Positions 1 to 64,000 of a stretch of 64,000 bases of DNA are shown here, piece after piece. The notes under the pieces are model-generated. The model had not been told where the DNA came from, searched no databases, and was given only the letters and a program-made list of their open reading frames with translations. Made by a program: the position numbers and the translations under genes. The stretch comes from Paenibacillus sp. W2I17 (GTDB lineage: Bacteria > Bacillota > Bacilli > Paenibacillales > Paenibacillaceae), in contig NZ_JAUSXM010000001.1 of assembly GCF_030815985.1 (NCBI RefSeq), forward strand, positions 3,968,001 through 4,032,000. Reading direction: 5' to 3'. The number at the start of each line of letters is the position of its first letter. Within the stretch, counting starts at the first letter, position 1.

Positions 1-270
1 CTTGAGTTGTGCAATCTTGTTGCGCAGACCATCAATCTCGTCCTGCAATTCGTCGCAGAGCTGCGACAGATCCACCATTTCTTTTTCCGCACGCGTCATA
101 TCCTGTGCCCGATAACCCTCATAGAAGATGCGACCCATATCTGTAAAATGGACTTCCTGTTCCTGTTGCAAGCCCACAATCTGGTTGTTCAGTTTCCCAA
201 TCTCAACGGCGTGCTGGGCACGCTCTGTTGCTTTGTTCGCTCCGTCTTTGATGCGCTGAAGCAGTTTCAT
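1..270 (-). CDS. Coiled-coil / zinc-ribbon-type protein, N-terminal part (cut by window edge)
   Basis: Reading leftward from the ATG at 270, the frame is open to the window edge (90 codons). The visible part is charged and heptad-rich, with KLLQRIKDGANKATERAQ at the start followed by E/Q/K-rich stretches, so it is very likely an alpha-helical coiled coil. A GGAGGAAT ribosome site lies just upstream of the ATG. Paenibacillus proteins with this kind of N-terminus usually end in a CxxC zinc ribbon, but that part is outside the window, so the name is an inference. No catalytic motif is visible. It is divergent from the helicase gene at 620. Confidence 0.65.
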   Translation of the reverse strand, partial: MKLLQRIKDGANKATERAQHAVEIGKLNNQIVGLQQEQEVHFTDMGRIFYEGYRAQDMTRAEKEMVDLSQLCDELQDEIDGLRNKIAQLK

Positions 271-619
271 GACCATTCCTCCTCTGTCCCGTCAAAACCA
301 ATATTATCATTTCTATTTAGTAGTAAATTAGCATATTACATCCTTCATGCAAAATGCTTAGGCATATAACTTATACGATATCATGCCAAAAAGTTGCGTA
401 ATCTCGTGCAGGTGCCCGTTTTATACCGATACTGGATGAAATCGGGGGCTTTCGTCAAGACCATATGTTCGGGTATAATGAAGCTTTGACCATACTTAAC
501 CGCCTGATTAGGCGACTAACTCTATCATACCAATTTACAATGTGATTGTGAAAAGGGCAAATGGTTTACTTTTAGCCGGGATAGTCCTATCCCTGAATGC
601 ATACAGAGGTGGATGAAAC
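271..619. promoter_or_regulatory. Intergenic region between divergent genes, possible promoter
   Basis: No gene is seen in this 349-bp stretch. A TATAAT hexamer at 474-479 reads toward the helicase gene. The hexamer 17 bp upstream (TTCGTC, 451-456) is only a weak -35 match, so the promoter call is tentative. An AGAGGTGG ribosome site precedes the helicase ATG at 620. Confidence 0.3.
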
Positions 620-3200
620 ATGTTAAGTCCGAACTCAACGTTCTACCCCCGTCCGCTCGGGGTTACCCCGGCGGCGTCCCTGCCCCAGTCCCCGTCTGCT
701 CCGCTGGAGACCAGTCGGCAACTCGTGGGTAATGAGCAACAGGATGCCTTTTATTTTCGTTCTCTGGAAGAGGCCGGCATCAAGTTAAACGCACCACAAA
801 TCTCGGCAGTCCGTCACGGCAGAGGACCGATTCTGACGCTCGCCGGAGCCGGCTGTGGCAAAACAACTGTGCTGGCTGCAAGAGCTGGCTATCTCATAGA
901 GGTCAGTGGCGTACATGCAGGCAGTATCCTGCTGGTGACGTTCACGAACAAAGCCGCCACCGAGATGAAAGACCGGATAGCGGCTTTGCCAGGTATACGC
1001 CCAGCGGCCGCAAGAGCCGTGCAAGCTCGCACCTTTCACTCTTTTGCGCTGACATTACTGCGTCATTACGGTGTACAGGAAGAGATCTTTGGCGAGTCGC
1101 GGGCTCAGCATACGGTGCTGAAGATGCTTCTTCGCCAAAATGGCATGAGTGAAGCCTTCCAGCCTGAAAGTCTGCTGGCCATGCTGTCCGCATGGAAGAT
1201 GCAAGGATCGGAAACAACCGACTTGCCTGAGAAATCACAGGAAGAACGCGATGCCAAGCGTGTCCTGCTTGGTTACGAAGCCTGGAAGCAGGATCGGGGC
1301 AAAATGGATTTTGATGATATTTTACTACGGGCAGCCGCGCTGCTTCGTGATCCTGCTGTTCTGGGGCCGCTTCAGAAGCGTTTCCAGTACATTATGGTGG
1401 ATGAGTTCCAGGATACCAACCATCTGCAGTATGAAATTGTGCAAAAACTGGCTTCCGCTCACCGCAATCTGATGGTTGTGGGAGACGATGACCAGACGAT
1501 CTATACCTTTAATGGCGCACGCCAGGAATCAATTTTGGAATTCGATAAAGTATACCCCGGCGCACGCATTGTGACGCTGGATATCAATTATCGCAGTGAT
1601 GCACGCATTCTGGGACTCGGAAGTGAACTGGTCGCCCGCAATAAACGCAGACGTGACAAACGGCTGCGTGCTGCCGGAAACCGCGGCGATGCACCCCGTT
1701 TCGCTACACCTTCCAATGCAGAGGAAGAAGCGGCGTGGGTTGTAAACCAGCTGTGTCAACAGGTTGAAGAAGGGCAGCACACCTATCGTGATATTGCGAT
1801 TCTTCACCGGACAGCAAGCAGCAGCCGGGCTGTATTCGAGCAGCTTGTGTTGAAAGATGTACCTTTTGTACAGCATGGTGCTTCCCCGGTGTTCTATGAC
1901 CAGTCTCTCATCAGACCCCTGATGGATCATTTGCGTCTGTCTCTTGATCCACGTGCCATGGATGCTCTCCCAAGTGCGCTGGGACCACTCTACGTTTCAC
2001 GGGATGCAGGGCTGGAGTGGATTCAGCGTTGCGAACAACAACAGGCGAAGAAATATCCGCTCATACATCTTGTGAAATGGGACAAGCTGAAACCGTTCCA
2101 GCAGGAACAGGTCAAGGAACGCATCAAGCTGATCAAATCACTGCACAAACTAAAACCCATCATCGCCATTCAGGAGATGCGCAGGCAATTCTACGACAAG
2201 TATATGGAAAGTGGTGACCCCAGCATCTTCACCCATTATAAGGAAACGATGCTGGAAACCCTGGATGAATTCGAAGCTGCCGTCAAAAAATTCGAAACGG
2301 TAGAAGAGTTCATCCAATTCGCGGATGAACTCTCCCGCAGACACCGGGAGATGGAATCTCTGCGCCGCGCACAGGACAGTGACGCAGTGCAGCTGATGAC
2401 GATCCACCGGGCCAAAGGACTGGAGTTCCCTTGTGTGTACTGGATCGGAGCCAGTGAGAGGCATTGTGCCTCACAGTACAGCACTGCGTCAGGATATTCC
2501 TGAGGATCAGAAAGCTGCGCTTGCTATGCAGCAGACAGATGCCGAACTGGACATGGCGCTGGAGGAAGAACGAAGACTCGCCTATGTTGCCATCACACGG
2601 GCCAAGCAGTACTTGTATGTCACCTCACCGGCAAGTCATCATGGAAAGCCAGCGGATGTGTCCCGTTTCCTGCTTGAAGCCTTCGGTATGGAAGTTCCGG
2701 ACAAACGTAAACCTCGTGAAGAGAGCCGGACGAGCGGTCAGACTTCATATGGTAAAGGCAACGGACAGTATGCCCGCTCGGGCTTGGGTGCCCGTTCCGA
2801 AGGTCGGGATATGGCACAGCGTCGTGCCATCAGCCATAGTGACCGTCGTGACTACGAGGTCCACAACGAACGTGATGAGGATCGCCTCGGTGAACGGCGT
2901 GGTAGTGGGGAGATTCGCAACCATAAGGCGTTCAGCACCACAGGTGTAAGTCCGAAAGCTGCGAGTTCCTCCAGTTCACATTCGCACACTTCAGGTTCGG
3001 GTAATGCCGAGCGTACGGAGACCGTTGCGGTCTGGAAGTGCAGTTCATCCACCTGTAAAGCGTGGCTAAGACAGAAGCCTGCTGTGCCTTCAAAAGCAAC
3101 CAAGAAGGCATCATCGGGCCCTCCCGCCTGTCCCCTGTGTTCAGGATCGATGGAGGCTGGGACCCGCCAGGTGCCCGTAACGGGGAGATTTGGGAAATAA
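620..3200 (+). pseudogene. UvrD/PcrA-type superfamily 1A DNA helicase, broken by a +1 frameshift near 2459
   Basis: ATP-dependent 3'-5' DNA helicase of the UvrD/Rep/PcrA type. The first frame (620-2503) holds the P-loop GAGCGKTT (about residue 75), motif Ia TFTNKAA, Walker B VDEFQDTN, motif III GDDDQTIYTFNGA, motif IV NYRSD and motif V TIHRAKGLEF. It then goes out of frame after IGASE. The continuing frame (to 3200) restores the family sequence GIVPHSTALR and motif VI EERRLAYVAITRAK. One extra base at about 2459 explains the break exactly; without it the gene would encode about 859 residues. The C-terminus adds a low-complexity Arg/Ser/Gly region and a CxxxxC...CxxC zinc-ribbon-like tail, which PcrA lacks. 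All catalytic motifs are intact, so this may be a sequencing or assembly error rather than a dead gene. Confidence 0.85.
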
Positions 3201-3297
3201 ACGAAACGGGATACCGTTATAGCTCGTTTCAGGGCGCTTTTTGCTGTTTATTAACAGTAGAAGCGTCTTTTTTCCATTTCAGAATGGGGGTTGGATT

Positions 3298-3666
3298 ATG
3301 CAGGACGGCAAACAACATCTGTATGTATCGGTAACACATAATCTTATTGAGCAAACCAAGAACGAATCTACACCCTTTGAGGTGTTGGTGGATGACGAAC
3401 AGTTGGGCCGATTAAAAGATCTGATGAAGGTGCTGGAAGATGACGATGCCTATACATTGCAACGGGCGCCGGTACCCTACAAATCAGCAGACCACGATGA
3501 GGCAACAGAGCAATTTTCAGATGGCATGACCTTGCTGTATACCTTTCTGTATGACCACGGCACGCCGGATACCCGGCAGGCAATTGAGAGCATGAACGTG
3601 CTTCCAAGGCTGCAGGATACGGATTATGATGACCCTGGATACGAGAATTCACCACTGAATAAATGA
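3298..3666 (+). CDS. Hypothetical acidic protein, 122 aa
   Basis: The start is taken as the ATG at 3298, preceded by GGGGGTTGG; an in-frame upstream extension to 3241 lacks a ribosome site. The product is soluble and acidic, with no signal peptide or membrane segment. It has a DDEQLGRLKDLMKVLEDDD segment and a DxxDYDDPGYE tail. I do not recognise the family; similar short proteins in Paenibacillus are annotated as hypothetical. It lies about 100 bp after the helicase in the same direction, so co-transcription is possible. It ends at a strong bidirectional terminator. Confidence 0.65.
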   Translation: MQDGKQHLYVSVTHNLIEQTKNESTPFEVLVDDEQLGRLKDLMKVLEDDDAYTLQRAPVPYKSADHDEATEQFSDGMTLLYTFLYDHGTPDTRQAIESMNVLPRLQDTDYDDPGYENSPLNK

Positions 3667-3675
3667 CCTGATGCC

Positions 3676-3724
3676 AAAAAGCATGCGCAGCCGCAGATCA
3701 CGCGGAAGACGCATGCTTTTGTTA
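3676..3724. terminator. Bidirectional intrinsic terminator
   Basis: The inverted repeat AAAAGCATGCG ... CGCATGCTTTT sits between two convergent genes. It offers a T-run on either strand. Confidence 0.8.
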
Positions 3725-3753
3725 TATGAAGGACAACAGGAACGGGAATGGAT

Positions 3754-4824
3754 TTAATCCAGACGAATCTCCTGCCCTTTCTCAGCGGATTCGTAGATTC
3801 CGCACAACATGCGTGTGGAAGCCACCCCATCCGCAATTGGGCTGATCGGCTCTGTACCGTTCAGGCAGCAATCCACAAAGTGGTCAATCTGGTTCTGGAA
3901 TGCACTATGAATATGGAGACCCGTATTGTCCGTCTGGGGTTCAATATTTAGGATGGTATTATTTTTCTCCGTGACGATCAGTGTCTCCGGCTCCAGTTCG
4001 AACCCACCACGCTCGCCGTATAATTTCACCGAAGATTCATCTCCGCGTGCATGAAGGGTAAAGCTCACATCCACCGCCAGCGAAGCCCCGTTCTCAAACC
4101 GAATAAGTGCATTCGCCATATCTTCCACATCATTCACCGCTGCGCTGTAGTCGGCTGCTTTGTAAAAAGAAAGATGTTCGATATGGGCACGATTGCCCAA
4201 CTTCCGATACGTATTACCACTGACCGAAACGGGTTTCGGCCTGCCCATGAGGTACCAACACTGGTCAATAATATGTACGCCGAGATCAATCAGGGGACCA
4301 CCGCCGGAACGGCTTTTGTCAGCGAACCAACCGCCTGGATTGCCGTGACGCCGCAGAATGGAAGCTTTGGCATAATACAGTTCACCAAACTCCCCGGCAT
4401 CAATGAATCTGCGCATCATCTGCATATTGTTATCATAACGCCGCACAAATCCAACGATAAACGTACGTCCGCTCTTCTTCACCGCTTCTTCAATCCGCAG
4501 TGCATCTTCCACATTGGTTGCGACCGGTTTCTCCAGCAACACATGCTTGCCTGCCTCCAGTGCAGCAATGGCAAATTCGGCGTGTGTATTATTCCAGGTA
4601 CAGATACTGACGGCATCCACATGCGGGTCCTCCAGCATCTCCCGATAATCGGTGTACACGGATTGAGCATCATACTTTTGTGCCGCAGCTTTAGCCCGTT
4701 CTTCGTTCAGATCGCAGATCGCATAGATGACGGCATCCTCGTTTTTCGCATAACACCTCATATGAAGATCCGAGATTGATCCTGTACCGATCATTCCGAT
4801 GTGCAACATTTGTTTCGTGCTCAT
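3754..4824 (-). CDS. Gfo/Idh/MocA-family NAD(P)-dependent oxidoreductase
   Basis: This 356-aa sugar or cyclitol dehydrogenase-type enzyme has an N-terminal Rossmann fold beginning HIGMIGTGSISDLH (the GxGxxx dinucleotide loop). It continues with the family-typical AICDLNEERAKAAA, the EKPVATN motif (Lys of the conserved EKP near residue 95) and a C-terminal alpha/beta domain with GGGPLIDLGVHIID, where the family's catalytic D/H region lies. The substrate cannot be read from sequence. The second of two adjacent ATGs (4824) has the better spacing to the GGGAGG site. It follows the GNAT gene in the same direction, with about 47 bp between its start and the GNAT stop, so the two probably form an operon. 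Confidence 0.92.
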   Translation of the reverse strand: MSTKQMLHIGMIGTGSISDLHMRCYAKNEDAVIYAICDLNEERAKAAAQKYDAQSVYTDYREMLEDPHVDAVSICTWNNTHAEFAIAALEAGKHVLLEKPVATNVEDALRIEEAVKKSGRTFIVGFVRRYDNNMQMMRRFIDAGEFGELYYAKASILRRHGNPGGWFADKSRSGGGPLIDLGVHIIDQCWYLMGRPKPVSVSGNTYRKLGNRAHIEHLSFYKAADYSAAVNDVEDMANALIRFENGASLAVDVSFTLHARGDESSVKLYGERGGFELEPETLIVTEKNNTILNIEPQTDNTGLHIHSAFQNQIDHFVDCCLNGTEPISPIADGVASTRMLCGIYESAEKGQEIRLD

Positions 4825-4871
4825 CATCGTCCTCCCTTCCTTTTCCACAACTTCCACAACATCATTATCGT

Positions 4872-5348
4872 CTAGTCTGCCCGCAGCATGCCTTCGTAAA
4901 TACCCGGCGTTGAATTTTCAATCTTCACGGCACCCAGCGTCTGGGCATAGAAATCCACAGGTCCCGCTGATCCGATAATCGCATACCCGTAACCGTCCGC
5001 CTTCATCGCATGCATACAGGCCAGTAACAGGGCTGTGCCTACACCTTTGCCGCGTGCATCCTGGCTCACACCTGTCGGTCCAAAGAAGTTGCGACATGTC
5101 GCTTCGTAACAGGCAAATCCAATCATTTTCCCATGCTCAACCGCAATATAACAGGACACTGGCTGACGCGCAAAAGCGACCTCACATTCATCCACCCAAG
5201 CCTGACTAAAATGTGATTTCACCCAATCCAGTACAAGCTGTTTTTCTGGGGCAATGGCTCTTCGAATCACAATGGAGGATTCCTCCAGCGCTCTCAGTCC
5301 ACTCTCTTGCTCCGGCAAACGATAGAGCGCTACCAACATATCACTCAT
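4872..5348 (-). CDS. GNAT-family N-acetyltransferase
   Basis: The 158-aa product has the GNAT core: beta-strand IAVEHGKMIGFACYEA and the acetyl-CoA loop SQDARGKGVGTALLLACMHAMK (motif A, Q/RxxGxG/A). The C-terminal segment YAIIGSAGPVDFYAQTLGA contains the Tyr that often acts as general acid. A GAGGAGG ribosome site precedes the ATG. The substrate is unknown. It is the first gene of a likely two-gene unit with the oxidoreductase downstream, which hints at small-molecule metabolism rather than protein acetylation. Confidence 0.9.
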   Translation of the reverse strand: MSDMLVALYRLPEQESGLRALEESSIVIRRAIAPEKQLVLDWVKSHFSQAWVDECEVAFARQPVSCYIAVEHGKMIGFACYEATCRNFFGPTGVSQDARGKGVGTALLLACMHAMKADGYGYAIIGSAGPVDFYAQTLGAVKIENSTPGIYEGMLRAD

Positions 5349-5597
5349 CTAATCCGTTCCTCCTCGTACTCGAATGTGAAATAGGACAAAGGTTTGGCCA
5401 CTTACCTGAAATTAACCTGATCCTGCTGCGGATAACCTGCAATACAAGCGATATTTCTAATTTAAACTAACCTACCGCTTACATTCATTGCATTTCAACT
5501 GCAACACTTAGACGATTTGTCCCGTCTATTAACTTGAAGAGCGGCCCTAAGGAAGATTTTACCGCGTCAGTACACAGATTAGAAGGGATGAATATTG

Positions 5598-6662
5598 ATG
5601 AACAACAACATGAAAAAAGTAAGTGCACTGATGGCCCTATCCATGGCATTGGGTGGTGGAGCCGCTTATGCAGCAACACTGGACAACACACAACCAGTCC
5701 ATCAAACATCCGTTTCAGCAGATAGTAATGCAGCGAGTGTAGTAAACGTATCCGTGAATGGGGCAACCATCTCTGATGGTTATTGGAACAAAGATGGCAA
5801 AGTAGCCATGATCCCGCTGCGTGATCTTACCGACGCACTGGGTATTGAACTGGAATGGAATAAAGAAACTAAAACTGCAGAGCTGACTCGTGGTGCTCTC
5901 TGGACACAGGTAATCACAGGCAAGGATCAATATTCCGTGAATAAAATGCTGCTCACGCTGGGTACAGCGCCCGAAATCACAGGCGGGAAATTGTATGTAC
6001 CGGTTTCTTTTGCTGAGAAAGCACTGCATGGACAAGTGAACACAACAGGAAATCAAGTGACTATCTCCAGTGAAGAGGACGTGAAGACGGTTACCGAACG
6101 TGGTGTAATTACCAGAATCTCGAACCAAGATAAATATAAGTCCATCCAGATTGGCGGTGCAGGTACGGATGGTATTGTGCTCAATCTGAGCGATGAGACA
6201 AAATTCATCTCAGTTGAAGGGAAAGAGATTGCACTGACTGATCTGGCCATTGGCATGAACGTGGAAGCTGAGCATTCCCTGATCACCACCCGCAGTCTGC
6301 CACCACAAACGCCGACCTACACAGTCACTGTACTGGATGACGCTTCGGAATCACAATTGAAAGACGTTCTGGGGACAGCGGGTACAATTGAAAATGTAAC
6401 AACAGCTGAAGGCAGTATCTCACAGATTGAGATTACAGGAACACGGTTAACAGAAACCGCTCCTGACCATGTCGTGCTGAATATTGCTAAAGACACGCTG
6501 CTCGTGAACCACGAAGGTGAAACGGTGAAAGCTGAAGAACTGACCAAAGGCGCTAAAGTCATTGGGTTCTACAGCCCTATGTTGACACGCAGCCTGCCTC
6601 CAATCGGAACAGCTTGGAAAGTGGTTGTTGAAACACCTGCAGCAGAGCTGGAAGCGAAATAA
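5598..6662 (+). CDS. Exported copper-amine-oxidase N-domain-like protein
   Basis: The 354-aa secreted protein begins with a signal peptide (MKKVSALMALSMALGGGAAYA, cleavage likely after AYA). Residues about 40-150 match the copper amine oxidase N-terminal-like domain common in Paenibacillus and Clostridium: VSVNGATISDGYWNKDGKVAMIPLRDLTDALG, then LYVPVSFAEKAL. This is a substrate-binding or cell-wall-associated module without oxidase activity. The C-terminal half contains two similar beta-rich repeats, each ending with a TRSLPP motif. It starts at an ATG 10 nt after AGAAGGG; an in-frame TTG lies immediately upstream. It ends before a strong terminator. Confidence 0.85.
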   Translation: MNNNMKKVSALMALSMALGGGAAYAATLDNTQPVHQTSVSADSNAASVVNVSVNGATISDGYWNKDGKVAMIPLRDLTDALGIELEWNKETKTAELTRGALWTQVITGKDQYSVNKMLLTLGTAPEITGGKLYVPVSFAEKALHGQVNTTGNQVTISSEEDVKTVTERGVITRISNQDKYKSIQIGGAGTDGIVLNLSDETKFISVEGKEIALTDLAIGMNVEAEHSLITTRSLPPQTPTYTVTVLDDASESQLKDVLGTAGTIENVTTAEGSISQIEITGTRLTETAPDHVVLNIAKDTLLVNHEGETVKAEELTKGAKVIGFYSPMLTRSLPPIGTAWKVVVETPAAELEAK

Positions 6663-6851
6663 TACCATTGGAAAAACGTCTGGCTGAAACACATGTTATA
6701 TGTTGTTGCAGACGACCGTGTGCATCGCTTAGCACGGGGGAGTGTGGAGCATCATAATGACCAGCCATCCGCATGTAGCTCCTGGCGCGCGGTGTAATGA
6801 GTTTGGCGCATCAAGAGCTCAGCCGTGCGGCAAGGCGGCGAAGTCAATTCA

Positions 6852-6905
6852 AAATAACCTTATCCGCTTGTCTTCTGACAAGCACGGGTAAGGTTATTTT
6901 TTTGG
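6852..6905 (+). terminator. Intrinsic terminator of the copper-amine-oxidase-N-like gene
   Basis: A long stem (AATAACCTTA..CCG.CTTGTC paired with GACAAG..CGG..TAAGGTTATT) is followed by a run of seven or more T. Confidence 0.9.
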
Positions 6906-6911
6906 GTTTGT

Positions 6912-6945
6912 TGGTTTTTAGTTTTTAGTTTTTAGTTTTTTAGAT
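6912..6945. repeat. Short 7-bp tandem repeat (TTTTTAG)
   Basis: TTTTTAG is repeated about four times in tandem immediately after the terminator. The last unit has one extra T. Confidence 0.7.
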
Positions 6946-7067
6946 CGTGTCTTCAAACTTGCTCCAAAGCGAAGCGTACCTGAAACTTGTCCGGAGCAGA
7001 CACGTGCGATGTGCGCTGCATACGAAATACGTTGCATACTGAATGTAAGAGCAAGGGGCGTTAACGC

Positions 7068-7260
7068 TAACGAATCTGGGGCGTCTTATTCAAGGTTTTG
7101 AAGTGCTCGCAAAAATCTAGGGAATCTCAGGCACGCTATGTTTGAATAAATAGCTGTTTATAGCATTTTTATCAGAGTAATTTGGGAAATAACGTGTCTG
7201 ATGTTCCTTACATTTTAGCAAGAGGATCTTATAGCCAAATAAGATGTCCTGTGTTCCTTA
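7068..7260. repeat. 193-bp four-unit inverted repeat element, copy A
   Basis: Two forward units (starting 7068 and 7118) and two reverse units (ending 7210 and 7260) of the TAACGAATC...ACGTTATT motif. In this copy the right-hand units read GTTCCTTA rather than GTTCGTTA. The spacing (50/93/50 bp) is identical to copies B and C. It lies between two convergent genes. Confidence 0.85.
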
Positions 7261-7285
7261 GAAAATCCTCAGACCATCTGCCAGA

Positions 7286-7687
7286 TCAACCAGCTTGGGT
7301 TTCATCTTCAACGATCGCTTCCACTTCAATCTCAACCATCAACAAGGGATCAATGAGTGCGCTAACTTCAACCATTGTGGCTACAGGCTGGATCTGTCCA
7401 AAAAATTCACCGTGTGCCTTGCCAACTTCCTCCCATCTGGAGATATCGGTCACATACATCCGGGTTCTCACTACATGCGACATATCAGCCCCCAGTTCTT
7501 TCAGTGCATTCTCGATCGTCTGCAAAACGAACCTTGTCTGTGCATACGGATCACCCGCCCCAACAACTACACCATCTTGCATCGCGGTTGTACCCGCCAC
7601 TTCAATTCGGTTCCCTACACGGATGGCACGGCAATATCCCACCAACGGTTCCCATGGGGAGCCGGTAAAAACCTGCTGTCTGCTCAT
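7286..7687 (-). CDS. RidA/YjgF/YER057c/UK114-like protein
   Basis: The 133-aa single-domain protein matches the RidA superfamily by length and by GNRIEVAGTTAMQDGVVVGAGDPYAQTRFVLQTIENALKELGAD and VRTRMYVTDISRWEEVGKAHGEFFG. RidA enzymes hydrolyse reactive enamine/imine intermediates. This protein belongs to a divergent subgroup: the late segment reads PVATMVEVSALIDPLLMVEIEVEAI, which lacks the classical RSAVEVA arginine present in the second RidA of this window (28350-28724). Deaminase activity is therefore uncertain. The start has a GAGGGA site. Confidence 0.88.
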   Translation of the reverse strand: MSRQQVFTGSPWEPLVGYCRAIRVGNRIEVAGTTAMQDGVVVGAGDPYAQTRFVLQTIENALKELGADMSHVVRTRMYVTDISRWEEVGKAHGEFFGQIQPVATMVEVSALIDPLLMVEIEVEAIVEDETQAG

Positions 7688-7813
7688 TCTCTCGTCCCTC
7701 GCTTTGGTTGAATTTGTTTCTTCGGATTAAACATGAATTATATCAGTCTATCATCATTTAAAACAATGGAATGAAGTTTAATACCACCTTAATTCCAACA
7801 TCATTTTTGAACA

Positions 7814-7876
7814 GAAAAAAATCCCCTGAATGACTGCCCATTGGTTAGATCAAAGACGGTTCATTCGGGGATTTAT
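7814..7876 (-). terminator. Intrinsic terminator of the VanY-type lipoprotein gene
   Basis: On the minus strand, AAATCCCCGAATGA pairs with TCATTCAGGGGATTT and is followed by a T-run. Confidence 0.85.
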
Positions 7877-7921
7877 GAGAATTAGTATTAGTATCTTTTC
7901 TTTAAGGATAAAACATCCGCA

Positions 7922-8890
7922 TTACAACTTGATATTAGCCTCATCGAAGTATTCTTCCAGAGTTAACCCACTCTTCGCCACATCCGGTGCCAAATCTGTA
8001 CCGATGTACCGGATATGCCAAGGCTCATAGACGTAACCTGTGGTATCTTCCTCACCTTGCAGATAACGGATGACATATCCGTATTCTGCAGCGTGTTCAG
8101 CCAACCACTGGCCTTCCTTCGATGTGCCAAATACCTCTTCCAACACATTGCCCACACTCGGGCTGGATACATCAATGGCAAGACCGGTCTGATGTTCGCT
8201 TCGGCCTGGCACAGAGCTCACGCGATCCGTGTATTCTTGACCTTTGGTTTTGACATTATTGTTATAGATGGATACCTGACGCTGATATGAACGATAACCA
8301 GACACCGCACGAAGCTCAATACCATCTGCTTTTGCACCTGCAAACAACTTCTCCAGTGCCTCCGCAGCTTCCTTGCGCATATGCCGCTTCTCGTGAGGTT
8401 CGTCGAAGGAGAACGGTACATTCGGCTCCACCAGATCGTCCGGCTCGTACCCGTCAGGCAGACTCCGTTGCTTGTTGACAATGACGGTCATAGACTCAGC
8501 ATTGGTCACCACGGATTGTGCATCAATCGTCGTTTGCAGTGCGCTGATACTGCGTTTCTCCAGCAATGGATCTTCCGCTGTCGCCCCGTTACCATCGTCT
8601 GAAGAACCCTGCTCTTCGCCAGTTGAAGCATTCCCAGACTCGCTATCCGTGCCTTCACCGCTGTTGCCAGAAGATGATGTGTCATCCCCGCCAGCATTGT
8701 CGCCGCCCGTACCTTTATCCTCCGTAAAATGAACCGTTGTGCCGTCCGACTCCTGCTGTGTGTTACCTGCTCCATTCGGATTCTGGCTCTCCTCTGTGCC
8801 GTTCTGGCACGCGGTAAGCAATGCTCCGCATATCATCAATGAGGACAGCATAACCACCATGCGGCGCTGTCTTCCTGTAGTTGATTTCAT
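7922..8890 (-). CDS. D-alanyl-D-alanine carboxypeptidase, VanY/M15B family, lipoprotein
   Basis: The 322-aa precursor has a lipoprotein signal (lipobox LLTAC, Cys near residue 28). A Gly/Ser/Asp/Glu-rich linker of about 70 residues follows, then a zinc peptidase domain. Family motifs are visible: the substrate-binding SGYRSYQRQ, SEHQTGLAIDVSS (HxxxxxxD zinc ligands) and EPWHIRYIG (catalytic Glu and third zinc ligand His). It should trim terminal D-Ala from peptidoglycan stem peptides on the outer face of the membrane. The long acidic linker suggests it spans part of the wall. No van genes are adjacent, so a housekeeping role is more likely than glycopeptide resistance. TAGGAG precedes the ATG. 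Confidence 0.93.
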   Translation of the reverse strand: MKSTTGRQRRMVVMLSSLMICGALLTACQNGTEESQNPNGAGNTQQESDGTTVHFTEDKGTGGDNAGGDDTSSSGNSGEGTDSESGNASTGEEQGSSDDGNGATAEDPLLEKRSISALQTTIDAQSVVTNAESMTVIVNKQRSLPDGYEPDDLVEPNVPFSFDEPHEKRHMRKEAAEALEKLFAGAKADGIELRAVSGYRSYQRQVSIYNNNVKTKGQEYTDRVSSVPGRSEHQTGLAIDVSSPSVGNVLEEVFGTSKEGQWLAEHAAEYGYVIRYLQGEEDTTGYVYEPWHIRYIGTDLAPDVAKSGLTLEEYFDEANIKL

Positions 8891-9080
8891 GTAAAAACTC
8901 CTATCGCAATAATATAAATGTTATATAGTCCTCTGCGTGCAGTGTTCCCTGCGACAGTATACCTTAATTGGGAGCGAAGCTCCACCGGTAAAGACCTCCT
9001 TTAGAAGAGATCCGAATGAACATATACGGGCTGTACAGCCTGTATGATCGTTTTTTGGACTTTTAGAGCAACATGCTGCA

Positions 9081-9119
9081 ATAAAAACAAGCAGGGGTGA
9101 TCTGAGATCTCCCCCGCTC
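9081..9119 (-). terminator. Intrinsic terminator of the SNF2-SWIM operon
   Basis: On the minus strand, AGCGGGGGAGATC pairs with GATCACCCCTGCT, with a T-rich tail. Confidence 0.8.
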
Positions 9120-9130
9120 TGATGGGTGCA

Positions 9131-9943
9131 TCATTTGGTTGCCGGGCTGTCCGTCTTCTTCTGGACAGCCTGCCACATCCGCGCGGCTACACGCTGGCGG
9201 ATCAAATCCAGCCCTGCGGTGGCCGGCACGCCCGGCAGCAGCGCCGTCAGCTCCGGCAATGCCGGCGGCTTGCCTGGCTGCGCGAGGCGCACCTCAACGG
9301 CGCCAAAGCCCGGCCCCGGCTGGTGCATGGCGCCGTCCGCGGCAGCCTCGGCGATCCACTCGCCGACGGCCGCGCCGCCTTCGCCGCCCCGCACTTGCGG
9401 GCGGCCAGCTGTTTCCGCTGCGCGGCCGGGGCCGCTGGGATCATGGGCGAGTTCCTCCGCCCATGCCCCCAGCACGCCGGCGAGCAGCGCTTCGCGCGGC
9501 AGGCCGGCGTGCACCAGCTGCAGCAGCGGCTCGGCCGCGAGGCGCGCGGCTACGGCGCGCTCAGCGGCCGCGGCATGCGCGCAGCCCGGGCGGCCGCAGG
9601 TGCACGCCACGGCCGCGCTGGCCGTTGCTGCACCTGGCGAGCCCTCGGGCGCTTGCGCAGCCGGCAGCAGCCCCGCGAGCTCCTCGGACGCCGGGCCGCC
9701 GCGCAGCAGGGCGTACAGCGTCAGCGGGCGCTTGCGCAGCTGAGCCAGTACAGCCTCGCGCTGGGCTTCGCTCAGTCGCGCCGGCGTTCCCGTGACCGTG
9801 AACATGCCTGCGGCTGATCCGGTCTTGCCCTCAGCAGCGGAAGCGGAAACGGAAACTTCCTGATCCGCATCCGCTGCTGTATTTACTTCTGCTGTCCATC
9901 CACCGGGGGACATATGCAGCTCGATCTTCCATTTTTCACTCAC
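9131..9943 (-). CDS. SWIM-type zinc-finger-like protein, partner of the SNF2 helicase
   Basis: The 270-aa protein is Ala/Gly/Pro-rich. At about residues 113-122 it has CTCGRPGCAH, which fits the SWIM zinc-finger pattern CxC(x)nCxH; a leucine-rich helical segment follows (RLAAEPLLQLVHAGLPREALL). Genes with a SWIM finger commonly accompany SNF2 ATPases in Firmicutes, and this one lies 46 bp downstream of such a gene, so it is probably co-transcribed and may give DNA or protein binding. Base composition is extreme: the stretch 9170-9790 is far more GC-rich than its surroundings, which explains the many long shadow frames here. The finger is shorter than usual. Confidence 0.75.
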   Translation of the reverse strand: MSEKWKIELHMSPGGWTAEVNTAADADQEVSVSASAAEGKTGSAAGMFTVTGTPARLSEAQREAVLAQLRKRPLTLYALLRGGPASEELAGLLPAAQAPEGSPGAATASAAVACTCGRPGCAHAAAAERAVAARLAAEPLLQLVHAGLPREALLAGVLGAWAEELAHDPSGPGRAAETAGRPQVRGGEGGAAVGEWIAEAAADGAMHQPGPGFGAVEVRLAQPGKPPALPELTALLPGVPATAGLDLIRQRVAARMWQAVQKKTDSPATK

Positions 9944-9989
9944 AACAATCCCCCTTTCTCAACATCTATATTCCTCTGAATGTTCAAGG

Positions 9990-12900
9990 TCACAGCCACG
10001 TCTCACCCTGAAGAGAGATCAGACCACGCAGCTCATCATCCGACATCTCGGTCAGCCAATTCTCACCCGAACCAACGACCTGCTCGGAGAGTGCCTTCTT
10101 GCTTTCGATCAGCTCATCAATCCGTTCTTCCAGTGTTCCCTGACAGATCAACTTATGCACCTGCACGTTGCGATTCTGTCCAATTCGGAATACACGATCC
10201 GTTGCCTGATTCTCAACCGCAGGATTCCACCACCGATCATAGTGAACGACATGACTCGCCCGTGTCAGATTCAGACCCACACCTCCGGCACGAAGAGACA
10301 GAACAAACATGGACGGCCCCTCTCCTTTTTGGAAAGTCTCCACCATATCATCTCTTTGCGCCTTCGACACACCACCATGCAGGAAATAAGGTTCTTCCTC
10401 ATATCGCTGTTTCAATCTCGATACCAGCAGATCTCCCATAGCAACATACTGCGTGAAGATCAGAGCCGATTCCCCGTTATCACGGATGGCGTCCAGCAGT
10501 TCAAGCAAACGTTCCATCTTACCGGATGCCTCAGCCTTGCCGTGGTCTTTCCGATTACTGTCCGCCAGCACCGGATGATCACAGATCTGCTTGAGCTTGG
10601 TCAGGGAGGACAGAACAATCCCCTTCCGGGCAATGCCATTTCTGCCGTCCAGACCACCCATCAGATCATCCACCACACGCTGGTACAACACCGTTTGCTC
10701 CGGCGTCAGAGAACAATAGGATTTCAGTTCAAGCTTCTCTGGCAGATCCTTGCGAATATCCGGATCACTCTTCAGCCTGCGCAGCATGAATGGAGATACC
10801 AGTCGATGAAGCTCACGCAAGGATGCTGCATTTTCTTCGGATGGCCCCAGTCCCGTATACCGCTGGCGGAACGATGAAGCTGTGCCCAGATACCCCGGAT
10901 TGAGAAACTGGAAAATCGACCAAAGTTCGCTCAGTCGGTTCTCTACAGGCGTTCCTGTCATCGCAATACGATGAAGTGTAGACAGGCGCATTACGCTTTG
11001 CGCTTGTTTGGTACGGTAGTTCTTAATATATTGTGCCTCATCCAGCACAATAGTGGACCAGTGCAACGAAGCCAAATCCGGGCCATCTCTGCCTGCCAGA
11101 TGATAGGTCGTCAGTACAATGTCATGCGTCTGCGCTTCTGCCTGAAAATCATTCCCGTGCAGCCGTTGTCCGCCATGATGAATATACAGCGACAGATCCG
11201 GGGCAAACCGCTTCAGCTCACGCTGCCAGTTTCCAAGCAGCGAGGTAGGACACACAATAAGTGCAGGCAGATGAACAGGCTGCTCATTCGTGTGCTGATC
11301 CGCCGGGAATGAATCATCTGATCCATTCAACAGCTCATTCTCACGGGCTTCCTCTTCAGCTGCCTGGCGTTCCTCGTGTTTGCGGTCCAGCAGACAGGTA
11401 ATTACCTGAATCGTCTTCCCAAGTCCCATATCGTCCGCCAGACATACGCCAAAGCCCAGCTCACGCATCGCGGATAACCATTGGTAGCCTCGTTCTTGAT
11501 AAGGTCTGAGTTCACCGTGCAATTCTGCCGGAACCTGACGAGGCTCAATGCTGCGAAGCACCTGTCCATCGAGCAGGAAAGCAAGCATCCCATCAGATTC
11601 GGCACCAAAGACGGAGAGGCCCTTCCATGCGGAATCCTCCCCTTCATCCGCTGCCAGATGCAGCCATTCGGAGAGAGGCATGTATTGTTCTTCTTCTTTT
11701 TTCATATAACGCAGGACTTGGCGAATCTCTTTTGTATCCACTTCAATCCATTCACCACGGAACATGACATAAGGAACTGTGGATTCAGCGAGCGCTGCCA
11801 GTTCCTCCGCCGTGACCGGTTTACCATCCAGCATGGGCTCCGCCTTGAAAGCAACCAATTGTTCCATGCCCAGTGCCGATGTGGCTCCAGGCAACCGCTC
11901 TGTTCCCCGATTCAACATCTGCAGACGCAGTCCCGCACGACGTTTCCCGGCACGACTCCACCTTGAAGGCATGAGAACGGTTATCCCGGCCTTCTGCAAA
12001 CGTGGAACCGCATGCGTGAGAAATTCGAAGAAACCCTGCTGCTCCAGCTTAATTTCCTCCGGACGAGCGGTAAGCAGCGCTGTCTCCAGTTCAGGTGCCA
12101 GTTCTGCTGCTTGCCCGAGTGCCATCAATAATTGCTCTGCCGCCGAGGTATACAACACCTTCCCTCGGTCCAGATCTCGCTCTGGATGTGCCCAGATAGT
12201 CCGTGCAGGCAACCTCAGGCTTGGTTCCTGCTCACTGTCCACCCAAAAGCTTATTCCCCAGATCGTTTCATGTTCGCCCAATGGAGGCTCCAAGCGGAGC
12301 ACCAGCTTCAATTGGCCTTCCGCAGGTGCCATCTGTTCTGCTCCCACGATTGGCATTGACGTTCCACCAACTTCTTGCAGCGTATGAATAAACGCTGTCA
12401 TGTCGTCCGTCGGCCCTTGCACCGTCACAGGACGGAACATCGAGATCAGACTGTTCCACCAGAGTTCGGCTACTGGCGAAGATCCGCGTCGATATGGGGT
12501 GCGGTAACGGGACAGTTCACTGTCCATGCCCTCCAGTTCACTTGTCACTACAGCATGAATCATGCCACTCATGAATGAAAATAATACCGCAGCCCCTGCT
12601 TCTTCACGCGTTTCCGGTTCCAATGAAGCATAAGCTCCAGGAGCAGCCAATCCAATCGGAGGCATCGCTTCAGCAAGATCGCGGAAGCGTTCGATGTCCT
12701 CCTCCTGCTGCAAGCGTGGCCGCCATACGCCTGTTAATGTCTCTTGCCCGGTCCGTCGCCGTGCTCCGGTCTTTGCTGCGAATTCAGCCGATGGAGCAAT
12801 TGCTCCCCGCAACAGCAGCTCCTGTGTGAACTGCGCTGCTTTGATCCAGTAACGCATCTCTTCTCCAACCTGAATTCCGGCTGCATTTAACAAACGGTCA

Positions 12901-13193
12901 TCCCATTGCAGCAGCAACCTGAAGGCATCCTTAGGCGAGACTGCCAATCCTTCCAATGTGCGCCCCAGCAGTTGACGCCGCTTCGTGTTCTTGGCTTCAG
13001 CCGTGTTCCTCAGCGGATTCGGCCAGCGCAACTCCGCAAGACGCAGAGCGGCAGGCTGAAACAGACGACCCCCGTCGCCAAAATTCAACCTTCTTACCAC
13101 GTGGCTCCATGCATCCACACGTGGTTCCGATGTTTCACCGGAAAAACAAAAAAATACGTCACCAAGCCATACTCCATACAGCGATTGCATCAT
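9990..13193 (-). CDS. SNF2/RapA-family DEAD/DEAH-box helicase
   Basis: The 1067-aa Swi2/Snf2-type DNA translocase has a large N-terminal helicase-associated region. Lobe 1 carries motif I DDMGLGKT, VCPTSLLGNW, motif II DEAQ and the motif III-like MTGTPVENRLSELWSI. Lobe 2 carries ALIFTQYVAMGDLL, FLHGGVSKAQR, VLSLRAGGVGLNLTRA, HYDRWWNPAVE and the arginine-finger motif VI ATDRVFRIGQ. Such proteins remodel DNA-protein complexes; the bacterial target is unknown. GGGAG lies 6 nt before the first of two adjacent ATGs. It heads an operon with the SWIM-finger gene. Confidence 0.95.
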   Translation of the reverse strand: MMQSLYGVWLGDVFFCFSGETSEPRVDAWSHVVRRLNFGDGGRLFQPAALRLAELRWPNPLRNTAEAKNTKRRQLLGRTLEGLAVSPKDAFRLLLQWDDRLLNAAGIQVGEEMRYWIKAAQFTQELLLRGAIAPSAEFAAKTGARRRTGQETLTGVWRPRLQQEEDIERFRDLAEAMPPIGLAAPGAYASLEPETREEAGAAVLFSFMSGMIHAVVTSELEGMDSELSRYRTPYRRGSSPVAELWWNSLISMFRPVTVQGPTDDMTAFIHTLQEVGGTSMPIVGAEQMAPAEGQLKLVLRLEPPLGEHETIWGISFWVDSEQEPSLRLPARTIWAHPERDLDRGKVLYTSAAEQLLMALGQAAELAPELETALLTARPEEIKLEQQGFFEFLTHAVPRLQKAGITVLMPSRWSRAGKRRAGLRLQMLNRGTERLPGATSALGMEQLVAFKAEPMLDGKPVTAEELAALAESTVPYVMFRGEWIEVDTKEIRQVLRYMKKEEEQYMPLSEWLHLAADEGEDSAWKGLSVFGAESDGMLAFLLDGQVLRSIEPRQVPAELHGELRPYQERGYQWLSAMRELGFGVCLADDMGLGKTIQVITCLLDRKHEERQAAEEEARENELLNGSDDSFPADQHTNEQPVHLPALIVCPTSLLGNWQRELKRFAPDLSLYIHHGGQRLHGNDFQAEAQTHDIVLTTYHLAGRDGPDLASLHWSTIVLDEAQYIKNYRTKQAQSVMRLSTLHRIAMTGTPVENRLSELWSIFQFLNPGYLGTASSFRQRYTGLGPSEENAASLRELHRLVSPFMLRRLKSDPDIRKDLPEKLELKSYCSLTPEQTVLYQRVVDDLMGGLDGRNGIARKGIVLSSLTKLKQICDHPVLADSNRKDHGKAEASGKMERLLELLDAIRDNGESALIFTQYVAMGDLLVSRLKQRYEEEPYFLHGGVSKAQRDDMVETFQKGEGPSMFVLSLRAGGVGLNLTRASHVVHYDRWWNPAVENQATDRVFRIGQNRNVQVHKLICQGTLEERIDELIESKKALSEQVVGSGENWLTEMSDDELRGLISLQGETWL

Positions 13194-13293
13194 TAAAGTC
13201 TCCCGTCATCCCTTCGCATTGTTACTCTCCATCATATACGAAAATGACCGGATTTAAAAACCTTTGCCCATAAAAAGTGGTTATTTCAATGGT

Positions 13294-13457
13294 TAGGGCG
13301 TGTCTCAAAACTCGCTGAAGTGCATCTTTTACCCCCTTTTCGCCCCCCGCTGCGTCACTTTCCCTTGACGTGCCCCGGCACGCCTGCGGAAAACTTTCTT
13401 GCTTGGAACGAAAATTCGGCAAAATCTGCTTCCTTCGGAGTTTTCAGACACACCCTA
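13294..13457. mobile_element. MITE-like element with 26-bp terminal inverted repeats
   Basis: The left end TAGGGCGTGTCTCAAAACTC is matched on the other strand by TAGGGTGTGTCTGAAAACTC at the right end, with few mismatches. The ends continue inward to GAAG/CTTC. The element is 164 bp including flanking TA, so TA may be a target duplication as in IS630/Tc1-mariner derivatives. It has no coding capacity. It lies between the cheW terminator and the SNF2 promoter region. Confidence 0.7.
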
Positions 13458-13463
13458 GCAGCA

Positions 13464-13508
13464 CAAAAAAATGTCCCTTCTCCCGAAAAGCGGATGAGGA
13501 ACATTTGG
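13464..13508 (-). terminator. Intrinsic terminator of cheW
   Basis: On the minus strand, AAATGTTCC...GGGACATTT is followed by a run of T. Confidence 0.75.
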
Positions 13509-13561
13509 GTAAACCGAAGGATTAATACTGAATATTGAAAGAATTACGGATTGTTATACTA

Positions 13562-14005
13562 CTATGATCTGATCAAGCTGCCCAGTAATACATCGAGGTT
13601 CAAAATACCTGCACGATGATCTTCACAGAACCCGATTTTGTCAAAAACGCCAAGCATGAAACGGCGGTGTTCCTCAGCTGGTTCCTCGAAACGATCGTAA
13701 CTTACGACAGAATCGACCATATCTACGATCAGCGGTACAAATCCACCTTTGTAAGGCACCACAATAATACGTGTAGAAGAGGTATCCTCCTGGTCTGGCA
13801 TGCCTAACAATACACGAAGACTCACCACCGAAACGACCTTACCGTACAGCGAAGCAAAACCTCGGATCTCCGGGCTTCCAAATGGAACTGTTGTCACCTG
13901 CACCATTCTGATGATCTCATGAACTTCATCAATTCGTAGTGCAAAGATCTGGTCTCCTACCGAAAAATTAATATATTGCATTCCCTCGTCCATAGTTATC
14001 CCCAT
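13562..14005 (-). CDS. cheW: Chemotaxis coupling protein CheW
   Basis: The 147-aa single CheW domain begins QYINFSVGDQIFALRIDEVHEIIR, followed by VPFGSPEIRGFASLYGKVVSVVSLRVLLGM (the conserved RG and N/SL region) and FVPLIVDMVDSVVSY. CheW links chemoreceptors to the CheA kinase at the inner membrane. No cheA or other che genes lie nearby; the nearest chemoreceptor in the window is at 54130. The start is uncertain: the ATG at 14005 is only 2 nt from GAGAGG, and an internal ATG four codons later (MDEGMQ) is possible. Confidence 0.92.
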   Translation of the reverse strand: MGITMDEGMQYINFSVGDQIFALRIDEVHEIIRMVQVTTVPFGSPEIRGFASLYGKVVSVVSLRVLLGMPDQEDTSSTRIIVVPYKGGFVPLIVDMVDSVVSYDRFEEPAEEHRRFMLGVFDKIGFCEDHRAGILNLDVLLGSLIRS

Positions 14006-14024
14006 ATCCTCTCATTCCGTATAA

Positions 14025-14219
14025 TCAGACTACTTTCGTACCATTAGATGTTACTTTGGTGTATCGGTTATTTTTGATCAAATGTTTAGGCTTCAGATCA
14101 ATTTTGCCAACTTCAACAGACGTTGCATTACGGTTGCTGTCTCCGCTCTGCTCATTTGCCCTGCTGCGGAGGGTGGTGGAAGTCAGTCGTTTTAATATTG
14201 AGCGTAAGTAACCTGACAT
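14025..14219 (-). CDS. Small basic hypothetical protein, 64 aa
   Basis: An open frame 19 bp upstream of cheW on the same strand encodes a basic, hydrophilic peptide rich in Arg, Lys, Thr and Asn, without membrane segments. No ribosome site is visible before the ATG at 14219, and a terminator hairpin lies only 25 bp upstream, so expression is doubtful. I do not recognise the family. Confidence 0.4.
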   Translation of the reverse strand: MSGYLRSILKRLTSTTLRSRANEQSGDSNRNATSVEVGKIDLKPKHLIKNNRYTKVTSNGTKVV

Positions 14220-14238
14220 TGGATTGAAAAATTATATT

Positions 14239-14288
14239 CAAAAAAAAGACCAAAGATCAGCTTTATGCCGATTTTTGGTCTTTTTTAT
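14239..14288. terminator. Bidirectional hairpin terminator
   Basis: AAAAAGACCAAA pairs with TTTGGTCTTTTT, with A- and T-runs on the two sides. Confidence 0.7.
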
Positions 14289-14350
14289 CCCCATATATTA
14301 TGGATCTGTTTCTATGTTTTCAAATACTTGGAACAAAAAAGCGATATTCC

Positions 14351-14585
14351 TGTGGATAACTTGTTTAATTACTCCAAAACGACTGTTTTATCGCATGAAA
14401 ACACGAGTTATACCTGATTTGTGGATAAGTTGTGCACATATTGCACACATGCTGTGGATATCTTTGGCGTTTCATGTGGATATTCATTAATTTAATGTGG
14501 ACATGTTGTGTATTTGTTTGTAAATCTGACGTAAAATCTGAATTTCCGCTTCAGTTATCCATTACTGTGGACACGTTGTGGACAT
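14351..14585. promoter_or_regulatory. Cluster of DnaA-box-like sites
   Basis: Within the gene-free stretch 14289-14606 there are two perfect DnaA boxes in reverse orientation (TGTGGATAA at 14351 and 14420). Two sites have one mismatch (TGTGGATAT at 14453 and 14475) and several are weaker (14496, 14555, 14566, 14577). Seven of the eight point the same way. Nothing else in the stretch looks like a gene. The arrangement resembles DnaA-binding clusters outside oriC. Confidence 0.6.
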
Positions 14586-14606
14586 GCCCAATTTCCTTCG
14601 CTGTAG

Positions 14607-15554
14607 TTATTCGACCAATTCACCCTGACGCATGATCAGCTTGTCATCGATGTACACGTCCGGCTTTTGTACAACTGCATCAATATGAACACCCGCGGCA
14701 ATCGTTCCACCAAATGTGTTATTGCTGCCAAAGGCCACATGAATTGTCCCGTACACCTTCTCATCTTCCAGCACCACACCTGTGATTCGTGCCTTGTTAT
14801 TGGTACCGATCCCGAATTCGCCGAGAAAACGACCATCGCCCTCACCAAGCGTTTCCAGTAATTGAGCCCCTTCTGGTCCTTCGGCTGACACCAACCGTCC
14901 TTCATTAACGGTTAATAGCATCGGTTCACGGAGTGCCCCAATTCCAGCAACGGAACCATCTACAACAATACTGCCCTCGCCCTTGCCCTCAACGGGAGCA
15001 ATATAGGCTTCTCCTGACGGCAAGTTGCCCGATTCACCAGGGTTCAAATACATACCTGTGCTTGGTACACCGTTACGATCTTCAATGGAAAAGGAAAGAC
15101 TATGGCCCTGCTTCTCTATTCGCACATGGCGACCTGCGGTTAATAGAGCCGTTACCTTCTCGGTCAACGCCTTTACTTGCGAATATTCAGCTGTAATGGC
15201 TCCGTTCATAAACATATCCTCTGTCATGCCGGGCATTGTTGCCACTCGGGTCCCTGAAGCAGCGGCTTTTTTGCGTGCCTGGGTATGTGTTAATGAATAT
15301 TTCGTTACACACACGGCTACATCTGCTCGAATCATGGCCTCTGCAATCGGAGCAGGTGGCTCTTCTCCAGATCTGCTGCGTTCCTCCATGATTAACAGGA
15401 CAGACTCTGCACCAAGTGCTTTTCCTGCCTCATAGATGGATTCAGCCAGATCCCGTTTCATATCGTCTGCGACAACCACCAGATTCTCTCCGCTGCGCAG
15501 TCCGAGACATTCCTTTAGCACATTTTTACTGATTTCCACACGTTGCTTGCTCAT
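14607..15554 (-). CDS. M29-type aminopeptidase (AmpS/aminopeptidase T-like)
   Basis: This 315-aa metallopeptidase-family protein has an N-terminal half with NLVVVADDMKRDLAESIYEAGKALGAE. Its C-terminal half carries the residues that bind the metal pair in M29 enzymes: EFGIGTN, the Glu of VVLEDEKVYGTIHVAFGSN with its His, then GVHIDAVVQKPDVYID (His and Asp). It would remove N-terminal residues from peptides in the cytoplasm. It is somewhat shorter than AmpS (about 410 aa) and matches the shorter aminopeptidase-T-like subgroup, so activity on peptides is inferred. It is probably transcribed alone. Confidence 0.85.
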   Translation of the reverse strand: MSKQRVEISKNVLKECLGLRSGENLVVVADDMKRDLAESIYEAGKALGAESVLLIMEERSRSGEEPPAPIAEAMIRADVAVCVTKYSLTHTQARKKAAASGTRVATMPGMTEDMFMNGAITAEYSQVKALTEKVTALLTAGRHVRIEKQGHSLSFSIEDRNGVPSTGMYLNPGESGNLPSGEAYIAPVEGKGEGSIVVDGSVAGIGALREPMLLTVNEGRLVSAEGPEGAQLLETLGEGDGRFLGEFGIGTNNKARITGVVLEDEKVYGTIHVAFGSNNTFGGTIAAGVHIDAVVQKPDVYIDDKLIMRQGELVE

Positions 15555-15647
15555 ACATTCATCTCTCCTGTCTTTGGTTCAGCTCTCAAAAGTCGACTTG
15601 ACCCTTTCGACAATTGGCATGGGATTCCTGCATGTCCAAACCTGAAC

Positions 15648-17639
15648 TCACCTCAAGGTATCGGCCCATTCGGCGAGGATTGCAGCTGTTTCCTTATACT
15701 GAAACGTCGGAAAGTAATGTCCATAGGGTACATCTATCCGTTTGACCTGTGAGTTCATATCCTGGGGAAAGTGATATTCCCGATCTTGATTGGCCCACAC
15801 AACTAATACATTCTTGGCATAATGCTGACTTTCCATTTCCGCCCACAACGTTGATCTGGCGCCTTTCCTCTGACCCGAGTGAATCCAGCGCAACAAGTCT
15901 GCATGTGCTCCTGCAATACGAGGGGACTGGAGACTGGAGCGTATTCTCTTGCCCATGGTATCGGCCATAACACTGATGTCGCCTACGCCGCTATGTGAAC
16001 TGAACATTTGATTCCAACTTTTCTCCGATCTGCCACGCAGCAGGGAGCGCATCACCCCTCTTGGCAAACGGGAAACCCATCTTAGGACATTCGGATTCGA
16101 ATTGTTGGCAACTGGCTGAAGCAACCCCAGCCGAATGTCTGTCCGCCCGCTACGCATCTGTGCCGCAGCTGCAATAGCAGCCCCGATCGAATGACCAACC
16201 AGCTTCACCGGACCTTCAAACTCACCAAGAGCCGTAAGCAGTGCATTCACCTGACCTTCAAACGCTTCATCTCCCTGATGCACCGGGGACCGTCCGAATC
16301 CGGCGAGATCGATTAACCATACCGGGTTCCCGGTCCGGTCCCTAAGCTGTTTTCCTAACGGTAACATCTCATCCGCAGATTGAAGCAAACCATGTACAAT
16401 AATCCAAGGCTCTCCCTCGCCCTCCCAACCAAGCATAGCCATATTTCCACTTCGCGACCGAATATAATCTGTCGGAGAACCCTCAGGTAACAGCGTATAC
16501 CGAAGACGATAATCCAGGTCGGCTGTAACCAGCGGAAGCTGTTCCCGGATATCCGGCCAGGATTGCCTCATACGTGTGAACAGAGCCTCCGTCTCTTCAA
16601 CCGGGAATGACCTGTTGGTAATAAAAGCAACCGACTCCGCTGGAACACCACTGATGCGTGAACCACCTGATTTCATGATCCATTGAATCCATGGTAGTGG
16701 CACAGCCCCTTTGGGCTTGGGTACGTCCAATTGCTGCGCCAAGAGTTGCAGCAGTTCCTTCATATTGGGACTGTCTTCCCTCCGCGCCAACAGTGGATAA
16801 GTTCCTCCGACTGGAGCGGCTTCCCTGGATAGAAAAACAAGCGTCTGTGCAACAATGTCATTCTCCACAAGCGGTAACCAATAGGATGAACCTCCCGGCA
16901 CTACTGGCATAAGTCCTTTCTGAATCGCCTGAATGAGCAGCCCAATCCCACCCGTTTGCTCCGTTTCACCTGTGGGACGTGGTCCAACCACTGTACTCGG
17001 ATTTACAACGGATAAGGGGTAACGATGCTGTTCTGCATGCTCGCGAATGTGCAGATCGGCATGGAACTTCATCTCTTCATACGCACTTTCATTGTTATCC
17101 ACATGCTCAACCTGGAGATAATTCCCCTGTTCAATCCGCTCTCCATAAGGACTCATATAACCAACAACGTGGATAAAGTGTCTCAATCCATGAGTACGGT
17201 GAATTTCCTGTGCTAGCTGTGCCACTTCTCTGGCCCCGTTCATGAATATCTGCTCGGCTACTTTTCGTTCCAAAGTGACGTCCATCGTTCCACCCGCATG
17301 AATGATCACATTTGCTTCAAGAGCACGCTCCCGATCTGCTGCGGTAAGGCCAAGACCCGACATGGACAAATCACCTTTAATAAAGGTAATCCTGTTGAAA
17401 TCCTTCACTCCATAAGCCTTGAGCACAGTTCTGGCTCGCTGTTCCGAACGAACCAACAAGAGCAATTGTACGTCTCCCTGCGTGAGTTGTTTGACCGTCT
17501 CTTTGCCGATAAAACCTGTACTTCCTGTCATAAAAATGGTCGTGTCTGCAATATCAGACTTGCTTATTACCTGATTCATATTTGTTGAATGTGCTGCTGT
17601 GTTTTCTTCATTGGATACACGGTTAGTATGTACAATCAT
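15648..17639 (-). CDS. Fusion of an extended SDR reductase and an alpha/beta hydrolase
   Basis: The 663-aa protein has two enzymes in one chain. Residues about 30-360 form an extended short-chain dehydrogenase of the fatty-acyl-CoA/thioester reductase type, with the NAD(P) loop TGSTGFIG and catalytic YEEMK (YxxxK). Residues about 395-663 form an alpha/beta hydrolase with an HG oxyanion segment (WIIVHGLLQSADEM), nucleophile elbow GHSIGAA and a late PYGHYFP His. A lipid or ester substrate that is hydrolysed and reduced is plausible but unproven. AAAAGGAGC precedes the ATG. Upstream lies an operator-like site also found before the adjacent TetR gene, which probably represses it. Confidence 0.85.
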   Translation of the reverse strand: MIVHTNRVSNEENTAAHSTNMNQVISKSDIADTTIFMTGSTGFIGKETVKQLTQGDVQLLLLVRSEQRARTVLKAYGVKDFNRITFIKGDLSMSGLGLTAADRERALEANVIIHAGGTMDVTLERKVAEQIFMNGAREVAQLAQEIHRTHGLRHFIHVVGYMSPYGERIEQGNYLQVEHVDNNESAYEEMKFHADLHIREHAEQHRYPLSVVNPSTVVGPRPTGETEQTGGIGLLIQAIQKGLMPVVPGGSSYWLPLVENDIVAQTLVFLSREAAPVGGTYPLLARREDSPNMKELLQLLAQQLDVPKPKGAVPLPWIQWIMKSGGSRISGVPAESVAFITNRSFPVEETEALFTRMRQSWPDIREQLPLVTADLDYRLRYTLLPEGSPTDYIRSRSGNMAMLGWEGEGEPWIIVHGLLQSADEMLPLGKQLRDRTGNPVWLIDLAGFGRSPVHQGDEAFEGQVNALLTALGEFEGPVKLVGHSIGAAIAAAAQMRSGRTDIRLGLLQPVANNSNPNVLRWVSRLPRGVMRSLLRGRSEKSWNQMFSSHSGVGDISVMADTMGKRIRSSLQSPRIAGAHADLLRWIHSGQRKGARSTLWAEMESQHYAKNVLVVWANQDREYHFPQDMNSQVKRIDVPYGHYFPTFQYKETAAILAEWADTLR

Positions 17640-17660
17640 TCTGTTACAGCTCCTTTTAGT

Positions 17661-17676
17661 ACTATATAGTACTAGT
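17661..17676. promoter_or_regulatory. Candidate TetR operator upstream of the SDR-hydrolase gene
   Basis: ACTATATAGTACTAGT occurs between the TetR gene and the fusion gene. The same 16-mer with one change (ACTATACAGTACTAGT) occurs upstream of the TetR gene at 18328. Shared sites next to a TetR-family gene are typical operators. Confidence 0.65.
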
Positions 17677-17699
17677 TATACTCAAAAAAAGAGCTTCGA

Positions 17700-18320
17700 T
17701 TAACGAAGCATCTGACAAAACGTACGTGCCGATTGTTCTATAATCCCAACATCACGGGCAGTTCCCGCTAGGATTAGCGAACCTTCCAGTGCTGCAATAA
17801 ACAACAACGCAGCCGGACCCGGCTCAATTTCTTTGCGAAATTCACCGCGATCTAAACCTTGCTGAAACAACTTCTCCACCATAGGTCTAAGCTCACGAAA
17901 GAATCTGGATATGCTTTCCTTCACTTGGGGTGCACTGTCCGGTGTCTGCATATATAACGTAACAAAAGGACAGCTCCCTTCGTAATTTCGGCCCTCAATG
18001 CCTGCCGACAGTAATGCCATGAATGAGTAGATACGCTCCTCCACTCCTCGCTCACGCTGACTGAGCAGCAGATACAGCTCCGACTCATACTGGGCAATCC
18101 AGTATTGTACCACGGCCTGGAGCAGTTCCTCCTTGTTTTTAAAATGATAATAAATATTCGACTTGGATACCCCACTCACTCGCACGACTTCATCCATGCT
18201 GACGTAGCTGTACCCCTGACGCAGAAATAATTGTGCCGCCACTTCAACTGCCTTGGTCCGGTTCACCGGACTGGAACTCTTAGATTTGGCAGGTCCCGTG
18301 TTCATTTTTGGATTTGTCAT
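17700..18320 (-). CDS. TetR/AcrR-family transcriptional regulator
   Basis: The 206-aa protein has an N-terminal helix-turn-helix: RTKAVEVAAQLFLRQGYSYVSMDEVVRVSGVSKSNIYYHFKNKEELL, typical of TetR. The C-terminal ligand domain (about 70-206) includes a CPFVTLYMQT segment. An unstructured Lys/Ser/Pro tail precedes the HTH. It lies 60 bp upstream of the SDR-hydrolase gene in the same direction. Near-identical palindromic sites flank both starts, so it very likely represses itself and the fusion gene. The inducer is unknown. The ribosome site before the ATG is weak. Confidence 0.92.
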   Translation of the reverse strand: MTNPKMNTGPAKSKSSSPVNRTKAVEVAAQLFLRQGYSYVSMDEVVRVSGVSKSNIYYHFKNKEELLQAVVQYWIAQYESELYLLLSQRERGVEERIYSFMALLSAGIEGRNYEGSCPFVTLYMQTPDSAPQVKESISRFFRELRPMVEKLFQQGLDRGEFRKEIEPGPAALLFIAALEGSLILAGTARDVGIIEQSARTFCQMLR

Positions 18321-18327
18321 ACTTAGA

Positions 18328-18343
18328 ACTATACAGTACTAGT
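18328..18343. promoter_or_regulatory. Candidate TetR operator (autoregulatory site)
   Basis: ACTATACAGTACTAGT lies 8 bp upstream of the TetR start codon and is near-identical to the site at 17661. Confidence 0.65.
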
Positions 18344-18403
18344 CAGTTGAAAACAAGTATTTCTGTTAACAAAAGAGGACCTCCCACTCAAACTACTCCA
18401 TAC

Positions 18404-18673
18404 TTGTCCACATTTAGAGTGTTATACACACAGGATATCCACATATAGTATTAACTCTGTGTTAAATACGTCATGAGATCCTTAAACTACTTTTCGGTTA
18501 TCCACATTTCAGGGATATTACCATCTATCATTTTTCCAGCGAATACTTTTTGGCTCCTCGGAAAAACAAAAACAGGCCAACCTGAATGGTTGGCCCGTTT
18601 CAATTAACTTATATCCGATAGACTAACTTTTCTATCCAAAAATTTTGAACAGTTTTCGGTAACCTGTGGATAC
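18404..18673. promoter_or_regulatory. Second cluster of DnaA-box-like sites
   Basis: In the gap 18344-18688 there is one perfect TTATCCACA (18498). One-mismatch sites are TTGTCCACA (18404), TTATACACA (18422), ATATCCACA (18435) and the reverse TGTGGATAC (18665). The rest of the gap holds only the terminator at 18560. Confidence 0.5.
18560..18602 (-). terminator. Intrinsic terminator of the sugar-binding-protein gene
   Basis: GGCCAACC pairs with GGTTGGCC within AAACAGG...CCCGTTT, and a T-rich tract follows on the minus strand. Confidence 0.85.
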
Positions 18674-18688
18674 CGTCCATGATCCAGA

Positions 18689-19987
18689 TTATTTTTTCAG
18701 ACTATCCCAGTTCTGTTGCAATGCTTCGAGCAATCCGGCTTTATCCGATTTGCCTGCAACGTAAGCCTGAATCGTGCTGCCATACTCTTGTGGAACCCCT
18801 TCAGGGAAACGGTTGAAGTTCCAGCTGAGTGTTTTATTTTCCTGGCTATACTTCATGATCTCTGTGGCGAGGTCACCCAGATCCTCTTCCGATGCCGTGA
18901 TGGAACTGAACGCCGGAATGAATTTGAATTCTTTCGTCATGTATTGTTTCCCGATATCCGAAGTTACGAGCCATTCCAAAAACTCTTTTGCTTCCGGTTT
19001 CACTTGGGAATTCTTGTTCACAACCCAATAGTTCGGCACGCCGACAAACAATTTGTCATTGGGTTCATTGTTAATTGGCATTGGGAGGATACCCAGATTC
19101 AGATCTGGATCGATTCCATCGATCTGTACTTGAGTCCAGTTTCCTTGTTGCATCATCGCCGCTTCTCCACTCGCAAACAACGTAACTTGCGTATTGTAGT
19201 CGGTTGTCAGCGGGTTTTTGTTGCTGTATTTCAGCGTTAAGTCGAGCAAGTTGATCCAGTCGGCGAACACTTGGTTGCCAGGAATCTTCTCCGTACTTTC
19301 GTTGAGTCCTTGGATGAATTTCACCGGATCTGCCTGATTTGCAAATGCGACGTTTACGTTATGATTGCCCAGCACCCACCACTCTTGATATCCATTAGAG
19401 AATGGGGTAATGCCTGCGGCTTGAAGTTTCTGTGCAGCTTGATCCAATTGTTCCAGTGTCGTTGGAATTTCGGTAATACCTGCTTTTTGGAAGAGGTCTT
19501 TGTTATAAATGAAACCATAACCCTCCAGCGCGAGCGGCTGTCCGTAGAGTTTGCCGTCTTTGGTCATTGGCTCTTTGGCTACTTCGAGTGCATCCTTCGC
19601 CCATGCTTCTCCAGACAGATCTTCCAGATATTCAAGCCATGTATCCAGCTCACGATAACCACCTACGTTGAAAATGTCCGGTTGTTCGCCAGCGGCAAAC
19701 TTGGCTTTTAATGCAGCACCGTAGTCACTGCCGCCACCTACAGTCTGAATGTCCAGTTTGACGCCTGGATGGGAGGATTCATATTCCGCTTTGAGACGAT
19801 TGAGCGCTTCCGCAATTTCGACTTTGAATTGGAAGATTTTAATGGTTTTATCTCCAGCAGCAGCCTCACCACCACCTTGTGCATCCGTGTTGACCGGACT
19901 GCCACTCTTGTCTCCATTGCCACAACCCGCGAGCATTACCGAAAAAGCAATCAGCATAAGCAACGTCAACTTGGTCATTCTTTTCAT
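18689..19987 (-). CDS. ABC transporter sugar-binding lipoprotein (family 1)
   Basis: The 432-aa extracellular solute-binding protein has a lipoprotein signal (MLAGC lipobox, Cys near residue 22). Carbohydrate-type features include IKIFQFKVEIAEALNRLKAEYESSHPGVKLDIQTVGGGSDY, the ligand-cleft AKFAAGEQPDIFNVGG and GEAAMMQQGNWTQVQIDG. It delivers a sugar or oligosaccharide to the two permeases encoded upstream at 20598-22315. No ATPase gene is present; such systems usually share MsmX/MalK. GGGAGAG precedes the ATG. It is separated from the permeases by 610 bp of repeats and hairpins. Confidence 0.95.
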   Translation of the reverse strand: MKRMTKLTLLMLIAFSVMLAGCGNGDKSGSPVNTDAQGGGEAAAGDKTIKIFQFKVEIAEALNRLKAEYESSHPGVKLDIQTVGGGSDYGAALKAKFAAGEQPDIFNVGGYRELDTWLEYLEDLSGEAWAKDALEVAKEPMTKDGKLYGQPLALEGYGFIYNKDLFQKAGITEIPTTLEQLDQAAQKLQAAGITPFSNGYQEWWVLGNHNVNVAFANQADPVKFIQGLNESTEKIPGNQVFADWINLLDLTLKYSNKNPLTTDYNTQVTLFASGEAAMMQQGNWTQVQIDGIDPDLNLGILPMPINNEPNDKLFVGVPNYWVVNKNSQVKPEAKEFLEWLVTSDIGKQYMTKEFKFIPAFSSITASEEDLGDLATEIMKYSQENKTLSWNFNRFPEGVPQEYGSTIQAYVAGKSDKAGLLEALQQNWDSLKK

Positions 19988-20067
19988 ACATACACTCTCC
20001 CTATATTAGTTTCATTATAACAGTTTGTGTGTGGCGAGAACCTTCCCTTTGAAGCGTGTTTTCATTC

Positions 20068-20260
20068 TAACGAACCGAGCGCACGTTATTCGCTCCTATT
20101 TGCACAGGTTCCCATACTAACGAATCACAGCGACATTATTTCGTCGATTTGGTCGAATTTTAAGGCTCTGACGCCGTTTTGTACCCGAATAACGTTGCTG
20201 AGATTCGTTACAATTTGTATTCCTTGATTATCCACCTATTAAGATGCGGTGGATTCGTTA
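20068..20260. repeat. 193-bp four-unit inverted repeat element, copy B
   Basis: Forward units start at 20068 and 20118 and reverse units end at 20210 and 20260. This is the best-preserved copy: the inner pair AACGAATCACAGCGACATTA / AACGAATCTCAGCAACGTTA differs at only four positions over these 20 bases. It lies inside the ABC operon between permease and binding protein. Confidence 0.88.
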
Positions 20261-20367
20261 GCGCTTTGAAAAAGGAGCATACCATCACTTCACTCTGCAG
20301 AAGAAGTTCCTGGCTATACAAGCGTCTTTCTTGGTCATTTCTCTTTATCGATGCTTTCTCTTCCCTA

Positions 20368-20515
20368 GGAGTCATGCCCAAGCTATGCGGGCATGACTCC
20401 CTTTGCCCACCTCCATGCGAGGTGGGAGCAAAGGGATCAGGATGTGATGTAGGAGCGGAGCGATCGCCTTTGATACTCGGTGGCTTCCTTGCCCCAATCC
20501 ATTCAGGCCACCGAG
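20368..20515. other. Three consecutive strong hairpins between permease and binding-protein genes
   Basis: Hairpin 1 (20368-20400) has a perfect 12-bp stem GGAGTCATGCCC/GGGCATGACTCC. Hairpin 2 (20399-20435) pairs CCCTTTGC..CCACCTC with GAGGTGG..GCAAAGGG. Hairpin 3 (20476-20515) pairs CTCGGTGGC with GCCACCGAG. None has a clear T-run on the minus strand, so processing or RNA stability is more likely than simple termination. Confidence 0.6.
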
Positions 20516-20597
20516 GAGCAACAGCGACCGAAAGCGCAACTTGATCCCGCAGCGACCCTGCCTCGCACTCTCCCACAGCGACCCTTCCCTCGCACCC

Positions 20598-21434
20598 TCA
20601 CCCTTTAACTGATCCAGCGGTAATCCCCTGAATGATATACTTCTGCATCAGCAGGAAGAAGATAATGATCGGCATGATGCCGAGCACAAGTGCTGGCAAG
20701 GCCAGATCCCATTGCTTCGTATATTGTCCGAAGAGTGCAAAGGTCGCAATCGGGATTGTACGCAGGTTGGAGCTTTGCAGGATCAGGGATGGTAGCAGAT
20801 AATCATTCCAGATCCAGAGTGTGTTCAGAATAATGACGGTTACATACATCGGTTTCATGAGTGGAAATACAATCCGGAAGAACACTCCATAGACCGAGCT
20901 TCCGTCCACCCGGGCTGCCTCCTCAATCTCCAGTGGGACGGATTTCACGAATCCGTGGAACAGAAAGACTGACATCGGTGCCCCGAAACCGAGATAACAG
21001 ATGATGAGTCCGCCAAGGCTATCGATCAGGCCCAGATTACTGGTTACAGTAACGAGTGGAATCATGATAGACTGGAACGGAATCACCATGGCGGCAATGA
21101 ACATGCCGAACAAAATCCGGTTGAACCGGGTATCGCTGCGAACCATTCGGTACGCGGCCATGGAACTGATCAGCACAAGCAACAGATTGCTGACTACCGT
21201 AACGATAAGCGAGTTCATCAGCGCCGACGGGAAGTTAATTTTCTCCCAGGCGTTCGCATAATTGCCCCACTGGAACACTTCCGGCCATGCAGCCGAATTG
21301 GTGAGCAGATCACCGAAGGTTTTGACCGAATTCACAAACAGGAAGTAAAACGGAACCAGGAATAAAAGTCCAATGAGTACCATGACAATCTCGGTTACAA
21401 TGGTACTGAAGCGGTAATTTTTCGTCGTCTCCAT
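20598..21434 (-). CDS. Carbohydrate ABC transporter permease, MalG/AraQ type
   Basis: This 278-aa inner-membrane permease has six predicted membrane segments, the first at about residues 13-33 (IVMVLIGLLFLVPFYFLFVNS). The EAA loop for contact with the ATPase reads EIEEAARVDGSSVYGVFFRIVFPLMKP. The C-terminus ends in QKYIIQGITAGSVKG, characteristic of the MalG-like subunit. Its ATG overlaps the stop of the upstream permease (TAATG), indicating translational coupling. It imports the sugar captured by the lipoprotein at 18689. Confidence 0.96.
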   Translation of the reverse strand: METTKNYRFSTIVTEIVMVLIGLLFLVPFYFLFVNSVKTFGDLLTNSAAWPEVFQWGNYANAWEKINFPSALMNSLIVTVVSNLLLVLISSMAAYRMVRSDTRFNRILFGMFIAAMVIPFQSIMIPLVTVTSNLGLIDSLGGLIICYLGFGAPMSVFLFHGFVKSVPLEIEEAARVDGSSVYGVFFRIVFPLMKPMYVTVIILNTLWIWNDYLLPSLILQSSNLRTIPIATFALFGQYTKQWDLALPALVLGIMPIIIFFLLMQKYIIQGITAGSVKG

Positions 21435-22315
21435 TAGGCTTCTACCTCCTTGCTCTTCGTCAGACGTACCTGAATCATGGTGATAATGGCAACGATTACG
21501 AAGAACACGAGCGCTTTGGCGGTTCCGATGCCATATCTGTTATTCACAAAAGCTTCATTGTAAATATTGAGTGCAACCGACTCTGTTGACCCGAATGGTC
21601 CACCTTTGGTCAGTGACAGATTGAGATCGAACATTTTGAACGACCAGGAGATCGCCAGGAACAGACAGATCGTTACACCCGGCATAATGAGCGGAAGAAT
21701 GATGCTCCGCAGTACCTGCCAGCGACTTGCGCCATCAATCTCGGCAGCTTCCAGCAGATCAGGGGATACATTTGTCAGAGATGAGATGTAGATGACCATC
21801 AGATATCCTGCAGTCTGCCATACAAACACAATCACGATTCCCCAGAAGGCGGTTGGTTCGTCTCCCAGCCAAGGAAGGTTGAAGAAGGACCAGCCTGTTA
21901 CATCGCCTACTGCTGAAAACCCTTTCACAAATATGAACTGCCAGATAAAGCCGAGCAACAACCCACCGATCACGTTAGGCATAAAAAAGATCGTACGCAG
22001 AATGTTTCTCGTCTTGAGCGGTTTGGTCAGGAAATACGCCAGGAAAAAGCCAATCACATTGGTCAGCACCACACCAACCACGGTGAAGCGCACCGTAAAC
22101 CAAAACGCCGTTTGGAACTTGGGATCATTCACAAAAACATGCACGAAGTTGTCGAACCCTACCCAATTAATGTTCTCGGATACCCCGTTCCAGTCCGTGA
22201 AGGAATACACCATGCCAAGCAGGAAAGGGACCACGATGATGAGAATAAAAAACACGATGGAGGGACCCACGAACACAAGCTGCTGTAACAGCTGTGAAGA
22301 TTTGCGATGCTTCAT
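21434..22315 (-). CDS. Carbohydrate ABC transporter permease, MalF/LacF type
   Basis: The 293-aa membrane protein has FVGPSIVFFILIIVVPFLLGMVYSFTDWNG at the N-terminus and the EAA loop DLLEAAEIDGASRWQVLRSIILPLIMP. It pairs with the MalG-type subunit to form the pore. The start is set at MKHRKSS (22315), 8 nt after GAAGGGGAG; the longer in-frame extension to 22441 lacks a ribosome site. It is the first gene of the transport operon and is divergent from the sensor kinase at 22459, whose system probably controls it. Confidence 0.95.
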   Translation of the reverse strand: MKHRKSSQLLQQLVFVGPSIVFFILIIVVPFLLGMVYSFTDWNGVSENINWVGFDNFVHVFVNDPKFQTAFWFTVRFTVVGVVLTNVIGFFLAYFLTKPLKTRNILRTIFFMPNVIGGLLLGFIWQFIFVKGFSAVGDVTGWSFFNLPWLGDEPTAFWGIVIVFVWQTAGYLMVIYISSLTNVSPDLLEAAEIDGASRWQVLRSIILPLIMPGVTICLFLAISWSFKMFDLNLSLTKGGPFGSTESVALNIYNEAFVNNRYGIGTAKALVFFVIVAIITMIQVRLTKSKEVEA

Positions 22316-22458
22316 ATCGTTCTCCCCTTCTATAGATGGATGAAATTGGTCTCTTTTTCTATTAAACCCCATTATCGCCGAGGGAAACACCGACCCTTGT
22401 GAACAGTTGGGGGTAAAATATTGTCCTTTCTTAACCTGCAACCAGAAGGGGTGTTCCG

Positions 22459-24288
22459 ATGTCCAAATACTACAGTATACGCACCAAATTGATTGCCTTT
22501 ATGCTCATTGCTACCACACTTCCACTGCTCGCATCGATCAGCATGACATTTATCCAGACCAAGACAGCCCTGCGGGAACAGGCTGTTGAAGAGAACAAAC
22601 GCCTGATCTACCAAGCGTCTACCAATCTCAACAACTATGTGGATAACGTGGCCAGAGCGTCGCTCGCTGTGTATAACGACCCGAACTTTCTGCGTAACTT
22701 GGCAAAAATTCCTGGTGATTATCGTGCGGTTGCCGAGGTGTACACCACTTTGCAGACGATACGCGCGGCTGTGCCGGATGTATTCCAGCTGTATTTGCAC
22801 TCTTTTGCCGCCAATCAATCCACCTTAATTACCAATCCCTTTCCGAAGCGGGAGGAACGCAAACAGGCCTATTCCGGCTCCCTTCATGGAAAAACAGGCG
22901 GTGACAGCCCGGATATCTGGGTGGAATCGGCCCATATGAGTCACACGTACGGATTCAAGGCTGCCTCCCCCGATGACCCTGCCAGAACGGTCATTACCCT
23001 GCATCGGGTGATCAAGGATATTCCGTCCACCGAGCGTCTGGGTGTACTCGCCATTGATCTGAATATGAATACCATTGCAGCAATCTGTGGCAGGCTGTAT
23101 GATCCGGCTAAGGAACAGATCTATGTGGTGGATGGTCAGAATCAGATCATTTACCAAGGGCGTTCCGAGGTCAATCATACGGATGCACTGCGAGAGGAAA
23201 CGGCTAGTGAACTGAATATCGCACGATCTGGCGAAGGTACAGCCCAGAATGTCGCAGGACATTTTGAACAGGATCGATCCATGTATGTATACCAACAACT
23301 CGGCAGCACATACGCCGATTGGACCATCGTCAAACAGATTCCGAATGAGACGTTATACGCCAGGGCGACCACACTCACGTGGAATAACGCAATGATTGCC
23401 ATTGCAGCACTTGTATTAGTCATTATTGCAACCTTGTTTATCTCCATCCGAATCACAGGTCCGCTCAAGCAACTCATGCGGTATATGAACCAGATTCAAG
23501 CCGGGCGTCTGCATGTGGATATCCATCTATCCAGCCGAGATGAATTCGGGGTGCTCGCTCGTCATTTCCGGGATATGATGGATACGGTAAATAATCTTAT
23601 TTTGCGGGAATATCGACTCGAGATCGCCAATAAGACAAATCAGCTCAAAGCGTTGCAAGCGCAGATTCATCCGCATTTTCTATATAACACACTGCAATCG
23701 ATCGGTACACTTGCCCTTCAACAGCAGGGACAACGGGCGTATATACTACTCTCTAGCCTGTCCAAAATGCTGCGCTACAGCATGCGGGATCAGACCTGCG
23801 TGACCTTACGCGAAGAGGCGGAGCATGCCCGATTATATCTGGAACTGCAGCAGGAGCGGTTTGGTGACCGCCTTGAGGTGGATTTGGATTTTGCCGAAGA
23901 TACCCTGTCTGTCGAAATGCCAAGAATGACGTTACAACCTTTAATTGAGAACTATTTCAAACATGGAGCGGATATTCAGCCTGGCAAAGGTCACATATCC
24001 CTATCCAGCCGCCGGATCAATGATCATTGGATTGAAATAGAACTGAATAATAACGGCCCCTCCATACCTGAAGATAAATTACTGGAGATCCGCGGATGGC
24101 TACATCAAAGTCATACAACAACCGGGTTATCCACACAAGAATCCGACGAGTCTGAATCCATCGGTCTACGAAATGTAATACGCCGACTTCAATTGAACTC
24201 ACATCCCGGTCACTCAGCCAGGCTTGAGATCAACAATCGGGAACCCAATGGTGTGAAGATCACGGTTAAACTATACGCGGGAGAGTGA
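22459..24288 (+). CDS. YesM-type sensor histidine kinase
   Basis: The 609-aa membrane sensor has TM1 at about 10-30 and a large extracellular sensing domain at about 31-300. TM2 is near 310-330 (AMIAIAALVLVIIATLFISI), then come a HAMP linker, the His-kinase H-box QAQIHPHFLYNTLQSIGTLA (phospho-acceptor His in the HPHFLYN motif typical of LytS/YesM kinases) and the N-box LQPLIENYFKHG. It is followed directly by the AraC-type response regulator and is divergent from the sugar ABC operon. It probably senses the imported sugar or its binding protein. GAAGGGG precedes the ATG. Confidence 0.96.
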   Translation: MSKYYSIRTKLIAFMLIATTLPLLASISMTFIQTKTALREQAVEENKRLIYQASTNLNNYVDNVARASLAVYNDPNFLRNLAKIPGDYRAVAEVYTTLQTIRAAVPDVFQLYLHSFAANQSTLITNPFPKREERKQAYSGSLHGKTGGDSPDIWVESAHMSHTYGFKAASPDDPARTVITLHRVIKDIPSTERLGVLAIDLNMNTIAAICGRLYDPAKEQIYVVDGQNQIIYQGRSEVNHTDALREETASELNIARSGEGTAQNVAGHFEQDRSMYVYQQLGSTYADWTIVKQIPNETLYARATTLTWNNAMIAIAALVLVIIATLFISIRITGPLKQLMRYMNQIQAGRLHVDIHLSSRDEFGVLARHFRDMMDTVNNLILREYRLEIANKTNQLKALQAQIHPHFLYNTLQSIGTLALQQQGQRAYILLSSLSKMLRYSMRDQTCVTLREEAEHARLYLELQQERFGDRLEVDLDFAEDTLSVEMPRMTLQPLIENYFKHGADIQPGKGHISLSSRRINDHWIEIELNNNGPSIPEDKLLEIRGWLHQSHTTTGLSTQESDESESIGLRNVIRRLQLNSHPGHSARLEINNREPNGVKITVKLYAGE

Positions 24289-24293
24289 ACAAC

Positions 24294-25922
24294 ATGAAGG
24301 CACTGCTTGTAGATGATGAAAAACATGTCCGCGATGCCATAAGGTTGCTTGGTCATTGGGAAGAGTTTGGCATTGATACATTACTTGAAGCAGCAGACGG
24401 GGATGAAGCCATCGCCGCCATCACGGCACATCAACCTCAAATCATACTCAGTGACATGCGTATGCCGGGCAAGGACGGTATGGCATTACTTGAATGGATA
24501 TCGGCTCATACCCCGCACAGCAAGGTACTGGTTATCAGCGGATATGATGATTTTGAACTCGTGAGGCATGCAATCAGACATGGTGGCATGGACTACCTCC
24601 TGAAACCTGTGGAAGCAGATGAGCTGAATGCATCTCTATTAAAGGCCGTTACAGCTTGGGAAGAGGAAGACGCCATTCGGATACAATCCACCAGGCAATC
24701 CATTGTCGTTAATCGAATGCGCCCCCACTACCAGGATCGTCTGCTCACCGAACTTGCCGTCGGAAGAGGCAGCAGCCAATCACACATGCAGCGATTACAG
24801 GATGAGTTAAATCTCCCCCGTCTAATCTCTGTCTGTAGTGTCGCTGTCACCAGCCTGTCCCATCTGGATGCAGATTGTCTGGCAAAATACCGCAGTCAAC
24901 CCGACCTGCTTGTGTTCTCGGTACTCAATATCTGTGCCGAGATGTTATCCACACCAGACGAAGGCGTAATGTTTCGCCAGTTGGATCAACCAGACGAGAT
25001 TGTTCTGCTGCATTGGGGTCCATCCACTTCATTGGAACATATTCTGGACAAGGTCAATCATGGATTGGAGCAGACGATTCAGCGCCGGCTTCATTTTGGC
25101 ATCTCCACCTGTGAGTCCTACCCTGGCGGAATCTCGGCGGCCTATCTGGAAGCAAGTTCAAGGTTGTGGCGACGTAATGCTGTGCAAATTAAACAGCGAA
25201 TCCATGCCTCCGTGGAATCATCAAATGGGAATAAAATCAGGCGTTTGACCGCCCATGAAGAACCCCTGCGTATGGCAGCCATGAGTTGCCGAGCTTCCAG
25301 TGTAGCTACTGCGGTCGCCGAGTGGATTGACCCGATTACTGATCTTGAGGTTGTCAGTGCTGAGCAGATCCAGCAATGGATCGAGGAGCTGGAATGGATG
25401 CTGAGCCGCTGGCTTGATGATACGGCAGGTTCGTCATTCAAAGAGGAAGAAGTGACGGAGGAACAGTCTATTCCCTTTGCCGAGTTACCTTTGGACGCTG
25501 AAGGACTGTTATCCTTCCCCCTGCTTCGTTCATTATTGGAACAACGACTGCTTGCTGCAGGAAAGGCGCTCACCGCTCATCACCACGCCAATCCTGATCC
25601 CATGAGTGAGATTGCACGTTATATGGACGCCCATTATCAGGAAGACCTGTCCTTACAGCAGATTGCCGCGCGTTTCTATCTGAGCCGGGAGTATATCTCC
25701 CGTAAATTCAAACAGCAATTTGGTCTGAATTGGTCTGAATATCTGGGCAAACTGCGGATCAACAACGCCAAGCTGTTACTACAAAATCCTTCCCTGCGTG
25801 TCGCCAAAATCTCGGAGATGGTTGGATTTCAGGATGAAAAGTATTTCAGCAAAGTGTTTAAAAAGATGGAGGGCATCACGCCAGCGGAATATCGTAAAAC
25901 ATTATTGGAGGCTGGTACGTAA
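24294..25922 (+). CDS. YesN-type response regulator with AraC DNA-binding domain
   Basis: The 542-aa regulator has an N-terminal receiver: LLVDDEKHVRDAI, phospho-acceptor Asp in LSDMRMPGKDG (about 55), and the Lys of YLLKPVEADEL. A middle region of unknown function is about 300 residues. The C-terminal AraC/XylS double helix-turn-helix runs from about 440 (LSLQQIAARFYLSREYISRKFKQQFG ... RVAKISEMVGFQDEKYFSKVFKKMEGITPAEYRK). The ATG at 24294 fits GGGAGAG best; an in-frame GTG at 24285 overlaps the kinase stop. It likely activates the divergent sugar transport operon. Confidence 0.96.
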   Translation: MKALLVDDEKHVRDAIRLLGHWEEFGIDTLLEAADGDEAIAAITAHQPQIILSDMRMPGKDGMALLEWISAHTPHSKVLVISGYDDFELVRHAIRHGGMDYLLKPVEADELNASLLKAVTAWEEEDAIRIQSTRQSIVVNRMRPHYQDRLLTELAVGRGSSQSHMQRLQDELNLPRLISVCSVAVTSLSHLDADCLAKYRSQPDLLVFSVLNICAEMLSTPDEGVMFRQLDQPDEIVLLHWGPSTSLEHILDKVNHGLEQTIQRRLHFGISTCESYPGGISAAYLEASSRLWRRNAVQIKQRIHASVESSNGNKIRRLTAHEEPLRMAAMSCRASSVATAVAEWIDPITDLEVVSAEQIQQWIEELEWMLSRWLDDTAGSSFKEEEVTEEQSIPFAELPLDAEGLLSFPLLRSLLEQRLLAAGKALTAHHHANPDPMSEIARYMDAHYQEDLSLQQIAARFYLSREYISRKFKQQFGLNWSEYLGKLRINNAKLLLQNPSLRVAKISEMVGFQDEKYFSKVFKKMEGITPAEYRKTLLEAGT

Positions 25923-25933
25923 CGAGTACCTGA

Positions 25934-25992
25934 TCCGAATTAAAAAGAGTACTCCCGGCATGGCCCATCGGAAGTACTCTTTTAATTTTACT
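25934..25992. terminator. Bidirectional intrinsic terminator
   Basis: TAAAAAGAGTACT pairs with AGTACTCTTTTA, between the response regulator and the convergent small gene. Confidence 0.85.
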
Positions 25993-26012
25993 TTTACAAA
26001 AAATAGCATAGA

Positions 26013-26210
26013 TCATGACGACTTGTTGGCTCTTTCTTTTCTCAGATAGGATACGATCCGAGAGATTGTACCTATTAAAATTACAGCCATAAATCCATAA
26101 GCCATATTATTTCCTGTCTTATGAGCTACTATGGGGAAATAGATGAAGCTGAACAGTAATAGGACAATATCCAGGTAGAACATAATCTTCCGATAAATAG
26201 GGATTCCCAC
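26013..26210 (-). CDS. Small two-helix membrane protein, 65 aa
   Basis: The short product has two hydrophobic segments, IMFYLDIVLLLFSFIYFPIV and MAYGFMAVILIGTISRIV, and a basic C-terminus (YLRKERANKSS), so it is probably an inner-membrane protein. A GGGGGAG tract directly abuts the GTG at 26210, which is too close for a normal ribosome site. The true start may be a few codons further in, such as the ATG of MFYLD. No family recognised. Confidence 0.5.
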   Translation of the reverse strand: MGIPIYRKIMFYLDIVLLLFSFIYFPIVAHKTGNNMAYGFMAVILIGTISRIVSYLRKERANKSS

Positions 26211-26282
26211 CTCCCCCTTTTATTTACCAAAAATGGTTTTATTAATTGTAATATATCATAACATAGATACACCCTAGTACGC

Positions 26283-27248
26283 TTACCGATCCCGCAAAAT
26301 CACCGCAGGTACAAGTCGAATGTAGATTAGCTCCCCTGCAAGTTCCACCATCGTCTGTGTAACGATGACTGCCGCAGCTATAGTTGCCCATTCTGGCGGC
26401 AGTGCGAGGGCCAGCGGTAGAACAACCAGCGAATTCCGTGTGGCTGAACTGAAAATCAACGCCCGCCCTGCACCTGGACTCAATCGAAACCCATTAGCAA
26501 TGATCCGAGATATCCAAGGCATAATGATCAGAAAAGCAACGTAGATTGGGATCACGTTCACGATAATCGCCATATCATTGTAGACTTTGCCAATCTGGGA
26601 AGCGACAACCACGATTAGCGCTAGTGCCATCATCGGAACCGGGAGCCATGCCGTCATATTCATGACCCGCTCCCCGCTCACTTTACCTCTGGAGAAAACT
26701 TGTGTAACAACAGCGAGCAGCAGTGGAATAACGATCAGGAACAGAAAAGCCTCTACAAACGGCCCTACCTGCATGATCTGTGCCACCTCGGTACCCATCA
26801 ATAGCCATAAATAAAACGGCAACAAGATCATTTGTATAACAAATAAAAGAGGTGTTGCGGCCAGCATCAGTTTCTCATTGCCCCTGCCGAGTTGTGCGAA
26901 CACAATGACGTAATCAATACAGGGCGTTAACAGTACCAGATAGACTCCGATCAGAACGCCTGGTGATTGCGGAAAGACAAGTGTAAGCAACCATACAACT
27001 ACAGGTACTACGATAAAATTAGCCACCAGTAGCGCCCCCATAAATCGAAGGTTGGACCAGGATTCTTTTAACTGTAAAAAGGGAATCTGTACAAACATGC
27101 TGTATAACAGAACGGCAAGAACCGGGGACACGGTGTAGTGTAAAACATTCCCCCATACCGGATTACTCAGCCCTATCGATGCTCCTAAAAACAATGCAAC
27201 TACATAGAACCAGGTTTGCTGTTGCTCCATCGTTTCTTTTGTGAGCAT
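26283..27248 (-). CDS. Bile acid:sodium symporter / ACR3-like efflux protein
   Basis: The 321-aa polytopic membrane protein has about ten segments in the BASS/ACR3 fold. TPCIDYVIVFAQLGRGNEKL places a Cys in the position of the conserved Cys of ACR3 arsenite pumps. ATRNSLVVLPLALALPPEW resembles the second signature region. Arsenite export is plausible, but no arsR or arsC lies nearby, so the substrate is open. The start is set at MLTKETM (27248), just after GGAGGAAG; the longer frame upstream has no ribosome site. It is divergent from the TspO-like gene. Confidence 0.82.
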   Translation of the reverse strand: MLTKETMEQQQTWFYVVALFLGASIGLSNPVWGNVLHYTVSPVLAVLLYSMFVQIPFLQLKESWSNLRFMGALLVANFIVVPVVVWLLTLVFPQSPGVLIGVYLVLLTPCIDYVIVFAQLGRGNEKLMLAATPLLFVIQMILLPFYLWLLMGTEVAQIMQVGPFVEAFLFLIVIPLLLAVVTQVFSRGKVSGERVMNMTAWLPVPMMALALIVVVASQIGKVYNDMAIIVNVIPIYVAFLIIMPWISRIIANGFRLSPGAGRALIFSSATRNSLVVLPLALALPPEWATIAAAVIVTQTMVELAGELIYIRLVPAVILRDR

Positions 27249-27473
27249 TCTCTTCCTCCTCTTCCAGTGGGACATCGTGGGCATGGACATATTTCTGTTT
27301 GGTTTCGCGTACATTGGGACAGAGTACCGTTCCAACGTAGCCGCAGAGCACAAGAATCTGCAAGATCAACTTGTGAATTTTTTGCGGCTGTTATTAGAAT
27401 GTGCAAGAACTGGGTATATTCATTGTAGACTGACCCGTGGTTCATTCATTCGTTAAACCAAGGAGGAAACACA

Positions 27474-28232
27474 ATGTCACGTAACAATCCGTACAAGTGG
27501 TTAAACGCCATTGGTTTTATCGCTGTAATTATCGTGAACTACCTCTCCAACGCTCTGCCGATCGGGGGCAAGACCAATAAAGAAGTATCGGATATGTATC
27601 CTGTGCTGCTCACACCTTCTGGCTATGCCTTCTCTATATGGGGTTTGATCTACTTGCTGCTGGCAGGGTTTGTGATCTATCAGTTCGTGCCTGCTTCCTG
27701 GAAAAGGGACTCGATTACCCGTCTCGGGTATTGGTTCCTGGCAAGCTGTGCCTTTAACGTAGCCTGGATTTTTGCTTTTCAAAACTTGCAGACCGGTCTC
27801 GCTTTACTGATCATTGTACTGCTTCTGTTGTGCCTGATCATGCTGTATGTAAAAACACGTACCATTACTGTTCCAACCACTGCTGAGATCTGGCTTGTGA
27901 AGCTGCCATTCAGCATCTATCTTGGATGGATTAGCGTGGCAACGATTGTCAATGCAGCTGTATTGTTATATAAAATTGGCTGGGATGGTTTTGGTATCAG
28001 CGAACCAACCTGGACGATCATTATGCTGATTGTCGGTATGGTGCTGGCTGTACTCGTTAGCTTCCGTTATCGCGATAGCATATACCCACTTGTATTCACA
28101 TGGGCATATATCGCCATTGCACTTAAACAAAAGGATGTCACTTCCGTATATTATACGGCAATCATCATTGCGATCGTACTGGCCATCTACGCGGTATGGC
28201 TGTTCTTCGCCCGTAATCAGGATCGCGATTGA
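27474..28232 (+). CDS. TspO/MBR-like tryptophan-rich membrane protein
   Basis: The 252-aa integral membrane protein has seven or more hydrophobic segments. TPSGYAFSIWGLIYLLLAGFVIYQF matches the TspO/MBR signature region, and AFNVAWIFAFQNLQTGLALLIIVLLL follows. It is longer than classical TspO (about 160 aa), matching the extended tryptophan-rich family of Gram-positives. TspO-type proteins bind porphyrins or sterols and act in stress responses; this function is not proven for the long branch. AAGGAGG is well placed before the ATG. Confidence 0.85.
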   Translation: MSRNNPYKWLNAIGFIAVIIVNYLSNALPIGGKTNKEVSDMYPVLLTPSGYAFSIWGLIYLLLAGFVIYQFVPASWKRDSITRLGYWFLASCAFNVAWIFAFQNLQTGLALLIIVLLLLCLIMLYVKTRTITVPTTAEIWLVKLPFSIYLGWISVATIVNAAVLLYKIGWDGFGISEPTWTIIMLIVGMVLAVLVSFRYRDSIYPLVFTWAYIAIALKQKDVTSVYYTAIIIAIVLAIYAVWLFFARNQDRD

Positions 28233-28278
28233 GTAGTTTCCATGATATATAACGCTTAAATATAACGAAAAAACATAA

Positions 28279-28323
28279 GCAAAAAGCCGATTCTGGTCAT
28301 TCGACCTGAAATCGGCTTTTTAT
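28279..28323. terminator. Bidirectional terminator between TspO-like and ridA genes
   Basis: AAAAAGCCGATT pairs with AATCGGCTTTTT across a short loop. Confidence 0.85.
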
Positions 28324-28349
28324 GTATACCGCAGCGAATGAAGGTTGTC

Positions 28350-28724
28350 CTATTTCAGGGCAATAACTTCAATCTCCACCAATGCATCTTTTGGCAAACG
28401 AGCAACTTCCACTGCACTGCGTGCAGGATACGGCTGTTCAAAGAACGTGCTATACACTTCATTCACAGGAACGAAGTCATTCATGTCCTTCAGGAACACC
28501 GTCGTTTTCACAATTTTATCCATACTTGTACCTGCTGCTTCAAGGATAGCCTTCACATTGCTCAAAGACAGACGTGTCTGCTCCTGTACATCTGCGCCGA
28601 ACTCTCCCGTTTGAGGATTCAGACCAAGCTGTCCGGAAGTGTAGATGAAATCACCTGCATCAACGGCTTGACTGTATGGACCAATGGCGCCTGGCGCTTG
28701 ATCGGTAGAGATTGTTTTTTTCAT
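28350..28724 (-). CDS. ridA: RidA, 2-iminobutanoate/2-iminopropanoate deaminase
   Basis: This 124-aa canonical RidA hydrolyses the reactive enamine/imine products of PLP enzymes in the cytoplasm. Signature segments are AIGPYSQAV near the N-terminus, IYTSGQLGLNPQTGE, and PYPARSAVEVARLPKDALVEIEVIA, which includes the catalytic Arg of the RSAVEV motif. AAAGGAG precedes the ATG at 28724; an upstream in-frame extension lacks a ribosome site. Unlike the divergent RidA-like protein at 7286, all active-site features are present. It lies about 150 bp downstream of an NAD(P)-binding protein gene on the same strand. Confidence 0.94.
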   Translation of the reverse strand: MKKTISTDQAPGAIGPYSQAVDAGDFIYTSGQLGLNPQTGEFGADVQEQTRLSLSNVKAILEAAGTSMDKIVKTTVFLKDMNDFVPVNEVYSTFFEQPYPARSAVEVARLPKDALVEIEVIALK

Positions 28725-28871
28725 GGACGAGTTCTCCTTTGTGTTCGTTATCCTGCTGCGCATGGAGTCAGGGTTCGAACTCATTTTTGTTGCCTATTAT
28801 ACCACGATCTACCTCAGGCGAGAAACGCTCCTGCCTATACACATGGAGCAAACAGCTCGTTCAAAGGTTTC

Positions 28872-29552
28872 TTAGCCCCCGTCCACACCAAGGACATGAA
28901 TGACTTCATTCGCATACACATGGTTTCCCTTGGCTTGCACCAGCGCAATATTTGTCATGGCCTGTGCAATGGTTGCGGCGTGGACCGCCCGGTATTTGTC
29001 CGCTCTGCCTTTCATCCAGCGATCCAGAAACTTCATGGCATAGGCAGCCATCTGCTCACCGAACCGCTTCTCGTTTCGATCTCCCAGAATTAAGGAAGGA
29101 CGGAAGATATGCAATGACGGAAAACCGATATCGGACAATGCATCCTCCATTTCCCCTTTGGTCCGACTGTAAAAGACCCGGGAACCTGCACTTGCTCCCA
29201 TGGAGGAGATCACCAGCATCTGTGATACACCATGTTGCTTCGCAATAGTAGCTGCACGAACCGGGTAATGATAATCCACCTGACGGAAATTGTCCTGACT
29301 GCCTGCTTTTTTGATCGTTGTCCCCAAACAACAGTACAGGTCATCGATTCCGTCGAATAAGTGGTCTTGGCTCTCCAGCTGTCCCCAGTCCACCACATGC
29401 TGTTCCAGTTTGGTATGTTGCAGCTCAAGCGGACGTCTAACCAGAACGCGAACCAGGCTGTATGCCGGGTGCTCCAGCAGATGATGAACCAGTAATTCAC
29501 CTACAAGCCCCGTGGCTCCAATCACCATGGCTTTCCGTTCGAGACGATTCAA
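28872..29552 (-). CDS. NAD(P)-binding atypical SDR-family protein
   Basis: The 226-aa Rossmann-fold protein starts KAMVIGATGLVGELLVHHLL (GATGxxG) and continues DLYCCLGTTIKKAGSQDNFRQVDYHYPV and LVISSMGASAGSRVFYSRTKGEME (YxxxK-like). HIFRPSLILGDRNEKR is typical of the HTATIP2/YwnB-like atypical SDRs. The substrate is unknown. Translation starts at TTG (29552), 7 nt after GGAGG; an internal ATG eight codons in is less well placed. Confidence 0.88.
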   Translation of the reverse strand: MNRLERKAMVIGATGLVGELLVHHLLEHPAYSLVRVLVRRPLELQHTKLEQHVVDWGQLESQDHLFDGIDDLYCCLGTTIKKAGSQDNFRQVDYHYPVRAATIAKQHGVSQMLVISSMGASAGSRVFYSRTKGEMEDALSDIGFPSLHIFRPSLILGDRNEKRFGEQMAAYAMKFLDRWMKGRADKYRAVHAATIAQAMTNIALVQAKGNHVYANEVIHVLGVDGG

Positions 29553-29622
29553 TTACATCCCTCCACTTCGCCAACTTTTTTTGAAGTCATACCAGATATA
29601 TATGATCAACCTAATCATTTAC

Positions 29623-29671
29623 AAGGTTGTTCTGTCATCGAAGTGCCAGTGTAAATATTCATTAGTTGAAA
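29623..29671. repeat. Partial copy of dispersed repeat family 2
   Basis: About 49 bp match the right end of the longer repeats at 43934 and 56046. The shared core is GGTTGTTCTGTCATCG, followed by AGTGTAAAT and ATTC. Confidence 0.65.
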
Positions 29672-29682
29672 TTATATCGTTT

Positions 29683-30966
29683 CTATTTTAACAGTACACG
29701 ACGTCCAAGGGTAAATGTCAGAATCAGCATCACGACACCAACCCCCACCTGAAATCCATAGGCTGAGATCCAGGCCAGCGCATCGGACCAGGTTTCCATC
29801 TTTTCATACAACCAGCCACCCAACAACGGCCCGAGAAACGAAGTTACTCCGGTCAGAGCCGAATACACCGCGACAAACATCGGTCTTTCACTTTTGGGTG
29901 TGTCTCCAATCGTAAAGTTAAATGCCAGCTGGTTAAATCCGCCTACACCGATCCCAAGGAAGATATGAGATAGAAATAGTGCGATCAATACGGGCATGAA
30001 CGACATTAAACCCCACGACAAACAGGAGAGTGCAATGACTGGCAACGTCCAAAACAACAGGGTTTTGTTACTGAATCTGGCATTCAGATTGCCCCAGACA
30101 TAGAACCCGGCCATCATGACCAGCGTCTGGACTACCGTGATCAGGGATACCGTCTGATAATTGATGTTCAATAAATCGAGCATAACATAGGAATAGAGCG
30201 GAACAATCAAGGTCTGGATCAATAACCAGACAGCCAGGAAAAGCGTTGCTTTCAGGAAAGAACGATCCTGGAACGGCTTGATAAACATGCGCCAGAAAAC
30301 CTTTTCGGTAGAACGTTCAAAGGCCACGTCCGGATAGAAGAAATAGATGACTGTATTGGCAATGGCACATATCCACACCGGAATAAACAGGATCAGAAAG
30401 CCCATTTCTCCAGGGTAACGGTCCAAAACAATACCACCTGCGAATAAGCATACGCTTCCAAGAGCATTCAGAATCGTATTTCGAATTCCAAAATAACGCC
30501 CTCTCACCTTGGCAGGTACGATATCGCCAATTAGTGAAGTCCAGATCATACCGCCGATGGTATTTGATATAAAAGCAACCGTGTATACGCCAATATATAC
30601 GCTTACCCACCACTCTTTGGGGAATATAAACGGAATCAGTCCCGTTGCACTCCACAAGATACGATGAGTGCCCACGAACAGCAGAAGCATGCGTTTACGG
30701 CTGCGAATACGCTGCATCCAGTAAGCTGCTCCGATCTGGGCAATGTTTACAAACGTCGTAATCGCGAGCACAAAGCCGATATGTCTCGACCCGGCCCCAA
30801 GGTACAGCAGAAATCCGGTTAAAAACGGGCCTCCCAGCAAGGTCTGTAAAATAATTGCCGGTACACCCTCCCATGTTGCAATCGATAAATTCGTGCGTTG
30901 TGTCGAACCCTTGCGCCGTGGTTTGCTTGCTAACGGGGGAGGGTTAACGTTGACCGTCTTCTGTAT
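29683..30966 (-). CDS. MFS transporter, start codon unclear
   Basis: This major facilitator superfamily permease has 11-12 hydrophobic segments (GPFLTGFLLYLGAGSRHIGFVLAITTFVNIAQ, and a C-terminal bundle ending near GRRVLLK). The family-typical N-terminus NLSIATWEGVPAIIL-QTLLGGPFLTG lies partly upstream of the first canonical in-frame start (TTG at 30840). The frame stays open upstream, and an AUA codon at 30966 sits 9 nt after an AAGGAG site. The gene therefore either uses a non-standard start or carries a small sequence error. The substrate is unknown. Confidence 0.8.
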   Translation of the reverse strand: MQKTVNVNPPPLASKPRRKGSTQRTNLSIATWEGVPAIILQTLLGGPFLTGFLLYLGAGSRHIGFVLAITTFVNIAQIGAAYWMQRIRSRKRMLLLFVGTHRILWSATGLIPFIFPKEWWVSVYIGVYTVAFISNTIGGMIWTSLIGDIVPAKVRGRYFGIRNTILNALGSVCLFAGGIVLDRYPGEMGFLILFIPVWICAIANTVIYFFYPDVAFERSTEKVFWRMFIKPFQDRSFLKATLFLAVWLLIQTLIVPLYSYVMLDLLNINYQTVSLITVVQTLVMMAGFYVWGNLNARFSNKTLLFWTLPVIALSCLSWGLMSFMPVLIALFLSHIFLGIGVGGFNQLAFNFTIGDTPKSERPMFVAVYSALTGVTSFLGPLLGGWLYEKMETWSDALAWISAYGFQVGVGVVMLILTFTLGRRVLLK

Positions 30967-31048
30967 GGGGATACACTCCTTAGACCGGGTCTCAAAAGCC
31001 GGTCGATGCTAGTTGTCATCCCAAATTCTACTCACGGCGCGAAGGTTG

Positions 31049-32464
31049 TCAACTCATTTTTTCACGGTCCAACGGAAGATAGAGATGGAAGGTGCTTCCT
31101 TTACCTTCAGTGCTCTCCAGTTCAATCGATCCCCCCAGTAATCTCGCTAAATCCCGACTGATTGACAGGCCAAGTCCGGTACCGCCAAATTTTCGACTAA
31201 TCGACCCGTCCGCCTGCTGAAATGCTTCAAATATGGAATGATGCTTGTCCTCAGAAATGCCAATGCCTGTGTCCTGAACAGAGAAAATAAGCCATCTATT
31301 CTGAATACCTGCATTCTTAATCTGCTTGGTGCTTACGGTCAGCGTGACCTTCCCCCGGTGAGTGAACTTGATGGCGTTGGACATCAGATTCCGCAAAATC
31401 TGTTGAACCCGCTGGGGATCAGACCAGAGCGTCTCGGGCAGTCCCTGTTTTTTGTCCAGAACCAACTGAATTCCCTTTTTCTCAGCACCGAGCTGAAAGT
31501 GGCTCATGGCATCTTCTGTAAGTTGTGCGACACTGATATCCTCCAGTACAATATCCAGCCGCCCCGCTTCTACTTTGGAGAGATCCAGAATATCGTTAAT
31601 GAGCGTGAGCAGTTCCTGCCCGGAGTGGTCGATCATATTGGCAAAACGTACAACATCCTCCTGATCCATCGTGTCGGCATTCTCGCTGATCATCTGGGCA
31701 AAGTTAATGACACTATTAAGCGGTGTACGCAGTTCATGGGACATATTGGCGAGAAATTCGGATTTGTACTGTGAGGCAATCATCAATTGTTTCGCTCGAT
31801 CCTCCAGTACAATCTGGGCTTTCTGTAACTCTTCCTTTTGCACAGACAATAGCCGGTTTGTACTCTGGATCAGCAAAATACGATTCTGTTCATTCTGAAA
31901 ATCACGTAAAATAAATGCAAAAATAAGGCTCAGCAAAATGCCTGTAGGGAGTGTATAAGGCATAATATGTGAAAAGAAGTATGTAGCCGGGATCACACCA
32001 ACGATAGCAATGTTTACACTATTGACCACATTGACGATAACTGTAACAAGGATTCCTTTAATAATCAGCCTGTAGTTGCTGCGTCTCATCCATATATTCA
32101 GACCTGCACATATCACGCCCAAAATAGACATGTTAAGTACTGCCGCCAATGTAGCATCCGTGATGCCAAAAGTCAGCCTCGACAGCCCAATTCCAATACC
32201 CACGATGATTACGCTATAGGGTTGTCTATACGTTAGAACGGCAACAATTAAAGGAACATAACGAAGGTCAAAGACCACTTCATCGGTGAGTTGAAACCCA
32301 AAAACCGTACTGATCCAACCTGCAAAAATAAGGACAAGCACGGAACTGATCTGCTTCACTCGGGAAGAGGTACGTATTACGACATATTTATAGAACACAC
32401 TAGCAAGATATGCAATGGTAATAAGCATCCCCATATTCAATACGAACATTTTTGAAAATTGCAT
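31049..32464 (-). CDS. Membrane sensor histidine kinase with 5TM-LytS-like sensor
   Basis: The 471-aa protein has five or six membrane helices at residues 5-190, including DLRYVPLIVAVLTYRQPYSVIIVGIGIGLSRLTFG, which resembles the 5TMR-LYT sensor. A coiled linker follows, then the HisKA H-box MSHELRTPLNSVINFAQMISE. The ATPase domain has NAIKFTHRGK (N box), VQDTGIGIS (G1) and FGGTGLGLSISRDLARLLGG (G2). No response regulator lies next to it, so its partner is elsewhere. AGGAGTG precedes the ATG. Confidence 0.94.
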   Translation of the reverse strand: MQFSKMFVLNMGMLITIAYLASVFYKYVVIRTSSRVKQISSVLVLIFAGWISTVFGFQLTDEVVFDLRYVPLIVAVLTYRQPYSVIIVGIGIGLSRLTFGITDATLAAVLNMSILGVICAGLNIWMRRSNYRLIIKGILVTVIVNVVNSVNIAIVGVIPATYFFSHIMPYTLPTGILLSLIFAFILRDFQNEQNRILLIQSTNRLLSVQKEELQKAQIVLEDRAKQLMIASQYKSEFLANMSHELRTPLNSVINFAQMISENADTMDQEDVVRFANMIDHSGQELLTLINDILDLSKVEAGRLDIVLEDISVAQLTEDAMSHFQLGAEKKGIQLVLDKKQGLPETLWSDPQRVQQILRNLMSNAIKFTHRGKVTLTVSTKQIKNAGIQNRWLIFSVQDTGIGISEDKHHSIFEAFQQADGSISRKFGGTGLGLSISRDLARLLGGSIELESTEGKGSTFHLYLPLDREKMS

Positions 32465-32603
32465 TCACTCACTCCTGTTGTACCGACTTTACTGGCCAAA
32501 TTGCCTTCGTCCGTATGTGTCTCTATCATATCATGCCCATTGAAACTTCCGCATTCCTTCTTCGTCAAAAAAATACACAAAAATACACAAATCAGGATTC
32601 AAT

Positions 32604-32631
32604 TTGTGCGCTGGTCGTAGTAGAATATATT
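32604..32631 (+). promoter_or_regulatory. Possible sigma-A promoter for the PAP2 gene
   Basis: TTGTGC, a 16-bp spacer and TATATT. A perfect inverted repeat CATGCTCC/GGAGCATG at 32666-32683 follows, between promoter and ribosome site, and could be an operator or leader hairpin. Confidence 0.4.
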
Positions 32632-32704
32632 GTTGTTTAAATTTGAATTAGTTATTTGCTGGGGTCATGCTCCTAGGGAGCATGAATGAAAGGAGTAAGG
32701 TGTT

Positions 32705-33358
32705 GTGCAATTGTTAAAAAGCAAATCCTATTGGCTGTCATTGAGTTTGATGCTGTCTTTGGCCGTCATGGGGCTGTTCTATGATATTCTTAATAGTCCA
32801 GAACGCGGGTTCGTAGTGCTTGATTCGCCGCTCGACCGGATCATTGCCTACGTGCCTGGCATGTCCATTCCATATTTGGGCTGGTACCCGTTTGTATTCG
32901 GTGTGCTCGCTTACCTGTGTGCCAAGGATCGCCTGACGTATTACCGTGTCTTGTTATCCATGAATATCTGTGTCTGGATATGTTATCTGATCTACTTCAA
33001 CTTTCAGACCATGGTACCGCGCCCGGAACTGACGGGTACAGGCCTGGGAGCATCTGTTCTCGGATGGCTCTATAGCCAGGATCGTCCTTATAATTGTTTT
33101 CCAAGTATTCATTCTCTTCACTCTTATCTGGTTATGCGTGCTGTTCTCTCGGTTCCAAGCATCCGCAAACCCATCAAGATTTTGGTGGCCGCCGGGGCAG
33201 CAACCATTATAGTATCCACGCTAATGATCAAACAACATGTGATCTATGACGCCTTGGGTGCAGTCATACTCGGCGAATGTGTTCTCACCATCATAACAGG
33301 CCTCGCTCTTCACCGGAGACGCAGAAAAGAATCGAAGTGGACAGAGGGGATCAGCTGA
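32705..33358 (+). CDS. PAP2-superfamily membrane phosphatase
   Basis: The 217-aa polytopic membrane protein has the PAP2 catalytic signature in order: PRPE (phosphate-binding Arg/Pro region, about 104), PSIHSLHSYL (the PSxH motif, about 138-141) and KQHVIYDALGAVI (H..D, about 178). The spacing fits inositol-phosphoryl-transferase-like or lipid phosphatase members. It would act on lipid phosphates on the outer membrane leaflet. It starts with GTG at 32705, after AAAGGAG. It is convergent with the HD-GYP gene and shares a hairpin with it. Confidence 0.9.
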   Translation: MQLLKSKSYWLSLSLMLSLAVMGLFYDILNSPERGFVVLDSPLDRIIAYVPGMSIPYLGWYPFVFGVLAYLCAKDRLTYYRVLLSMNICVWICYLIYFNFQTMVPRPELTGTGLGASVLGWLYSQDRPYNCFPSIHSLHSYLVMRAVLSVPSIRKPIKILVAAGAATIIVSTLMIKQHVIYDALGAVILGECVLTIITGLALHRRRRKESKWTEGIS

Positions 33359-33372
33359 TCCCTCACTTCGAT
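33336..33372. terminator. Inverted repeat shared by two convergent genes
   Basis: ATCGAAGTG..GGGATCAG and CTGATCCC..CACTTCGAT form a long stem that includes the PAP2 stop codon. T-runs are weak, so its terminator role is likely but not certain. Confidence 0.5.
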
Positions 33373-34874
33373 GGTTTCTGAAGATGCTGTTGTCGTCTCC
33401 ATTCATCAATAAACAAACCTGCAAAATAGGGGTCCCATTGGGTCCCTTTTCCTTCTTCCAAAATCGTTAGCGCTTTCTCGTGACTCATTCCATTCCGATA
33501 TGGTCGATCAGACGTCATGGCATCAAAGGCATCCGCTACCGCAATGATGCGGCCAAAAAGGGGAATATCATCACCAGCCATCCCATCCGGGTATCCTTTG
33601 CCATCATATCTCTCATGGTGAGATCGTACACCTGGCAGAAAGTCGGCCATGGCATCAATAGGCTCTATTTGCAACAAAATACTCTCTCCCTGCACGGGAT
33701 GTGTACGAATAATCGCAAATTCCTCATCGCTTAGTTTTCCATCCTTCAGCAGTACCTCATCAGGTATGCCGATTTTCCCGATATCATGAAGCAGGGCTGA
33801 TTTGTACAATAAATCCGCCTGTTCCTCATTCATTCCGCTCAACTTGCCAATCATCAGCGAATACTCTGCCACACGCATGGAATGCCCTGCCGTGTACTTA
33901 TCTCGGGCGTCTAAAGCAGCAGCCAGTGTAGAAAAATAACTTTGCAAAAGCTGTCGATTACGTTCCTGTCTCATCTCAAGTCGATTAATCATCATATTGA
34001 AACCGGAGATTAGTGCAGAAAATTCATCCGCATACAGATCCGGAGCTCTTCTGCCAAGATCTCCCTCCTGAATTCGGTTCATCTCATGCGTCAGCTCGGC
34101 AACCGGATCACGAACATCACGAATCAACAGCCAGCTTCCCACCAGCGCAAACCCCGCGCCCAGAACAACGATGAGAATTCCCCACAGTATGTACTCTTTC
34201 GCAAATTCACTGTCCATATACTGAAGTCTGATATATGTAGCCAGGAAAAATAGAAATAGAGGAAATAAGCCAATCAGTGCCGTACTTAGCTGAAATTTAC
34301 GCTGGATCGATACCAGAATGCGCCCTCCCAGCGAAGGTTCCATCCCGTATTGGACTTTGCCTCGATGTCGAATCTCAAGTAACAGGGGTCTAATCGCCCG
34401 CACCGTTAGGTAATACTCAATCAGCGCATGCATGATGGCAATCAGAAAGGCACACGCAGCGGCCACGACAGTATAGAAGTAAGGAAATTCAAGCCACCCT
34501 GTGGATATCATCCATATTGTTAATCCGGCTGCCGGAAGTGAGAAGCCAAGCATGTGCGGACCCATGATCCGATATATGGTCTGTCCCGGGAAACGATGAA
34601 TTTTCTCATACATGTGGTTCAATTCGTCTCTCTCATGATGCTCGGAAGTGAAAAATTGTCTTATGGGGCCAAGCTGTACCCACAGCGTAATTAATTCTGC
34701 AACCAGCATGAACAAGATTGAAATCAGTACAATGAAGATGAGTCGAACAAATTGAATATTGGGTATTTGCAGAGTAGATACCATAACTACTGTACCGACA
34801 ACAAAAACAGCTGCCAGTGAACCGATCAGATAATTGCGTATCAGGCGAAAGATAAATGAACGGTATGCTTCCAA
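33363..34874 (-). CDS. HD-GYP-domain membrane protein (putative c-di-GMP phosphodiesterase)
   Basis: The 503-aa protein has six hydrophobic segments in residues about 10-245. A HAMP-like segment follows (RDVRDPVAELTHEMNRIQEGDLGRRAPD). The C-terminal HD-GYP domain has SMRVAEYSLMIGKLSG, catalytic HDIGKIGIPDEVLLKDGKL, HPVQGESILL, HHERYDGKGYPDG (the GYP motif) and DAFDAMTSDRPYR. HD-GYP enzymes hydrolyse cyclic di-GMP. Translation appears to start at TTG (34874), 5 nt after GAGGGG. It is convergent with the PAP2 gene. Confidence 0.93.
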   Translation of the reverse strand: MEAYRSFIFRLIRNYLIGSLAAVFVVGTVVMVSTLQIPNIQFVRLIFIVLISILFMLVAELITLWVQLGPIRQFFTSEHHERDELNHMYEKIHRFPGQTIYRIMGPHMLGFSLPAAGLTIWMISTGWLEFPYFYTVVAAACAFLIAIMHALIEYYLTVRAIRPLLLEIRHRGKVQYGMEPSLGGRILVSIQRKFQLSTALIGLFPLFLFFLATYIRLQYMDSEFAKEYILWGILIVVLGAGFALVGSWLLIRDVRDPVAELTHEMNRIQEGDLGRRAPDLYADEFSALISGFNMMINRLEMRQERNRQLLQSYFSTLAAALDARDKYTAGHSMRVAEYSLMIGKLSGMNEEQADLLYKSALLHDIGKIGIPDEVLLKDGKLSDEEFAIIRTHPVQGESILLQIEPIDAMADFLPGVRSHHERYDGKGYPDGMAGDDIPLFGRIIAVADAFDAMTSDRPYRNGMSHEKALTILEEGKGTQWDPYFAGLFIDEWRRQQHLQKPSK

Positions 34875-35011
34875 CTGAACCCCTCACTCTCTATGTGCAA
34901 CCAGTTCTCCCTTGAGACACAGGGAGATTAAGGGTATTGCCTTCTATTTGTTTATCGGTTGCTCCGACTAAAAAAATTAATAAAATCCAATGGGTGGGCA
35001 CCAGAACTGGG

Positions 35012-35050
35012 AAACACAAAAAGGCTGCTCCACGACGGAGCAGCCTTTGG
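35012..35050 (-). terminator. Intrinsic terminator of the sigma/anti-sigma operon
   Basis: AAAGGCTGCTCC pairs with GGAGCAGCCTTT, with TTTTTGTGTTT on the minus strand. Confidence 0.9.
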
Positions 35051-35065
35051 TGATATATCCTATAT

Positions 35066-36049
35066 TTATCCTTTAATCTTGGCAGCCAGAATCATTGTAC
35101 CGCGCGGCTCATCTCCCATTGCATCCGGTTCAAGCGTGATGGCAACCGTATCATAGTCGTTGGCCGAATCCAATGTGTAATATACCGCTCCCGTTCCGTC
35201 ACGACTAAGGAAAGTACCCGCATTCTGAGGGGTATCTCCTTTGATCAACCAGACCTGAAAAGCCTCGTTGCCTTCCAGGTTCGGCAGGTTCTCAGCTTGC
35301 ACAACCAGGTGAGTGCCTTTGCTGTCAATAACGATGGTTGCGAGACCCTGAGCTACAATGTCCTGCGTTGCAGGATTCAGCTTCACTGCCTCGCCAGTCT
35401 GCATGCCCTGTGCGGGCTTCAGAGCTGATGCCAGCTGCTCCTGCAGCTGCGCATTCTGCGCCTGTGCCTGCACCAGCTGCTCTTGCGCAGCCGACGAGCC
35501 CGCCGCTTGCTGCGTCAGCGAGTCGATCCGGCTTTGCAGCTGCGCCGTGTACACGCCCAGCAACAGTGCCGCGGCCGCAAGGCCGGCACTGGCTATGCGC
35601 CAGGCGCTGCTGCTGCGCGCACGCGCGCGCGCTTGTGGCTGCCATGGCTGTGCCTGGGCAGCCTCTTCCACCCGGGCCGCAGGCACCGCCGTTACCGGCG
35701 GCAAGCCTGGCCCGGGCTGCGCCGCACGTTTGTGCTGCGGCGCAAGATCCTCCTGAAGCACCACGGGTGCTTCAGGCTCTGCAGGAGCAGCGGCTGGCTT
35801 CGCCTCGGCGCTCTCCTGCACGTGTCCGAGCACGTTGCCCAGCACACGTGCTCGCATGCCTGGCGGCGGCGCTACAGGTTCCGCCGCAAGTGGCAGGAAG
35901 CCAGTCACTTCCTGCAACTCCCTTACCTCCTGGCGGCAAGGTTCGCAAGTTGCCATATGCGCTTCAAACGCAGCCACTTCCTCTGCTTCCAGTCCGCCCA
36001 GCACATACATCGGTGCCAGATCAGACCACTCCTCATGTCGTTCTATCAT
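35066..36049 (-). CDS. RskA-type anti-sigma factor with zinc-binding N-terminus
   Basis: The 327-aa protein has residues 1-45 forming an anti-sigma zinc-finger (ZAS) domain, HEEWSDLAPMYVLGGL ... HMATCEPCRQEV (HxxxCxxC), which holds the cognate sigma factor. A Pro/Ala-rich segment is followed by one membrane helix (about 150-170, WRIASAGLAAAALLLGVYTAQL), a coiled coil of Gln/Ala repeats, and an outer RskA domain (about 210-327) with NLEGNEAFQVWLIKGDTPQNAGTFL. Its start overlaps the sigma gene stop by 4 bp (ATGA). The middle (35380-35900) is strikingly GC-rich relative to both ends. Confidence 0.92.
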   Translation of the reverse strand: MIERHEEWSDLAPMYVLGGLEAEEVAAFEAHMATCEPCRQEVRELQEVTGFLPLAAEPVAPPPGMRARVLGNVLGHVQESAEAKPAAAPAEPEAPVVLQEDLAPQHKRAAQPGPGLPPVTAVPAARVEEAAQAQPWQPQARARARSSSAWRIASAGLAAAALLLGVYTAQLQSRIDSLTQQAAGSSAAQEQLVQAQAQNAQLQEQLASALKPAQGMQTGEAVKLNPATQDIVAQGLATIVIDSKGTHLVVQAENLPNLEGNEAFQVWLIKGDTPQNAGTFLSRDGTGAVYYTLDSANDYDTVAITLEPDAMGDEPRGTMILAAKIKG

Positions 36050-36642
36050 GGATGTATGCCCTCCCTTCCCGCGTCCGGATGCAATTCAGCATCGGCCAGC
36101 AACTTTTGGAGCTGTCGCATGGCAAGCCTGACACGGCTCTTTACTGTACCCAGCGGAATCCCGAATCGGCTGGATACTTCCTGCTGGGTTAATCCCGCAT
36201 AATAAATCGATTCTATAACTTGTTGCTGATCACCGTTCAATTGGGACAACGCCTCTTTAATCCGGGTACCTTCCCATTTACGCTGCACTTCTTCTTCCGT
36301 GTTTGTATCTTCATCGGCATAAGCCGCCAGTTTCTCGTGTTCAACTGAAGTAGTCGCTGCCCCTTTTGATTTCCGCCTCAGCATGTCCACTGCAATGTTA
36401 CGCGTAATCGCAAACATCCATGTGGTCAGCTTTCCCTGTGAGGCATCGTAACGTTCAGCATTATTCCAGACCCGCATAAAAAGTTCCTGAACGGTCTCTT
36501 CTGCCGTCATGGGATCACCAACGATCCGGTAGGCAAAAGAATACACCGCTCGCTCATAACGGTCATATAAAAGCTCCAGTGCGGAGGCATCACGTTCCGC
36601 GATCTGCCGCATTAACCTGCTGTCCTCCATCGATTCAGTCAT
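36046..36642 (-). CDS. ECF-family RNA polymerase sigma factor
   Basis: The 198-aa protein has sigma region 2 at about 20-90: LYDRYERAVYSFAYRIVGDPMTAEETVQELFMRVWNNAERYD (core binding) and LTTWMFAITRNIAVDMLRRK (the -10 recognition helix). Region 4 is at about 125-180: LSQLNGDQQQVIESIYYAGLTQQEVSSRFGIPLGTVKSRVRLAMRQLQ, a helix-turn-helix for the -35. It is co-transcribed and translationally coupled with its membrane anti-sigma factor, so an envelope signal is likely. AAAGGGG precedes the ATG. Confidence 0.96.
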   Translation of the reverse strand: MTESMEDSRLMRQIAERDASALELLYDRYERAVYSFAYRIVGDPMTAEETVQELFMRVWNNAERYDASQGKLTTWMFAITRNIAVDMLRRKSKGAATTSVEHEKLAAYADEDTNTEEEVQRKWEGTRIKEALSQLNGDQQQVIESIYYAGLTQQEVSSRFGIPLGTVKSRVRLAMRQLQKLLADAELHPDAGREGIHP

Positions 36643-36820
36643 GCGAGGGCCCCTTTCTGTTTCTTCCCTCTTATTATAACCTACGCAGAATCTTTTGAAG
36701 AGGATTACCCCTATGAAGAAATAGTCTGAAAAAATTTCTGTATCTTTTCAAACTAACCTTTCACTTTCTAACATAAAAACAGTCCGAAAACATGTTGCTC
36801 TGGTCGCGCTTTCCTTTTTA

Positions 36821-36849
36821 TTGCAGTTAATTACAACCTGTGGTATACT
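36821..36849 (+). promoter_or_regulatory. Sigma-A-type promoter in a gene-free region
   Basis: TTGCAG, exactly 17 bp, then TATACT. It points rightward into a stretch without a convincing coding frame (36856-37150). Confidence 0.55.
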
Positions 36850-36855
36850 ATAAGA

Positions 36856-37147
36856 GTTGTATTAAACAACCTCATATGATTTCTGTCTTCTTTAAACCCC
36901 GGAATATTTTCTTCATGCTGCGACCGCAGCGAACTTTAAGCACAATTAACCTATGAAGATTGAAGAACCTGAATCACAATAACCCGGTAGTACAGAGTTT
37001 CACAAGATGTTCCCATTCACACTGGCGCGGTCATCGGAGCCGCAAGGACAAAAGAGAGGTAGGGCTTTTGTTGTTTTGGATATCACTTATTCTTGAGAAG
37101 ATTGAAAACATACACAAAGCACCCGGAATTGGGTTCCGGGTGTTTAT
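36856..37147 (+). ncRNA. Candidate small non-coding transcript
   Basis: The stretch 36643-37346 has no credible gene. Downstream of the promoter at 36821 there are two possible ends. One is ACAAAAG...CTTTTGT with a short T-tract near 37050-37076 (about 200 nt). The other is the perfect stem CACCCGGAA/TTCCGGGTG at 37120-37142 (about 290 nt). The 5' AAACAAC can pair with GTTGTTT near 37070, which would close the shorter RNA. The size is like that of 6S RNA, but I cannot confirm a family. Confidence 0.35.
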
Positions 37148-37346
37148 CCATGTCTACATATCCAATTTAGCAACATCTACAAAACCATCGGCCTCCACAA
37201 TTGAGAAAAATCTTCCTTCCACTTATCAGACTAACCAGATAAATTCGGCTCTGCTTTTAAAACTTTTCCGTTCTCCCACTTCCTTACTTCTCCAATTGTG
37301 CAAATAACCCCGGCCTCTAAAGCAAATGTTTACGCTCACCAGACGC

Positions 37347-37539
37347 TAACGAATCCTGCACACCTTATATTAAGGATTTCTGTGCTATGTAAAATCTAAC
37401 GAATCTCAGCCACGTTAATCCATGTCACTTTATGAATATAGGCTCCAATCATGCCCAGATTCAGATAATAAGACGTCCACGATTCGTTAAACTTGTGAAA
37501 TGGCAAAAATTCATGGAATAGAGGCTGTGGAGTTCGTTA
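37347..37539. repeat. 193-bp four-unit inverted repeat element, copy C
   Basis: Forward units start at 37347 and 37397 and reverse units end at 37489 and 37539, with the same 50/93/50 geometry. It lies between the candidate small RNA and the YjcZ-operon terminator. Confidence 0.88.
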
Positions 37540-37573
37540 AAGAAAGTAATCCCAACGCTCCTTCACTTAATTC

Positions 37574-37622
37574 TAATAAAAAAAGGGACACCGCAGGATG
37601 AAATCCTACGCTGTCCCTTTCT
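37574..37622 (-). terminator. Intrinsic terminator of the YjcZ-type gene cluster
   Basis: AAAGGGACA..CG..GGAT pairs with ATCC..CG.TGTCCCTTT, with a run of T on the minus strand. Confidence 0.88.
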
Positions 37623-37730
37623 GAATCATAGGTACGTTATGCCCCAACATGGAACTCAAACTCGGAGTTTATTTAGAGCACCTACTGTAACGATCCACGA
37701 TCAGCAAAGTCTCCTTGCACTCACAAATAC

Positions 37731-38042
37731 TTAGATAAACATCGTTTTGGAGATGATAACCAGCAAGATGAACAGTACGAGGATCGTACCCATGGAACCC
37801 CAGCTTCCGCCGCCATGACCATAGGATACTCCACAACCCTGGTGATAACCATGCATCATTGGAGCTTGATTTGGCTGGTGTCCGTATCCATAGCCATATC
37901 CCATTGGCATTGTTCCACAACCATATCCATACCCATGCATTTCATGACCTGTGTATTGGTATCCTTGCATATGCTCATAACCTCCCGTATGTCCGTATAC
38001 GTGTCCCTGTCCGTTCGGTGAATTCGGTTTTACTTCGCTCAT
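37731..38042 (-). CDS. YjcZ-family protein with long Gly/Tyr/His-rich head, 103 aa
   Basis: Residues 1-80 are dominated by Gly, Tyr, His and Gln (GYGYGCGTMPMGYGYGYGHQ). The last 20 residues form the hydrophobic tail GTILVLFILLVIISKTMFI, almost identical to the tails of the two short YjcZ-type proteins encoded just upstream. YjcZ proteins are small sporulation-associated membrane peptides. The extended head is unusual and could bind metals through its His residues (inference). AAGGAGG precedes the ATG. A CATAnnnTA hexamer pair (38076-38084) resembles a sigma-K -10 site. Confidence 0.85.
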   Translation of the reverse strand: MSEVKPNSPNGQGHVYGHTGGYEHMQGYQYTGHEMHGYGYGCGTMPMGYGYGYGHQPNQAPMMHGYHQGCGVSYGHGGGSWGSMGTILVLFILLVIISKTMFI

Positions 38043-38075
38043 TGTTCATTCCTCCTTAACATTTGCCTACACCCC

Positions 38076-38137
38076 TAAGCTATGTATTCAGCCTACCTCT
38101 GGACCGGGCTATCGCCCTCATTTTGACAAAATGGGCG
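38076..38137 (-). promoter_or_regulatory. Leader of the long YjcZ-type gene: sigma-K-like -10 and hairpin
   Basis: On the minus strand CATAGCTTA (38084-38076) fits the sigma-K -10 pattern CATAnnnTA. A tight stem CGCCC.ATTTTG/CAAAATGAGGGCG lies at 38113-38137. GGACCGGGCT (38101) recurs at 38617, at the same distance from the start of the first short YjcZ gene. Confidence 0.35.
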
Positions 38138-38263
38138 TTTAGCCATTAGGTACCTTCCCCATTTTCTAAGCATACGCCATCCTTCCTTTTCTTGAATTCC
38201 ACCAATTCTTCCGTTCAACCACAAGCTATCTTATCTTCCTGGCTCTCCACCATGCTTGTCCTC

Positions 38264-38296
38264 TAGAAAAAAAACCCCACCGGTTGCCCGGCAGAG
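38264..38296 (-). terminator. Possible weak terminator/attenuator inside the YjcZ cluster
   Basis: On the minus strand a short CCGG-GCAA-CCGG stem is followed by GGGG and nine T. It lies just after the second short YjcZ gene. Confidence 0.5.
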
Positions 38297-38305
38297 CTCA
38301 CCATA

Positions 38306-38413
38306 TTATACCCAGAAAGATTTAGTGATGATTACGAGCAGAATGAACAGAACGAGGATTGCTCCAGTCGATGTCCAGCCGCCGTATCCTGCGCCTCCGA
38401 CTACTTCACTCAT
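38306..38413 (-). CDS. YjcZ-family small membrane protein, 35 aa
   Basis: This tiny gene encodes MSEVVGGAGYGGWTSTGAIL followed by the helix VLFILLVIITKSFWV. The Gly/Tyr head plus one membrane helix is the YjcZ/YjcZ-like signature of spore-forming bacilli. GGAGGG lies upstream of the ATG. It is one of three paralogues in a row on the same strand. The function in sporulation is not established. Confidence 0.85.
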   Translation of the reverse strand: MSEVVGGAGYGGWTSTGAILVLFILLVIITKSFWV

Positions 38414-38456
38414 ACAGAACCCTCCTTTACCAATATATTAGGGTCCAAGCGGTTTA

Positions 38457-38561
38457 TTAGATCAAGAATGCTTTAGAGATGATGACCAACAAAATGAAAA
38501 GAACCAGAATCGCGCCAGTCGATGTCCATGCGCCGCCGTATCCACCTACTACTCCACTCAT
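38457..38561 (-). CDS. YjcZ-family small membrane protein, 34 aa
   Basis: The product is MSGVVGGYGGAWTSTGAILV followed by LFILLVIISKAFLI: a Gly-rich head and a single membrane helix nearly identical to its neighbour. AAAGGAGGGG gives a strong ribosome site. It is first in the three-gene cluster. CATATAGTG on the minus strand (38601-38593) is a possible sporulation -10. Confidence 0.85.
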   Translation of the reverse strand: MSGVVGGYGGAWTSTGAILVLFILLVIISKAFLI

Positions 38562-39003
38562 GTAAACCCCTCCTTTGATTTGAGGTACAGTTCACTATAT
38601 GCACCAATCACACATGGGACCGGGCTCAGGTCGAAAATGGGCTGTTTTTTTCCACCGACTATTCGTTAATTGCACCTACATAAAGGGTTAGTTCTTAAGT
38701 CGGCATGTTATGTTCATATATGTTTAATTCATAAATAAATCCCACGGTTATATCAACCAAATGTATGTACTATCGTTCAAAATGGAACCCTTACGGTATA
38801 TTATTGCTTCTAACTTGTTAAATACAGATAAATTACCTTTTTAGTAATTACGAATACTGAAATCTTTATTTATGTTATTATTTTACTAATAAAGTAGAAA
38901 GGAGTTTCTATGCTCACCACCTAAACTAGATTATCCCAAACGAAATGATGACCTTAGAAAAAATCCCAACCGATGGGAAGCACATTAGGAGAAATTAGAC
39001 ATA
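38562..39003. other. AT-rich intergenic region
   Basis: 442 bp between divergent genes. It contains the second GGACCGGGCT motif (38617) and AT-rich DNA. A 17-codon frame (ATG at 38948) is probably not a gene. AGGAG at 38988-38992 serves the lipoprotein start. Confidence 0.4.
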
Positions 39004-40128
39004 ATGAAGAAACTTATTACGATTTTGGCATTAGCCACATTGCTTAGTGCTTGTGGTAATTCAGAAACAAACACAACAACCAATAGCCAAACGTCCGAAG
39101 CATCCAAGGCAACTGAAACTGTCTCAACAGAAGCAAAAGCTACGAAATACACTACATATCGTGGAGAAGGATTTTCTTTTGCATATCCTGAATCCTGGAA
39201 AAGCGTAGATACAAGTCAAATGAATGCTCCATCCATTAAAGCTGCTTTTTCAGACCAATCTTCATCAGTCACATTTGCAGATAATATGAATCTGACGATT
39301 GAGGCCAGCTCAACCGGTTCAATTAATCCTGAAGAATACGCCAATAATATAGTGGATTATTACACACAAAGCGGTTCAAGCATCGGCATTTCCGATTATA
39401 AAAAAACCAGCTACACGAACAAGTCTTATAAAGAATATAGCGCTGGTGTCTTGGAAGGAGCCTATAAGCATTCCTCGGGTACAGATGTTATCCTTGTGCA
39501 GTATCTGATTCCGACCAATACAGAACTCTATACCATGACGTTAACCTACGCCAAGGATACTTATAATCAGGATGAGATCAAAGATATCCTTGATTCCCTA
39601 AGCATTACTGCTCCTCTGGAGCAAACAGCACCAACTGCAACGACTGGAAATTCATCTGCCACAGCATCAGCTGCCGATTTCTTTAATGAGTTAACTCCGT
39701 ACATTACAGAAGACACAGCCTTTATGGAGCAGGCATCTTATGATTTCTTTGGTAAACATAACGATGTATTCCCTGCCATTACGGCAGAACTAAGCAAAAA
39801 GGTACAGGGGCTCGTTGACTCCAATGTAACGACCCGTCATCTGAATAAAAATGTAGCCAACTATTACAATACTTTCGTACAAGTTAACGGGGAAGTCATT
39901 TCCGTTGAAGAAGATAGCTCTCTCGGAGCAACTTTCTCTATCGTTCATGTCATGGATGAGAACGGAAACGATATTATAGCGTTATATCCTGCAATGACCG
40001 GAGATTTGCTTGATGGTGATTATGCCACGGTTATCGGTGCGCCAATTACCAACTTCTCTTTTGAAAATGTTGGCGGTGGTTACACCAACGCCACGTTGAT
40101 TGGAGCCTCATTGGTAGTTGCAGATTAA
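39004..40128 (+). CDS. Lipoprotein of unknown function with PsbP-like domain
   Basis: The 374-aa precursor has lipobox LLSAC (Cys at 17), then a Thr/Ser-rich spacer. The domain at about 45-205 (YRGEGFSFAYPESWKSVD ... VQYLIPTNTELYTMTLTYAKD) is of the PsbP/YcaP-like type seen in many Gram-positive lipoproteins. The C-terminal domain (about 225-374) is unknown, with VQVNGEVISVEEDSSLGATFSIVHVMDENGND resembling an OB-like fold. The gene is visibly richer in A+T than its neighbours. The ribosome site is 11 nt from the ATG. Confidence 0.78.
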   Translation: MKKLITILALATLLSACGNSETNTTTNSQTSEASKATETVSTEAKATKYTTYRGEGFSFAYPESWKSVDTSQMNAPSIKAAFSDQSSSVTFADNMNLTIEASSTGSINPEEYANNIVDYYTQSGSSIGISDYKKTSYTNKSYKEYSAGVLEGAYKHSSGTDVILVQYLIPTNTELYTMTLTYAKDTYNQDEIKDILDSLSITAPLEQTAPTATTGNSSATASAADFFNELTPYITEDTAFMEQASYDFFGKHNDVFPAITAELSKKVQGLVDSNVTTRHLNKNVANYYNTFVQVNGEVISVEEDSSLGATFSIVHVMDENGNDIIALYPAMTGDLLDGDYATVIGAPITNFSFENVGGGYTNATLIGASLVVAD

Positions 40129-40149
40129 TTAAAATGTTAAATGAGTAGA

Positions 40150-40190
40150 CAAAAAGACCAGCTTAATGAACGTTAAGCTGGTCTTTTTGT
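40150..40190. terminator. Bidirectional intrinsic terminator
   Basis: AAAAAGACCAGCTTAA pairs with TTAAGCTGGTCTTTTT. Confidence 0.92.
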
Positions 40191-40315
40191 GTCTTTCAGT
40201 TTATAGATGTCAGAAATTCACGTTAACTACACAGACAGACAGACACAATCTAGCCTTTAATTAATGACTTATAACATACCAAATAACCGTATATACGGAT
40301 GTTTATACTAAACCA

Positions 40316-40642
40316 TTAATTAGGTCTTGCCTGAAGTGACGTCAGTTTATCCTGAACCGATTGTAACTTCTGTATACTTGAGGCATCCGGTTTATCACGA
40401 CGGTCGTCAATTTTGACGGATGTGGAAACGCGCTGAGCTCCTGACAAAAACGGCGCTTCATGCAGAGCCGCAATTGCTGTAAAGATCTCGTTAAGCGGTC
40501 CCTCAATAATGGTGCTCATGGAAGTTAACTGATATGTAATGCCCCTTTGATGTTCCAATACCTTTTGCATGTCCGCCACATAACTGCTTAGACTGGTTGT
40601 ACCCGTTCCGATTGGAATTACAGTCACTTCTGCTATTGCCAT
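40316..40642 (-). CDS. MTH1187/YqgV-family thiamine-binding protein
   Basis: The 108-aa ferredoxin-like protein of the UPF0045 family starts AIAEVTVIPIGTGTTSLSSYVADMQKVLE. It continues ITYQLTSMSTIIEGPLNEIFTAIAALHEAPF and RVSTSVKIDDRRDK. Family members bind thiamine or related ligands as tetramers and are thought to act in its salvage or buffering; the role here is inferred. It stands alone on the minus strand. Confidence 0.88.
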   Translation of the reverse strand: MAIAEVTVIPIGTGTTSLSSYVADMQKVLEHQRGITYQLTSMSTIIEGPLNEIFTAIAALHEAPFLSGAQRVSTSVKIDDRRDKPDASSIQKLQSVQDKLTSLQARPN

Positions 40643-40817
40643 TTTGCTCCGCCTCCTCTGGGCCCCGTGAACAACCGCTGCCGCTGATTTTAGTCGATTT
40701 TTGACTATTTTTATTCTACCAGTTGAATGCGTTACAATTCAAACTGACGTGATGACGTCATTCAAATTGGTCAAAATTTTTTTTTGATAAATCTTCAAAT
40801 CTTCCAGTCCTTTTCCT

Positions 40818-40846
40818 TTGCGGATTCCTGGCTTAAATGGTATACT
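40818..40846 (+). promoter_or_regulatory. Likely promoter of the nrdA-nrdB operon
   Basis: TTGCGG, 17 bp, then TATACT. It would produce a leader of about 560 nt before nrdA. Confidence 0.45.
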
Positions 40847-40882
40847 CGGAATTACGTTTTACTGTATCGGCCCACTTTACAA

Positions 40883-40928
40883 ACACAATATGTTGGGTTA
40901 CAGTATGTTGACAGCTACAAAATGTAGT
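40883..40928 (+). promoter_or_regulatory. Candidate pair of NrdR boxes
   Basis: ACACAATATGTTGG (40883) resembles the NrdR box. A second palindrome, CTACAAAATGTAG (40915-40927), lies 31-32 bp away centre to centre, the usual three-turn spacing for NrdR repressor sites before ribonucleotide reductase genes. The second box is a weaker match. Confidence 0.5.
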
Positions 40929-40975
40929 AACACTAGATTTCTCCGCTTCTATTAGTCACCTTCTGCATTCTCGCG

Positions 40976-41227
40976 AAAAACAGGATGAAATCACCTCCAA
41001 AGGCACGTCCCTGTAGGTGTAAATCGCTTTCTCGAAACAGAGTTGACATGGAGGTTAACGGGGCTGTTTGGACTGCATCCGGTATCCTCAAACTACAGGC
41101 ATATCTGCAATAGACAAAAGCTTACATAAGCACCCTTTTCTGTCGATATCCAGAACTTCTAAGACAGTAAGGAAGCCAGAGCATCCATGGGCATTTTCAG
41201 CCGCGAGGCGGGGAGAATGCTTTTTAT
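40976..41227 (+). promoter_or_regulatory. Structured nrdA leader with terminator-like hairpin
   Basis: Several stems are visible: CACCT/AGGTG near 40996-41023, and AAACAG..GTTGAC paired with GTTAAC..CTGTTT near 41034-41070. A GC-rich hairpin at 41191-41220 (GCATTTTC..CCGC with GCGG..GAGAATGC) is followed by TTTTT. The layout suggests transcriptional attenuation or a riboswitch. I could not match it to a known riboswitch class; in particular, no clear B12 box is present. Confidence 0.45.
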
Positions 41228-41415
41228 ATGAGCATGTTCTGCATTGTGCTGTTTTGTGCTCCTCAAGTTGAGCGATTTAAGACATGACTTGTCACCGCCG
41301 TTTCAGTCTGCCAAAAGCAACCTTTACCTTTTTCTCACCGTAAGACGACACTCAATTCTTTATATAAAGAATTTCTCCAATTTATCTCTTAAACATGCGA
41401 AAGCGAGGAATATTC

Positions 41416-43734
41416 ATGCCACAAGTTGTGACCAAGCCGAACAACCGCCAGCTTGCCTTTGATGATATGCGCATCTCGGTGTATGCCGACCGTACTCTGG
41501 AAGGACTGGAAATGCTGGACAAGGAACGTCTGGTACGTGGGGTAAACAGCAAGCTCCGCCGTGATGAAGTTACCGGAGACGAAATCAGCAACGCTTTTAT
41601 CATGAGCGCACTGGAACTGGTAACCAAAGAGGAGCCTAATTGGAAATTTGCAGCGGCACGCTCCCTGCTCACTTCCCTGTACAAAAAAGCGGCTACCAAC
41701 CGCAGATACAAGTCTTACCCTGACGAGCCTTATGGCGCATTCCATCCCCTTCTTGTAGATCTCGTCAAGAAAGGCATCTACCGCGAAGAATTGCTGGAAT
41801 GTTACACCAAAGAACAGATCGACGAACTTGCTGAGTGCATTGACTACCGCAACGATCTGCTCTTCGATTACATCGGCTTGCTCACACTGGCAGAACGTTA
41901 CCTCGCACACGATTTTGATGGAAAAGTAATGGAACTGCCACAAGAGCGTTATATGGTTATCGCCATGTTCCTAATGCACCAAGAGCCTGCCGAGAAACGT
42001 ATGGATCTCGTCAAGGAAGCATACTGGGCAATGAGCAACATGTACATGACCGCAGCTACTCCTACGATGTCCAATGCAGGTAAAAAAGTAGCCGGTCAGC
42101 TCTCCAGCTGCTTCATTGATACGGTGGACGACTCACTCGAAGGTATCTTCGATTCCAACACGGATGTAGCTCGTCTGAGCAAAATGGGTGGCGGCATCGG
42201 CGTTTACCTCGGCAAAGTCAGAGCTCGTGGTTCGGATATCCGTGGTCACCAAAATACAAGTTCCGGTGTAATCCCTTGGATTCGCCAACTGAACAATACA
42301 GCGGTCAGCGTAGACCAGCTCGGTACGCGTAAAGGTGCCATTGCCGTGTACCTGGACGTTTTCCACAAAGACATTCTGGCCTTCCTCGATCTGAAGCTGA
42401 ACAACGGTGACGAGCGTATGCGTGCGCATGACGTATTCCACGGCATCTGTCTGCCTGACTTGTTCATGGAGCGGGTATCCACCCGTGGCGAATGGAGCCT
42501 GTTCTGTCCGCACGAAACAAAGAAAGTGATGGGCTGGAAGGACGAGAATGGTCGTGCACTCGGACTGGAAGATTTCTATGATGAGTCCTTTGGCGAAGGT
42601 GCGTTCCGTGATAAATACGAAGAAGCGGTGAATCACCCACTGCTGTCCCGGATTACAGTACAGGCGATTGACATCATGAAGCGTGTACTGAAATCCCAAC
42701 TGGAGACAGGTACGCCATACATGTTCTACCGGGATACGGTTAACCGCTCGAATCCTAACCGTGCACACGGTATGGTATACTCCTCCAACCTGTGTACCGA
42801 AATTATGCAGAACCAGTCTGCCACTGTAATTGAAAAGGAAGAACTCGTAACCAAGGATGGACAAACTCGCATCGTGATTTCCAAAGTGCCTGGCGACTTT
42901 GTTGTCTGCAACCTGAACTCCATCCATCTGGCACGTGCTATACCTCATAATGTATTGGAGCGTCTCGTTCCAATTCAGGTGCGCATGCTGGACAACGTTA
43001 TCGACATTAACAACATTGAAGTGTTGCAAGCCCAATATACCAACAGCCAATATCGCGCAGTCGGTCTGGGAACGTTTGGACTTCACCACCTGCTTGCTCT
43101 CGAAGGTATTCATTGGGAGTCTGAAGAAGCTGTAACATATAACGATAATCTGTATGAAAAAATCAACTACCTGCTCGTGAAATCCAGTATGGAGCTGTCC
43201 AAAGAAAAAGGACATTATCCGAAATTCAAAGGTTCCGATTGGGAAAGTGGTCATTACTTCGACCAACGCGAGTACACATCAGGTGAGCGCGTAGGCGAGT
43301 TCGTGACAACCGAACAGTGGAAAGAACTGCAAGCCGAAGTACGACAAAACGGTGTACGTAATGCTTGGTTGTTCGCCATTGCACCTAATGGTTCCACGTC
43401 CATTATTGCCGGTTCAACGGCTAGTATTGATCCGCTCTATGAGCTGTTATCTTATGAAGAGAAAACAACTTACAAAATTGCCAATCCGGCTCCGGATCTG
43501 TCCGAAAAAACAAGCCCTTATTACCAAACGGCGTTCCAGGTGGATCAACATGCTTCCATTAATATGGCGGCTGCCCGTCAGCGCCACGTCGATCAGGGAC
43601 AAAGTTTCAACTTCTACGTTCGACCAGATATTAAAGCAACAGAATTCCTGGAATTGCATCTGCACGCCTGGAGAGCCGGCATGAAATCAACTTATTATGT
43701 TCGTAGCCGGGCATTAACGATTGAAGAATCTTGA
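41416..43734 (+). CDS. nrdA: Ribonucleoside-diphosphate reductase alpha subunit (class I)
   Basis: This 772-aa catalytic subunit makes dNDPs from NDPs with the radical from NrdB. An N-terminal ATP-cone-like segment (about 10-95) precedes the ten-stranded barrel. Active-site residues are present: Cys in QLSSCFIDT, the N-x-C-x-E set in SSNLCTEI, and Cys in FVVCNLNSI. The radical-path YYVRS region closes the protein. The C-terminus stops at ALTIEES, without the CxxC pair that normally recycles the active site. ATG 41416 has a GCGAGGA site. nrdB follows after 406 bp. Confidence 0.95.
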   Translation: MPQVVTKPNNRQLAFDDMRISVYADRTLEGLEMLDKERLVRGVNSKLRRDEVTGDEISNAFIMSALELVTKEEPNWKFAAARSLLTSLYKKAATNRRYKSYPDEPYGAFHPLLVDLVKKGIYREELLECYTKEQIDELAECIDYRNDLLFDYIGLLTLAERYLAHDFDGKVMELPQERYMVIAMFLMHQEPAEKRMDLVKEAYWAMSNMYMTAATPTMSNAGKKVAGQLSSCFIDTVDDSLEGIFDSNTDVARLSKMGGGIGVYLGKVRARGSDIRGHQNTSSGVIPWIRQLNNTAVSVDQLGTRKGAIAVYLDVFHKDILAFLDLKLNNGDERMRAHDVFHGICLPDLFMERVSTRGEWSLFCPHETKKVMGWKDENGRALGLEDFYDESFGEGAFRDKYEEAVNHPLLSRITVQAIDIMKRVLKSQLETGTPYMFYRDTVNRSNPNRAHGMVYSSNLCTEIMQNQSATVIEKEELVTKDGQTRIVISKVPGDFVVCNLNSIHLARAIPHNVLERLVPIQVRMLDNVIDINNIEVLQAQYTNSQYRAVGLGTFGLHHLLALEGIHWESEEAVTYNDNLYEKINYLLVKSSMELSKEKGHYPKFKGSDWESGHYFDQREYTSGERVGEFVTTEQWKELQAEVRQNGVRNAWLFAIAPNGSTSIIAGSTASIDPLYELLSYEEKTTYKIANPAPDLSEKTSPYYQTAFQVDQHASINMAAARQRHVDQGQSFNFYVRPDIKATEFLELHLHAWRAGMKSTYYVRSRALTIEES

Positions 43735-43792
43735 TTTTTGCGCAAGTTACGTTTTATCCATGGTAGAGAAGATTTACTAGATTCGAGGTGAC

Positions 43793-43846
43793 CACCAGGG
43801 CATCCTGTTTTGATTGCAAAATGGCGTTGCCCTGGTTCTTTTTTGC
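43793..43846 (+). terminator. Hairpin terminator between nrdA and nrdB
   Basis: ACCAGGGCA pairs with TGCCCTGGT, followed by TCTTTTTTG. It probably reduces read-through, so nrdB may have its own control. Confidence 0.8.
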
Positions 43847-43933
43847 CTAAAACACGATCACAGCATCGCAAGATGTTGATATAGATGCCACATTATACAA
43901 CCCTAATATATATAAAAGAATTAATGATTACAC

Positions 43934-44127
43934 GATAACGAAGAGGACAGAACAAAGCTGAAGAAGCGGAGCTAAAAGCTTTCTGAAAGAAAGCTACTTC
44001 GGAAGCATACACTTCGCCTTTATCACCGGATTTTCCCTTTAAAAGAGGGAATCAAAAAAATCAGGGGATAACAGCGATCGGAAGGTTGTTCTGTCATCGT
44101 AGTTATAAAGTGTAAATTCATTCAAGG
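43934..44127. repeat. Dispersed repeat family 2, copy 1
   Basis: About 190 bp closely matching 56046-56220. Shared blocks are GAAGAAGCGGAGCTAAAAGC, GAAAGAAAGCT, TTCGGAAGC, GGGGATAACAGCGATCGGAAG and TTCTGTCA. It ends at the ribosome site of nrdB. Confidence 0.8.
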
Positions 44128-44140
44128 AGTGAACGGAACA

Positions 44141-45172
44141 ATGCAAGTACAGAAAATTTTCAACACCGAAGCCCCTAACCAATCAACCCGTATTATTGAA
44201 GGTGAATGCTCCGGTATCCTGAACTGGAACGACATTCGTATGCCTCATATGTACAAATTGTACAAAGTACTGCTGCTTAACCACTGGATCGCAGACGAGA
44301 TTCCAATGTCCAAAGATGCTTCCCAGTTTGCTCAACTGGACGAGGAAGAGCAACGTACGTTTAAAATCAACATCTCTCTGCTCGCGGTACTTGATTCCAT
44401 GCAGACGATGTTTGTTGGTGACGTAAAACGTTACTTTACTGATTCTTCACTCGAAGCGATCTCGGCCATTATCGGACAACAGGAAGTCGTTCATAACCAA
44501 TCCTACTCCTACGTCCTGTCTTCGATCGTATCTGATCGGGAGCAAAAGGAAATTTTTGAATACTGGAAACATGATCCAGTCCTGCTTGACCGTAACCGTT
44601 TCATCGCAGACATCTACCAAACATTCCGGGACGAGCCGTCTCCACAGACGTTCTTCCAGGCTATGGTAGCCGATCTGGTACTCGAAGGTATCTTCTTCTA
44701 TAGTACGTTTGCCTTCTTCTACAATCTGGCCCGTGACCAGAAAATGATGGCAACCAGCCAGATGATCTCTTATATCCAGCGGGATGAAAACCAACACTGT
44801 TACTTCTTTGCTGAAGTGTACAAACAGTTGCTGGTGGACTTCCCTGAACTGAACACACCTGAGAACATGGACTACGTATACAAAACAATCCATCGTGCTG
44901 TTGAGCTTGAAACCAACTGGGCACATTACACACTCAGCAACGTGCGCGGTATTGACCTGAACGAGTTGGAAGATTACATCAAGTACATCGCCAACAAACG
45001 CCTGCGTCTGATGGGTATGGAAAAAGCATATGAAGGTGTGGATGTAAACTGCATGCCTTGGATTAAACCATTCTCCGATGAAGCATTGAATGCAACCAAA
45101 ACCGACTTCTTCGAAGCTAAATCCCGTAACTACGGTAAAGTTGGCGACGATAACGGATTTGACGATTTGTAA
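44141..45172 (+). CDS. nrdB: Ribonucleoside-diphosphate reductase beta subunit (class I)
   Basis: The 343-aa radical-generating subunit has dimetal ligands in the expected order: Asp in LAVLDSMQ, Glu and His in QQEVVHNQSY, Glu in VLEGIFFYS, and Glu and His in RDENQHCYF. The Tyr four residues after the first His (HNQSY) is in the position of the radical Tyr. The acidic C-terminal tail VGDDNGFDDL would dock on NrdA. ATG 44141 lies 11 nt from AAGGAG. No nrdI or nrdH is adjacent, which favours the class Ia arrangement. Confidence 0.95.
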   Translation: MQVQKIFNTEAPNQSTRIIEGECSGILNWNDIRMPHMYKLYKVLLLNHWIADEIPMSKDASQFAQLDEEEQRTFKINISLLAVLDSMQTMFVGDVKRYFTDSSLEAISAIIGQQEVVHNQSYSYVLSSIVSDREQKEIFEYWKHDPVLLDRNRFIADIYQTFRDEPSPQTFFQAMVADLVLEGIFFYSTFAFFYNLARDQKMMATSQMISYIQRDENQHCYFFAEVYKQLLVDFPELNTPENMDYVYKTIHRAVELETNWAHYTLSNVRGIDLNELEDYIKYIANKRLRLMGMEKAYEGVDVNCMPWIKPFSDEALNATKTDFFEAKSRNYGKVGDDNGFDDL

Positions 45173-45231
45173 AATCTTCTGATCGAGTACCTACTACTTG
45201 AGTATATCCGGTATAAATAAACACAAATTAA

Positions 45232-45288
45232 AGCACTCCCTTTGATAGAATGCCTTCATGGCTATCTGCATGCGGGAGTGTTTTTTTG
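45232..45288 (+). terminator. Intrinsic terminator of the nrd operon
   Basis: GCACTCCC ... GGGAGTG encloses a smaller GATAG/CTATC stem and is followed by TTTTTTT. Confidence 0.88.
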
Positions 45289-45353
45289 TCTCTTAACCTT
45301 GTAAGATAGTTTTGAAAGAGATTCATACCCCTCTACGGAAGTGAGGCCTATTC

Positions 45354-46328
45354 ATGGAAAGAGAACTGCTGGAACAAATCAACTTGTGGCATGAGCAGGA
45401 CCAATTCAGTCTCATTATTGAACATATTGAACGAATCCCCGTCTCAGAGCGGGATTATAATCTGATTGGTCAACTCGCCAGAGCCTATAACAATGACACA
45501 CGTTACCGCGAAGCCATTAAACAACTGTTGTCTGTCGAGGAGCAAGGGGTAAACGACCCGCTCTGGCAATATCGCTTAGGGTACGCGTACTGTTATATCG
45601 CCAACTATGAACAAGCACTATTGGCGTTTGAGAGAGCTAACGAACTTCAGCCACATGATGAATCAACCCTTGAATTTCTAAGTCAGATTCGACCTTTCGC
45701 TGAGAAGATGCGGCGGGATCGTCAACGCCATGAAGAGAATATCGCAGCATTGGAGCAGAGCGGTACACAGAACCATCTAAGAGCCGCTTCAGGGACTTAT
45801 GATCCCGCAACGTTCTGGGTACAGAGTGATTATGCGCAGGACAATCATGTATCAGAACCTTTTGATGAAGAAGAGATTTTGACTATTGAGAAAGAATTAG
45901 GTTACAGGCTGCCCGCATCCTATATTCAACTGATGAATACGCAAAACGGCGGTATCCCTGCGCTCACTGTATTTCCCACCAAAGAAGCGACTTCCTGGGC
46001 TGAGGATCACATTGCCATTTCAAGCATTATGGGAATTGGACACGATAAAATATACGCACTCGCTGGTGAGCTGGGAAGTCGGTTCATGATCGAGGATTGG
46101 GGATACCCCGACCTGGGGATTGTGATCTGTGATTGTCCATCCGCTGGTCATGATGTCGTTATGCTGGATTATCGCTTCTGTGGCCCTGAAGGTGAACCCT
46201 GTGTAGTTCATGTGGATCAGGAAAATGATTATGAGATTACATATCTTGCGCCGAATTTTGAAGCTTTCATCCGTGGATTGGTTGATGAGGATACGTATGA
46301 CCTGTCTGACGAAGAGAATGAGGACTAA
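45354..46328 (+). CDS. TPR and SMI1/KNR4 (SUKH) domain protein
   Basis: The 324-aa protein has residues about 30-120 forming two or three tetratricopeptide repeats (DPLWQYRLGYAYCYIANYEQALLAFERANELQPHD). Residues about 165-310 form a SMI1/KNR4 domain: FDEEEILTIEKELGYRLPASYIQLMNTQNGGIPA, then IMGIGHDKIYALAGELGSRFMIEDWGYPDLGIVICDCPSAGHDVVMLDY. SUKH proteins are often immunity partners of polymorphic toxins, but stand-alone forms exist and no toxin is encoded nearby. The phosphotransferase gene follows after 20 bp, so the two are co-transcribed. Confidence 0.9.
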   Translation: MERELLEQINLWHEQDQFSLIIEHIERIPVSERDYNLIGQLARAYNNDTRYREAIKQLLSVEEQGVNDPLWQYRLGYAYCYIANYEQALLAFERANELQPHDESTLEFLSQIRPFAEKMRRDRQRHEENIAALEQSGTQNHLRAASGTYDPATFWVQSDYAQDNHVSEPFDEEEILTIEKELGYRLPASYIQLMNTQNGGIPALTVFPTKEATSWAEDHIAISSIMGIGHDKIYALAGELGSRFMIEDWGYPDLGIVICDCPSAGHDVVMLDYRFCGPEGEPCVVHVDQENDYEITYLAPNFEAFIRGLVDEDTYDLSDEENED

Positions 46329-46348
46329 AACCCAGGAGGGTCGGCCAT

Positions 46349-47383
46349 ATGACAACCCGTATATATTTTGGTTCCAATCAACTTGGCGAAGTGGCCGCAG
46401 TTCCATTGCAGGATGCGCTGAATGAGCTTGATCTGGGAACCCTTGAAGATTATCGACGAACAGATAAAGGTGTTATGGGTCAGACACTGCTCATTCGCTC
46501 TTCCCGTGGAGAGTATATTCTGAAAGGCAATCCTTTATATGCAGGACAGTTACAGGAAGAAAAGTTCTTTGTAGAACAACTGGCAAAACATACGTCCATT
46601 CCTGTCCCTGATCCATATTTATTACATGAAGATACCCATCTGCTAGGCTGGAGTTATGCCATAATGCCACGCCTGCCCGGGAATCACCTGTATGATCCAG
46701 CATTCCAGGATTCACTGTCACAGCAAGACCAGGAAGAGATCGCCTGTATGTTTGCCCATACTTTGGCTGAACTGCACCGCTGGAAGGTGCCTGATGCCGG
46801 GGAATATGACCCTGTAGCACAGCAGATTGTTTCCTTTGCAGGCGATTATCTGGACTGGTTGTACGGAACCATTCGTCACTGGTTACATGATGCTGAACAG
46901 TACTCGGTGATTACGGATGAAGATGTTCAGTGGGTGGATGAGCAATTCAAGAATGCTGAACCGGCATTTCGGTCCAAAGCTGTTCCGGGTTTTGTCATGG
47001 GAGACTTCAAGGTCGAGAATATTCTGATTCAAAATCCGGACGGCCGTTCTTCAGGGTGGCAGATTAGTGGTCTGTTCGATTTTACAACCGCCTATTTCGG
47101 AGACGGCACAGCTGACCTAACCAAAATATCCACCAGGTATGTTCGTGAGGGTCAACCAGAACTGGCCGCACAGTTCCTTCGCTGCTACCGGGATCTGGTC
47201 TGTGCAGCAGATGAGGAGAAATGCCAACACTTCCGCACACGTCTCAGCATGCATCTGCTCTATCAACGTATCTTGTGGTGGGGGGAAGCCAAAGCGACAG
47301 GACAAGTGACATGGGCAGCCGACCTGCCTTTTGCACAGTGGGCGCAGCAGTCCATTAATTCGATTGTCGCATTGCTGGATTAG
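46349..47383 (+). CDS. Aminoglycoside-phosphotransferase (APH)-family protein
   Basis: The 344-aa kinase-like protein has an N-terminal lobe with GQTLLIRSSRGEYILKGNP (the Lys for ATP). Catalytic loop VMGDFKVENILIQ (D and N present; the usual His before GD is Met) and metal loop GLFDFTTAYFGDGTADLTK follow. APH-fold proteins phosphorylate small molecules such as antibiotics, choline or sugars; the substrate is unknown and resistance should not be assumed. AGGAGG precedes the ATG. Confidence 0.9.
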   Translation: MTTRIYFGSNQLGEVAAVPLQDALNELDLGTLEDYRRTDKGVMGQTLLIRSSRGEYILKGNPLYAGQLQEEKFFVEQLAKHTSIPVPDPYLLHEDTHLLGWSYAIMPRLPGNHLYDPAFQDSLSQQDQEEIACMFAHTLAELHRWKVPDAGEYDPVAQQIVSFAGDYLDWLYGTIRHWLHDAEQYSVITDEDVQWVDEQFKNAEPAFRSKAVPGFVMGDFKVENILIQNPDGRSSGWQISGLFDFTTAYFGDGTADLTKISTRYVREGQPELAAQFLRCYRDLVCAADEEKCQHFRTRLSMHLLYQRILWWGEAKATGQVTWAADLPFAQWAQQSINSIVALLD

Positions 47384-47485
47384 TAGATTAGTTAGTAGAT
47401 TTGGACAGGTCGCTCAATGGATAGCGGCCCTCCAAACTAACGTATGTATCGTTCCATATATATCGCCCAACATCCGGGCATACGC

Positions 47486-47529
47486 ATAAAACCGCCAAAG
47501 ATCAATGAAGATCTTTAGCGGTTTTTGTC
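47486..47529. terminator. Bidirectional terminator between convergent genes
   Basis: AAAACCGCCAAAGATC pairs with GATCTTTAGCGGTTTT. Confidence 0.92.
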
Positions 47530-47567
47530 ATCTCACTATATTTCAGTCAACGATGGAATCTCTCAAC

Positions 47568-49379
47568 TTAAGCTTGTGCAACGGGTGACTCCTGATGTTT
47601 CTGCAAAAACTCCAGCATCCGGCGGTACACGAGAATCTCGTTTGTCTTCCTCGAGAAGCCATGACCCTCATCATCTAGAACGATGTATTCCACATCAATT
47701 CCCTTGGACTGGAGCGCAGCCACGATCTGATCAGATTCGGCCTTCACGACCCTTGGATCATTAGCACCCTGGATAACCAGCATTGGGTTAACCATCTGAT
47801 CGAGATACGTAATCGGTGAATCCTTCGTTAGGCGTTCGCGGTCACGGACCGGATCACCCAGCCAGTTATCCATCATCGGTTTCCAGTCTTCCGGTACGGA
47901 TTCCAGGAATGTGAACAGGTTACTTGGCCCAAAAATATCGACCGCAGCCCGGAAGAGCTCCGGATGGCGACCTGCCAATAACAGGGTCATATATCCCCCA
48001 TAACTTCCACCTACCACAAATAACCGCTCTGGCGATGTAATTCCCTGATCAAACAACCAGTTGATCCCGGCAACGCAGTCCAGTCTTGGGCCCTCACCCC
48101 AATCACGCTCAACCATCTTGACGAATTCCGCTCCATATCCGGTACTGCCCCGGAAATTCGGTGCAAAGACATGATAGCCCTGAGCGAGCATCATCTGGAA
48201 CATTGGCCGAAAAAACTTCGCTTCGGATGCTTGCGGCCCACCATGAGGCCAAAATACGGTGTAGCCATTGGCCTGCTCTGGTTTTGCTTTGAACAAGAGA
48301 GCTTCGATCTCCAGTCCGTCGTAGGAGTTATACCGAATAACGTCAGGGTACACGAGATCGCTTGGGTCCAGTCCGGTTACACGATTGGCAGTGAGCGGCT
48401 CCCAGGACTCAGCACCTGCTATTTTGCGATAGATGTTATGCGGTTGGATCGCTCCACGTCCGAGGATATACACATTGCCAGCCTTCGTAACGTTCACCTG
48501 CTCTATCGTATCCAGCGGCATCTCTATGCGCCGAGGCTCATCGGCATTTTTGCCCAATACGTACATACGATTCTCCGGCCCTGTAAGTGTCCAGAAATAT
48601 AAGGTCTCGGAAGCCTGATGCCAGCGGATGAACTCCACATCTTCCCCTTCGATTCTGCACAATAAACGGAATTCGCGGGTATCGATACGGTACTCAGCCA
48701 CATAGGCGTATGCGGAGTCATCATTGGTAATGAATAGAAGACGATTGTCATCTGCAAAAATCAGATCGGAAACCTGACTATGACGTTCTGAAGCTGGCAG
48801 AATCACCATTTCTTCATTATTACGATACAGATGCGCCGTCTGATACGTATTGGAGTACATTTTTAAAATAACATAACTCTTCTCGTCAGGACTTACAGCA
48901 AACAGGCTGCTCGTAACCTCTTCCCCACTATATAACAGTTCATCTTCCCCTGTCTCCAGATCGATGCGGCGTGAATTCAGATAATTCGGATTACCCGCGC
49001 TGGTGACATAATAGAGACGTTGTCCATCCTCGGATAAATCAGCGAAATAACAGCGATCATTCGGTTCTGCCGGAACTACAGGCAGTGGGACACCACCCTC
49101 GGGTGGGAGTGCATATAGATGATAGTTCTCATCTCCATCCCGATCAAACGCGGTAAGAAGATGACGTCCTTGCGGGTCTGCTTTAATAAACTGACTGCTC
49201 TGATTCAAGTACGTTAAAGGATACGGGTATCCCCCAGGCAAATCCATCGCCCAAATATTCGGCTGACCGTTCAGATTGCTGTCCATGAACAAACGTTTCT
49301 CGTCTGCCGAAACGGCAAAATGCGAAATACGGTAAGTCTGAAAATATTGCTCAACATCCGGTTTGGGGAACTGAATCAT
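47568..49379 (-). CDS. S9-family peptidase (prolyl oligopeptidase/acylaminoacyl-peptidase type)
   Basis: This 603-aa cytoplasmic serine peptidase has an N-terminal beta-propeller (about 1-340), with repeated blade segments such as FAVSADEKRLFMDSNLNGQPNIW. The C-terminal alpha/beta hydrolase has catalytic Ser in GGSYGGYMTLLLAG (about 445), Asp in IQGANDPRVVKAESD and His in DDEGHGFSRKTN. It has no signal peptide. It cleaves short peptides. AAGGAGG precedes the ATG. It resembles, but is clearly distinct from, the S9 protein at 59454. Confidence 0.95.
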   Translation of the reverse strand: MIQFPKPDVEQYFQTYRISHFAVSADEKRLFMDSNLNGQPNIWAMDLPGGYPYPLTYLNQSSQFIKADPQGRHLLTAFDRDGDENYHLYALPPEGGVPLPVVPAEPNDRCYFADLSEDGQRLYYVTSAGNPNYLNSRRIDLETGEDELLYSGEEVTSSLFAVSPDEKSYVILKMYSNTYQTAHLYRNNEEMVILPASERHSQVSDLIFADDNRLLFITNDDSAYAYVAEYRIDTREFRLLCRIEGEDVEFIRWHQASETLYFWTLTGPENRMYVLGKNADEPRRIEMPLDTIEQVNVTKAGNVYILGRGAIQPHNIYRKIAGAESWEPLTANRVTGLDPSDLVYPDVIRYNSYDGLEIEALLFKAKPEQANGYTVFWPHGGPQASEAKFFRPMFQMMLAQGYHVFAPNFRGSTGYGAEFVKMVERDWGEGPRLDCVAGINWLFDQGITSPERLFVVGGSYGGYMTLLLAGRHPELFRAAVDIFGPSNLFTFLESVPEDWKPMMDNWLGDPVRDRERLTKDSPITYLDQMVNPMLVIQGANDPRVVKAESDQIVAALQSKGIDVEYIVLDDEGHGFSRKTNEILVYRRMLEFLQKHQESPVAQA

Positions 49380-49519
49380 GACAAACCTCCTTGGAATTGA
49401 ACCAACGAATTTAACATTGGTAAATTAAGGTACCATTTGTCCATATTATAGGTAATGCCAATGTTTAGACAATAGATATGTGAGTTATAATTCCAGATTT
49501 TCTCGATTTGCACATGAAC

Positions 49520-49939
49520 TCACGGATAAAAGGTCATATGAGCTTTGTCTTCGCGATAATAATCCAGCCTTTGCTTCATCGTACCTGTATGCAGTTCAAA
49601 CAAATGACCATCCGGATCGGTAAAATATACAGATAATGCATCCCGCGGATCTCTTGGCCTTCCGGGCAGAATGTCCGCCCCCGCTGCTCGCAGCTGCTGC
49701 ACAGACGCGTCGAACTCCTCTTCTGTAACGGTAAATGCAATATGTGTATAGGTTCGTTCCGTATAGTTGCGAATAACATCCTCCTGATTCAGGGCAATCC
49801 ACAGACCGGCAAGCTCAAAATAAGCCAGTTTGCGTCCTTTCACCTGAATTCGGGCACCGAGAGCCTGCTCATAAAAGGTAATGGCCCGCTCCAGATTGGA
49901 TACGGAAAAGCACAAATGATTAATTCCTTGAATATTCAT
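49520..49939 (-). CDS. fosB: Metallothiol transferase FosB (fosfomycin resistance)
   Basis: The 139-aa vicinal-oxygen-chelate protein closely follows FosB: MNIQGINHLCFSVSNLERAITFYEQALGA, KGRKLAYFELAGLWIALN, YTHIAFTV, ILPGRPRDPRDALSVYFTDPDGHLFELHTGT and RLDYYREDKAHM. Metal ligands are His 7, the His of YTHIAF and the Glu of LFELHTG. FosB adds bacillithiol (or Cys) to fosfomycin. AGGAG precedes the ATG. It appears to be a single chromosomal gene with no mobile element next to it. Confidence 0.95.
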   Translation of the reverse strand: MNIQGINHLCFSVSNLERAITFYEQALGARIQVKGRKLAYFELAGLWIALNQEDVIRNYTERTYTHIAFTVTEEEFDASVQQLRAAGADILPGRPRDPRDALSVYFTDPDGHLFELHTGTMKQRLDYYREDKAHMTFYP

Positions 49940-50094
49940 GTGGCTCCTGACACCTCCATCGATTTAAGGATCTATCCTTATTATGGTATATTCTGTGCAA
50001 AAAACAACCGCTCTGCTGTTTCCTCCCGCACCTTCTTCTGGGCGAATGCATAGGTTATCCGTATCAATGAACGTTCGAGGAGGATGTAAAGCGC

Positions 50095-50994
50095 ATGAAT
50101 CCTGTCTATCCTTTTTATGGTGAGAAAACGGTATGCAAGGAGCAAAAGCTGGCCTTTCCACCCCAGCATCAGGACCAGCAACCCGGTCTGGAAACCCTGA
50201 TGGTGCCTGAACCAATTAGTGAAGATCCTGCCTATATCGGCAGCTGCAAACTCCAAGGTAAGGTTGCCATTATTACGGGTGGTGACAGTGGAATTGGCCG
50301 GGCGGCCGCCATCGCTTTTGCCAAGGAAGGTGCGGATATCGTCATTGCTTATCTATATGAACGGACAGATGCCGAAAGGACTCGTGAACGGATCGAAGAA
50401 CTGGGACAGCGCTGTCTATTAATCGAGATTGATCTCCGCTTAAAGAAAAACTGTGAAGCCGTCATTCGCACAACCATGGAAACCTACGGGAAGATCGATA
50501 TTCTGGTCAACAATCATGGCGTACAGTATGTGCAGCCAAGCATCGTTGATATTACAGAAGAACAGCTGTATCACACCTTTCAGACGAATGTGTTCGCCTA
50601 TTTCTTTCTGATTCAGGCCGCTCTCCCCCATCTGTGCAGAGGTGCCTCCATCATCAACACGGCTTCCATTACGGCATATAAAGGTAACACTCAACTGATC
50701 GACTACTCCTCTACCAAAGGAGCCGTCGTATCGCTGACTCGTGTACTCGCCCAATCGCTCGCTGCACAGGGAATCCGTGTGAATTCCGTCGCCCCGGGAC
50801 CCATCTGGACACCGCTCATCCCTGCCAGTTTCTCCGCTGAGGATGTACAGGTATTTGGAACAGATACGCCTATGGGTCGGGCTGGTCAGCCTTACGAACT
50901 GGCGGCAGCCTACGTTTATCTCGCTTCCCGCGATTCATCTTACGTCACAGGTGAATGCATTCATGTAAATGGTGGCGATATGGTAACGACATAG
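50095..50994 (+). CDS. SDR-family oxidoreductase (YhxC/YhdF-like)
   Basis: The 299-aa classical short-chain dehydrogenase has a 50-residue N-terminal extension (FPPQHQDQQPGLETLM.PEP) typical of the general-stress subgroup. NAD(P) motif TGGDSGIGRAAA, NNHGVQ (the NNAG position), catalytic Ser in NTASITAYKG and YSSTK (YxxxK), then VAPGPIWTPLIPASF. The substrate is unknown. AGGAGG lies 11 nt before the ATG. Confidence 0.94.
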   Translation: MNPVYPFYGEKTVCKEQKLAFPPQHQDQQPGLETLMVPEPISEDPAYIGSCKLQGKVAIITGGDSGIGRAAAIAFAKEGADIVIAYLYERTDAERTRERIEELGQRCLLIEIDLRLKKNCEAVIRTTMETYGKIDILVNNHGVQYVQPSIVDITEEQLYHTFQTNVFAYFFLIQAALPHLCRGASIINTASITAYKGNTQLIDYSSTKGAVVSLTRVLAQSLAAQGIRVNSVAPGPIWTPLIPASFSAEDVQVFGTDTPMGRAGQPYELAAAYVYLASRDSSYVTGECIHVNGGDMVTT

Positions 50995-51117
50995 GCTGAT
51001 GTCAGGTTGGATTTGGCAGGTGTGGCAGGATATCGGTTGTCCAGTTGCGAAGAGGGTTAGGAGTATGACCGGTTATACCTGAACCTGACATCTAGCGACA
51101 AGGAGCTGAACAACCTG

Positions 51118-52728
51118 ATGAACTTCGATCCACTCTACCAACCGTACCCCTCTTACCGCGTGCCTGTGTATGCGAAAAAAGGCATGGTCGCCACGTCTCA
51201 GCCACTGGCTGCACAAGCCGGTCTGGATGTTTTGAAAAAAGGCGGCAATGCCATCGATGCCGCCATTGCAACTGCGGCAGCACTCACGGTGCTGGAGCCA
51301 ACGTCCAATGGCATTGGAGGCGATGCTTTTGCCCTCGTCTGGACCGAGGGCAAACTGCATGGCCTGAATGCCAGCGGCCCTGCGCCTCAGGGCATATCCA
51401 TTGAGGCGCTTCAAGCGGCAGGCTATACGGAGATGCCGAAGCTTGGGGTTGTTCCGGTGACGGTGCCTGGCGCACCGGCGGGTTGGGCTGAGCTAAGCCG
51501 CCGTTTCGGGCGGCTCACGCTGGCGGAAGCGCTGGAACCGGCCATCCGCTATGCGGAGGAAGGTTATCCGCTTGCGCCTGGGCTGGCCCGCCACTGGGCA
51601 AGGGCAGCCGAGGTCTATGCACGCCAGGGTGATGCGGAAGCAGGGCGTGCGTGGTTTGAGACATTTGCTCCAGGCGGGCGTGTTCCCGCAGCTGGAGAGA
51701 TGTGGCGCTCGCCGGATCATGCGGCGACTTTGCGCCAGATTGGCGAGAGCGAAGCGCGAGACTTTTACGAAGGAGAACTGGCAGAGCGCATTCATTCCTA
51801 TATGACAGAACACGGTGGTTATCTGACCAAAGATGATCTGGCGGCATTCCAGCCCGAGTGGGTGGATCCCATCTCTGTCTCCTATCGTGGATACGATGTA
51901 TGGGAGATCCCGCCGAATGGACAAGGACTGATTGCTCTGGCAGCGCTTAATCTGCTGAAAGGTTACGAATTCGACGAGAAAGAATCTGTTCTGGCGTATC
52001 ATCGGCAACTTGAAGCCATGAAGCTGGCATTTGCCGATGGGGAGAAATATATTACCGAAGAACGCAAAATGGGTGTCACGGTGGAGGAACTGCTGTCCGA
52101 GGTATACGCGGAAGAACGGCGCAAACTCATTGGTGATACCGCACGTGCACCTGAGGCAGGTGATCCACGAGCAAGTGGAACGGTCTATCTGGCTACGGCG
52201 GATGGTGAAGGCAACATGGTTTCCTTTATCCAGAGTAACTACATGGGCTTCGGATCTGGACTCGTCGTTCCGGGGACAGGCATTGCCTTGCAGAATCGCG
52301 GACATAATTTCTCACTGGACCCGAATCATGCAAACGCCTTGGAGCCGGGCAAACGAACCTATCACACCATCATTCCGGGGTTCCTCACCCGCGGCAGCGA
52401 AGCGGTTGGGCCATTCGGTGTCATGGGTGGTTTCATGCAACCGCAGGGGCATGTACAGGTGGTCATGAATACGATTGATTATCACCTGAACCCACAGGCC
52501 GCCTTGGATTCTCCACGCTGGCAGTGGACGAAGGGCAAAACAATTCTCCTGGAACCGGGGTTCCCACAGCACATTGCACAGGCACTCGCCCGCAAAGGAC
52601 ATGATATTCAAGTGGCACTCGATCCATCCCAGTTTGGACGTGGTCAGATCATCTGGCGCAACCCGGACAATGGCGTATTATGCGGGGGTACGGAAACCCG
52701 AGCCGACGGCTCGATTGCGGCTTGGTAA
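51118..52728 (+). CDS. Gamma-glutamyltransferase-family protein
   Basis: The 536-aa Ntn-hydrolase family protein has KGMVATSQPLAAQAGLDVLKKGGNAIDAAIATAAALTVLEPTSNGIGGDAF, the family's N-terminal signature. The likely self-cleavage nucleophile is a Thr in RASGTVYLATADGEGNMVSFIQSNY (about 350). PQGHVQVVMN and SPRWQW are near the C-terminus. No signal peptide is visible, so the enzyme is probably cytoplasmic, unlike secreted GGT. The substrate could be glutathione-like or cephalosporin-type acyl compounds. It starts at an ATG 12 nt after AAGGAG. Confidence 0.93.
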   Translation: MNFDPLYQPYPSYRVPVYAKKGMVATSQPLAAQAGLDVLKKGGNAIDAAIATAAALTVLEPTSNGIGGDAFALVWTEGKLHGLNASGPAPQGISIEALQAAGYTEMPKLGVVPVTVPGAPAGWAELSRRFGRLTLAEALEPAIRYAEEGYPLAPGLARHWARAAEVYARQGDAEAGRAWFETFAPGGRVPAAGEMWRSPDHAATLRQIGESEARDFYEGELAERIHSYMTEHGGYLTKDDLAAFQPEWVDPISVSYRGYDVWEIPPNGQGLIALAALNLLKGYEFDEKESVLAYHRQLEAMKLAFADGEKYITEERKMGVTVEELLSEVYAEERRKLIGDTARAPEAGDPRASGTVYLATADGEGNMVSFIQSNYMGFGSGLVVPGTGIALQNRGHNFSLDPNHANALEPGKRTYHTIIPGFLTRGSEAVGPFGVMGGFMQPQGHVQVVMNTIDYHLNPQAALDSPRWQWTKGKTILLEPGFPQHIAQALARKGHDIQVALDPSQFGRGQIIWRNPDNGVLCGGTETRADGSIAAW

Positions 52729-52786
52729 AACTCGCGTAATTTTTATATTAGGATGATCAACTTATCATCCGTATAGGGTGAAATTT

Positions 52787-52838
52787 TAAGGCACAAGAGA
52801 GATGATTCATGTCATCTCTCTTGTGCCTTTTTTGGACT
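52787..52838 (+). terminator. Strong intrinsic terminator
   Basis: AAGGCACAAGAGAGATGA pairs with TCATCTCTCTTGTGCCTT, followed by TTTT. Confidence 0.95.
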
Positions 52839-53095
52839 TTTAACGTCAGTAAACAACATACTGTAGTTATTGATGCTCCTTTTTAACCAGAGAAATGTAA
52901 AAATAATGTATAATTCATGAAAAATATTTATTTTTCCGTAAATTTTCACTACATACCATAAATCACAGTGTCTTTCTGACCGATATAGATAAAGGGAAAT
53001 CCTCACCATACGTGTCATCATGTACACGTCATTCCCTGGAGCTAAGGAACCATGCAAAACAGAAAAATGCGACTACAGAAATGAGGGTAACACAC

Positions 53096-54103
53096 ATGAA
53101 AACAAACAAGAACAGACGCGCAGGTCTAGGTCTCACCCTAATGATGATCCTGACGGTACTGATCCTGGGGGCATGTTCAGTCAATAATACAACAACGGCA
53201 ACAGACACGAGAACAAAGGTCGGGATCGTGCTTACGGAAGTGGGTCTGGGTGACCGTTCTTTTAATGATGCTGCTTTTGATGGACTGGTTCAGGCCAGAA
53301 ATGAGAAAAGTATTGTCTTTGACTATCGTGAACCCGGCGACAATGCCGAAGCTGCATTTGAAGAGTTTGCGAAAGCCAAATTTGATCTGGTTATCGGTCT
53401 GAGTGATGCTGTCCAAGCGGATATGGAGAAAGTTGCAGCCAAATATCCTGACCAGCAGTTCCTCATGATTGACAGTCAGTCCGAACTGCCTAACATTGCT
53501 TCCATTTCATTCAGGGCGGAAGAAGGAAGTTATCTGGCAGGTGTTATTGCCGCTATGGCTTCAACGGAAGATCATGTTGGCTTCCTTGGTGGAATAGAGA
53601 TACCGGTCCTTCGTAATTTCGAGCAGGGTTTTAAGCAAGGTGTTCTGGCTGTCAAGCCGGATGCAACCGTTGATGTCGTCTACGCAGGGGACTTCGGTAA
53701 TGCCGATCTCGGTGAACAACTGGCTGTACAGATGATTCAGGAAAAGGGCGCTGACGTGATTTACGTTGCTGCCGGTCTCACAGGCGTTGGCGCACTGACG
53801 GAGATTCAGAAATTAGGGAAATACGCCATCGGTGTAGATACCGATCAATTCTTTTTGGCGGAAAAAGCCATTCTTACGTCCATGCTGAAAAATGTGGATG
53901 TCTCTATCTATAATGCCGTTAACACGTTTGTTCAAAACAATCATACCTTCCCTCAAAAGGAAATCGTGGAGGGGCTGGCGGAGAACGCCGTGGGTCTGAC
54001 TGCTCTACATAATATCACGCTCAGTGATGAACAACAGCAAACCTTCGAAGATCTGAAAGCAAAGATCTCTTCCGGTCAAATCAAAATTAAGCTTGATCAA
54101 TAA
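53096..54103 (+). CDS. BMP-family (PnrA-like) substrate-binding lipoprotein
   Basis: The 335-aa protein has lipobox LILGAC (Cys near 25). The mature part matches the basic membrane protein / nucleoside-binding family: [62 protein letters not shown] and IGVDTDQF. PnrA/Bmp proteins bind purine nucleosides for ABC import. Here no permease or ATPase follows; the next gene, 26 bp on, is a chemoreceptor. The start is set at MKTNKN (53096), after GAGGG; an in-frame extension to 53012 lacks a site. Confidence 0.93.
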
Positions 54104-54129
54104 CCCATCGGATACGAGGAGGTACGCAC

Positions 54130-55782
54130 ATGAAACTACAGGGAAAACTGATACTTAATGCTCTAATTTCACTACTTCTATGCCTTGTGCTAGTCGCTTA
54201 TATCATCATGCAATTGCTCAACATGAATGCCAAAAATCAAAATCTGGTACCCGCCATGCTCAAGGTGAGTGAACTGAACGCCAATCAGATTCAGACCCAG
54301 CAGGCGCTGGACGTCTACTCATTCTCCATGACAGCAGGAAACCAGGACGCCGTACTTCGCTTGCTGGATGAAGGCCAAACGATGATTCAGGAGCTTACGG
54401 ACGGATTACTCGAAACGGATCAGCAGTTACAACTTATTCAGTCCATCGAGACGAAGTTAACAGCTCTCAACGAGGGAGCCACCGAAGCGATGAGCGCGAT
54501 GAACAGTGCGGAAGCGAAACGTTACAGCACTCGGGTTCGGGGCATACAGAATGATATCTATTCGTTAGATGAGATGACTCGGGATCGTTATGATCAATAC
54601 ACCGTTGATTTGGAACATGACATTCAGCAAACGTGGCAAACCGCTCTGGTAGGAGCCATCGTATTGCTCGTCGCCGTAATGCTGTTTAATATGTATACTT
54701 CACGTCAGATCGCCAAGCGTATTCGAACACTCAAAGACGCCGCGGGACAAATTGCGGACGGTGACCTGACCGGACAATTACCGGAAGCTCGGGGCAAAGA
54801 TGAACTCGATGACCTGAGTCGCTCCTTCGGTATCATGACTCATAATATCCGCGGCATTATTCAATCGATTGGTGAAGCGGGTCATCGTGTCGATCTGATG
54901 GCGCAAGATATTGACCGTGGCAATGATACGGCCCAAGCGATTGTGCAGCAAGTATCCCGCACCACGGAGGAACTGTCGATTGGCAGTCAAAAGATTGCCG
55001 AGGATCTGAGTGAAACGGTGATGGTTGTGGACAAAATGCAGTCTACTTTCAATAGCAATCTGGAGGCCACTTCCCAATCGGTGATCGATGGTCGTGAAGT
55101 ATTAACTACCGTTGAGGAAGGTAATAAGGCTGTAGCGGAGCAACTCCGCCTGGCCGAAGTAAATCGTATGGCGATGTCCGAGGTGGAACAAACGGTGCGG
55201 GAACTGGAAGAAAGCGCGGTTCGAATCACTACAATGACGGCATATGTATCAGAGATTGCCAAACAAACGACTATGCTCTCGTTAAATGCCTCCATAGAGG
55301 CTGCTCGCGCTGGAGAAGCCGGACGTGGCTTCGCTGTTGTTGCGGGCGAGGTGAACAAACTCGCCGAACAATCTGCGCAATCGGTCAAACATATCTATGC
55401 GGCTGTGGGCGAGATCACAACCTCCATGGATAAGGTGAAGAACTCTGTAGCACAGAGCATGCAGTTATTCGGCGAACAGGAACAAGCCACTGGCCAGACT
55501 CGCGAATCTTTCTCTGCCATTCGTGAAAGTGTGGAACGCATTAGTACAGGTATCCATCAGCTTGCTGAGGACATGCAACACTCCAATGAACTCAGTACAC
55601 AGGTGCAACAGGCCATCGAAAATATCAGTGCCATCACCGAGCAGTCGGCTGCCAGCAGTGAAGAGATCACCGCCTCCACGTCGGAACAACAACGTTCCTT
55701 CGCTGATGCAAGTATCAAGGTGAAGTCATTGCGAGATATCAGTGCAGAGATGCATCAGGAACTGCTGCGATTCAGGCTGTAA
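54130..55782 (+). CDS. Methyl-accepting chemotaxis protein
   Basis: The 550-aa membrane chemoreceptor has TM1 at about 7-29 and a four-helix-bundle sensor at about 30-170. TM2 is near 178-196 ([17 protein letters not shown]), followed by HAMP ([23 protein letters not shown]). The cytoplasmic signalling coil has hairpin tip [41 protein letters not shown], which contacts CheW/CheA. It follows the BMP lipoprotein with 26 bp between, so the lipoprotein probably presents its ligand to this receptor. AGGAGG precedes the ATG. Confidence 0.96.
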
Positions 55783-55913
55783 GCAGGATGCCGGGAGAAA
55801 TTCGGCCAGACATAGGTCGGATTTAGTTTAGATATCGTTTAGATGCAGATTTTAGGCAAGTTATGGGCAGGTTATAGGCGAGCCAGGATCAGGTAGCGTG
55901 AACATACAAACAA

Positions 55914-55962
55914 ATAAAGGGGAGCCTCGGTCATGAATCATGACAGGGCTCCCCTTTTCAGT
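55914..55962 (+). terminator. Intrinsic terminator of the BMP-chemoreceptor operon
   Basis: AAGGGGAGCC..TCATGA pairs with TCATGA..GGCTCCCCTT, with TTT following. Confidence 0.92.
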
Positions 55963-56045
55963 AACTAATCGTTGTTCCATCTAACCATTAATTCGTTTCA
56001 AAGATATGAAAGTATAAAGATTGAACTAAACATTTACACAAAACA

Positions 56046-56220
56046 GAGAGGACAGAAAGAACCTGAAGAAGCGGAGCTAAAAGCTTCTTGAAAGAAAGCT
56101 GGTTCGGAAGCGTACGCTATCCCCGGATTCTCCACTTTATAAAAGGAATAAAAAACTGGGGATAACAGCGATCGGAAGATTTTTCTGTCACCAGAGTGCC
56201 CAGTGTAAATATTCTTTAGT
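56046..56220. repeat. Dispersed repeat family 2, copy 2
   Basis: About 175 bp similar to 43934-44127 over most of its length. It carries the same GAAGAAGCGGAGCTAAAAGC and GGGGATAACAGCGATCGGAAG blocks. Here it precedes no gene start. Confidence 0.8.
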
Positions 56221-56280
56221 TCAACTTATATAGATAACAAGTTTAGATAACAAGGCATCAGCGTTTCAGATCCAAACGTT

Positions 56281-56474
56281 TAACGAACCGTGCAAACCTT
56301 ATTGGGCCATTAATTGCAGATTATAAAATCTAATGAATCTCAGGCACTCTATTCCCTAATTTAGTCCGGTTTTTCAAGTGTTTTCTCTGAAATACACAGA
56401 AATAACGTGGATGAGATTCGTTAGCTTTTGCTCCTCGATATAAAACCGTGGCATAAGGTGTATCAGGTTCGTTA
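56281..56474. repeat. 194-bp four-unit inverted repeat element, copy D
   Basis: Forward units start at 56281 and 56331 and reverse units end at 56423 and 56474. Spacing is 50/93/51. It lies between the chemoreceptor and nnr genes, which are convergent. Confidence 0.88.
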
Positions 56475-56483
56475 GGGCAATGA

Positions 56484-56553
56484 CATTGAGCATTGAGCAC
56501 TCGGCATTGAGCAATGAGTACTGATCATTGAATAATGGACAATGATCAACGTG
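56484..56553. repeat. Degenerate 7-bp tandem array (ATTGAGC-like)
   Basis: About ten heptamers are in register: ATTGAGC, ATTGAGC, ACTCGGC, ATTGAGC, AATGAGT, ACTGATC and so on. No coding function is evident. Confidence 0.55.
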
Positions 56554-56671
56554 CACTCATCTACTTTTGATGCTCCGATGCGCTGGTTCGTTGGATCACT
56601 TGCAATTTTGAAAATGAATCGGCATAGGCAGTAACCCAAAACCATGAGCTTGTCCCACACCTGCCCCATCC

Positions 56672-58351
56672 TCACAGTGCGTCGATGATGTCTCCGGCCA
56701 GCAGGGACGATGGGTCACCGCGCAGCAGTGCTGCACGTTCGGCGGCATGTCCGTGGAGATATACGCCGAACGCGGCGGCTTGCTCCGCGCTGAGCCCTTG
56801 GGCAAGCAGACCGGCGATGATGCCGGTCAACACGTCTCCGGCACCGCCAGTCGCCATGCCGGCGTGCCCGGTGGTGTTGATGTACGCCTCGCCGGTTGGC
56901 GTTGCGATGACCGTTCGTGCTCCCTTGAGCACAAGGGTTACGCCCTGCTCGCGGGCGTATTTTGCAGCGTGTCCAATACGGTCACGCTGCACCTCTTGGG
57001 TCGACATGCCCAGCAGTCGGCCCATCTCGCCAGGGTGCGGCGTCAGGATTGTCGCCGCACTTCGCTGGCCCAAGTCGCGAGGCCCATGTGGGCCAGCGTC
57101 TGCCAGCATGTTGAGGGCGTCCGCGTCGATGACGAGCGGACGATCCGATTGTTGCCACAGACGGCGCAGCCAGTCTGTGTCGCCCTTGAAGCGGCCGAGG
57201 CCGGGGCCGGTCGCGAGCACGTCGCGGCTCTCCGCGAGACGCAGCACGGCGGAGGCGGAAGCCGCGTTCCATTCGCCGCTGTCGCCATCGGTGGCGGCAG
57301 CAAGCATGAGCTCGGGCACGGTGCCGATGACATGCGGCAGCAGTGCCGCGGGCAGCGCCCATGTGGCGAGCCCGCAGCCTGCGCGCAGCGCGGCCTTGGC
57401 CGAGAGCAGGCCAGCGCCGCTCATCGGCAGACTTCCTGCGGCCAGCAACACGTGGCCGTAGGTGCCCTTGTGGCCGTCCGGTGCTCGGAGGCGGCCTGTA
57501 TCCACGCGCAGCGCACCGCGCAGCACCTCGTCCGTCAGCAGACGGACCGAGGGGCCATGCTCTGGCGCAAGCCGCGCGGGAATGCCGATGGCGCGCACCA
57601 CAATGCGCCCCGCGGCAGAAGCGCCCGGGTACTGCACGAGCCCGCGCTTAAGCAGTGCGAGACATACGGTAACCCGGGCTTGAATGCAGGGCTCGTACAC
57701 CTCTCCGGTGTCGGCGTCCAGCCCGCTTGGCACATCGGCGGACACAACCGGCTTGCCGCTGTCGTTCGCCGCCTCAATCAGCGCCGCGTAAGCTCCGCGC
57801 GGCACTCCCCGCGAGCCGGTGCCCAGCAGCGCATCCACGATGCCTGTGCACCGGCTGAAGTCCACGGCTTCGCGCCCGTGGACAAGAGCAGGGATGCCAA
57901 GCTTCGCAGCGGCATCCCGTTGCACTGCTGCTTCGCCCCGCAGTGCATCAGGGGCATCGGCGTAGACCAATGTCACGCCAAGCCCTGCTTCAACCAAATG
58001 GCGCGCGGCCACTAGCCCATCGCCGCCATTATTGCCCTTGCCGATCAGCATGTACCACTGCTGATCTCCCGGGCGCTCCATCACCAGCGCCGGATCGGCG
58101 ATGATGTCGCCACCATAACCTTGCCGATCACCGGGCCCGGTGTGTGCCCGCCTAGCATCGGTCTTGCTGCTATAGCCAAGCTGCTCTGAATCCTCAATCC
58201 GGCCTTCTGCCTGCCCTTCCCGGCACAGCTTGATCACTTCCTCGGCTATGGCGCGGCCTGCATTCTCCATTAGACTTGCTGCCGGAATACCGAGCTGTTG
58301 AATGGTATGCTCGTCCACAGCTCTCATCTGTTCAGCGGTTACGATAAACAA
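56672..58351 (-). CDS. nnr: Bifunctional NAD(P)H-hydrate repair enzyme (epimerase + ADP-dependent dehydratase)
   Basis: This 559-aa protein repairs damaged NAD(P)H hydrates. The N-terminal YjeF/NnrE epimerase starts FIVTAEQMRAVDEHTIQQLGIPAASLMENAGRA, with GKGNNGGDGLVAARHL. The C-terminal NnrD dehydratase, of ribokinase type, has LLAAGSLPMSGAG, LTPHPGEMGRLLG and GTGHAGMATGGAGDVLTGIIAG. An insertion of about 60 residues, rich in Asp/Gly/Arg, lies in the epimerase between helix 1 and the GKGNNGG loop. Translation starts at TTG (58351), 8 nt after GGGAGG. The gene is markedly GC-rich. Confidence 0.95.
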   Translation of the reverse strand: MFIVTAEQMRAVDEHTIQQLGIPAASLMENAGRAIAEEVIKLCREGQAEGRIEDSEQLGYSSKTDARRAHTGPGDRQGYGGDIIADPALVMERPGDQQWYMLIGKGNNGGDGLVAARHLVEAGLGVTLVYADAPDALRGEAAVQRDAAAKLGIPALVHGREAVDFSRCTGIVDALLGTGSRGVPRGAYAALIEAANDSGKPVVSADVPSGLDADTGEVYEPCIQARVTVCLALLKRGLVQYPGASAAGRIVVRAIGIPARLAPEHGPSVRLLTDEVLRGALRVDTGRLRAPDGHKGTYGHVLLAAGSLPMSGAGLLSAKAALRAGCGLATWALPAALLPHVIGTVPELMLAAATDGDSGEWNAASASAVLRLAESRDVLATGPGLGRFKGDTDWLRRLWQQSDRPLVIDADALNMLADAGPHGPRDLGQRSAATILTPHPGEMGRLLGMSTQEVQRDRIGHAAKYAREQGVTLVLKGARTVIATPTGEAYINTTGHAGMATGGAGDVLTGIIAGLLAQGLSAEQAAAFGVYLHGHAAERAALLRGDPSSLLAGDIIDAL

Positions 58352-58557
58352 TGTTCATCCCTCCCCGTGACAAGCTCATCTCATACCTAAAAGCAACAAC
58401 AACTTCGCACCTAAACGCTGTATCCTGTATGTGTATCGCTATCTTTCCTCTTACCTCATCCAGTTACCATGATGCGCTCCATGCATCATTGGAAGCTCTA
58501 TCGATTCCGTGTACGAGACCTTCAAATTAAATTATCCATTCCAAAGCCTGTCTACGC

Positions 58558-59190
58558 TTAATAACCTACCGTAAACCGAGCTTGGATAAATTGCGGATCG
58601 TCCAGTTCGTCCACCAAAGCCGCTGCAAAATCGCCAACGGAAATCGAGCTTTCCCCGATATCATCCGTAATCACACGGTTCATGCCAACCCGGAACTGGC
58701 CTGTCCGACGTCCTGTTGTGATTGTCGCAGCAGGGCTCATGTAGGTCCAGTGAATACCTGATGCTTCAATCAGGTCATAGGCTTCTGCATGTGCTTTTGC
58801 CAGTGGTTTGACTTCTTCCGGGAATCCCGGCGTATCCATCAGCATATCACCGGATTCGGTTAGCAAACTTCCCGCTCCACCAACTACAACCAGACGTCCT
58901 GCTTTTGCCCGGCGCACACCCTCGATCAACGAACGTGTCACTTCCAGCATCTCTTCTTCTCCACCGAACTTCGGTCCATATGCACTCACAACCACTTCTT
59001 GACCCGCTGCAAAATCAGCCACTTGATCCGGGTTAAGCAGATCTCCCTGTTCTACACGCAAACGCTCATGAACCATCTCAACCTTCGAAGGGTCACGCAC
59101 CACCGCTGTCACTTCATGCCCACGATCCATCAGCTCCCACAGTATCGTCTTGCCAATCGCTCCGGTTGCTCCAAAAATGGCTACTTTCAT
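58558..59190 (-). CDS. NAD(P)-dependent atypical SDR (YwnB/NmrA-like)
   Basis: The 210-aa flavin-reductase-like protein begins MKVAIFGATGAIGKTILWEL (GATGxxG) and has VTAVVRDPSKV. GRLVVVGGAGSLL and HWTYMSPAATITTGRRTGQFRVG are typical of the YwnB/BLVRB-like group. Members bind NADPH; the substrate is unknown. GAGGGA lies before the ATG. It stands apart from the lanthionine-type operon, being separated from it by a terminator. Confidence 0.92.
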   Translation of the reverse strand: MKVAIFGATGAIGKTILWELMDRGHEVTAVVRDPSKVEMVHERLRVEQGDLLNPDQVADFAAGQEVVVSAYGPKFGGEEEMLEVTRSLIEGVRRAKAGRLVVVGGAGSLLTESGDMLMDTPGFPEEVKPLAKAHAEAYDLIEASGIHWTYMSPAATITTGRRTGQFRVGMNRVITDDIGESSISVGDFAAALVDELDDPQFIQARFTVGY

Positions 59191-59410
59191 ATGAATTCCC
59201 TCTTTTCTGTAGATATCATCTTGTCAACTTACCGTTATTTTAATACTTAATCCTATTGTTATATACCTTAAACGGCTCACGCCATCTTAAACCGGATGTG
59301 ACATCTTGTAAATGTTAATGTTCATCCGCTTAACCTCTCCAACTATGCACCAGACCACGAACAACACTTCACCAACCGCTTTTCCTTTCCATATCATTAC
59401 CTTAAATATC

Positions 59411-59437
59411 GCCAAAAAAGCCGCATTTGCGGCTTCA
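59411..59437 (-). terminator. Intrinsic terminator of the LanC-GNAT-TPR-S9 operon
   Basis: AAGCCGCA pairs with TGCGGCTT, with TTTTTT on the minus strand, 18 bp after the S9 gene stop. Confidence 0.88.
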
Positions 59438-59453
59438 ACATCACGTATTTATC

Positions 59454-61211
59454 TTACGTGGATACTCTACTGTAGGTTAGAAAATCAACAGCCTTCTGCG
59501 CCCAGATTCGCTCCGAATAAGCCTCATGCGCCATATCCTGTACAATATGAAGTTCAATCCTGCCTACAGCTCCAGACATTTGCTTGTTTTCCATGATGTC
59601 CAGATATAACCTCTCCGTCTGCTCTACGGGACACAGTTGATCAGCCTGACCGTGAATGAGCTGAATATCCACCTCACTGAGTCCGGATACATAAGCTGTT
59701 GGGCTTCTATCCCGCAGAGCAGATTGATCATGCAAAAGCTCACCGATTTCAGTTTCCAAGAATGATCTCAGCTTCGCTCCTCCGCCTGCGTACAGTCCTT
59801 CCAGATCCGTAAACGGTGCACAGGCAACCACAGTACTCCATAACGCCGGACTTTTACCTGCTACCAGCAATGCCAGATAAGCCCCATAGCTCACTCCATA
59901 GAGAGATGCGTTTGAATAAGAAGATAACATCTGCTCCCGCATGAATTGGATGATATCTGCATCTACGCCGCCCCAATCGTTCTGAATGCGCATCCTGTAA
60001 TCCGTGCCGAACCCTGAACTGCCGGGATAGTTCAGCCCGATGACCCGCACTCCTGCTTGATATAATCCACTGATGACCGGACTAAAGCTGTCAAACAGGC
60101 AATTATGAGGTCCGCCATGAAGATAGATGACCACCTGTTCTGCGCCCTTCGGGTGCATGTCCATGTACGGAATTATGTCATGCCCATAACGAACCCATCC
60201 ATAGATTACATCGGGTTCCTCTTCAGGATGGTTACCAATTCTCTCATCTCGCTCAACCGGGAAACGGGTAATCGTACGCGTTTGTTCCGAAAACCGGTAA
60301 ATCCCCGGCACCGGAGGACGTACGATAGATTCATATTTTCCGATCAATCCCTGCCTGTCCCTGCTGAGCACAGCCTGTGTCAAGATTCCCGGATAATCAT
60401 ACAGCTCATACCTCTTCTCTCTGTCCAATGTATATTGAACATATTGCCACCTGCCACAAGTTATCCCTTCGCAGAGGACTAGCTGTTGATGTGGATCAAG
60501 TTGCATTCTGATCAGTTCAGAGAAGGGTTGGCTATCCCTTGAACATTCATGCACCCGATCCTCTCCTTGCCTGATCCATCCAGGCTGGAAGCCATCTTCC
60601 ACAGGAATAGAAACGGCTATCAGATCCCCCTGCTTATCCATGACAGGGTAGGCATACTCCGTATAGGGTATTTCGGATGATGGAAGGATATCTTCGGAAT
60701 ACGAGTACACTCTTCCGAATCCACCAACGTTTACGCCAACCTCTCGTGTTGAAGCAGACCAGAATACAAATTGCGGGTTGTCCAGATCAGGAGTAACCCA
60801 TCGCGCCTCATCCTTCTCCGGATCGTAAAGACCTATACGGACAGCTCCTGAACGATGTCTAATGGAAAATAGCAGAATTAATTGCCCCTCTTGCCAAGCG
60901 GCCTGCATCACAGGAAATGGAAACTTCACAAATAGGCTCTGAACCAGAATTACTTGCTTCTCATTCTCATATATATGAAGCCATTTCCCCGTCTTGTCCT
61001 GTGTAATCACCAGAACACGGTTCCTGCCCATAAACTGAATATGCTGCGTGTGCTGATCTGACTCTGTCCCATGTTCAGAAAGGCTCTGACGGCTATCCAT
61101 GCGGCCTGTATCATCAAGACTGCACCATTCGCATGTATTGTCATCATAGCCCAAGAGCATACTCGTTCGTTCCTTGTTCACACTCATTCGTGTCAGGAAT
61201 GGATAGCCCAA
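59454..61211 (-). CDS. S9-like alpha/beta hydrolase peptidase in the LanC operon
   Basis: The 585-aa protein has a poorly conserved beta-propeller-like N-terminal region (about 1-310). The C-terminal peptidase_S9 domain has YLHGGPHNCLFDSFSPVI (oxyanion HGGP), nucleophile LYGVSYGAYLALLVAG (Ser about 440), Asp in IHGQADQLCPVEQTERLY and His in VQDMAHEAYSERIWAQ. It is the last gene of the operon. Its TTG start (61211, 8 nt after AGGAGG) overlaps the TPR gene end by 19 bp. Prolyl-oligopeptidase relatives remove leader peptides in some lanthipeptide clusters, so leader removal is an attractive but unproven role. Confidence 0.88.
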   Translation of the reverse strand: MGYPFLTRMSVNKERTSMLLGYDDNTCEWCSLDDTGRMDSRQSLSEHGTESDQHTQHIQFMGRNRVLVITQDKTGKWLHIYENEKQVILVQSLFVKFPFPVMQAAWQEGQLILLFSIRHRSGAVRIGLYDPEKDEARWVTPDLDNPQFVFWSASTREVGVNVGGFGRVYSYSEDILPSSEIPYTEYAYPVMDKQGDLIAVSIPVEDGFQPGWIRQGEDRVHECSRDSQPFSELIRMQLDPHQQLVLCEGITCGRWQYVQYTLDREKRYELYDYPGILTQAVLSRDRQGLIGKYESIVRPPVPGIYRFSEQTRTITRFPVERDERIGNHPEEEPDVIYGWVRYGHDIIPYMDMHPKGAEQVVIYLHGGPHNCLFDSFSPVISGLYQAGVRVIGLNYPGSSGFGTDYRMRIQNDWGGVDADIIQFMREQMLSSYSNASLYGVSYGAYLALLVAGKSPALWSTVVACAPFTDLEGLYAGGGAKLRSFLETEIGELLHDQSALRDRSPTAYVSGLSEVDIQLIHGQADQLCPVEQTERLYLDIMENKQMSGAVGRIELHIVQDMAHEAYSERIWAQKAVDFLTYSRVST

Positions 61212-62659
61212 CCGGATTTCCTCCTTTCATTCCAGTACTTTAACTGCTCCCATCCCTCCAATTGCGATTCCAGTTTATCAATATACTGGTCCTGCGTGTA
61301 TGCATCTAGGGGCGTAACGGTCCCCAGTCTGCCTAATGTTTCCCGAATCAATCTGATCTGTGGCAGACTGGCAACCGGCAGCCCCATCATCAATAGACGG
61401 TACACCCGGGATGCCCGTTCCTCTGATCCTTGAGTAATCAGCGCGCCAGCGATTTCCACCGCACGACCCAGCAGTTTCGAATGGATAGTGTTTGTCTTCA
61501 TACGTAACAATTGAATCAACAGTTCATATTCCTGCTCCTGCTCGCCAAGCTGTTGATGTAATACCATTTTTAATTGCAGTACATGCCCCAGCCAATCTAC
61601 ATACGCATCAACACATAACTTCTCCGCAGCCAGCAACGTCCTACCTGCCTCTGCATAGTGACCTGCCCGGAGCTGCAAGCCCGCAATGTTTAGTAACGTC
61701 TGAATCTGAAAAACTTGCTTATCGGGTCCATCAGGAAGCTGGCGTATACGCTGGCCCGCCTGTTGCTCCAACGTAATTGCGCGTTCTACATTGCCCTCCT
61801 GCATCTCAATTAATGCTTCACCATTATCAAGCGCAGCCCATTTCCCAGTACGATACGTTTCAGTTAGTTCTTCATGGACAATGATCTCCCTTGCTTTCGA
61901 ATAACAGTGTCGTGCTTCGGCATAATGCTTCCCATTTTTGGTCAACAGCTGACCCAGCTCAAACCAGAGTACTGCCTGCTGTGTTGCCGACAAACGTTGA
62001 AATAACGAATTATGGTCGAAAAAATGAAAACAGGACCTGTAGCGGGCCGGATCAGCCGATTTGGACAACAAAACCCAGGCCAGCCTATTGTAGAGCGCCA
62101 ATGCTGCCTCTTTTTCCTTCCCTTTATCCTTGCTTACCATTTGTAGATGTTCTTCCAACAAACGTCGGGTCTGATCGGGTGTATCCCTGACAATAGATAC
62201 CGGAAGTTTGGGTATGTCCTCAGGATTACTCGCCATCGTTGGATATCGATGAAAAAAAAGCACTACACTTACTCCCCTTAGCTTCTGTCGATACAGGATA
62301 TAGTGAATGGCTCCCAGATCCGCAGGGTGAAGGTAGGAAGATACTTCAACCAGAACCCATTTCCGATTACCAGGCGTCCACCCTGATCTTTGGAATCTCA
62401 ATAACGCATTTTTACATGCCACAAGATCATCTATTGGCTGAAATGGATTTAGTTGATAGATCAGCGGGAGAGTAGCATACGGATCACCAACCGCAATTTG
62501 TATAACCTTATCCTGCCAATGCGTTCTCAGTTTATGAATTTCATGCTTCACCGCATCTGATGTCCCTTCAACAACAAACAATCCAGGTTCATGACTCACA
62601 CGAAACCATTTACTTCTCAGATCATGATAATCCGTACTTTCCAGTGAGACAGGCATCAT
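61193..62659 (-). CDS. TPR-repeat protein with degenerate STAND-like N-terminus, 488 aa
   Basis: The N-terminal 170 residues (GLFVVEGTSDAVKHEI ... WVLVEVSSYLHPADLGAIHYILYRQKLRGVSVVLFFHRYP) have the alternating beta/alpha look of an AAA or STAND module, but there is no Walker A GxxxxGK. Residues about 190-460 are helical tetratricopeptide-type repeats (AVLWFELGQLLTKNGKHYAEARHCYSKAREI, LLNIAGLQLRAGHYAEAGRTLLAAEKL). The ATG overlaps the GNAT stop (ATGA). A scaffold or regulator of the neighbouring LanC enzyme is possible; I do not know a named family. Confidence 0.8.
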   Translation of the reverse strand: MMPVSLESTDYHDLRSKWFRVSHEPGLFVVEGTSDAVKHEIHKLRTHWQDKVIQIAVGDPYATLPLIYQLNPFQPIDDLVACKNALLRFQRSGWTPGNRKWVLVEVSSYLHPADLGAIHYILYRQKLRGVSVVLFFHRYPTMASNPEDIPKLPVSIVRDTPDQTRRLLEEHLQMVSKDKGKEKEAALALYNRLAWVLLSKSADPARYRSCFHFFDHNSLFQRLSATQQAVLWFELGQLLTKNGKHYAEARHCYSKAREIIVHEELTETYRTGKWAALDNGEALIEMQEGNVERAITLEQQAGQRIRQLPDGPDKQVFQIQTLLNIAGLQLRAGHYAEAGRTLLAAEKLCVDAYVDWLGHVLQLKMVLHQQLGEQEQEYELLIQLLRMKTNTIHSKLLGRAVEIAGALITQGSEERASRVYRLLMMGLPVASLPQIRLIRETLGRLGTVTPLDAYTQDQYIDKLESQLEGWEQLKYWNERRKSGWAIHS

Positions 62660-63456
62660 GAAAGTTCACTCTCTTTCGTGATTCGGCATACGTGTATAAG
62701 TTCAGGCACCTGTTGTAAATTCAGTGCCGTCATCAATTGATAACTACCCCGGTTGTTTGCATCAAGTGAAGCTTTAATCCACTGATCCGGATCTGAACTG
62801 CACCGATGGAGACCATATGCAGCAAGCCATCGGGCCCATCCTTGACGTTTCGCTTCTGGTATTGTGAATATATGAGCAAGGAGTACACTCCCAAACTCAT
62901 CGCTTAACAGGCAGCCCCCGATCTTACTTCCCTCCAGTTCAACAAGCCCGGAACCTTTCAGCAACTTGCCATATACACCCTGATAGATATCTCCGATAGC
63001 TTGACGAGCAGCTTCCCAACTTGGACAGGTAGGATCACTGGCTTGGAGCAAGTGTGCAAGGGAATCCACCTGTCCCTCCGCAGACATCCAAACCGCGTCT
63101 TCATTAGGTATAGCCGGCACGGGAACGTCCTTCAACTTGCCGAAAAATCGATACCGATGGGCAAGAACATCCGCCCGGTATCCAAGCTTCTCCCACGGAA
63201 ATGAGGCAGGAGCAGTTGCATATAGAGAGGACCATGTGATTTTATCCAAAACGGATGACATCCGATCTTCCCAATAAGGATTGGAATGTGCTTCACTCCA
63301 TAAATCCAATGTATACTGCCCTTCACCCTGATCAATTACCATGAACGAAGATAGGCTTTCGTCGTTTCCAGGTTCAACTGCATAATAGCGATCACCCGCC
63401 TTCCCCGATTCGTGCTGGCATTGCGGCAGGATATCAGATATGGATGTTAGCATCAT
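62656..63456 (-). CDS. GNAT-like acetyltransferase in the LanC operon, 266 aa
   Basis: The C-terminal half has the GNAT core: GSKIGGCLLSDEFGSVLLAHIFTIPEAKRQGWARWLAAYGLHRC (beta4 and the acyl-CoA loop as AKRQGWAR, an altered Q/RxxGxA), then IKASLDANNRGSYQLMTALNLQQVPE. The N-terminal 120 residues are unassigned. GNAT enzymes acylate the N-terminus of some ribosomal peptides; a role on a lanthipeptide is inferred from position only. It overlaps LanC by 23 bp and the TPR gene by 4 bp. GGGAGGG precedes the ATG. Confidence 0.78.
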   Translation of the reverse strand: MMLTSISDILPQCQHESGKAGDRYYAVEPGNDESLSSFMVIDQGEGQYTLDLWSEAHSNPYWEDRMSSVLDKITWSSLYATAPASFPWEKLGYRADVLAHRYRFFGKLKDVPVPAIPNEDAVWMSAEGQVDSLAHLLQASDPTCPSWEAARQAIGDIYQGVYGKLLKGSGLVELEGSKIGGCLLSDEFGSVLLAHIFTIPEAKRQGWARWLAAYGLHRCSSDPDQWIKASLDANNRGSYQLMTALNLQQVPELIHVCRITKESELS

Positions 63457-64000
63457 ACGCTTTTCCCTCCCTGTTATAATCGAAACCTGAATAAACCAGT
63501 GGTTCGGATGTAACAGACGGATAAAACCGGCGTAACAGGAATGTATATATCCCCATATAACCGGTCATGTAATCCGGGGAGAAGGACTCCATGTCCTCCA
63601 GAGGCCACATCCATATGTCTTCCTGTGGATCACTTCGCAATACATACAAGCTCTGTGTATACTCCGCTAGTTTGGTTTCATATCTGCCTGGGAACTTGCG
63701 GTTAGCCAAAAGTAGAAAATCTCCATTGCCTGCAATTCCGTGACACTGCCCAAAAGAAGCAAATACCGTTGCCTGTGCCACTGCATCCGCTGCTTGAAGT
63801 CCAAGTCTGGTACAGAGGGGATCTTGCAAAATATCAGCCGCAGCCATCAAAAATCGACCAATACCCGCCGATCCATTACACCAATGTACCCAGAGTGTAT
63901 CCGGTTTTTCCGGGGATGCAGGCCACAGGCTCACGCCATTCTGTCCTCCATGACTCGTACGATCAAGTGTATCTACAATTCGCTTCACAGCAGAATAGTA
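63434..64000 (-). CDS. LanC-type lanthionine synthetase, C-terminal part (cut by window edge)
   Basis: The open frame enters from the right edge; 188 residues are visible. Zinc-site motifs of the lanthionine cyclase domain are present: WCNGSAGIGRFLMAAADIL (first Cys ligand) and, about 60 residues later, QCHGIAGNGDFLLLA (Cys-His ligands). The zinc ligands are retained as in LanC, LanM and LanL, and unlike typical class III LanKC. Whether an upstream lyase, kinase or dehydratase domain exists lies outside the window. It is the most upstream visible gene of an overlapping operon with GNAT, TPR and S9 genes. Confidence 0.88.
   Translation of the reverse strand, partial: YYSAVKRIVDTLDRTSHGGQNGVSLWPASPEKPDTLWVHWCNGSAGIGRFLMAAADILQDPLCTRLGLQAADAVAQATVFASFGQCHGIAGNGDFLLLANRKFPGRYETKLAEYTQSLYVLRSDPQEDIWMWPLEDMESFSPDYMTGYMGIYTFLLRRFYPSVTSEPLVYSGFDYNREGKAYDANIHI

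Follow-up and report, generated by a model that had tools for sequence, protein, structure and literature searches.

Four intergenic copies of a repeat of about 193 bp are present in a stretch of 64,000 nucleotides (hereafter the window) of the chromosome of Paenibacillus sp. W2I17. We wanted to know whether this element is a folded RNA or DNA structure, a decayed transposon or an array of protein sites, all of which had been considered in an initial annotation. All four copies were re-located in the sequence, and their coordinates, F-F-R-R order and spacing were as first claimed; the repeated unit, given there as 24 bp, measures 23 bp (TAACGAAYCnnAGACACGYTATT). In each element the 23-bp unit, an imperfect palindrome, occurs four times in the order F1-F2-R1-R2, with unit starts 50/70/50 bp apart (Table 1). 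Some units of copy A have decayed (TAGGGAATC..., ...GTTCCTTA). Copy B is flanked by a solute-binding protein gene (18689-19987, minus strand) and an ABC permease gene (20598-21434, minus strand), and copy D by an MCP gene (54130-55782, plus strand) and a YjeF/NnrD-type gene (56672-58351, minus strand).

Table 1. Positions of the four elements and their units in the window, with PWM scores of the units.
Feature	Position	Strand	Remarks
Left TIR-like sequence of the MITE-like unit carrying copy A (GTGTCTTCAAACTTGC)	6947..6962	+	common to family 1 copies
Copy A, entire four-unit element	7068..7260	none	offsets 50/70/50; family 1, MITE-like flanks
Copy A, F1	7068..7090	+	29.2 bits
Copy A, F2 (decayed)	7118..7140	+	20.4 bits
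Copy A, R1	7188..7210	-	30.9 bits
Copy A, R2	7238..7260	-	25.3 bits
Copy B, entire element	20068..20260	none	offsets 50/70/50; family 2
Copy B, F1	20068..20090	+	28.8 bits
Copy B, F2	20118..20140	+	24.0 bits
Copy B, R1	20188..20210	-	30.3 bits
Copy B, R2	20238..20260	-	19.3 bits
Copy C, entire element	37347..37539	none	offsets 50/70/50
Copy C, F1	37347..37369	+	26.8 bits
Copy C, F2	37397..37419	+	29.6 bits
Copy C, R1	37467..37489	-	28.7 bits
Copy C, R2	37517..37539	-	18.4 bits
Copy D, entire element	56281..56474	none	offsets 50/70/51
Copy D, F1	56281..56303	+	27.1 bits
Copy D, F2	56331..56353	+	25.9 bits
Copy D, R1	56401..56423	-	28.1 bits
Copy D, R2	56452..56474	-	25.9 bits

When matches to the unit pattern were counted genome-wide, the 7.0-Mb source chromosome (G000) was seen to hold at least 47 members of the family to which the four copies in the window belong; six further copies were met later. 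With up to two mismatches allowed, the unit pattern gave 52 + 57 matches in this chromosome versus 3 + 2 for the reversed control, and the F2-N49-R1 pattern gave 32 palindromic matches versus none for the control. The four-unit family is not due to chance. A cut-off of 60 bits for the summed score, with only near-standard spacings allowed, is passed by 38 of the 47 copies, including L004 and L009, which each lack one unit; the nine copies below it (L003, L011, L013, L018, L020, L025, L031, L032 and L040) are partial, interrupted or off-spacing. Profile scans excluded L043, L044, L046, L047 and L068, and L015 pairs were excluded from one comparison.

Of 75 genomes from the genus, 39 match the inner pattern of the element and 44 the outer one, and the full element was present in 25 of the 27 loci taken from G002 (28 pattern matches) and in 13/13 loci of G003 (22 matches). 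Screening of an order-level sample resulted in matches in 41 of 392 genomes, which were 37 of the 68 genomes of the genus and 4 of the 324 others, with one match per outside genome; the reversed control also matched two genomes, and the two outside-genus matches out of four that were profile-scored (L235, L236) contained no unit. Among the matches listed for named genome records (at least 119 stretches), four are not Paenibacillus. The element hardly occurs outside the genus Paenibacillus. A viral origin was rejected, the single viral contig match being without any unit above 15 bits. Among the open-licence PMC papers listed, titles and abstract starts hold no description of such an element, which is not proof of its being unpublished.

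The distances between neighbouring strong units (>15 bits) were determined in 232 loci. The F-F distance was exactly 50 bp in 197 of 204 pairs and the R-R distance in 190 of 203, an outer spacing that was not imposed by the search. Of 234 clusters, 181 had the order FFRR, 22 FFR, 19 FRR and 4 FR, and the other eight included five single units. The fixed geometry first noticed in the window therefore holds for the family, whose units are neither randomly spaced nor mostly single. Because the search had imposed the F-R distance of 70 bp at many of the 232 loci, this distance was re-tested with a free gap of 50-80 bp. The 61 elements then detected, in seven of nine genomes, had inner distances of 59 (4 elements), 60 (42), 61 (2), 68 (1), 69 (5) or 70 bp (7), and none of them fell outside 59-61 or 68-70. 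The two inner-spacing classes, 60 and 70, differ by one helical turn, and the spacing is thus quantised. Leaving out G011, a close relative of G010 with many near-identical sequences, both classes remained among 39 elements. Off-spacing exceptions are L018 (F-F 33), L371 (R-R 44) and L373 (R-R 54).

The drifting spacers conserve A-or-T and not individual bases, and contain A/T patches about every 10 bp. For the spacers alone of 43 elements, the amplitude of the A/T periodicity was 0.099, versus at most 0.0225 in 200 shuffles, and the purine content was flat. The A/T peaks, unit peaks counted in, are 9.98 bp apart. A fit across the separated spacers was compatible with either 10.0 or 12.0 bp, and contiguous fits, which gave a period of ~10.0-10.3 bp, were used instead; the whole 27-bp s1 alone fitted poorly, at 8.2 bp (R2 0.40; bootstrap 8.1-13.4). 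The projection on the A/T phase was positive in 53/53 elements, the phase having been fitted on the same 53, and the excess of W-to-W substitutions is partly circular, the A/T columns having been defined on the same elements. It had been forecast beforehand that the centre would be A/T-rich in class 60 and G/C-richer in class 70, and this is what was obtained: the A/T content at the dyad ±2 was 0.61 in 18 class-60 versus 0.41 in 53 class-70 elements (p 5e-4), and at the dyad base 0.72 versus 0.32. The loci of the dyad-composition comparison numbered 40 (21 from G010, 8 of the 22 from G011 and 11 others), and 16 of its 18 class-60 elements came from one genome.

The element was also compared at orthologous addresses. 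Substitutions in 58 ortholog pairs were 0.066 in units, 0.141 in spacers and 0.122 in flanks, with 1.7, 4.3 and 24.0 indels per kb, respectively, for a set that comprises only pairs with both copies recognised, allows spacings of 49-51/69-71/49-51 and so favours intact spacing. Copy C is present at the same address in seven relatives, in which it is nearly gap-free while the flanks are rearranged, except for a 50-bp deletion in one relative and single-base insertions in two; the address is apparently empty in two others. For L027, a family-1 copy near dnaA, comparison with seven relatives revealed 73 substitutions in 1350 bp of element versus 86 in 2087 bp of flanks, and 1 versus 12 indels; its bases are kept no better than the flanks. 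At many loci the spacing of the core has been preserved in situ. The free-gap distances, the outer distances of 50 bp and the ortholog comparison all agree with the array of protein sites with kept spacing that had been proposed. The match coordinates at L027 and C point to empty orthologous sites: where G000 has about 490-580 bp, 73-211 bp remain in G021 and G016. Together with the MITE-like units described below, this means that the element has been mobile.

The copies of two families are embedded in longer, MITE-like units bounded by terminal inverted repeats; the two families share the core, but their ends are unrelated. The left TIR-like sequence of copy A alone is not beyond chance there, its two matches being reached in 30 of 100 shuffles; for a related pattern, seven of eight genome matches adjoin elements (positions compared by hand). 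By eye, some family-1 ends contain CTAG-like bases, and no target-site duplication was seen at the 193-bp boundaries. Like a MITE, the element is short and dispersed, and some of its copies show terminal inverted repeats as well as orthologous sites that seem empty; it differs in that two MITE-like families whose ends are unrelated have its core in common, and this core also occurs where no ends can be recognised. The initial view that this is not simply a decayed transposon thus stands as regards the spacing kept in place at many loci, but not as regards the two families inside MITE-like units, nor the orthologous sites that seem empty.

The units are arranged as inverted repeats, so that pairing of F1 with R2 and of F2 with R1 might produce a structured RNA or a cruciform in the DNA. 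However, F1/R2 and F2/R1 pairs taken from one element matched no more closely than pairs drawn from different elements (z -0.5 and -0.6; 53 elements), covariation within units was not detected either (z 0.6), no Rfam family reached its gathering score at the elements, and the spacers keep only A-or-T. With no covariation between the F and R units, the folded structure first considered is contradicted, and we regard an RNA stem or cruciform as extremely improbable. The main rival to the wrapping of DNA on a protein proposed below is that the array serves transposition: it would be a paired binding region for a transposase or host factor in MITE-like elements, wrapping would join the ends of an element of 300-400 bp, and conservation would reflect recent spread. 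The different terminal inverted repeats of the units enclosing the two families, the sites apparently empty in G016 and G021 and a copy found at an unrelated address in G005, 95% identical along 361 bp, all fit this explanation, but the shared core of these families despite their unrelated ends does not. Symmetric FF/RR layouts like that of the element occur at some transposon ends. Nevertheless, no copy with its own transposase gene between F2 and R1 was seen in G000, and the only two candidates for an autonomous transposon (L011 and L032; F-R 1410 bp) are IS3-family insertions. That the bases of L027 are kept no better than its flanks also agrees with transposition, as does a motif beside copy D (56215-56232) that also flanks the family-1 copies L001 and L027 (of the family-1 ends, copy D shows only an outer motif); in contrast, copy C has no known family-1 end motif within 500 bp and is nevertheless preserved almost without gaps between rearranged flanks. 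We consider transposition as the function of the array rather unlikely.

The gaps between genes that contain an element are 38 convergent, 37 co-directional and 1 divergent, versus 80/223/106 for other gaps (p 6e-10). Palindromic, dimer-type sites could be ordinary transcription-factor operators of one regulon, but with a single divergent gap among these 76, and 2 of 38 for the G000 elements, and with unrelated genes as the neighbours examined, this is very unlikely. The idea that the elements of low-copy genomes lie beside one and the same conserved gene was likewise rejected, as four such loci (G012, G015, G047 and G056) had different neighbours. The convergent context would fit a strong DNA gyrase site like BIME-2, at which gyrase wraps the DNA and the units recruit gyrase via another protein. 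According to extracts of the published work, the gyrase motif and the Mu strong gyrase site have a long and symmetric pattern of phased G/C and A/T that is ascribed to wrapping (PMC6379681, PMC12393610). The element resembles the gyrase motif in these respects, but the motif has a period of 10.75 bp, ~130 bp and a central cleavage region, whereas the element has a period of ~10.0-10.3 bp, 183-193 bp and strongly sequence-specific 23-bp sites, and its pattern crosses a centre that is A/T-rich or G/C-richer depending on the class, unlike one fixed cleavage centre. A gyrase site is thus improbable.

In G000, 36 of 47 copies are located in the origin half of the chromosome, or 38 of 53 with the six later copies (p 0.002), and further counts were 24/27, 20/22 and 20/21; slower turnover there may account for this bias. 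Noc/SlmA/MatP-type sites are likewise multi-copy and biased along the origin-terminus axis, but they are short single sites. Noc itself was discarded as an explanation, being present in 75/75 genomes versus only 39 to 44 for the element.

The explanation that we favour, and consider probable, is that the element is an array of putative protein sites: via four dimer sites, a multimeric protein would bend double-stranded DNA or have it wrapped around itself, and the element would act in the manner of architectural BIME/REP repeats. We infer that it would be the double-stranded site for one dyad-symmetric nucleoprotein complex, formed with one common protein, of which a dimer would bind each 23-bp unit (TAACG-N11-CGTTA core). 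As the four units are spaced by whole turns of ~10 bp (50/70/50; 50/60/50 in one lineage), they would all lie on the same side of the DNA, and the A/T patches in the spacers would allow smooth bending of 183-193 bp round the bound protein, comparable to DNA on a nucleosome or gyrase. Among the points against this explanation are that the inner gap can be one turn shorter, so that the complex would not be rigid, and that no binding protein was found for the element. The cellular role is the least certain part of this proposal; the element would most likely serve DNA architecture or topology, comparably to BIME/REP, mainly at the 3' ends of genes and more often in the origin half. Copies have at times spread within MITE-like units, many then retaining units and spacing.

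Nucleosome positioning sequences have A/T facing inward every ~10 bp round a dyad. The element shares this phasing, but it is bacterial, has four specific anchor sites, and no histone was identified. A site-specific nucleosome-like bacterial particle is a bolder and more doubtful possibility, in which a dedicated protein on four anchors would wrap the 183-193 bp in phase; such particles would sit at dozens of fixed addresses, biased towards the origin, and the inner loop would mainly tolerate the gain or loss of one whole turn. If the wrapping explanation is right, bacteria of this genus would possess DNA-encoded wrapping sites open to excision, relocation and re-phasing by one helical turn at a time, an undescribed DNA-wrapping protein would be expected, and a chromosomal role of interspersed repeats such as BIMEs would become directly testable. 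The natural classes 60 and 70 would be a ready-made helical-phasing experiment.

The REP/BIME repeats of enterobacteria, including BIME-2, are also intergenic and present in many copies, with several symmetric units in both orientations. They bind gyrase, IHF or Pol I. They are stem-loop palindromes, whereas for the element no stem pairing is supported, the four-unit geometry is fixed and A/T is phased over ~190 bp. Both are targets of IS3-family insertion at the unit centre: for the element, nine of 15 distinct IS3-family insertions in six genomes lay there, and extracts of published work describe insertion of IS1397 and ISKpn1 in REPs (PMC1525189).

The four copies in the window were confirmed at their annotated positions (see table), with unit starts 50/70/50 in A to C and 50/70/51 in D. 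The layout of two forward (F1, F2) and two reverse units (R1, R2), separated by spacers s1 to s3, also stood, but the unit measures 23 bp (consensus TAACGAAYCnnAGACACGYTATT) rather than the 24 bp initially given. The source genome (G000) is a single contig of 7.0 Mb, of which the window is G000:C1:3968001-4032000. On this chromosome the unit pattern gave 52+57 matches, against 3+2 for a reversed control, and grouping the unit matches listed yielded at least 47 copies. In a scan restricted to near-standard spacings, 38 of the 47 reached a 60-bit sum, with spacing of exactly 50/70/50 in 23, 50/69/50 in 8 and single-base deviations in 7; among these 38, L009 has no recognisable F1, and R2 of L004 is cut by an IS. 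The remaining nine are truncated, interrupted or (L018) off-spacing. The same genome contains, at L040, a three-unit element with an F2-R1 distance of about 60 bp (class-60, versus about 70 bp in class-70). The tandem elements of L015, 309 bp apart and 82% alike, perhaps reflect local duplication. A lone unit-like sequence within an ORF of the window, more than 175 bp from any partner unit, is probably due to chance.

Coordinates of the element copies and associated features (window positions, or positions within fetched loci, L)
Feature	Position	Strand	Remark
Copy A	7068-7260		family 1
Copy B	20068-20260		family 2
Copy C	37347-37539		
Copy D	56281-56474		
ECF-type sigma factor gene	36046-36642		
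BsrC small RNA (Rfam RF01410)	36997-37084	-	67.3 bits
Lone unit-like sequence	45638-45660		15.3 bits
Motif TATATAAGTTGAACTAAA	56215-56232		
Tandem elements	L015 1451-1643, 1760-1952		
Three-unit class-60 element	L040, unit starts 1441, 1501, 1551		
IS3-family element	L011 1563-2849; also L032, L003, L004, L298, L282, L289, L296	both orientations	preference for unit centre

Of 75 genomes in the genus, 39 matched a pattern with F2 and R1 70 bp apart and 44 one with two F units 50 bp apart, neither pattern giving any control match; of these 44, G026 and G053 depend on one match each, and that of G026 (L315) holds no unit by profile. An order-wide sample gave matches in 37 of the 68 genomes that belong to this genus and in 4 of the 324 that do not. 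Among the matches listed, named records comprised 119 stretches, all but four from Paenibacillus, with P. pabuli, P. xylanexedens, P. amylolyticus, P. taichungensis and P. tundrae among the hosts.

Random unit spacing, which according to the initial annotation would reduce the element to a loose collection of repeats, is contradicted by the nearest-neighbour distances of strong units at 232 loci, where F-F was 50 bp in 197/204 and R-R 50 bp in 190/203. The search had left both distances free and had fixed the inner F-R distance for many loci, and the decisive test was therefore one in which the inner distance could vary between 50 and 80. Applied to nine genomes, mostly picked for F-F pairs with few or no F-R pairs at 70, this gave 61 elements in seven genomes, at 59 (4), 60 (42), 61 (2), 68 (1), 69 (5) and 70 bp (7). 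Genomes G010 (21 elements) and G011 (22) lay entirely at 59-61; they look closely related, with many near-identical elements listed, and the 39 elements left without G011 form the same two classes. The outer steps remain at 50 bp: spacing was exactly 50/60/50 at 16 of 21 G010 loci and five of eight fetched G011 loci, the others being mostly one base off, and L354 of this set lacks F1. Exceptions were L371 (R-R 44) and L373 (R-R 54) in G020, and R2 is absent from L376 and L378 of G022. Both flanks of L363 (G010, 59-spaced) match L090, L216 and L195, loci fetched for 70-spaced elements; judging from these flanks, one address may possibly carry two spacing classes. An atypical F R R R element in G006 (L049/L306) spaces its R units by 25 and 50 bp, a half-step arrangement.

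The spacers of 43 non-redundant elements contain A/T-rich patches at positions 30-33, 41-42, 46-49, 80-83 and 90-93 and at the mirror-image positions; the sequence between patches is richer in G/C. For the spacers alone, the A/T signal at 10.1 bp had an amplitude of 0.099, a value that never exceeded 0.0225 when bases were shuffled 200 times within spacers; purine content was flat, and nothing comparable was seen in the 60-bp flanks. The contiguous s2 has a period of 10.30 bp (bootstrap 10.18-10.46), and s1 without its last five bases one of 10.06 bp (9.80-10.40); the full 27-base s1 fits poorly (8.2), and the half-element peak step, units counted in, is 9.98 bp. Copies A (p 0.0002), B (0 of 5000 shuffles) and C (p 0.018) follow this phase, D with its 51-bp step lying outside the set tested. 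If the units dictate the phase, the class-60 dyad (element centre) ought to be A/T-rich; this was predicted beforehand, though class-60 sequences had already been seen. A/T content over the dyad ±2 was 0.61 in 18 class-60 versus 0.41 in 53 class-70 elements (p 5e-4), and 0.72 versus 0.32 at the dyad base; in the two classes the A/T peaks lie equally far from the edge of the unit.

The folded RNA/DNA structure initially suggested is not supported, because pairing within elements was no better than with shuffled partners for F1-R2, F2-R1, s1-s3 and within-unit pairs (z -0.5, -0.6, -0.8 and 0.6). The z values for F1-R1 and F2-R2 were 1.6 and 1.7, and s2 self-pairing was below shuffled (z -2.9). 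At the gathering score, Rfam detected in the whole window BsrC alone, outside copy C; it sits between this copy and the sigma factor gene.

These analyses fix double-stranded DNA as the level at which the element acts, and its anatomy as four anchor sites in helical phase with one dyad; the DNA is likely bent or wrapped. We prefer an architectural role, because the spacing is in whole turns, divergent gaps are avoided and copies without recognisable mobile ends persist. By crude ORF picking at partly orthologous loci, 38 of the gaps that hold an element are convergent, 37 co-directional and one divergent, versus 80, 223 and 106 among other gaps of 80-800 bp. The origin half holds 36/47 copies in the source genome (38/53 with six later-found copies, four of them in the terminus half), 24/27 in G002, 20/22 in G003 and 20/21 in G010, whose origin was placed by Noc near a contig end. 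In 58 independent ortholog pairs, substitutions stood at 0.066 for units, 0.141 for spacers and 0.122 for the 100-bp flanks, and indels per kb, in the same order, at 1.7, 4.3 and 24.0, a contrast inflated by the need for both copies to be recognised; an earlier 22-pair set agrees. Loci C and L027, fetched via their neighbourhood, are free of this bias. By eye, the element at C is alignable through seven relatives despite large flank rearrangements; the exceptions are two relatives that carry single-base insertions, and G003, which has lost 50 bp from F1 to F2. This loss of one period (L251) is a likely origin of three-unit elements.

The alternative that the element serves transposition is less likely but draws support from MITE-like families and locus L027. 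Among seven relatives, L027 shows 73 substitutions over 1350 bp of element and 86 over 2087 bp of flank; element bases are thus not better kept, but indels number 1 versus 12. The suggested search for empty sites was run: in G016 and G021, the coordinates of the matches point to empty orthologous sites at both C and L027. Among 231 elements, linked families comprise 75 and 44 copies, and 35 elements lack a paralog link. Family 1 copies lie within a unit of ~340 bp with GTGTCTTCAAAC-type inverted repeats as ends, and some family 2 copies, by eye, within one ending in GGGGMTGTCYCAWAAG-type sequence. With positions compared by hand in the source genome, 7/8 matches to the former end pattern adjoin elements (control, 2 matches) and only 2/5 to the latter (control, 1). 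The motif TATATAAGTTGAACTAAA in the window also adjoins elements in L001, L027 and L091.

The units are also a preferred target of a 1287-bp IS3-family element (OrfB, transpos_IS3, E 2.9e-100). A search of seven genomes gave 15 distinct insertions, spread over six of them, short partial matches excluded. Nine are at a unit centre (6/6 in the source genome, one with half a unit left; 1/2 in G002; 2/4 in G005); those that could be read show a duplication of 2-3 bp, identical in some cases but not all, at positions 10-12 of the unit. Of the other six, one is in a spacer, two are within ~50 bp of apparent element ends (by eye) and three are elsewhere. REPs are a specific insertion target of IS1397 and ISKpn1 (PMC1525189).
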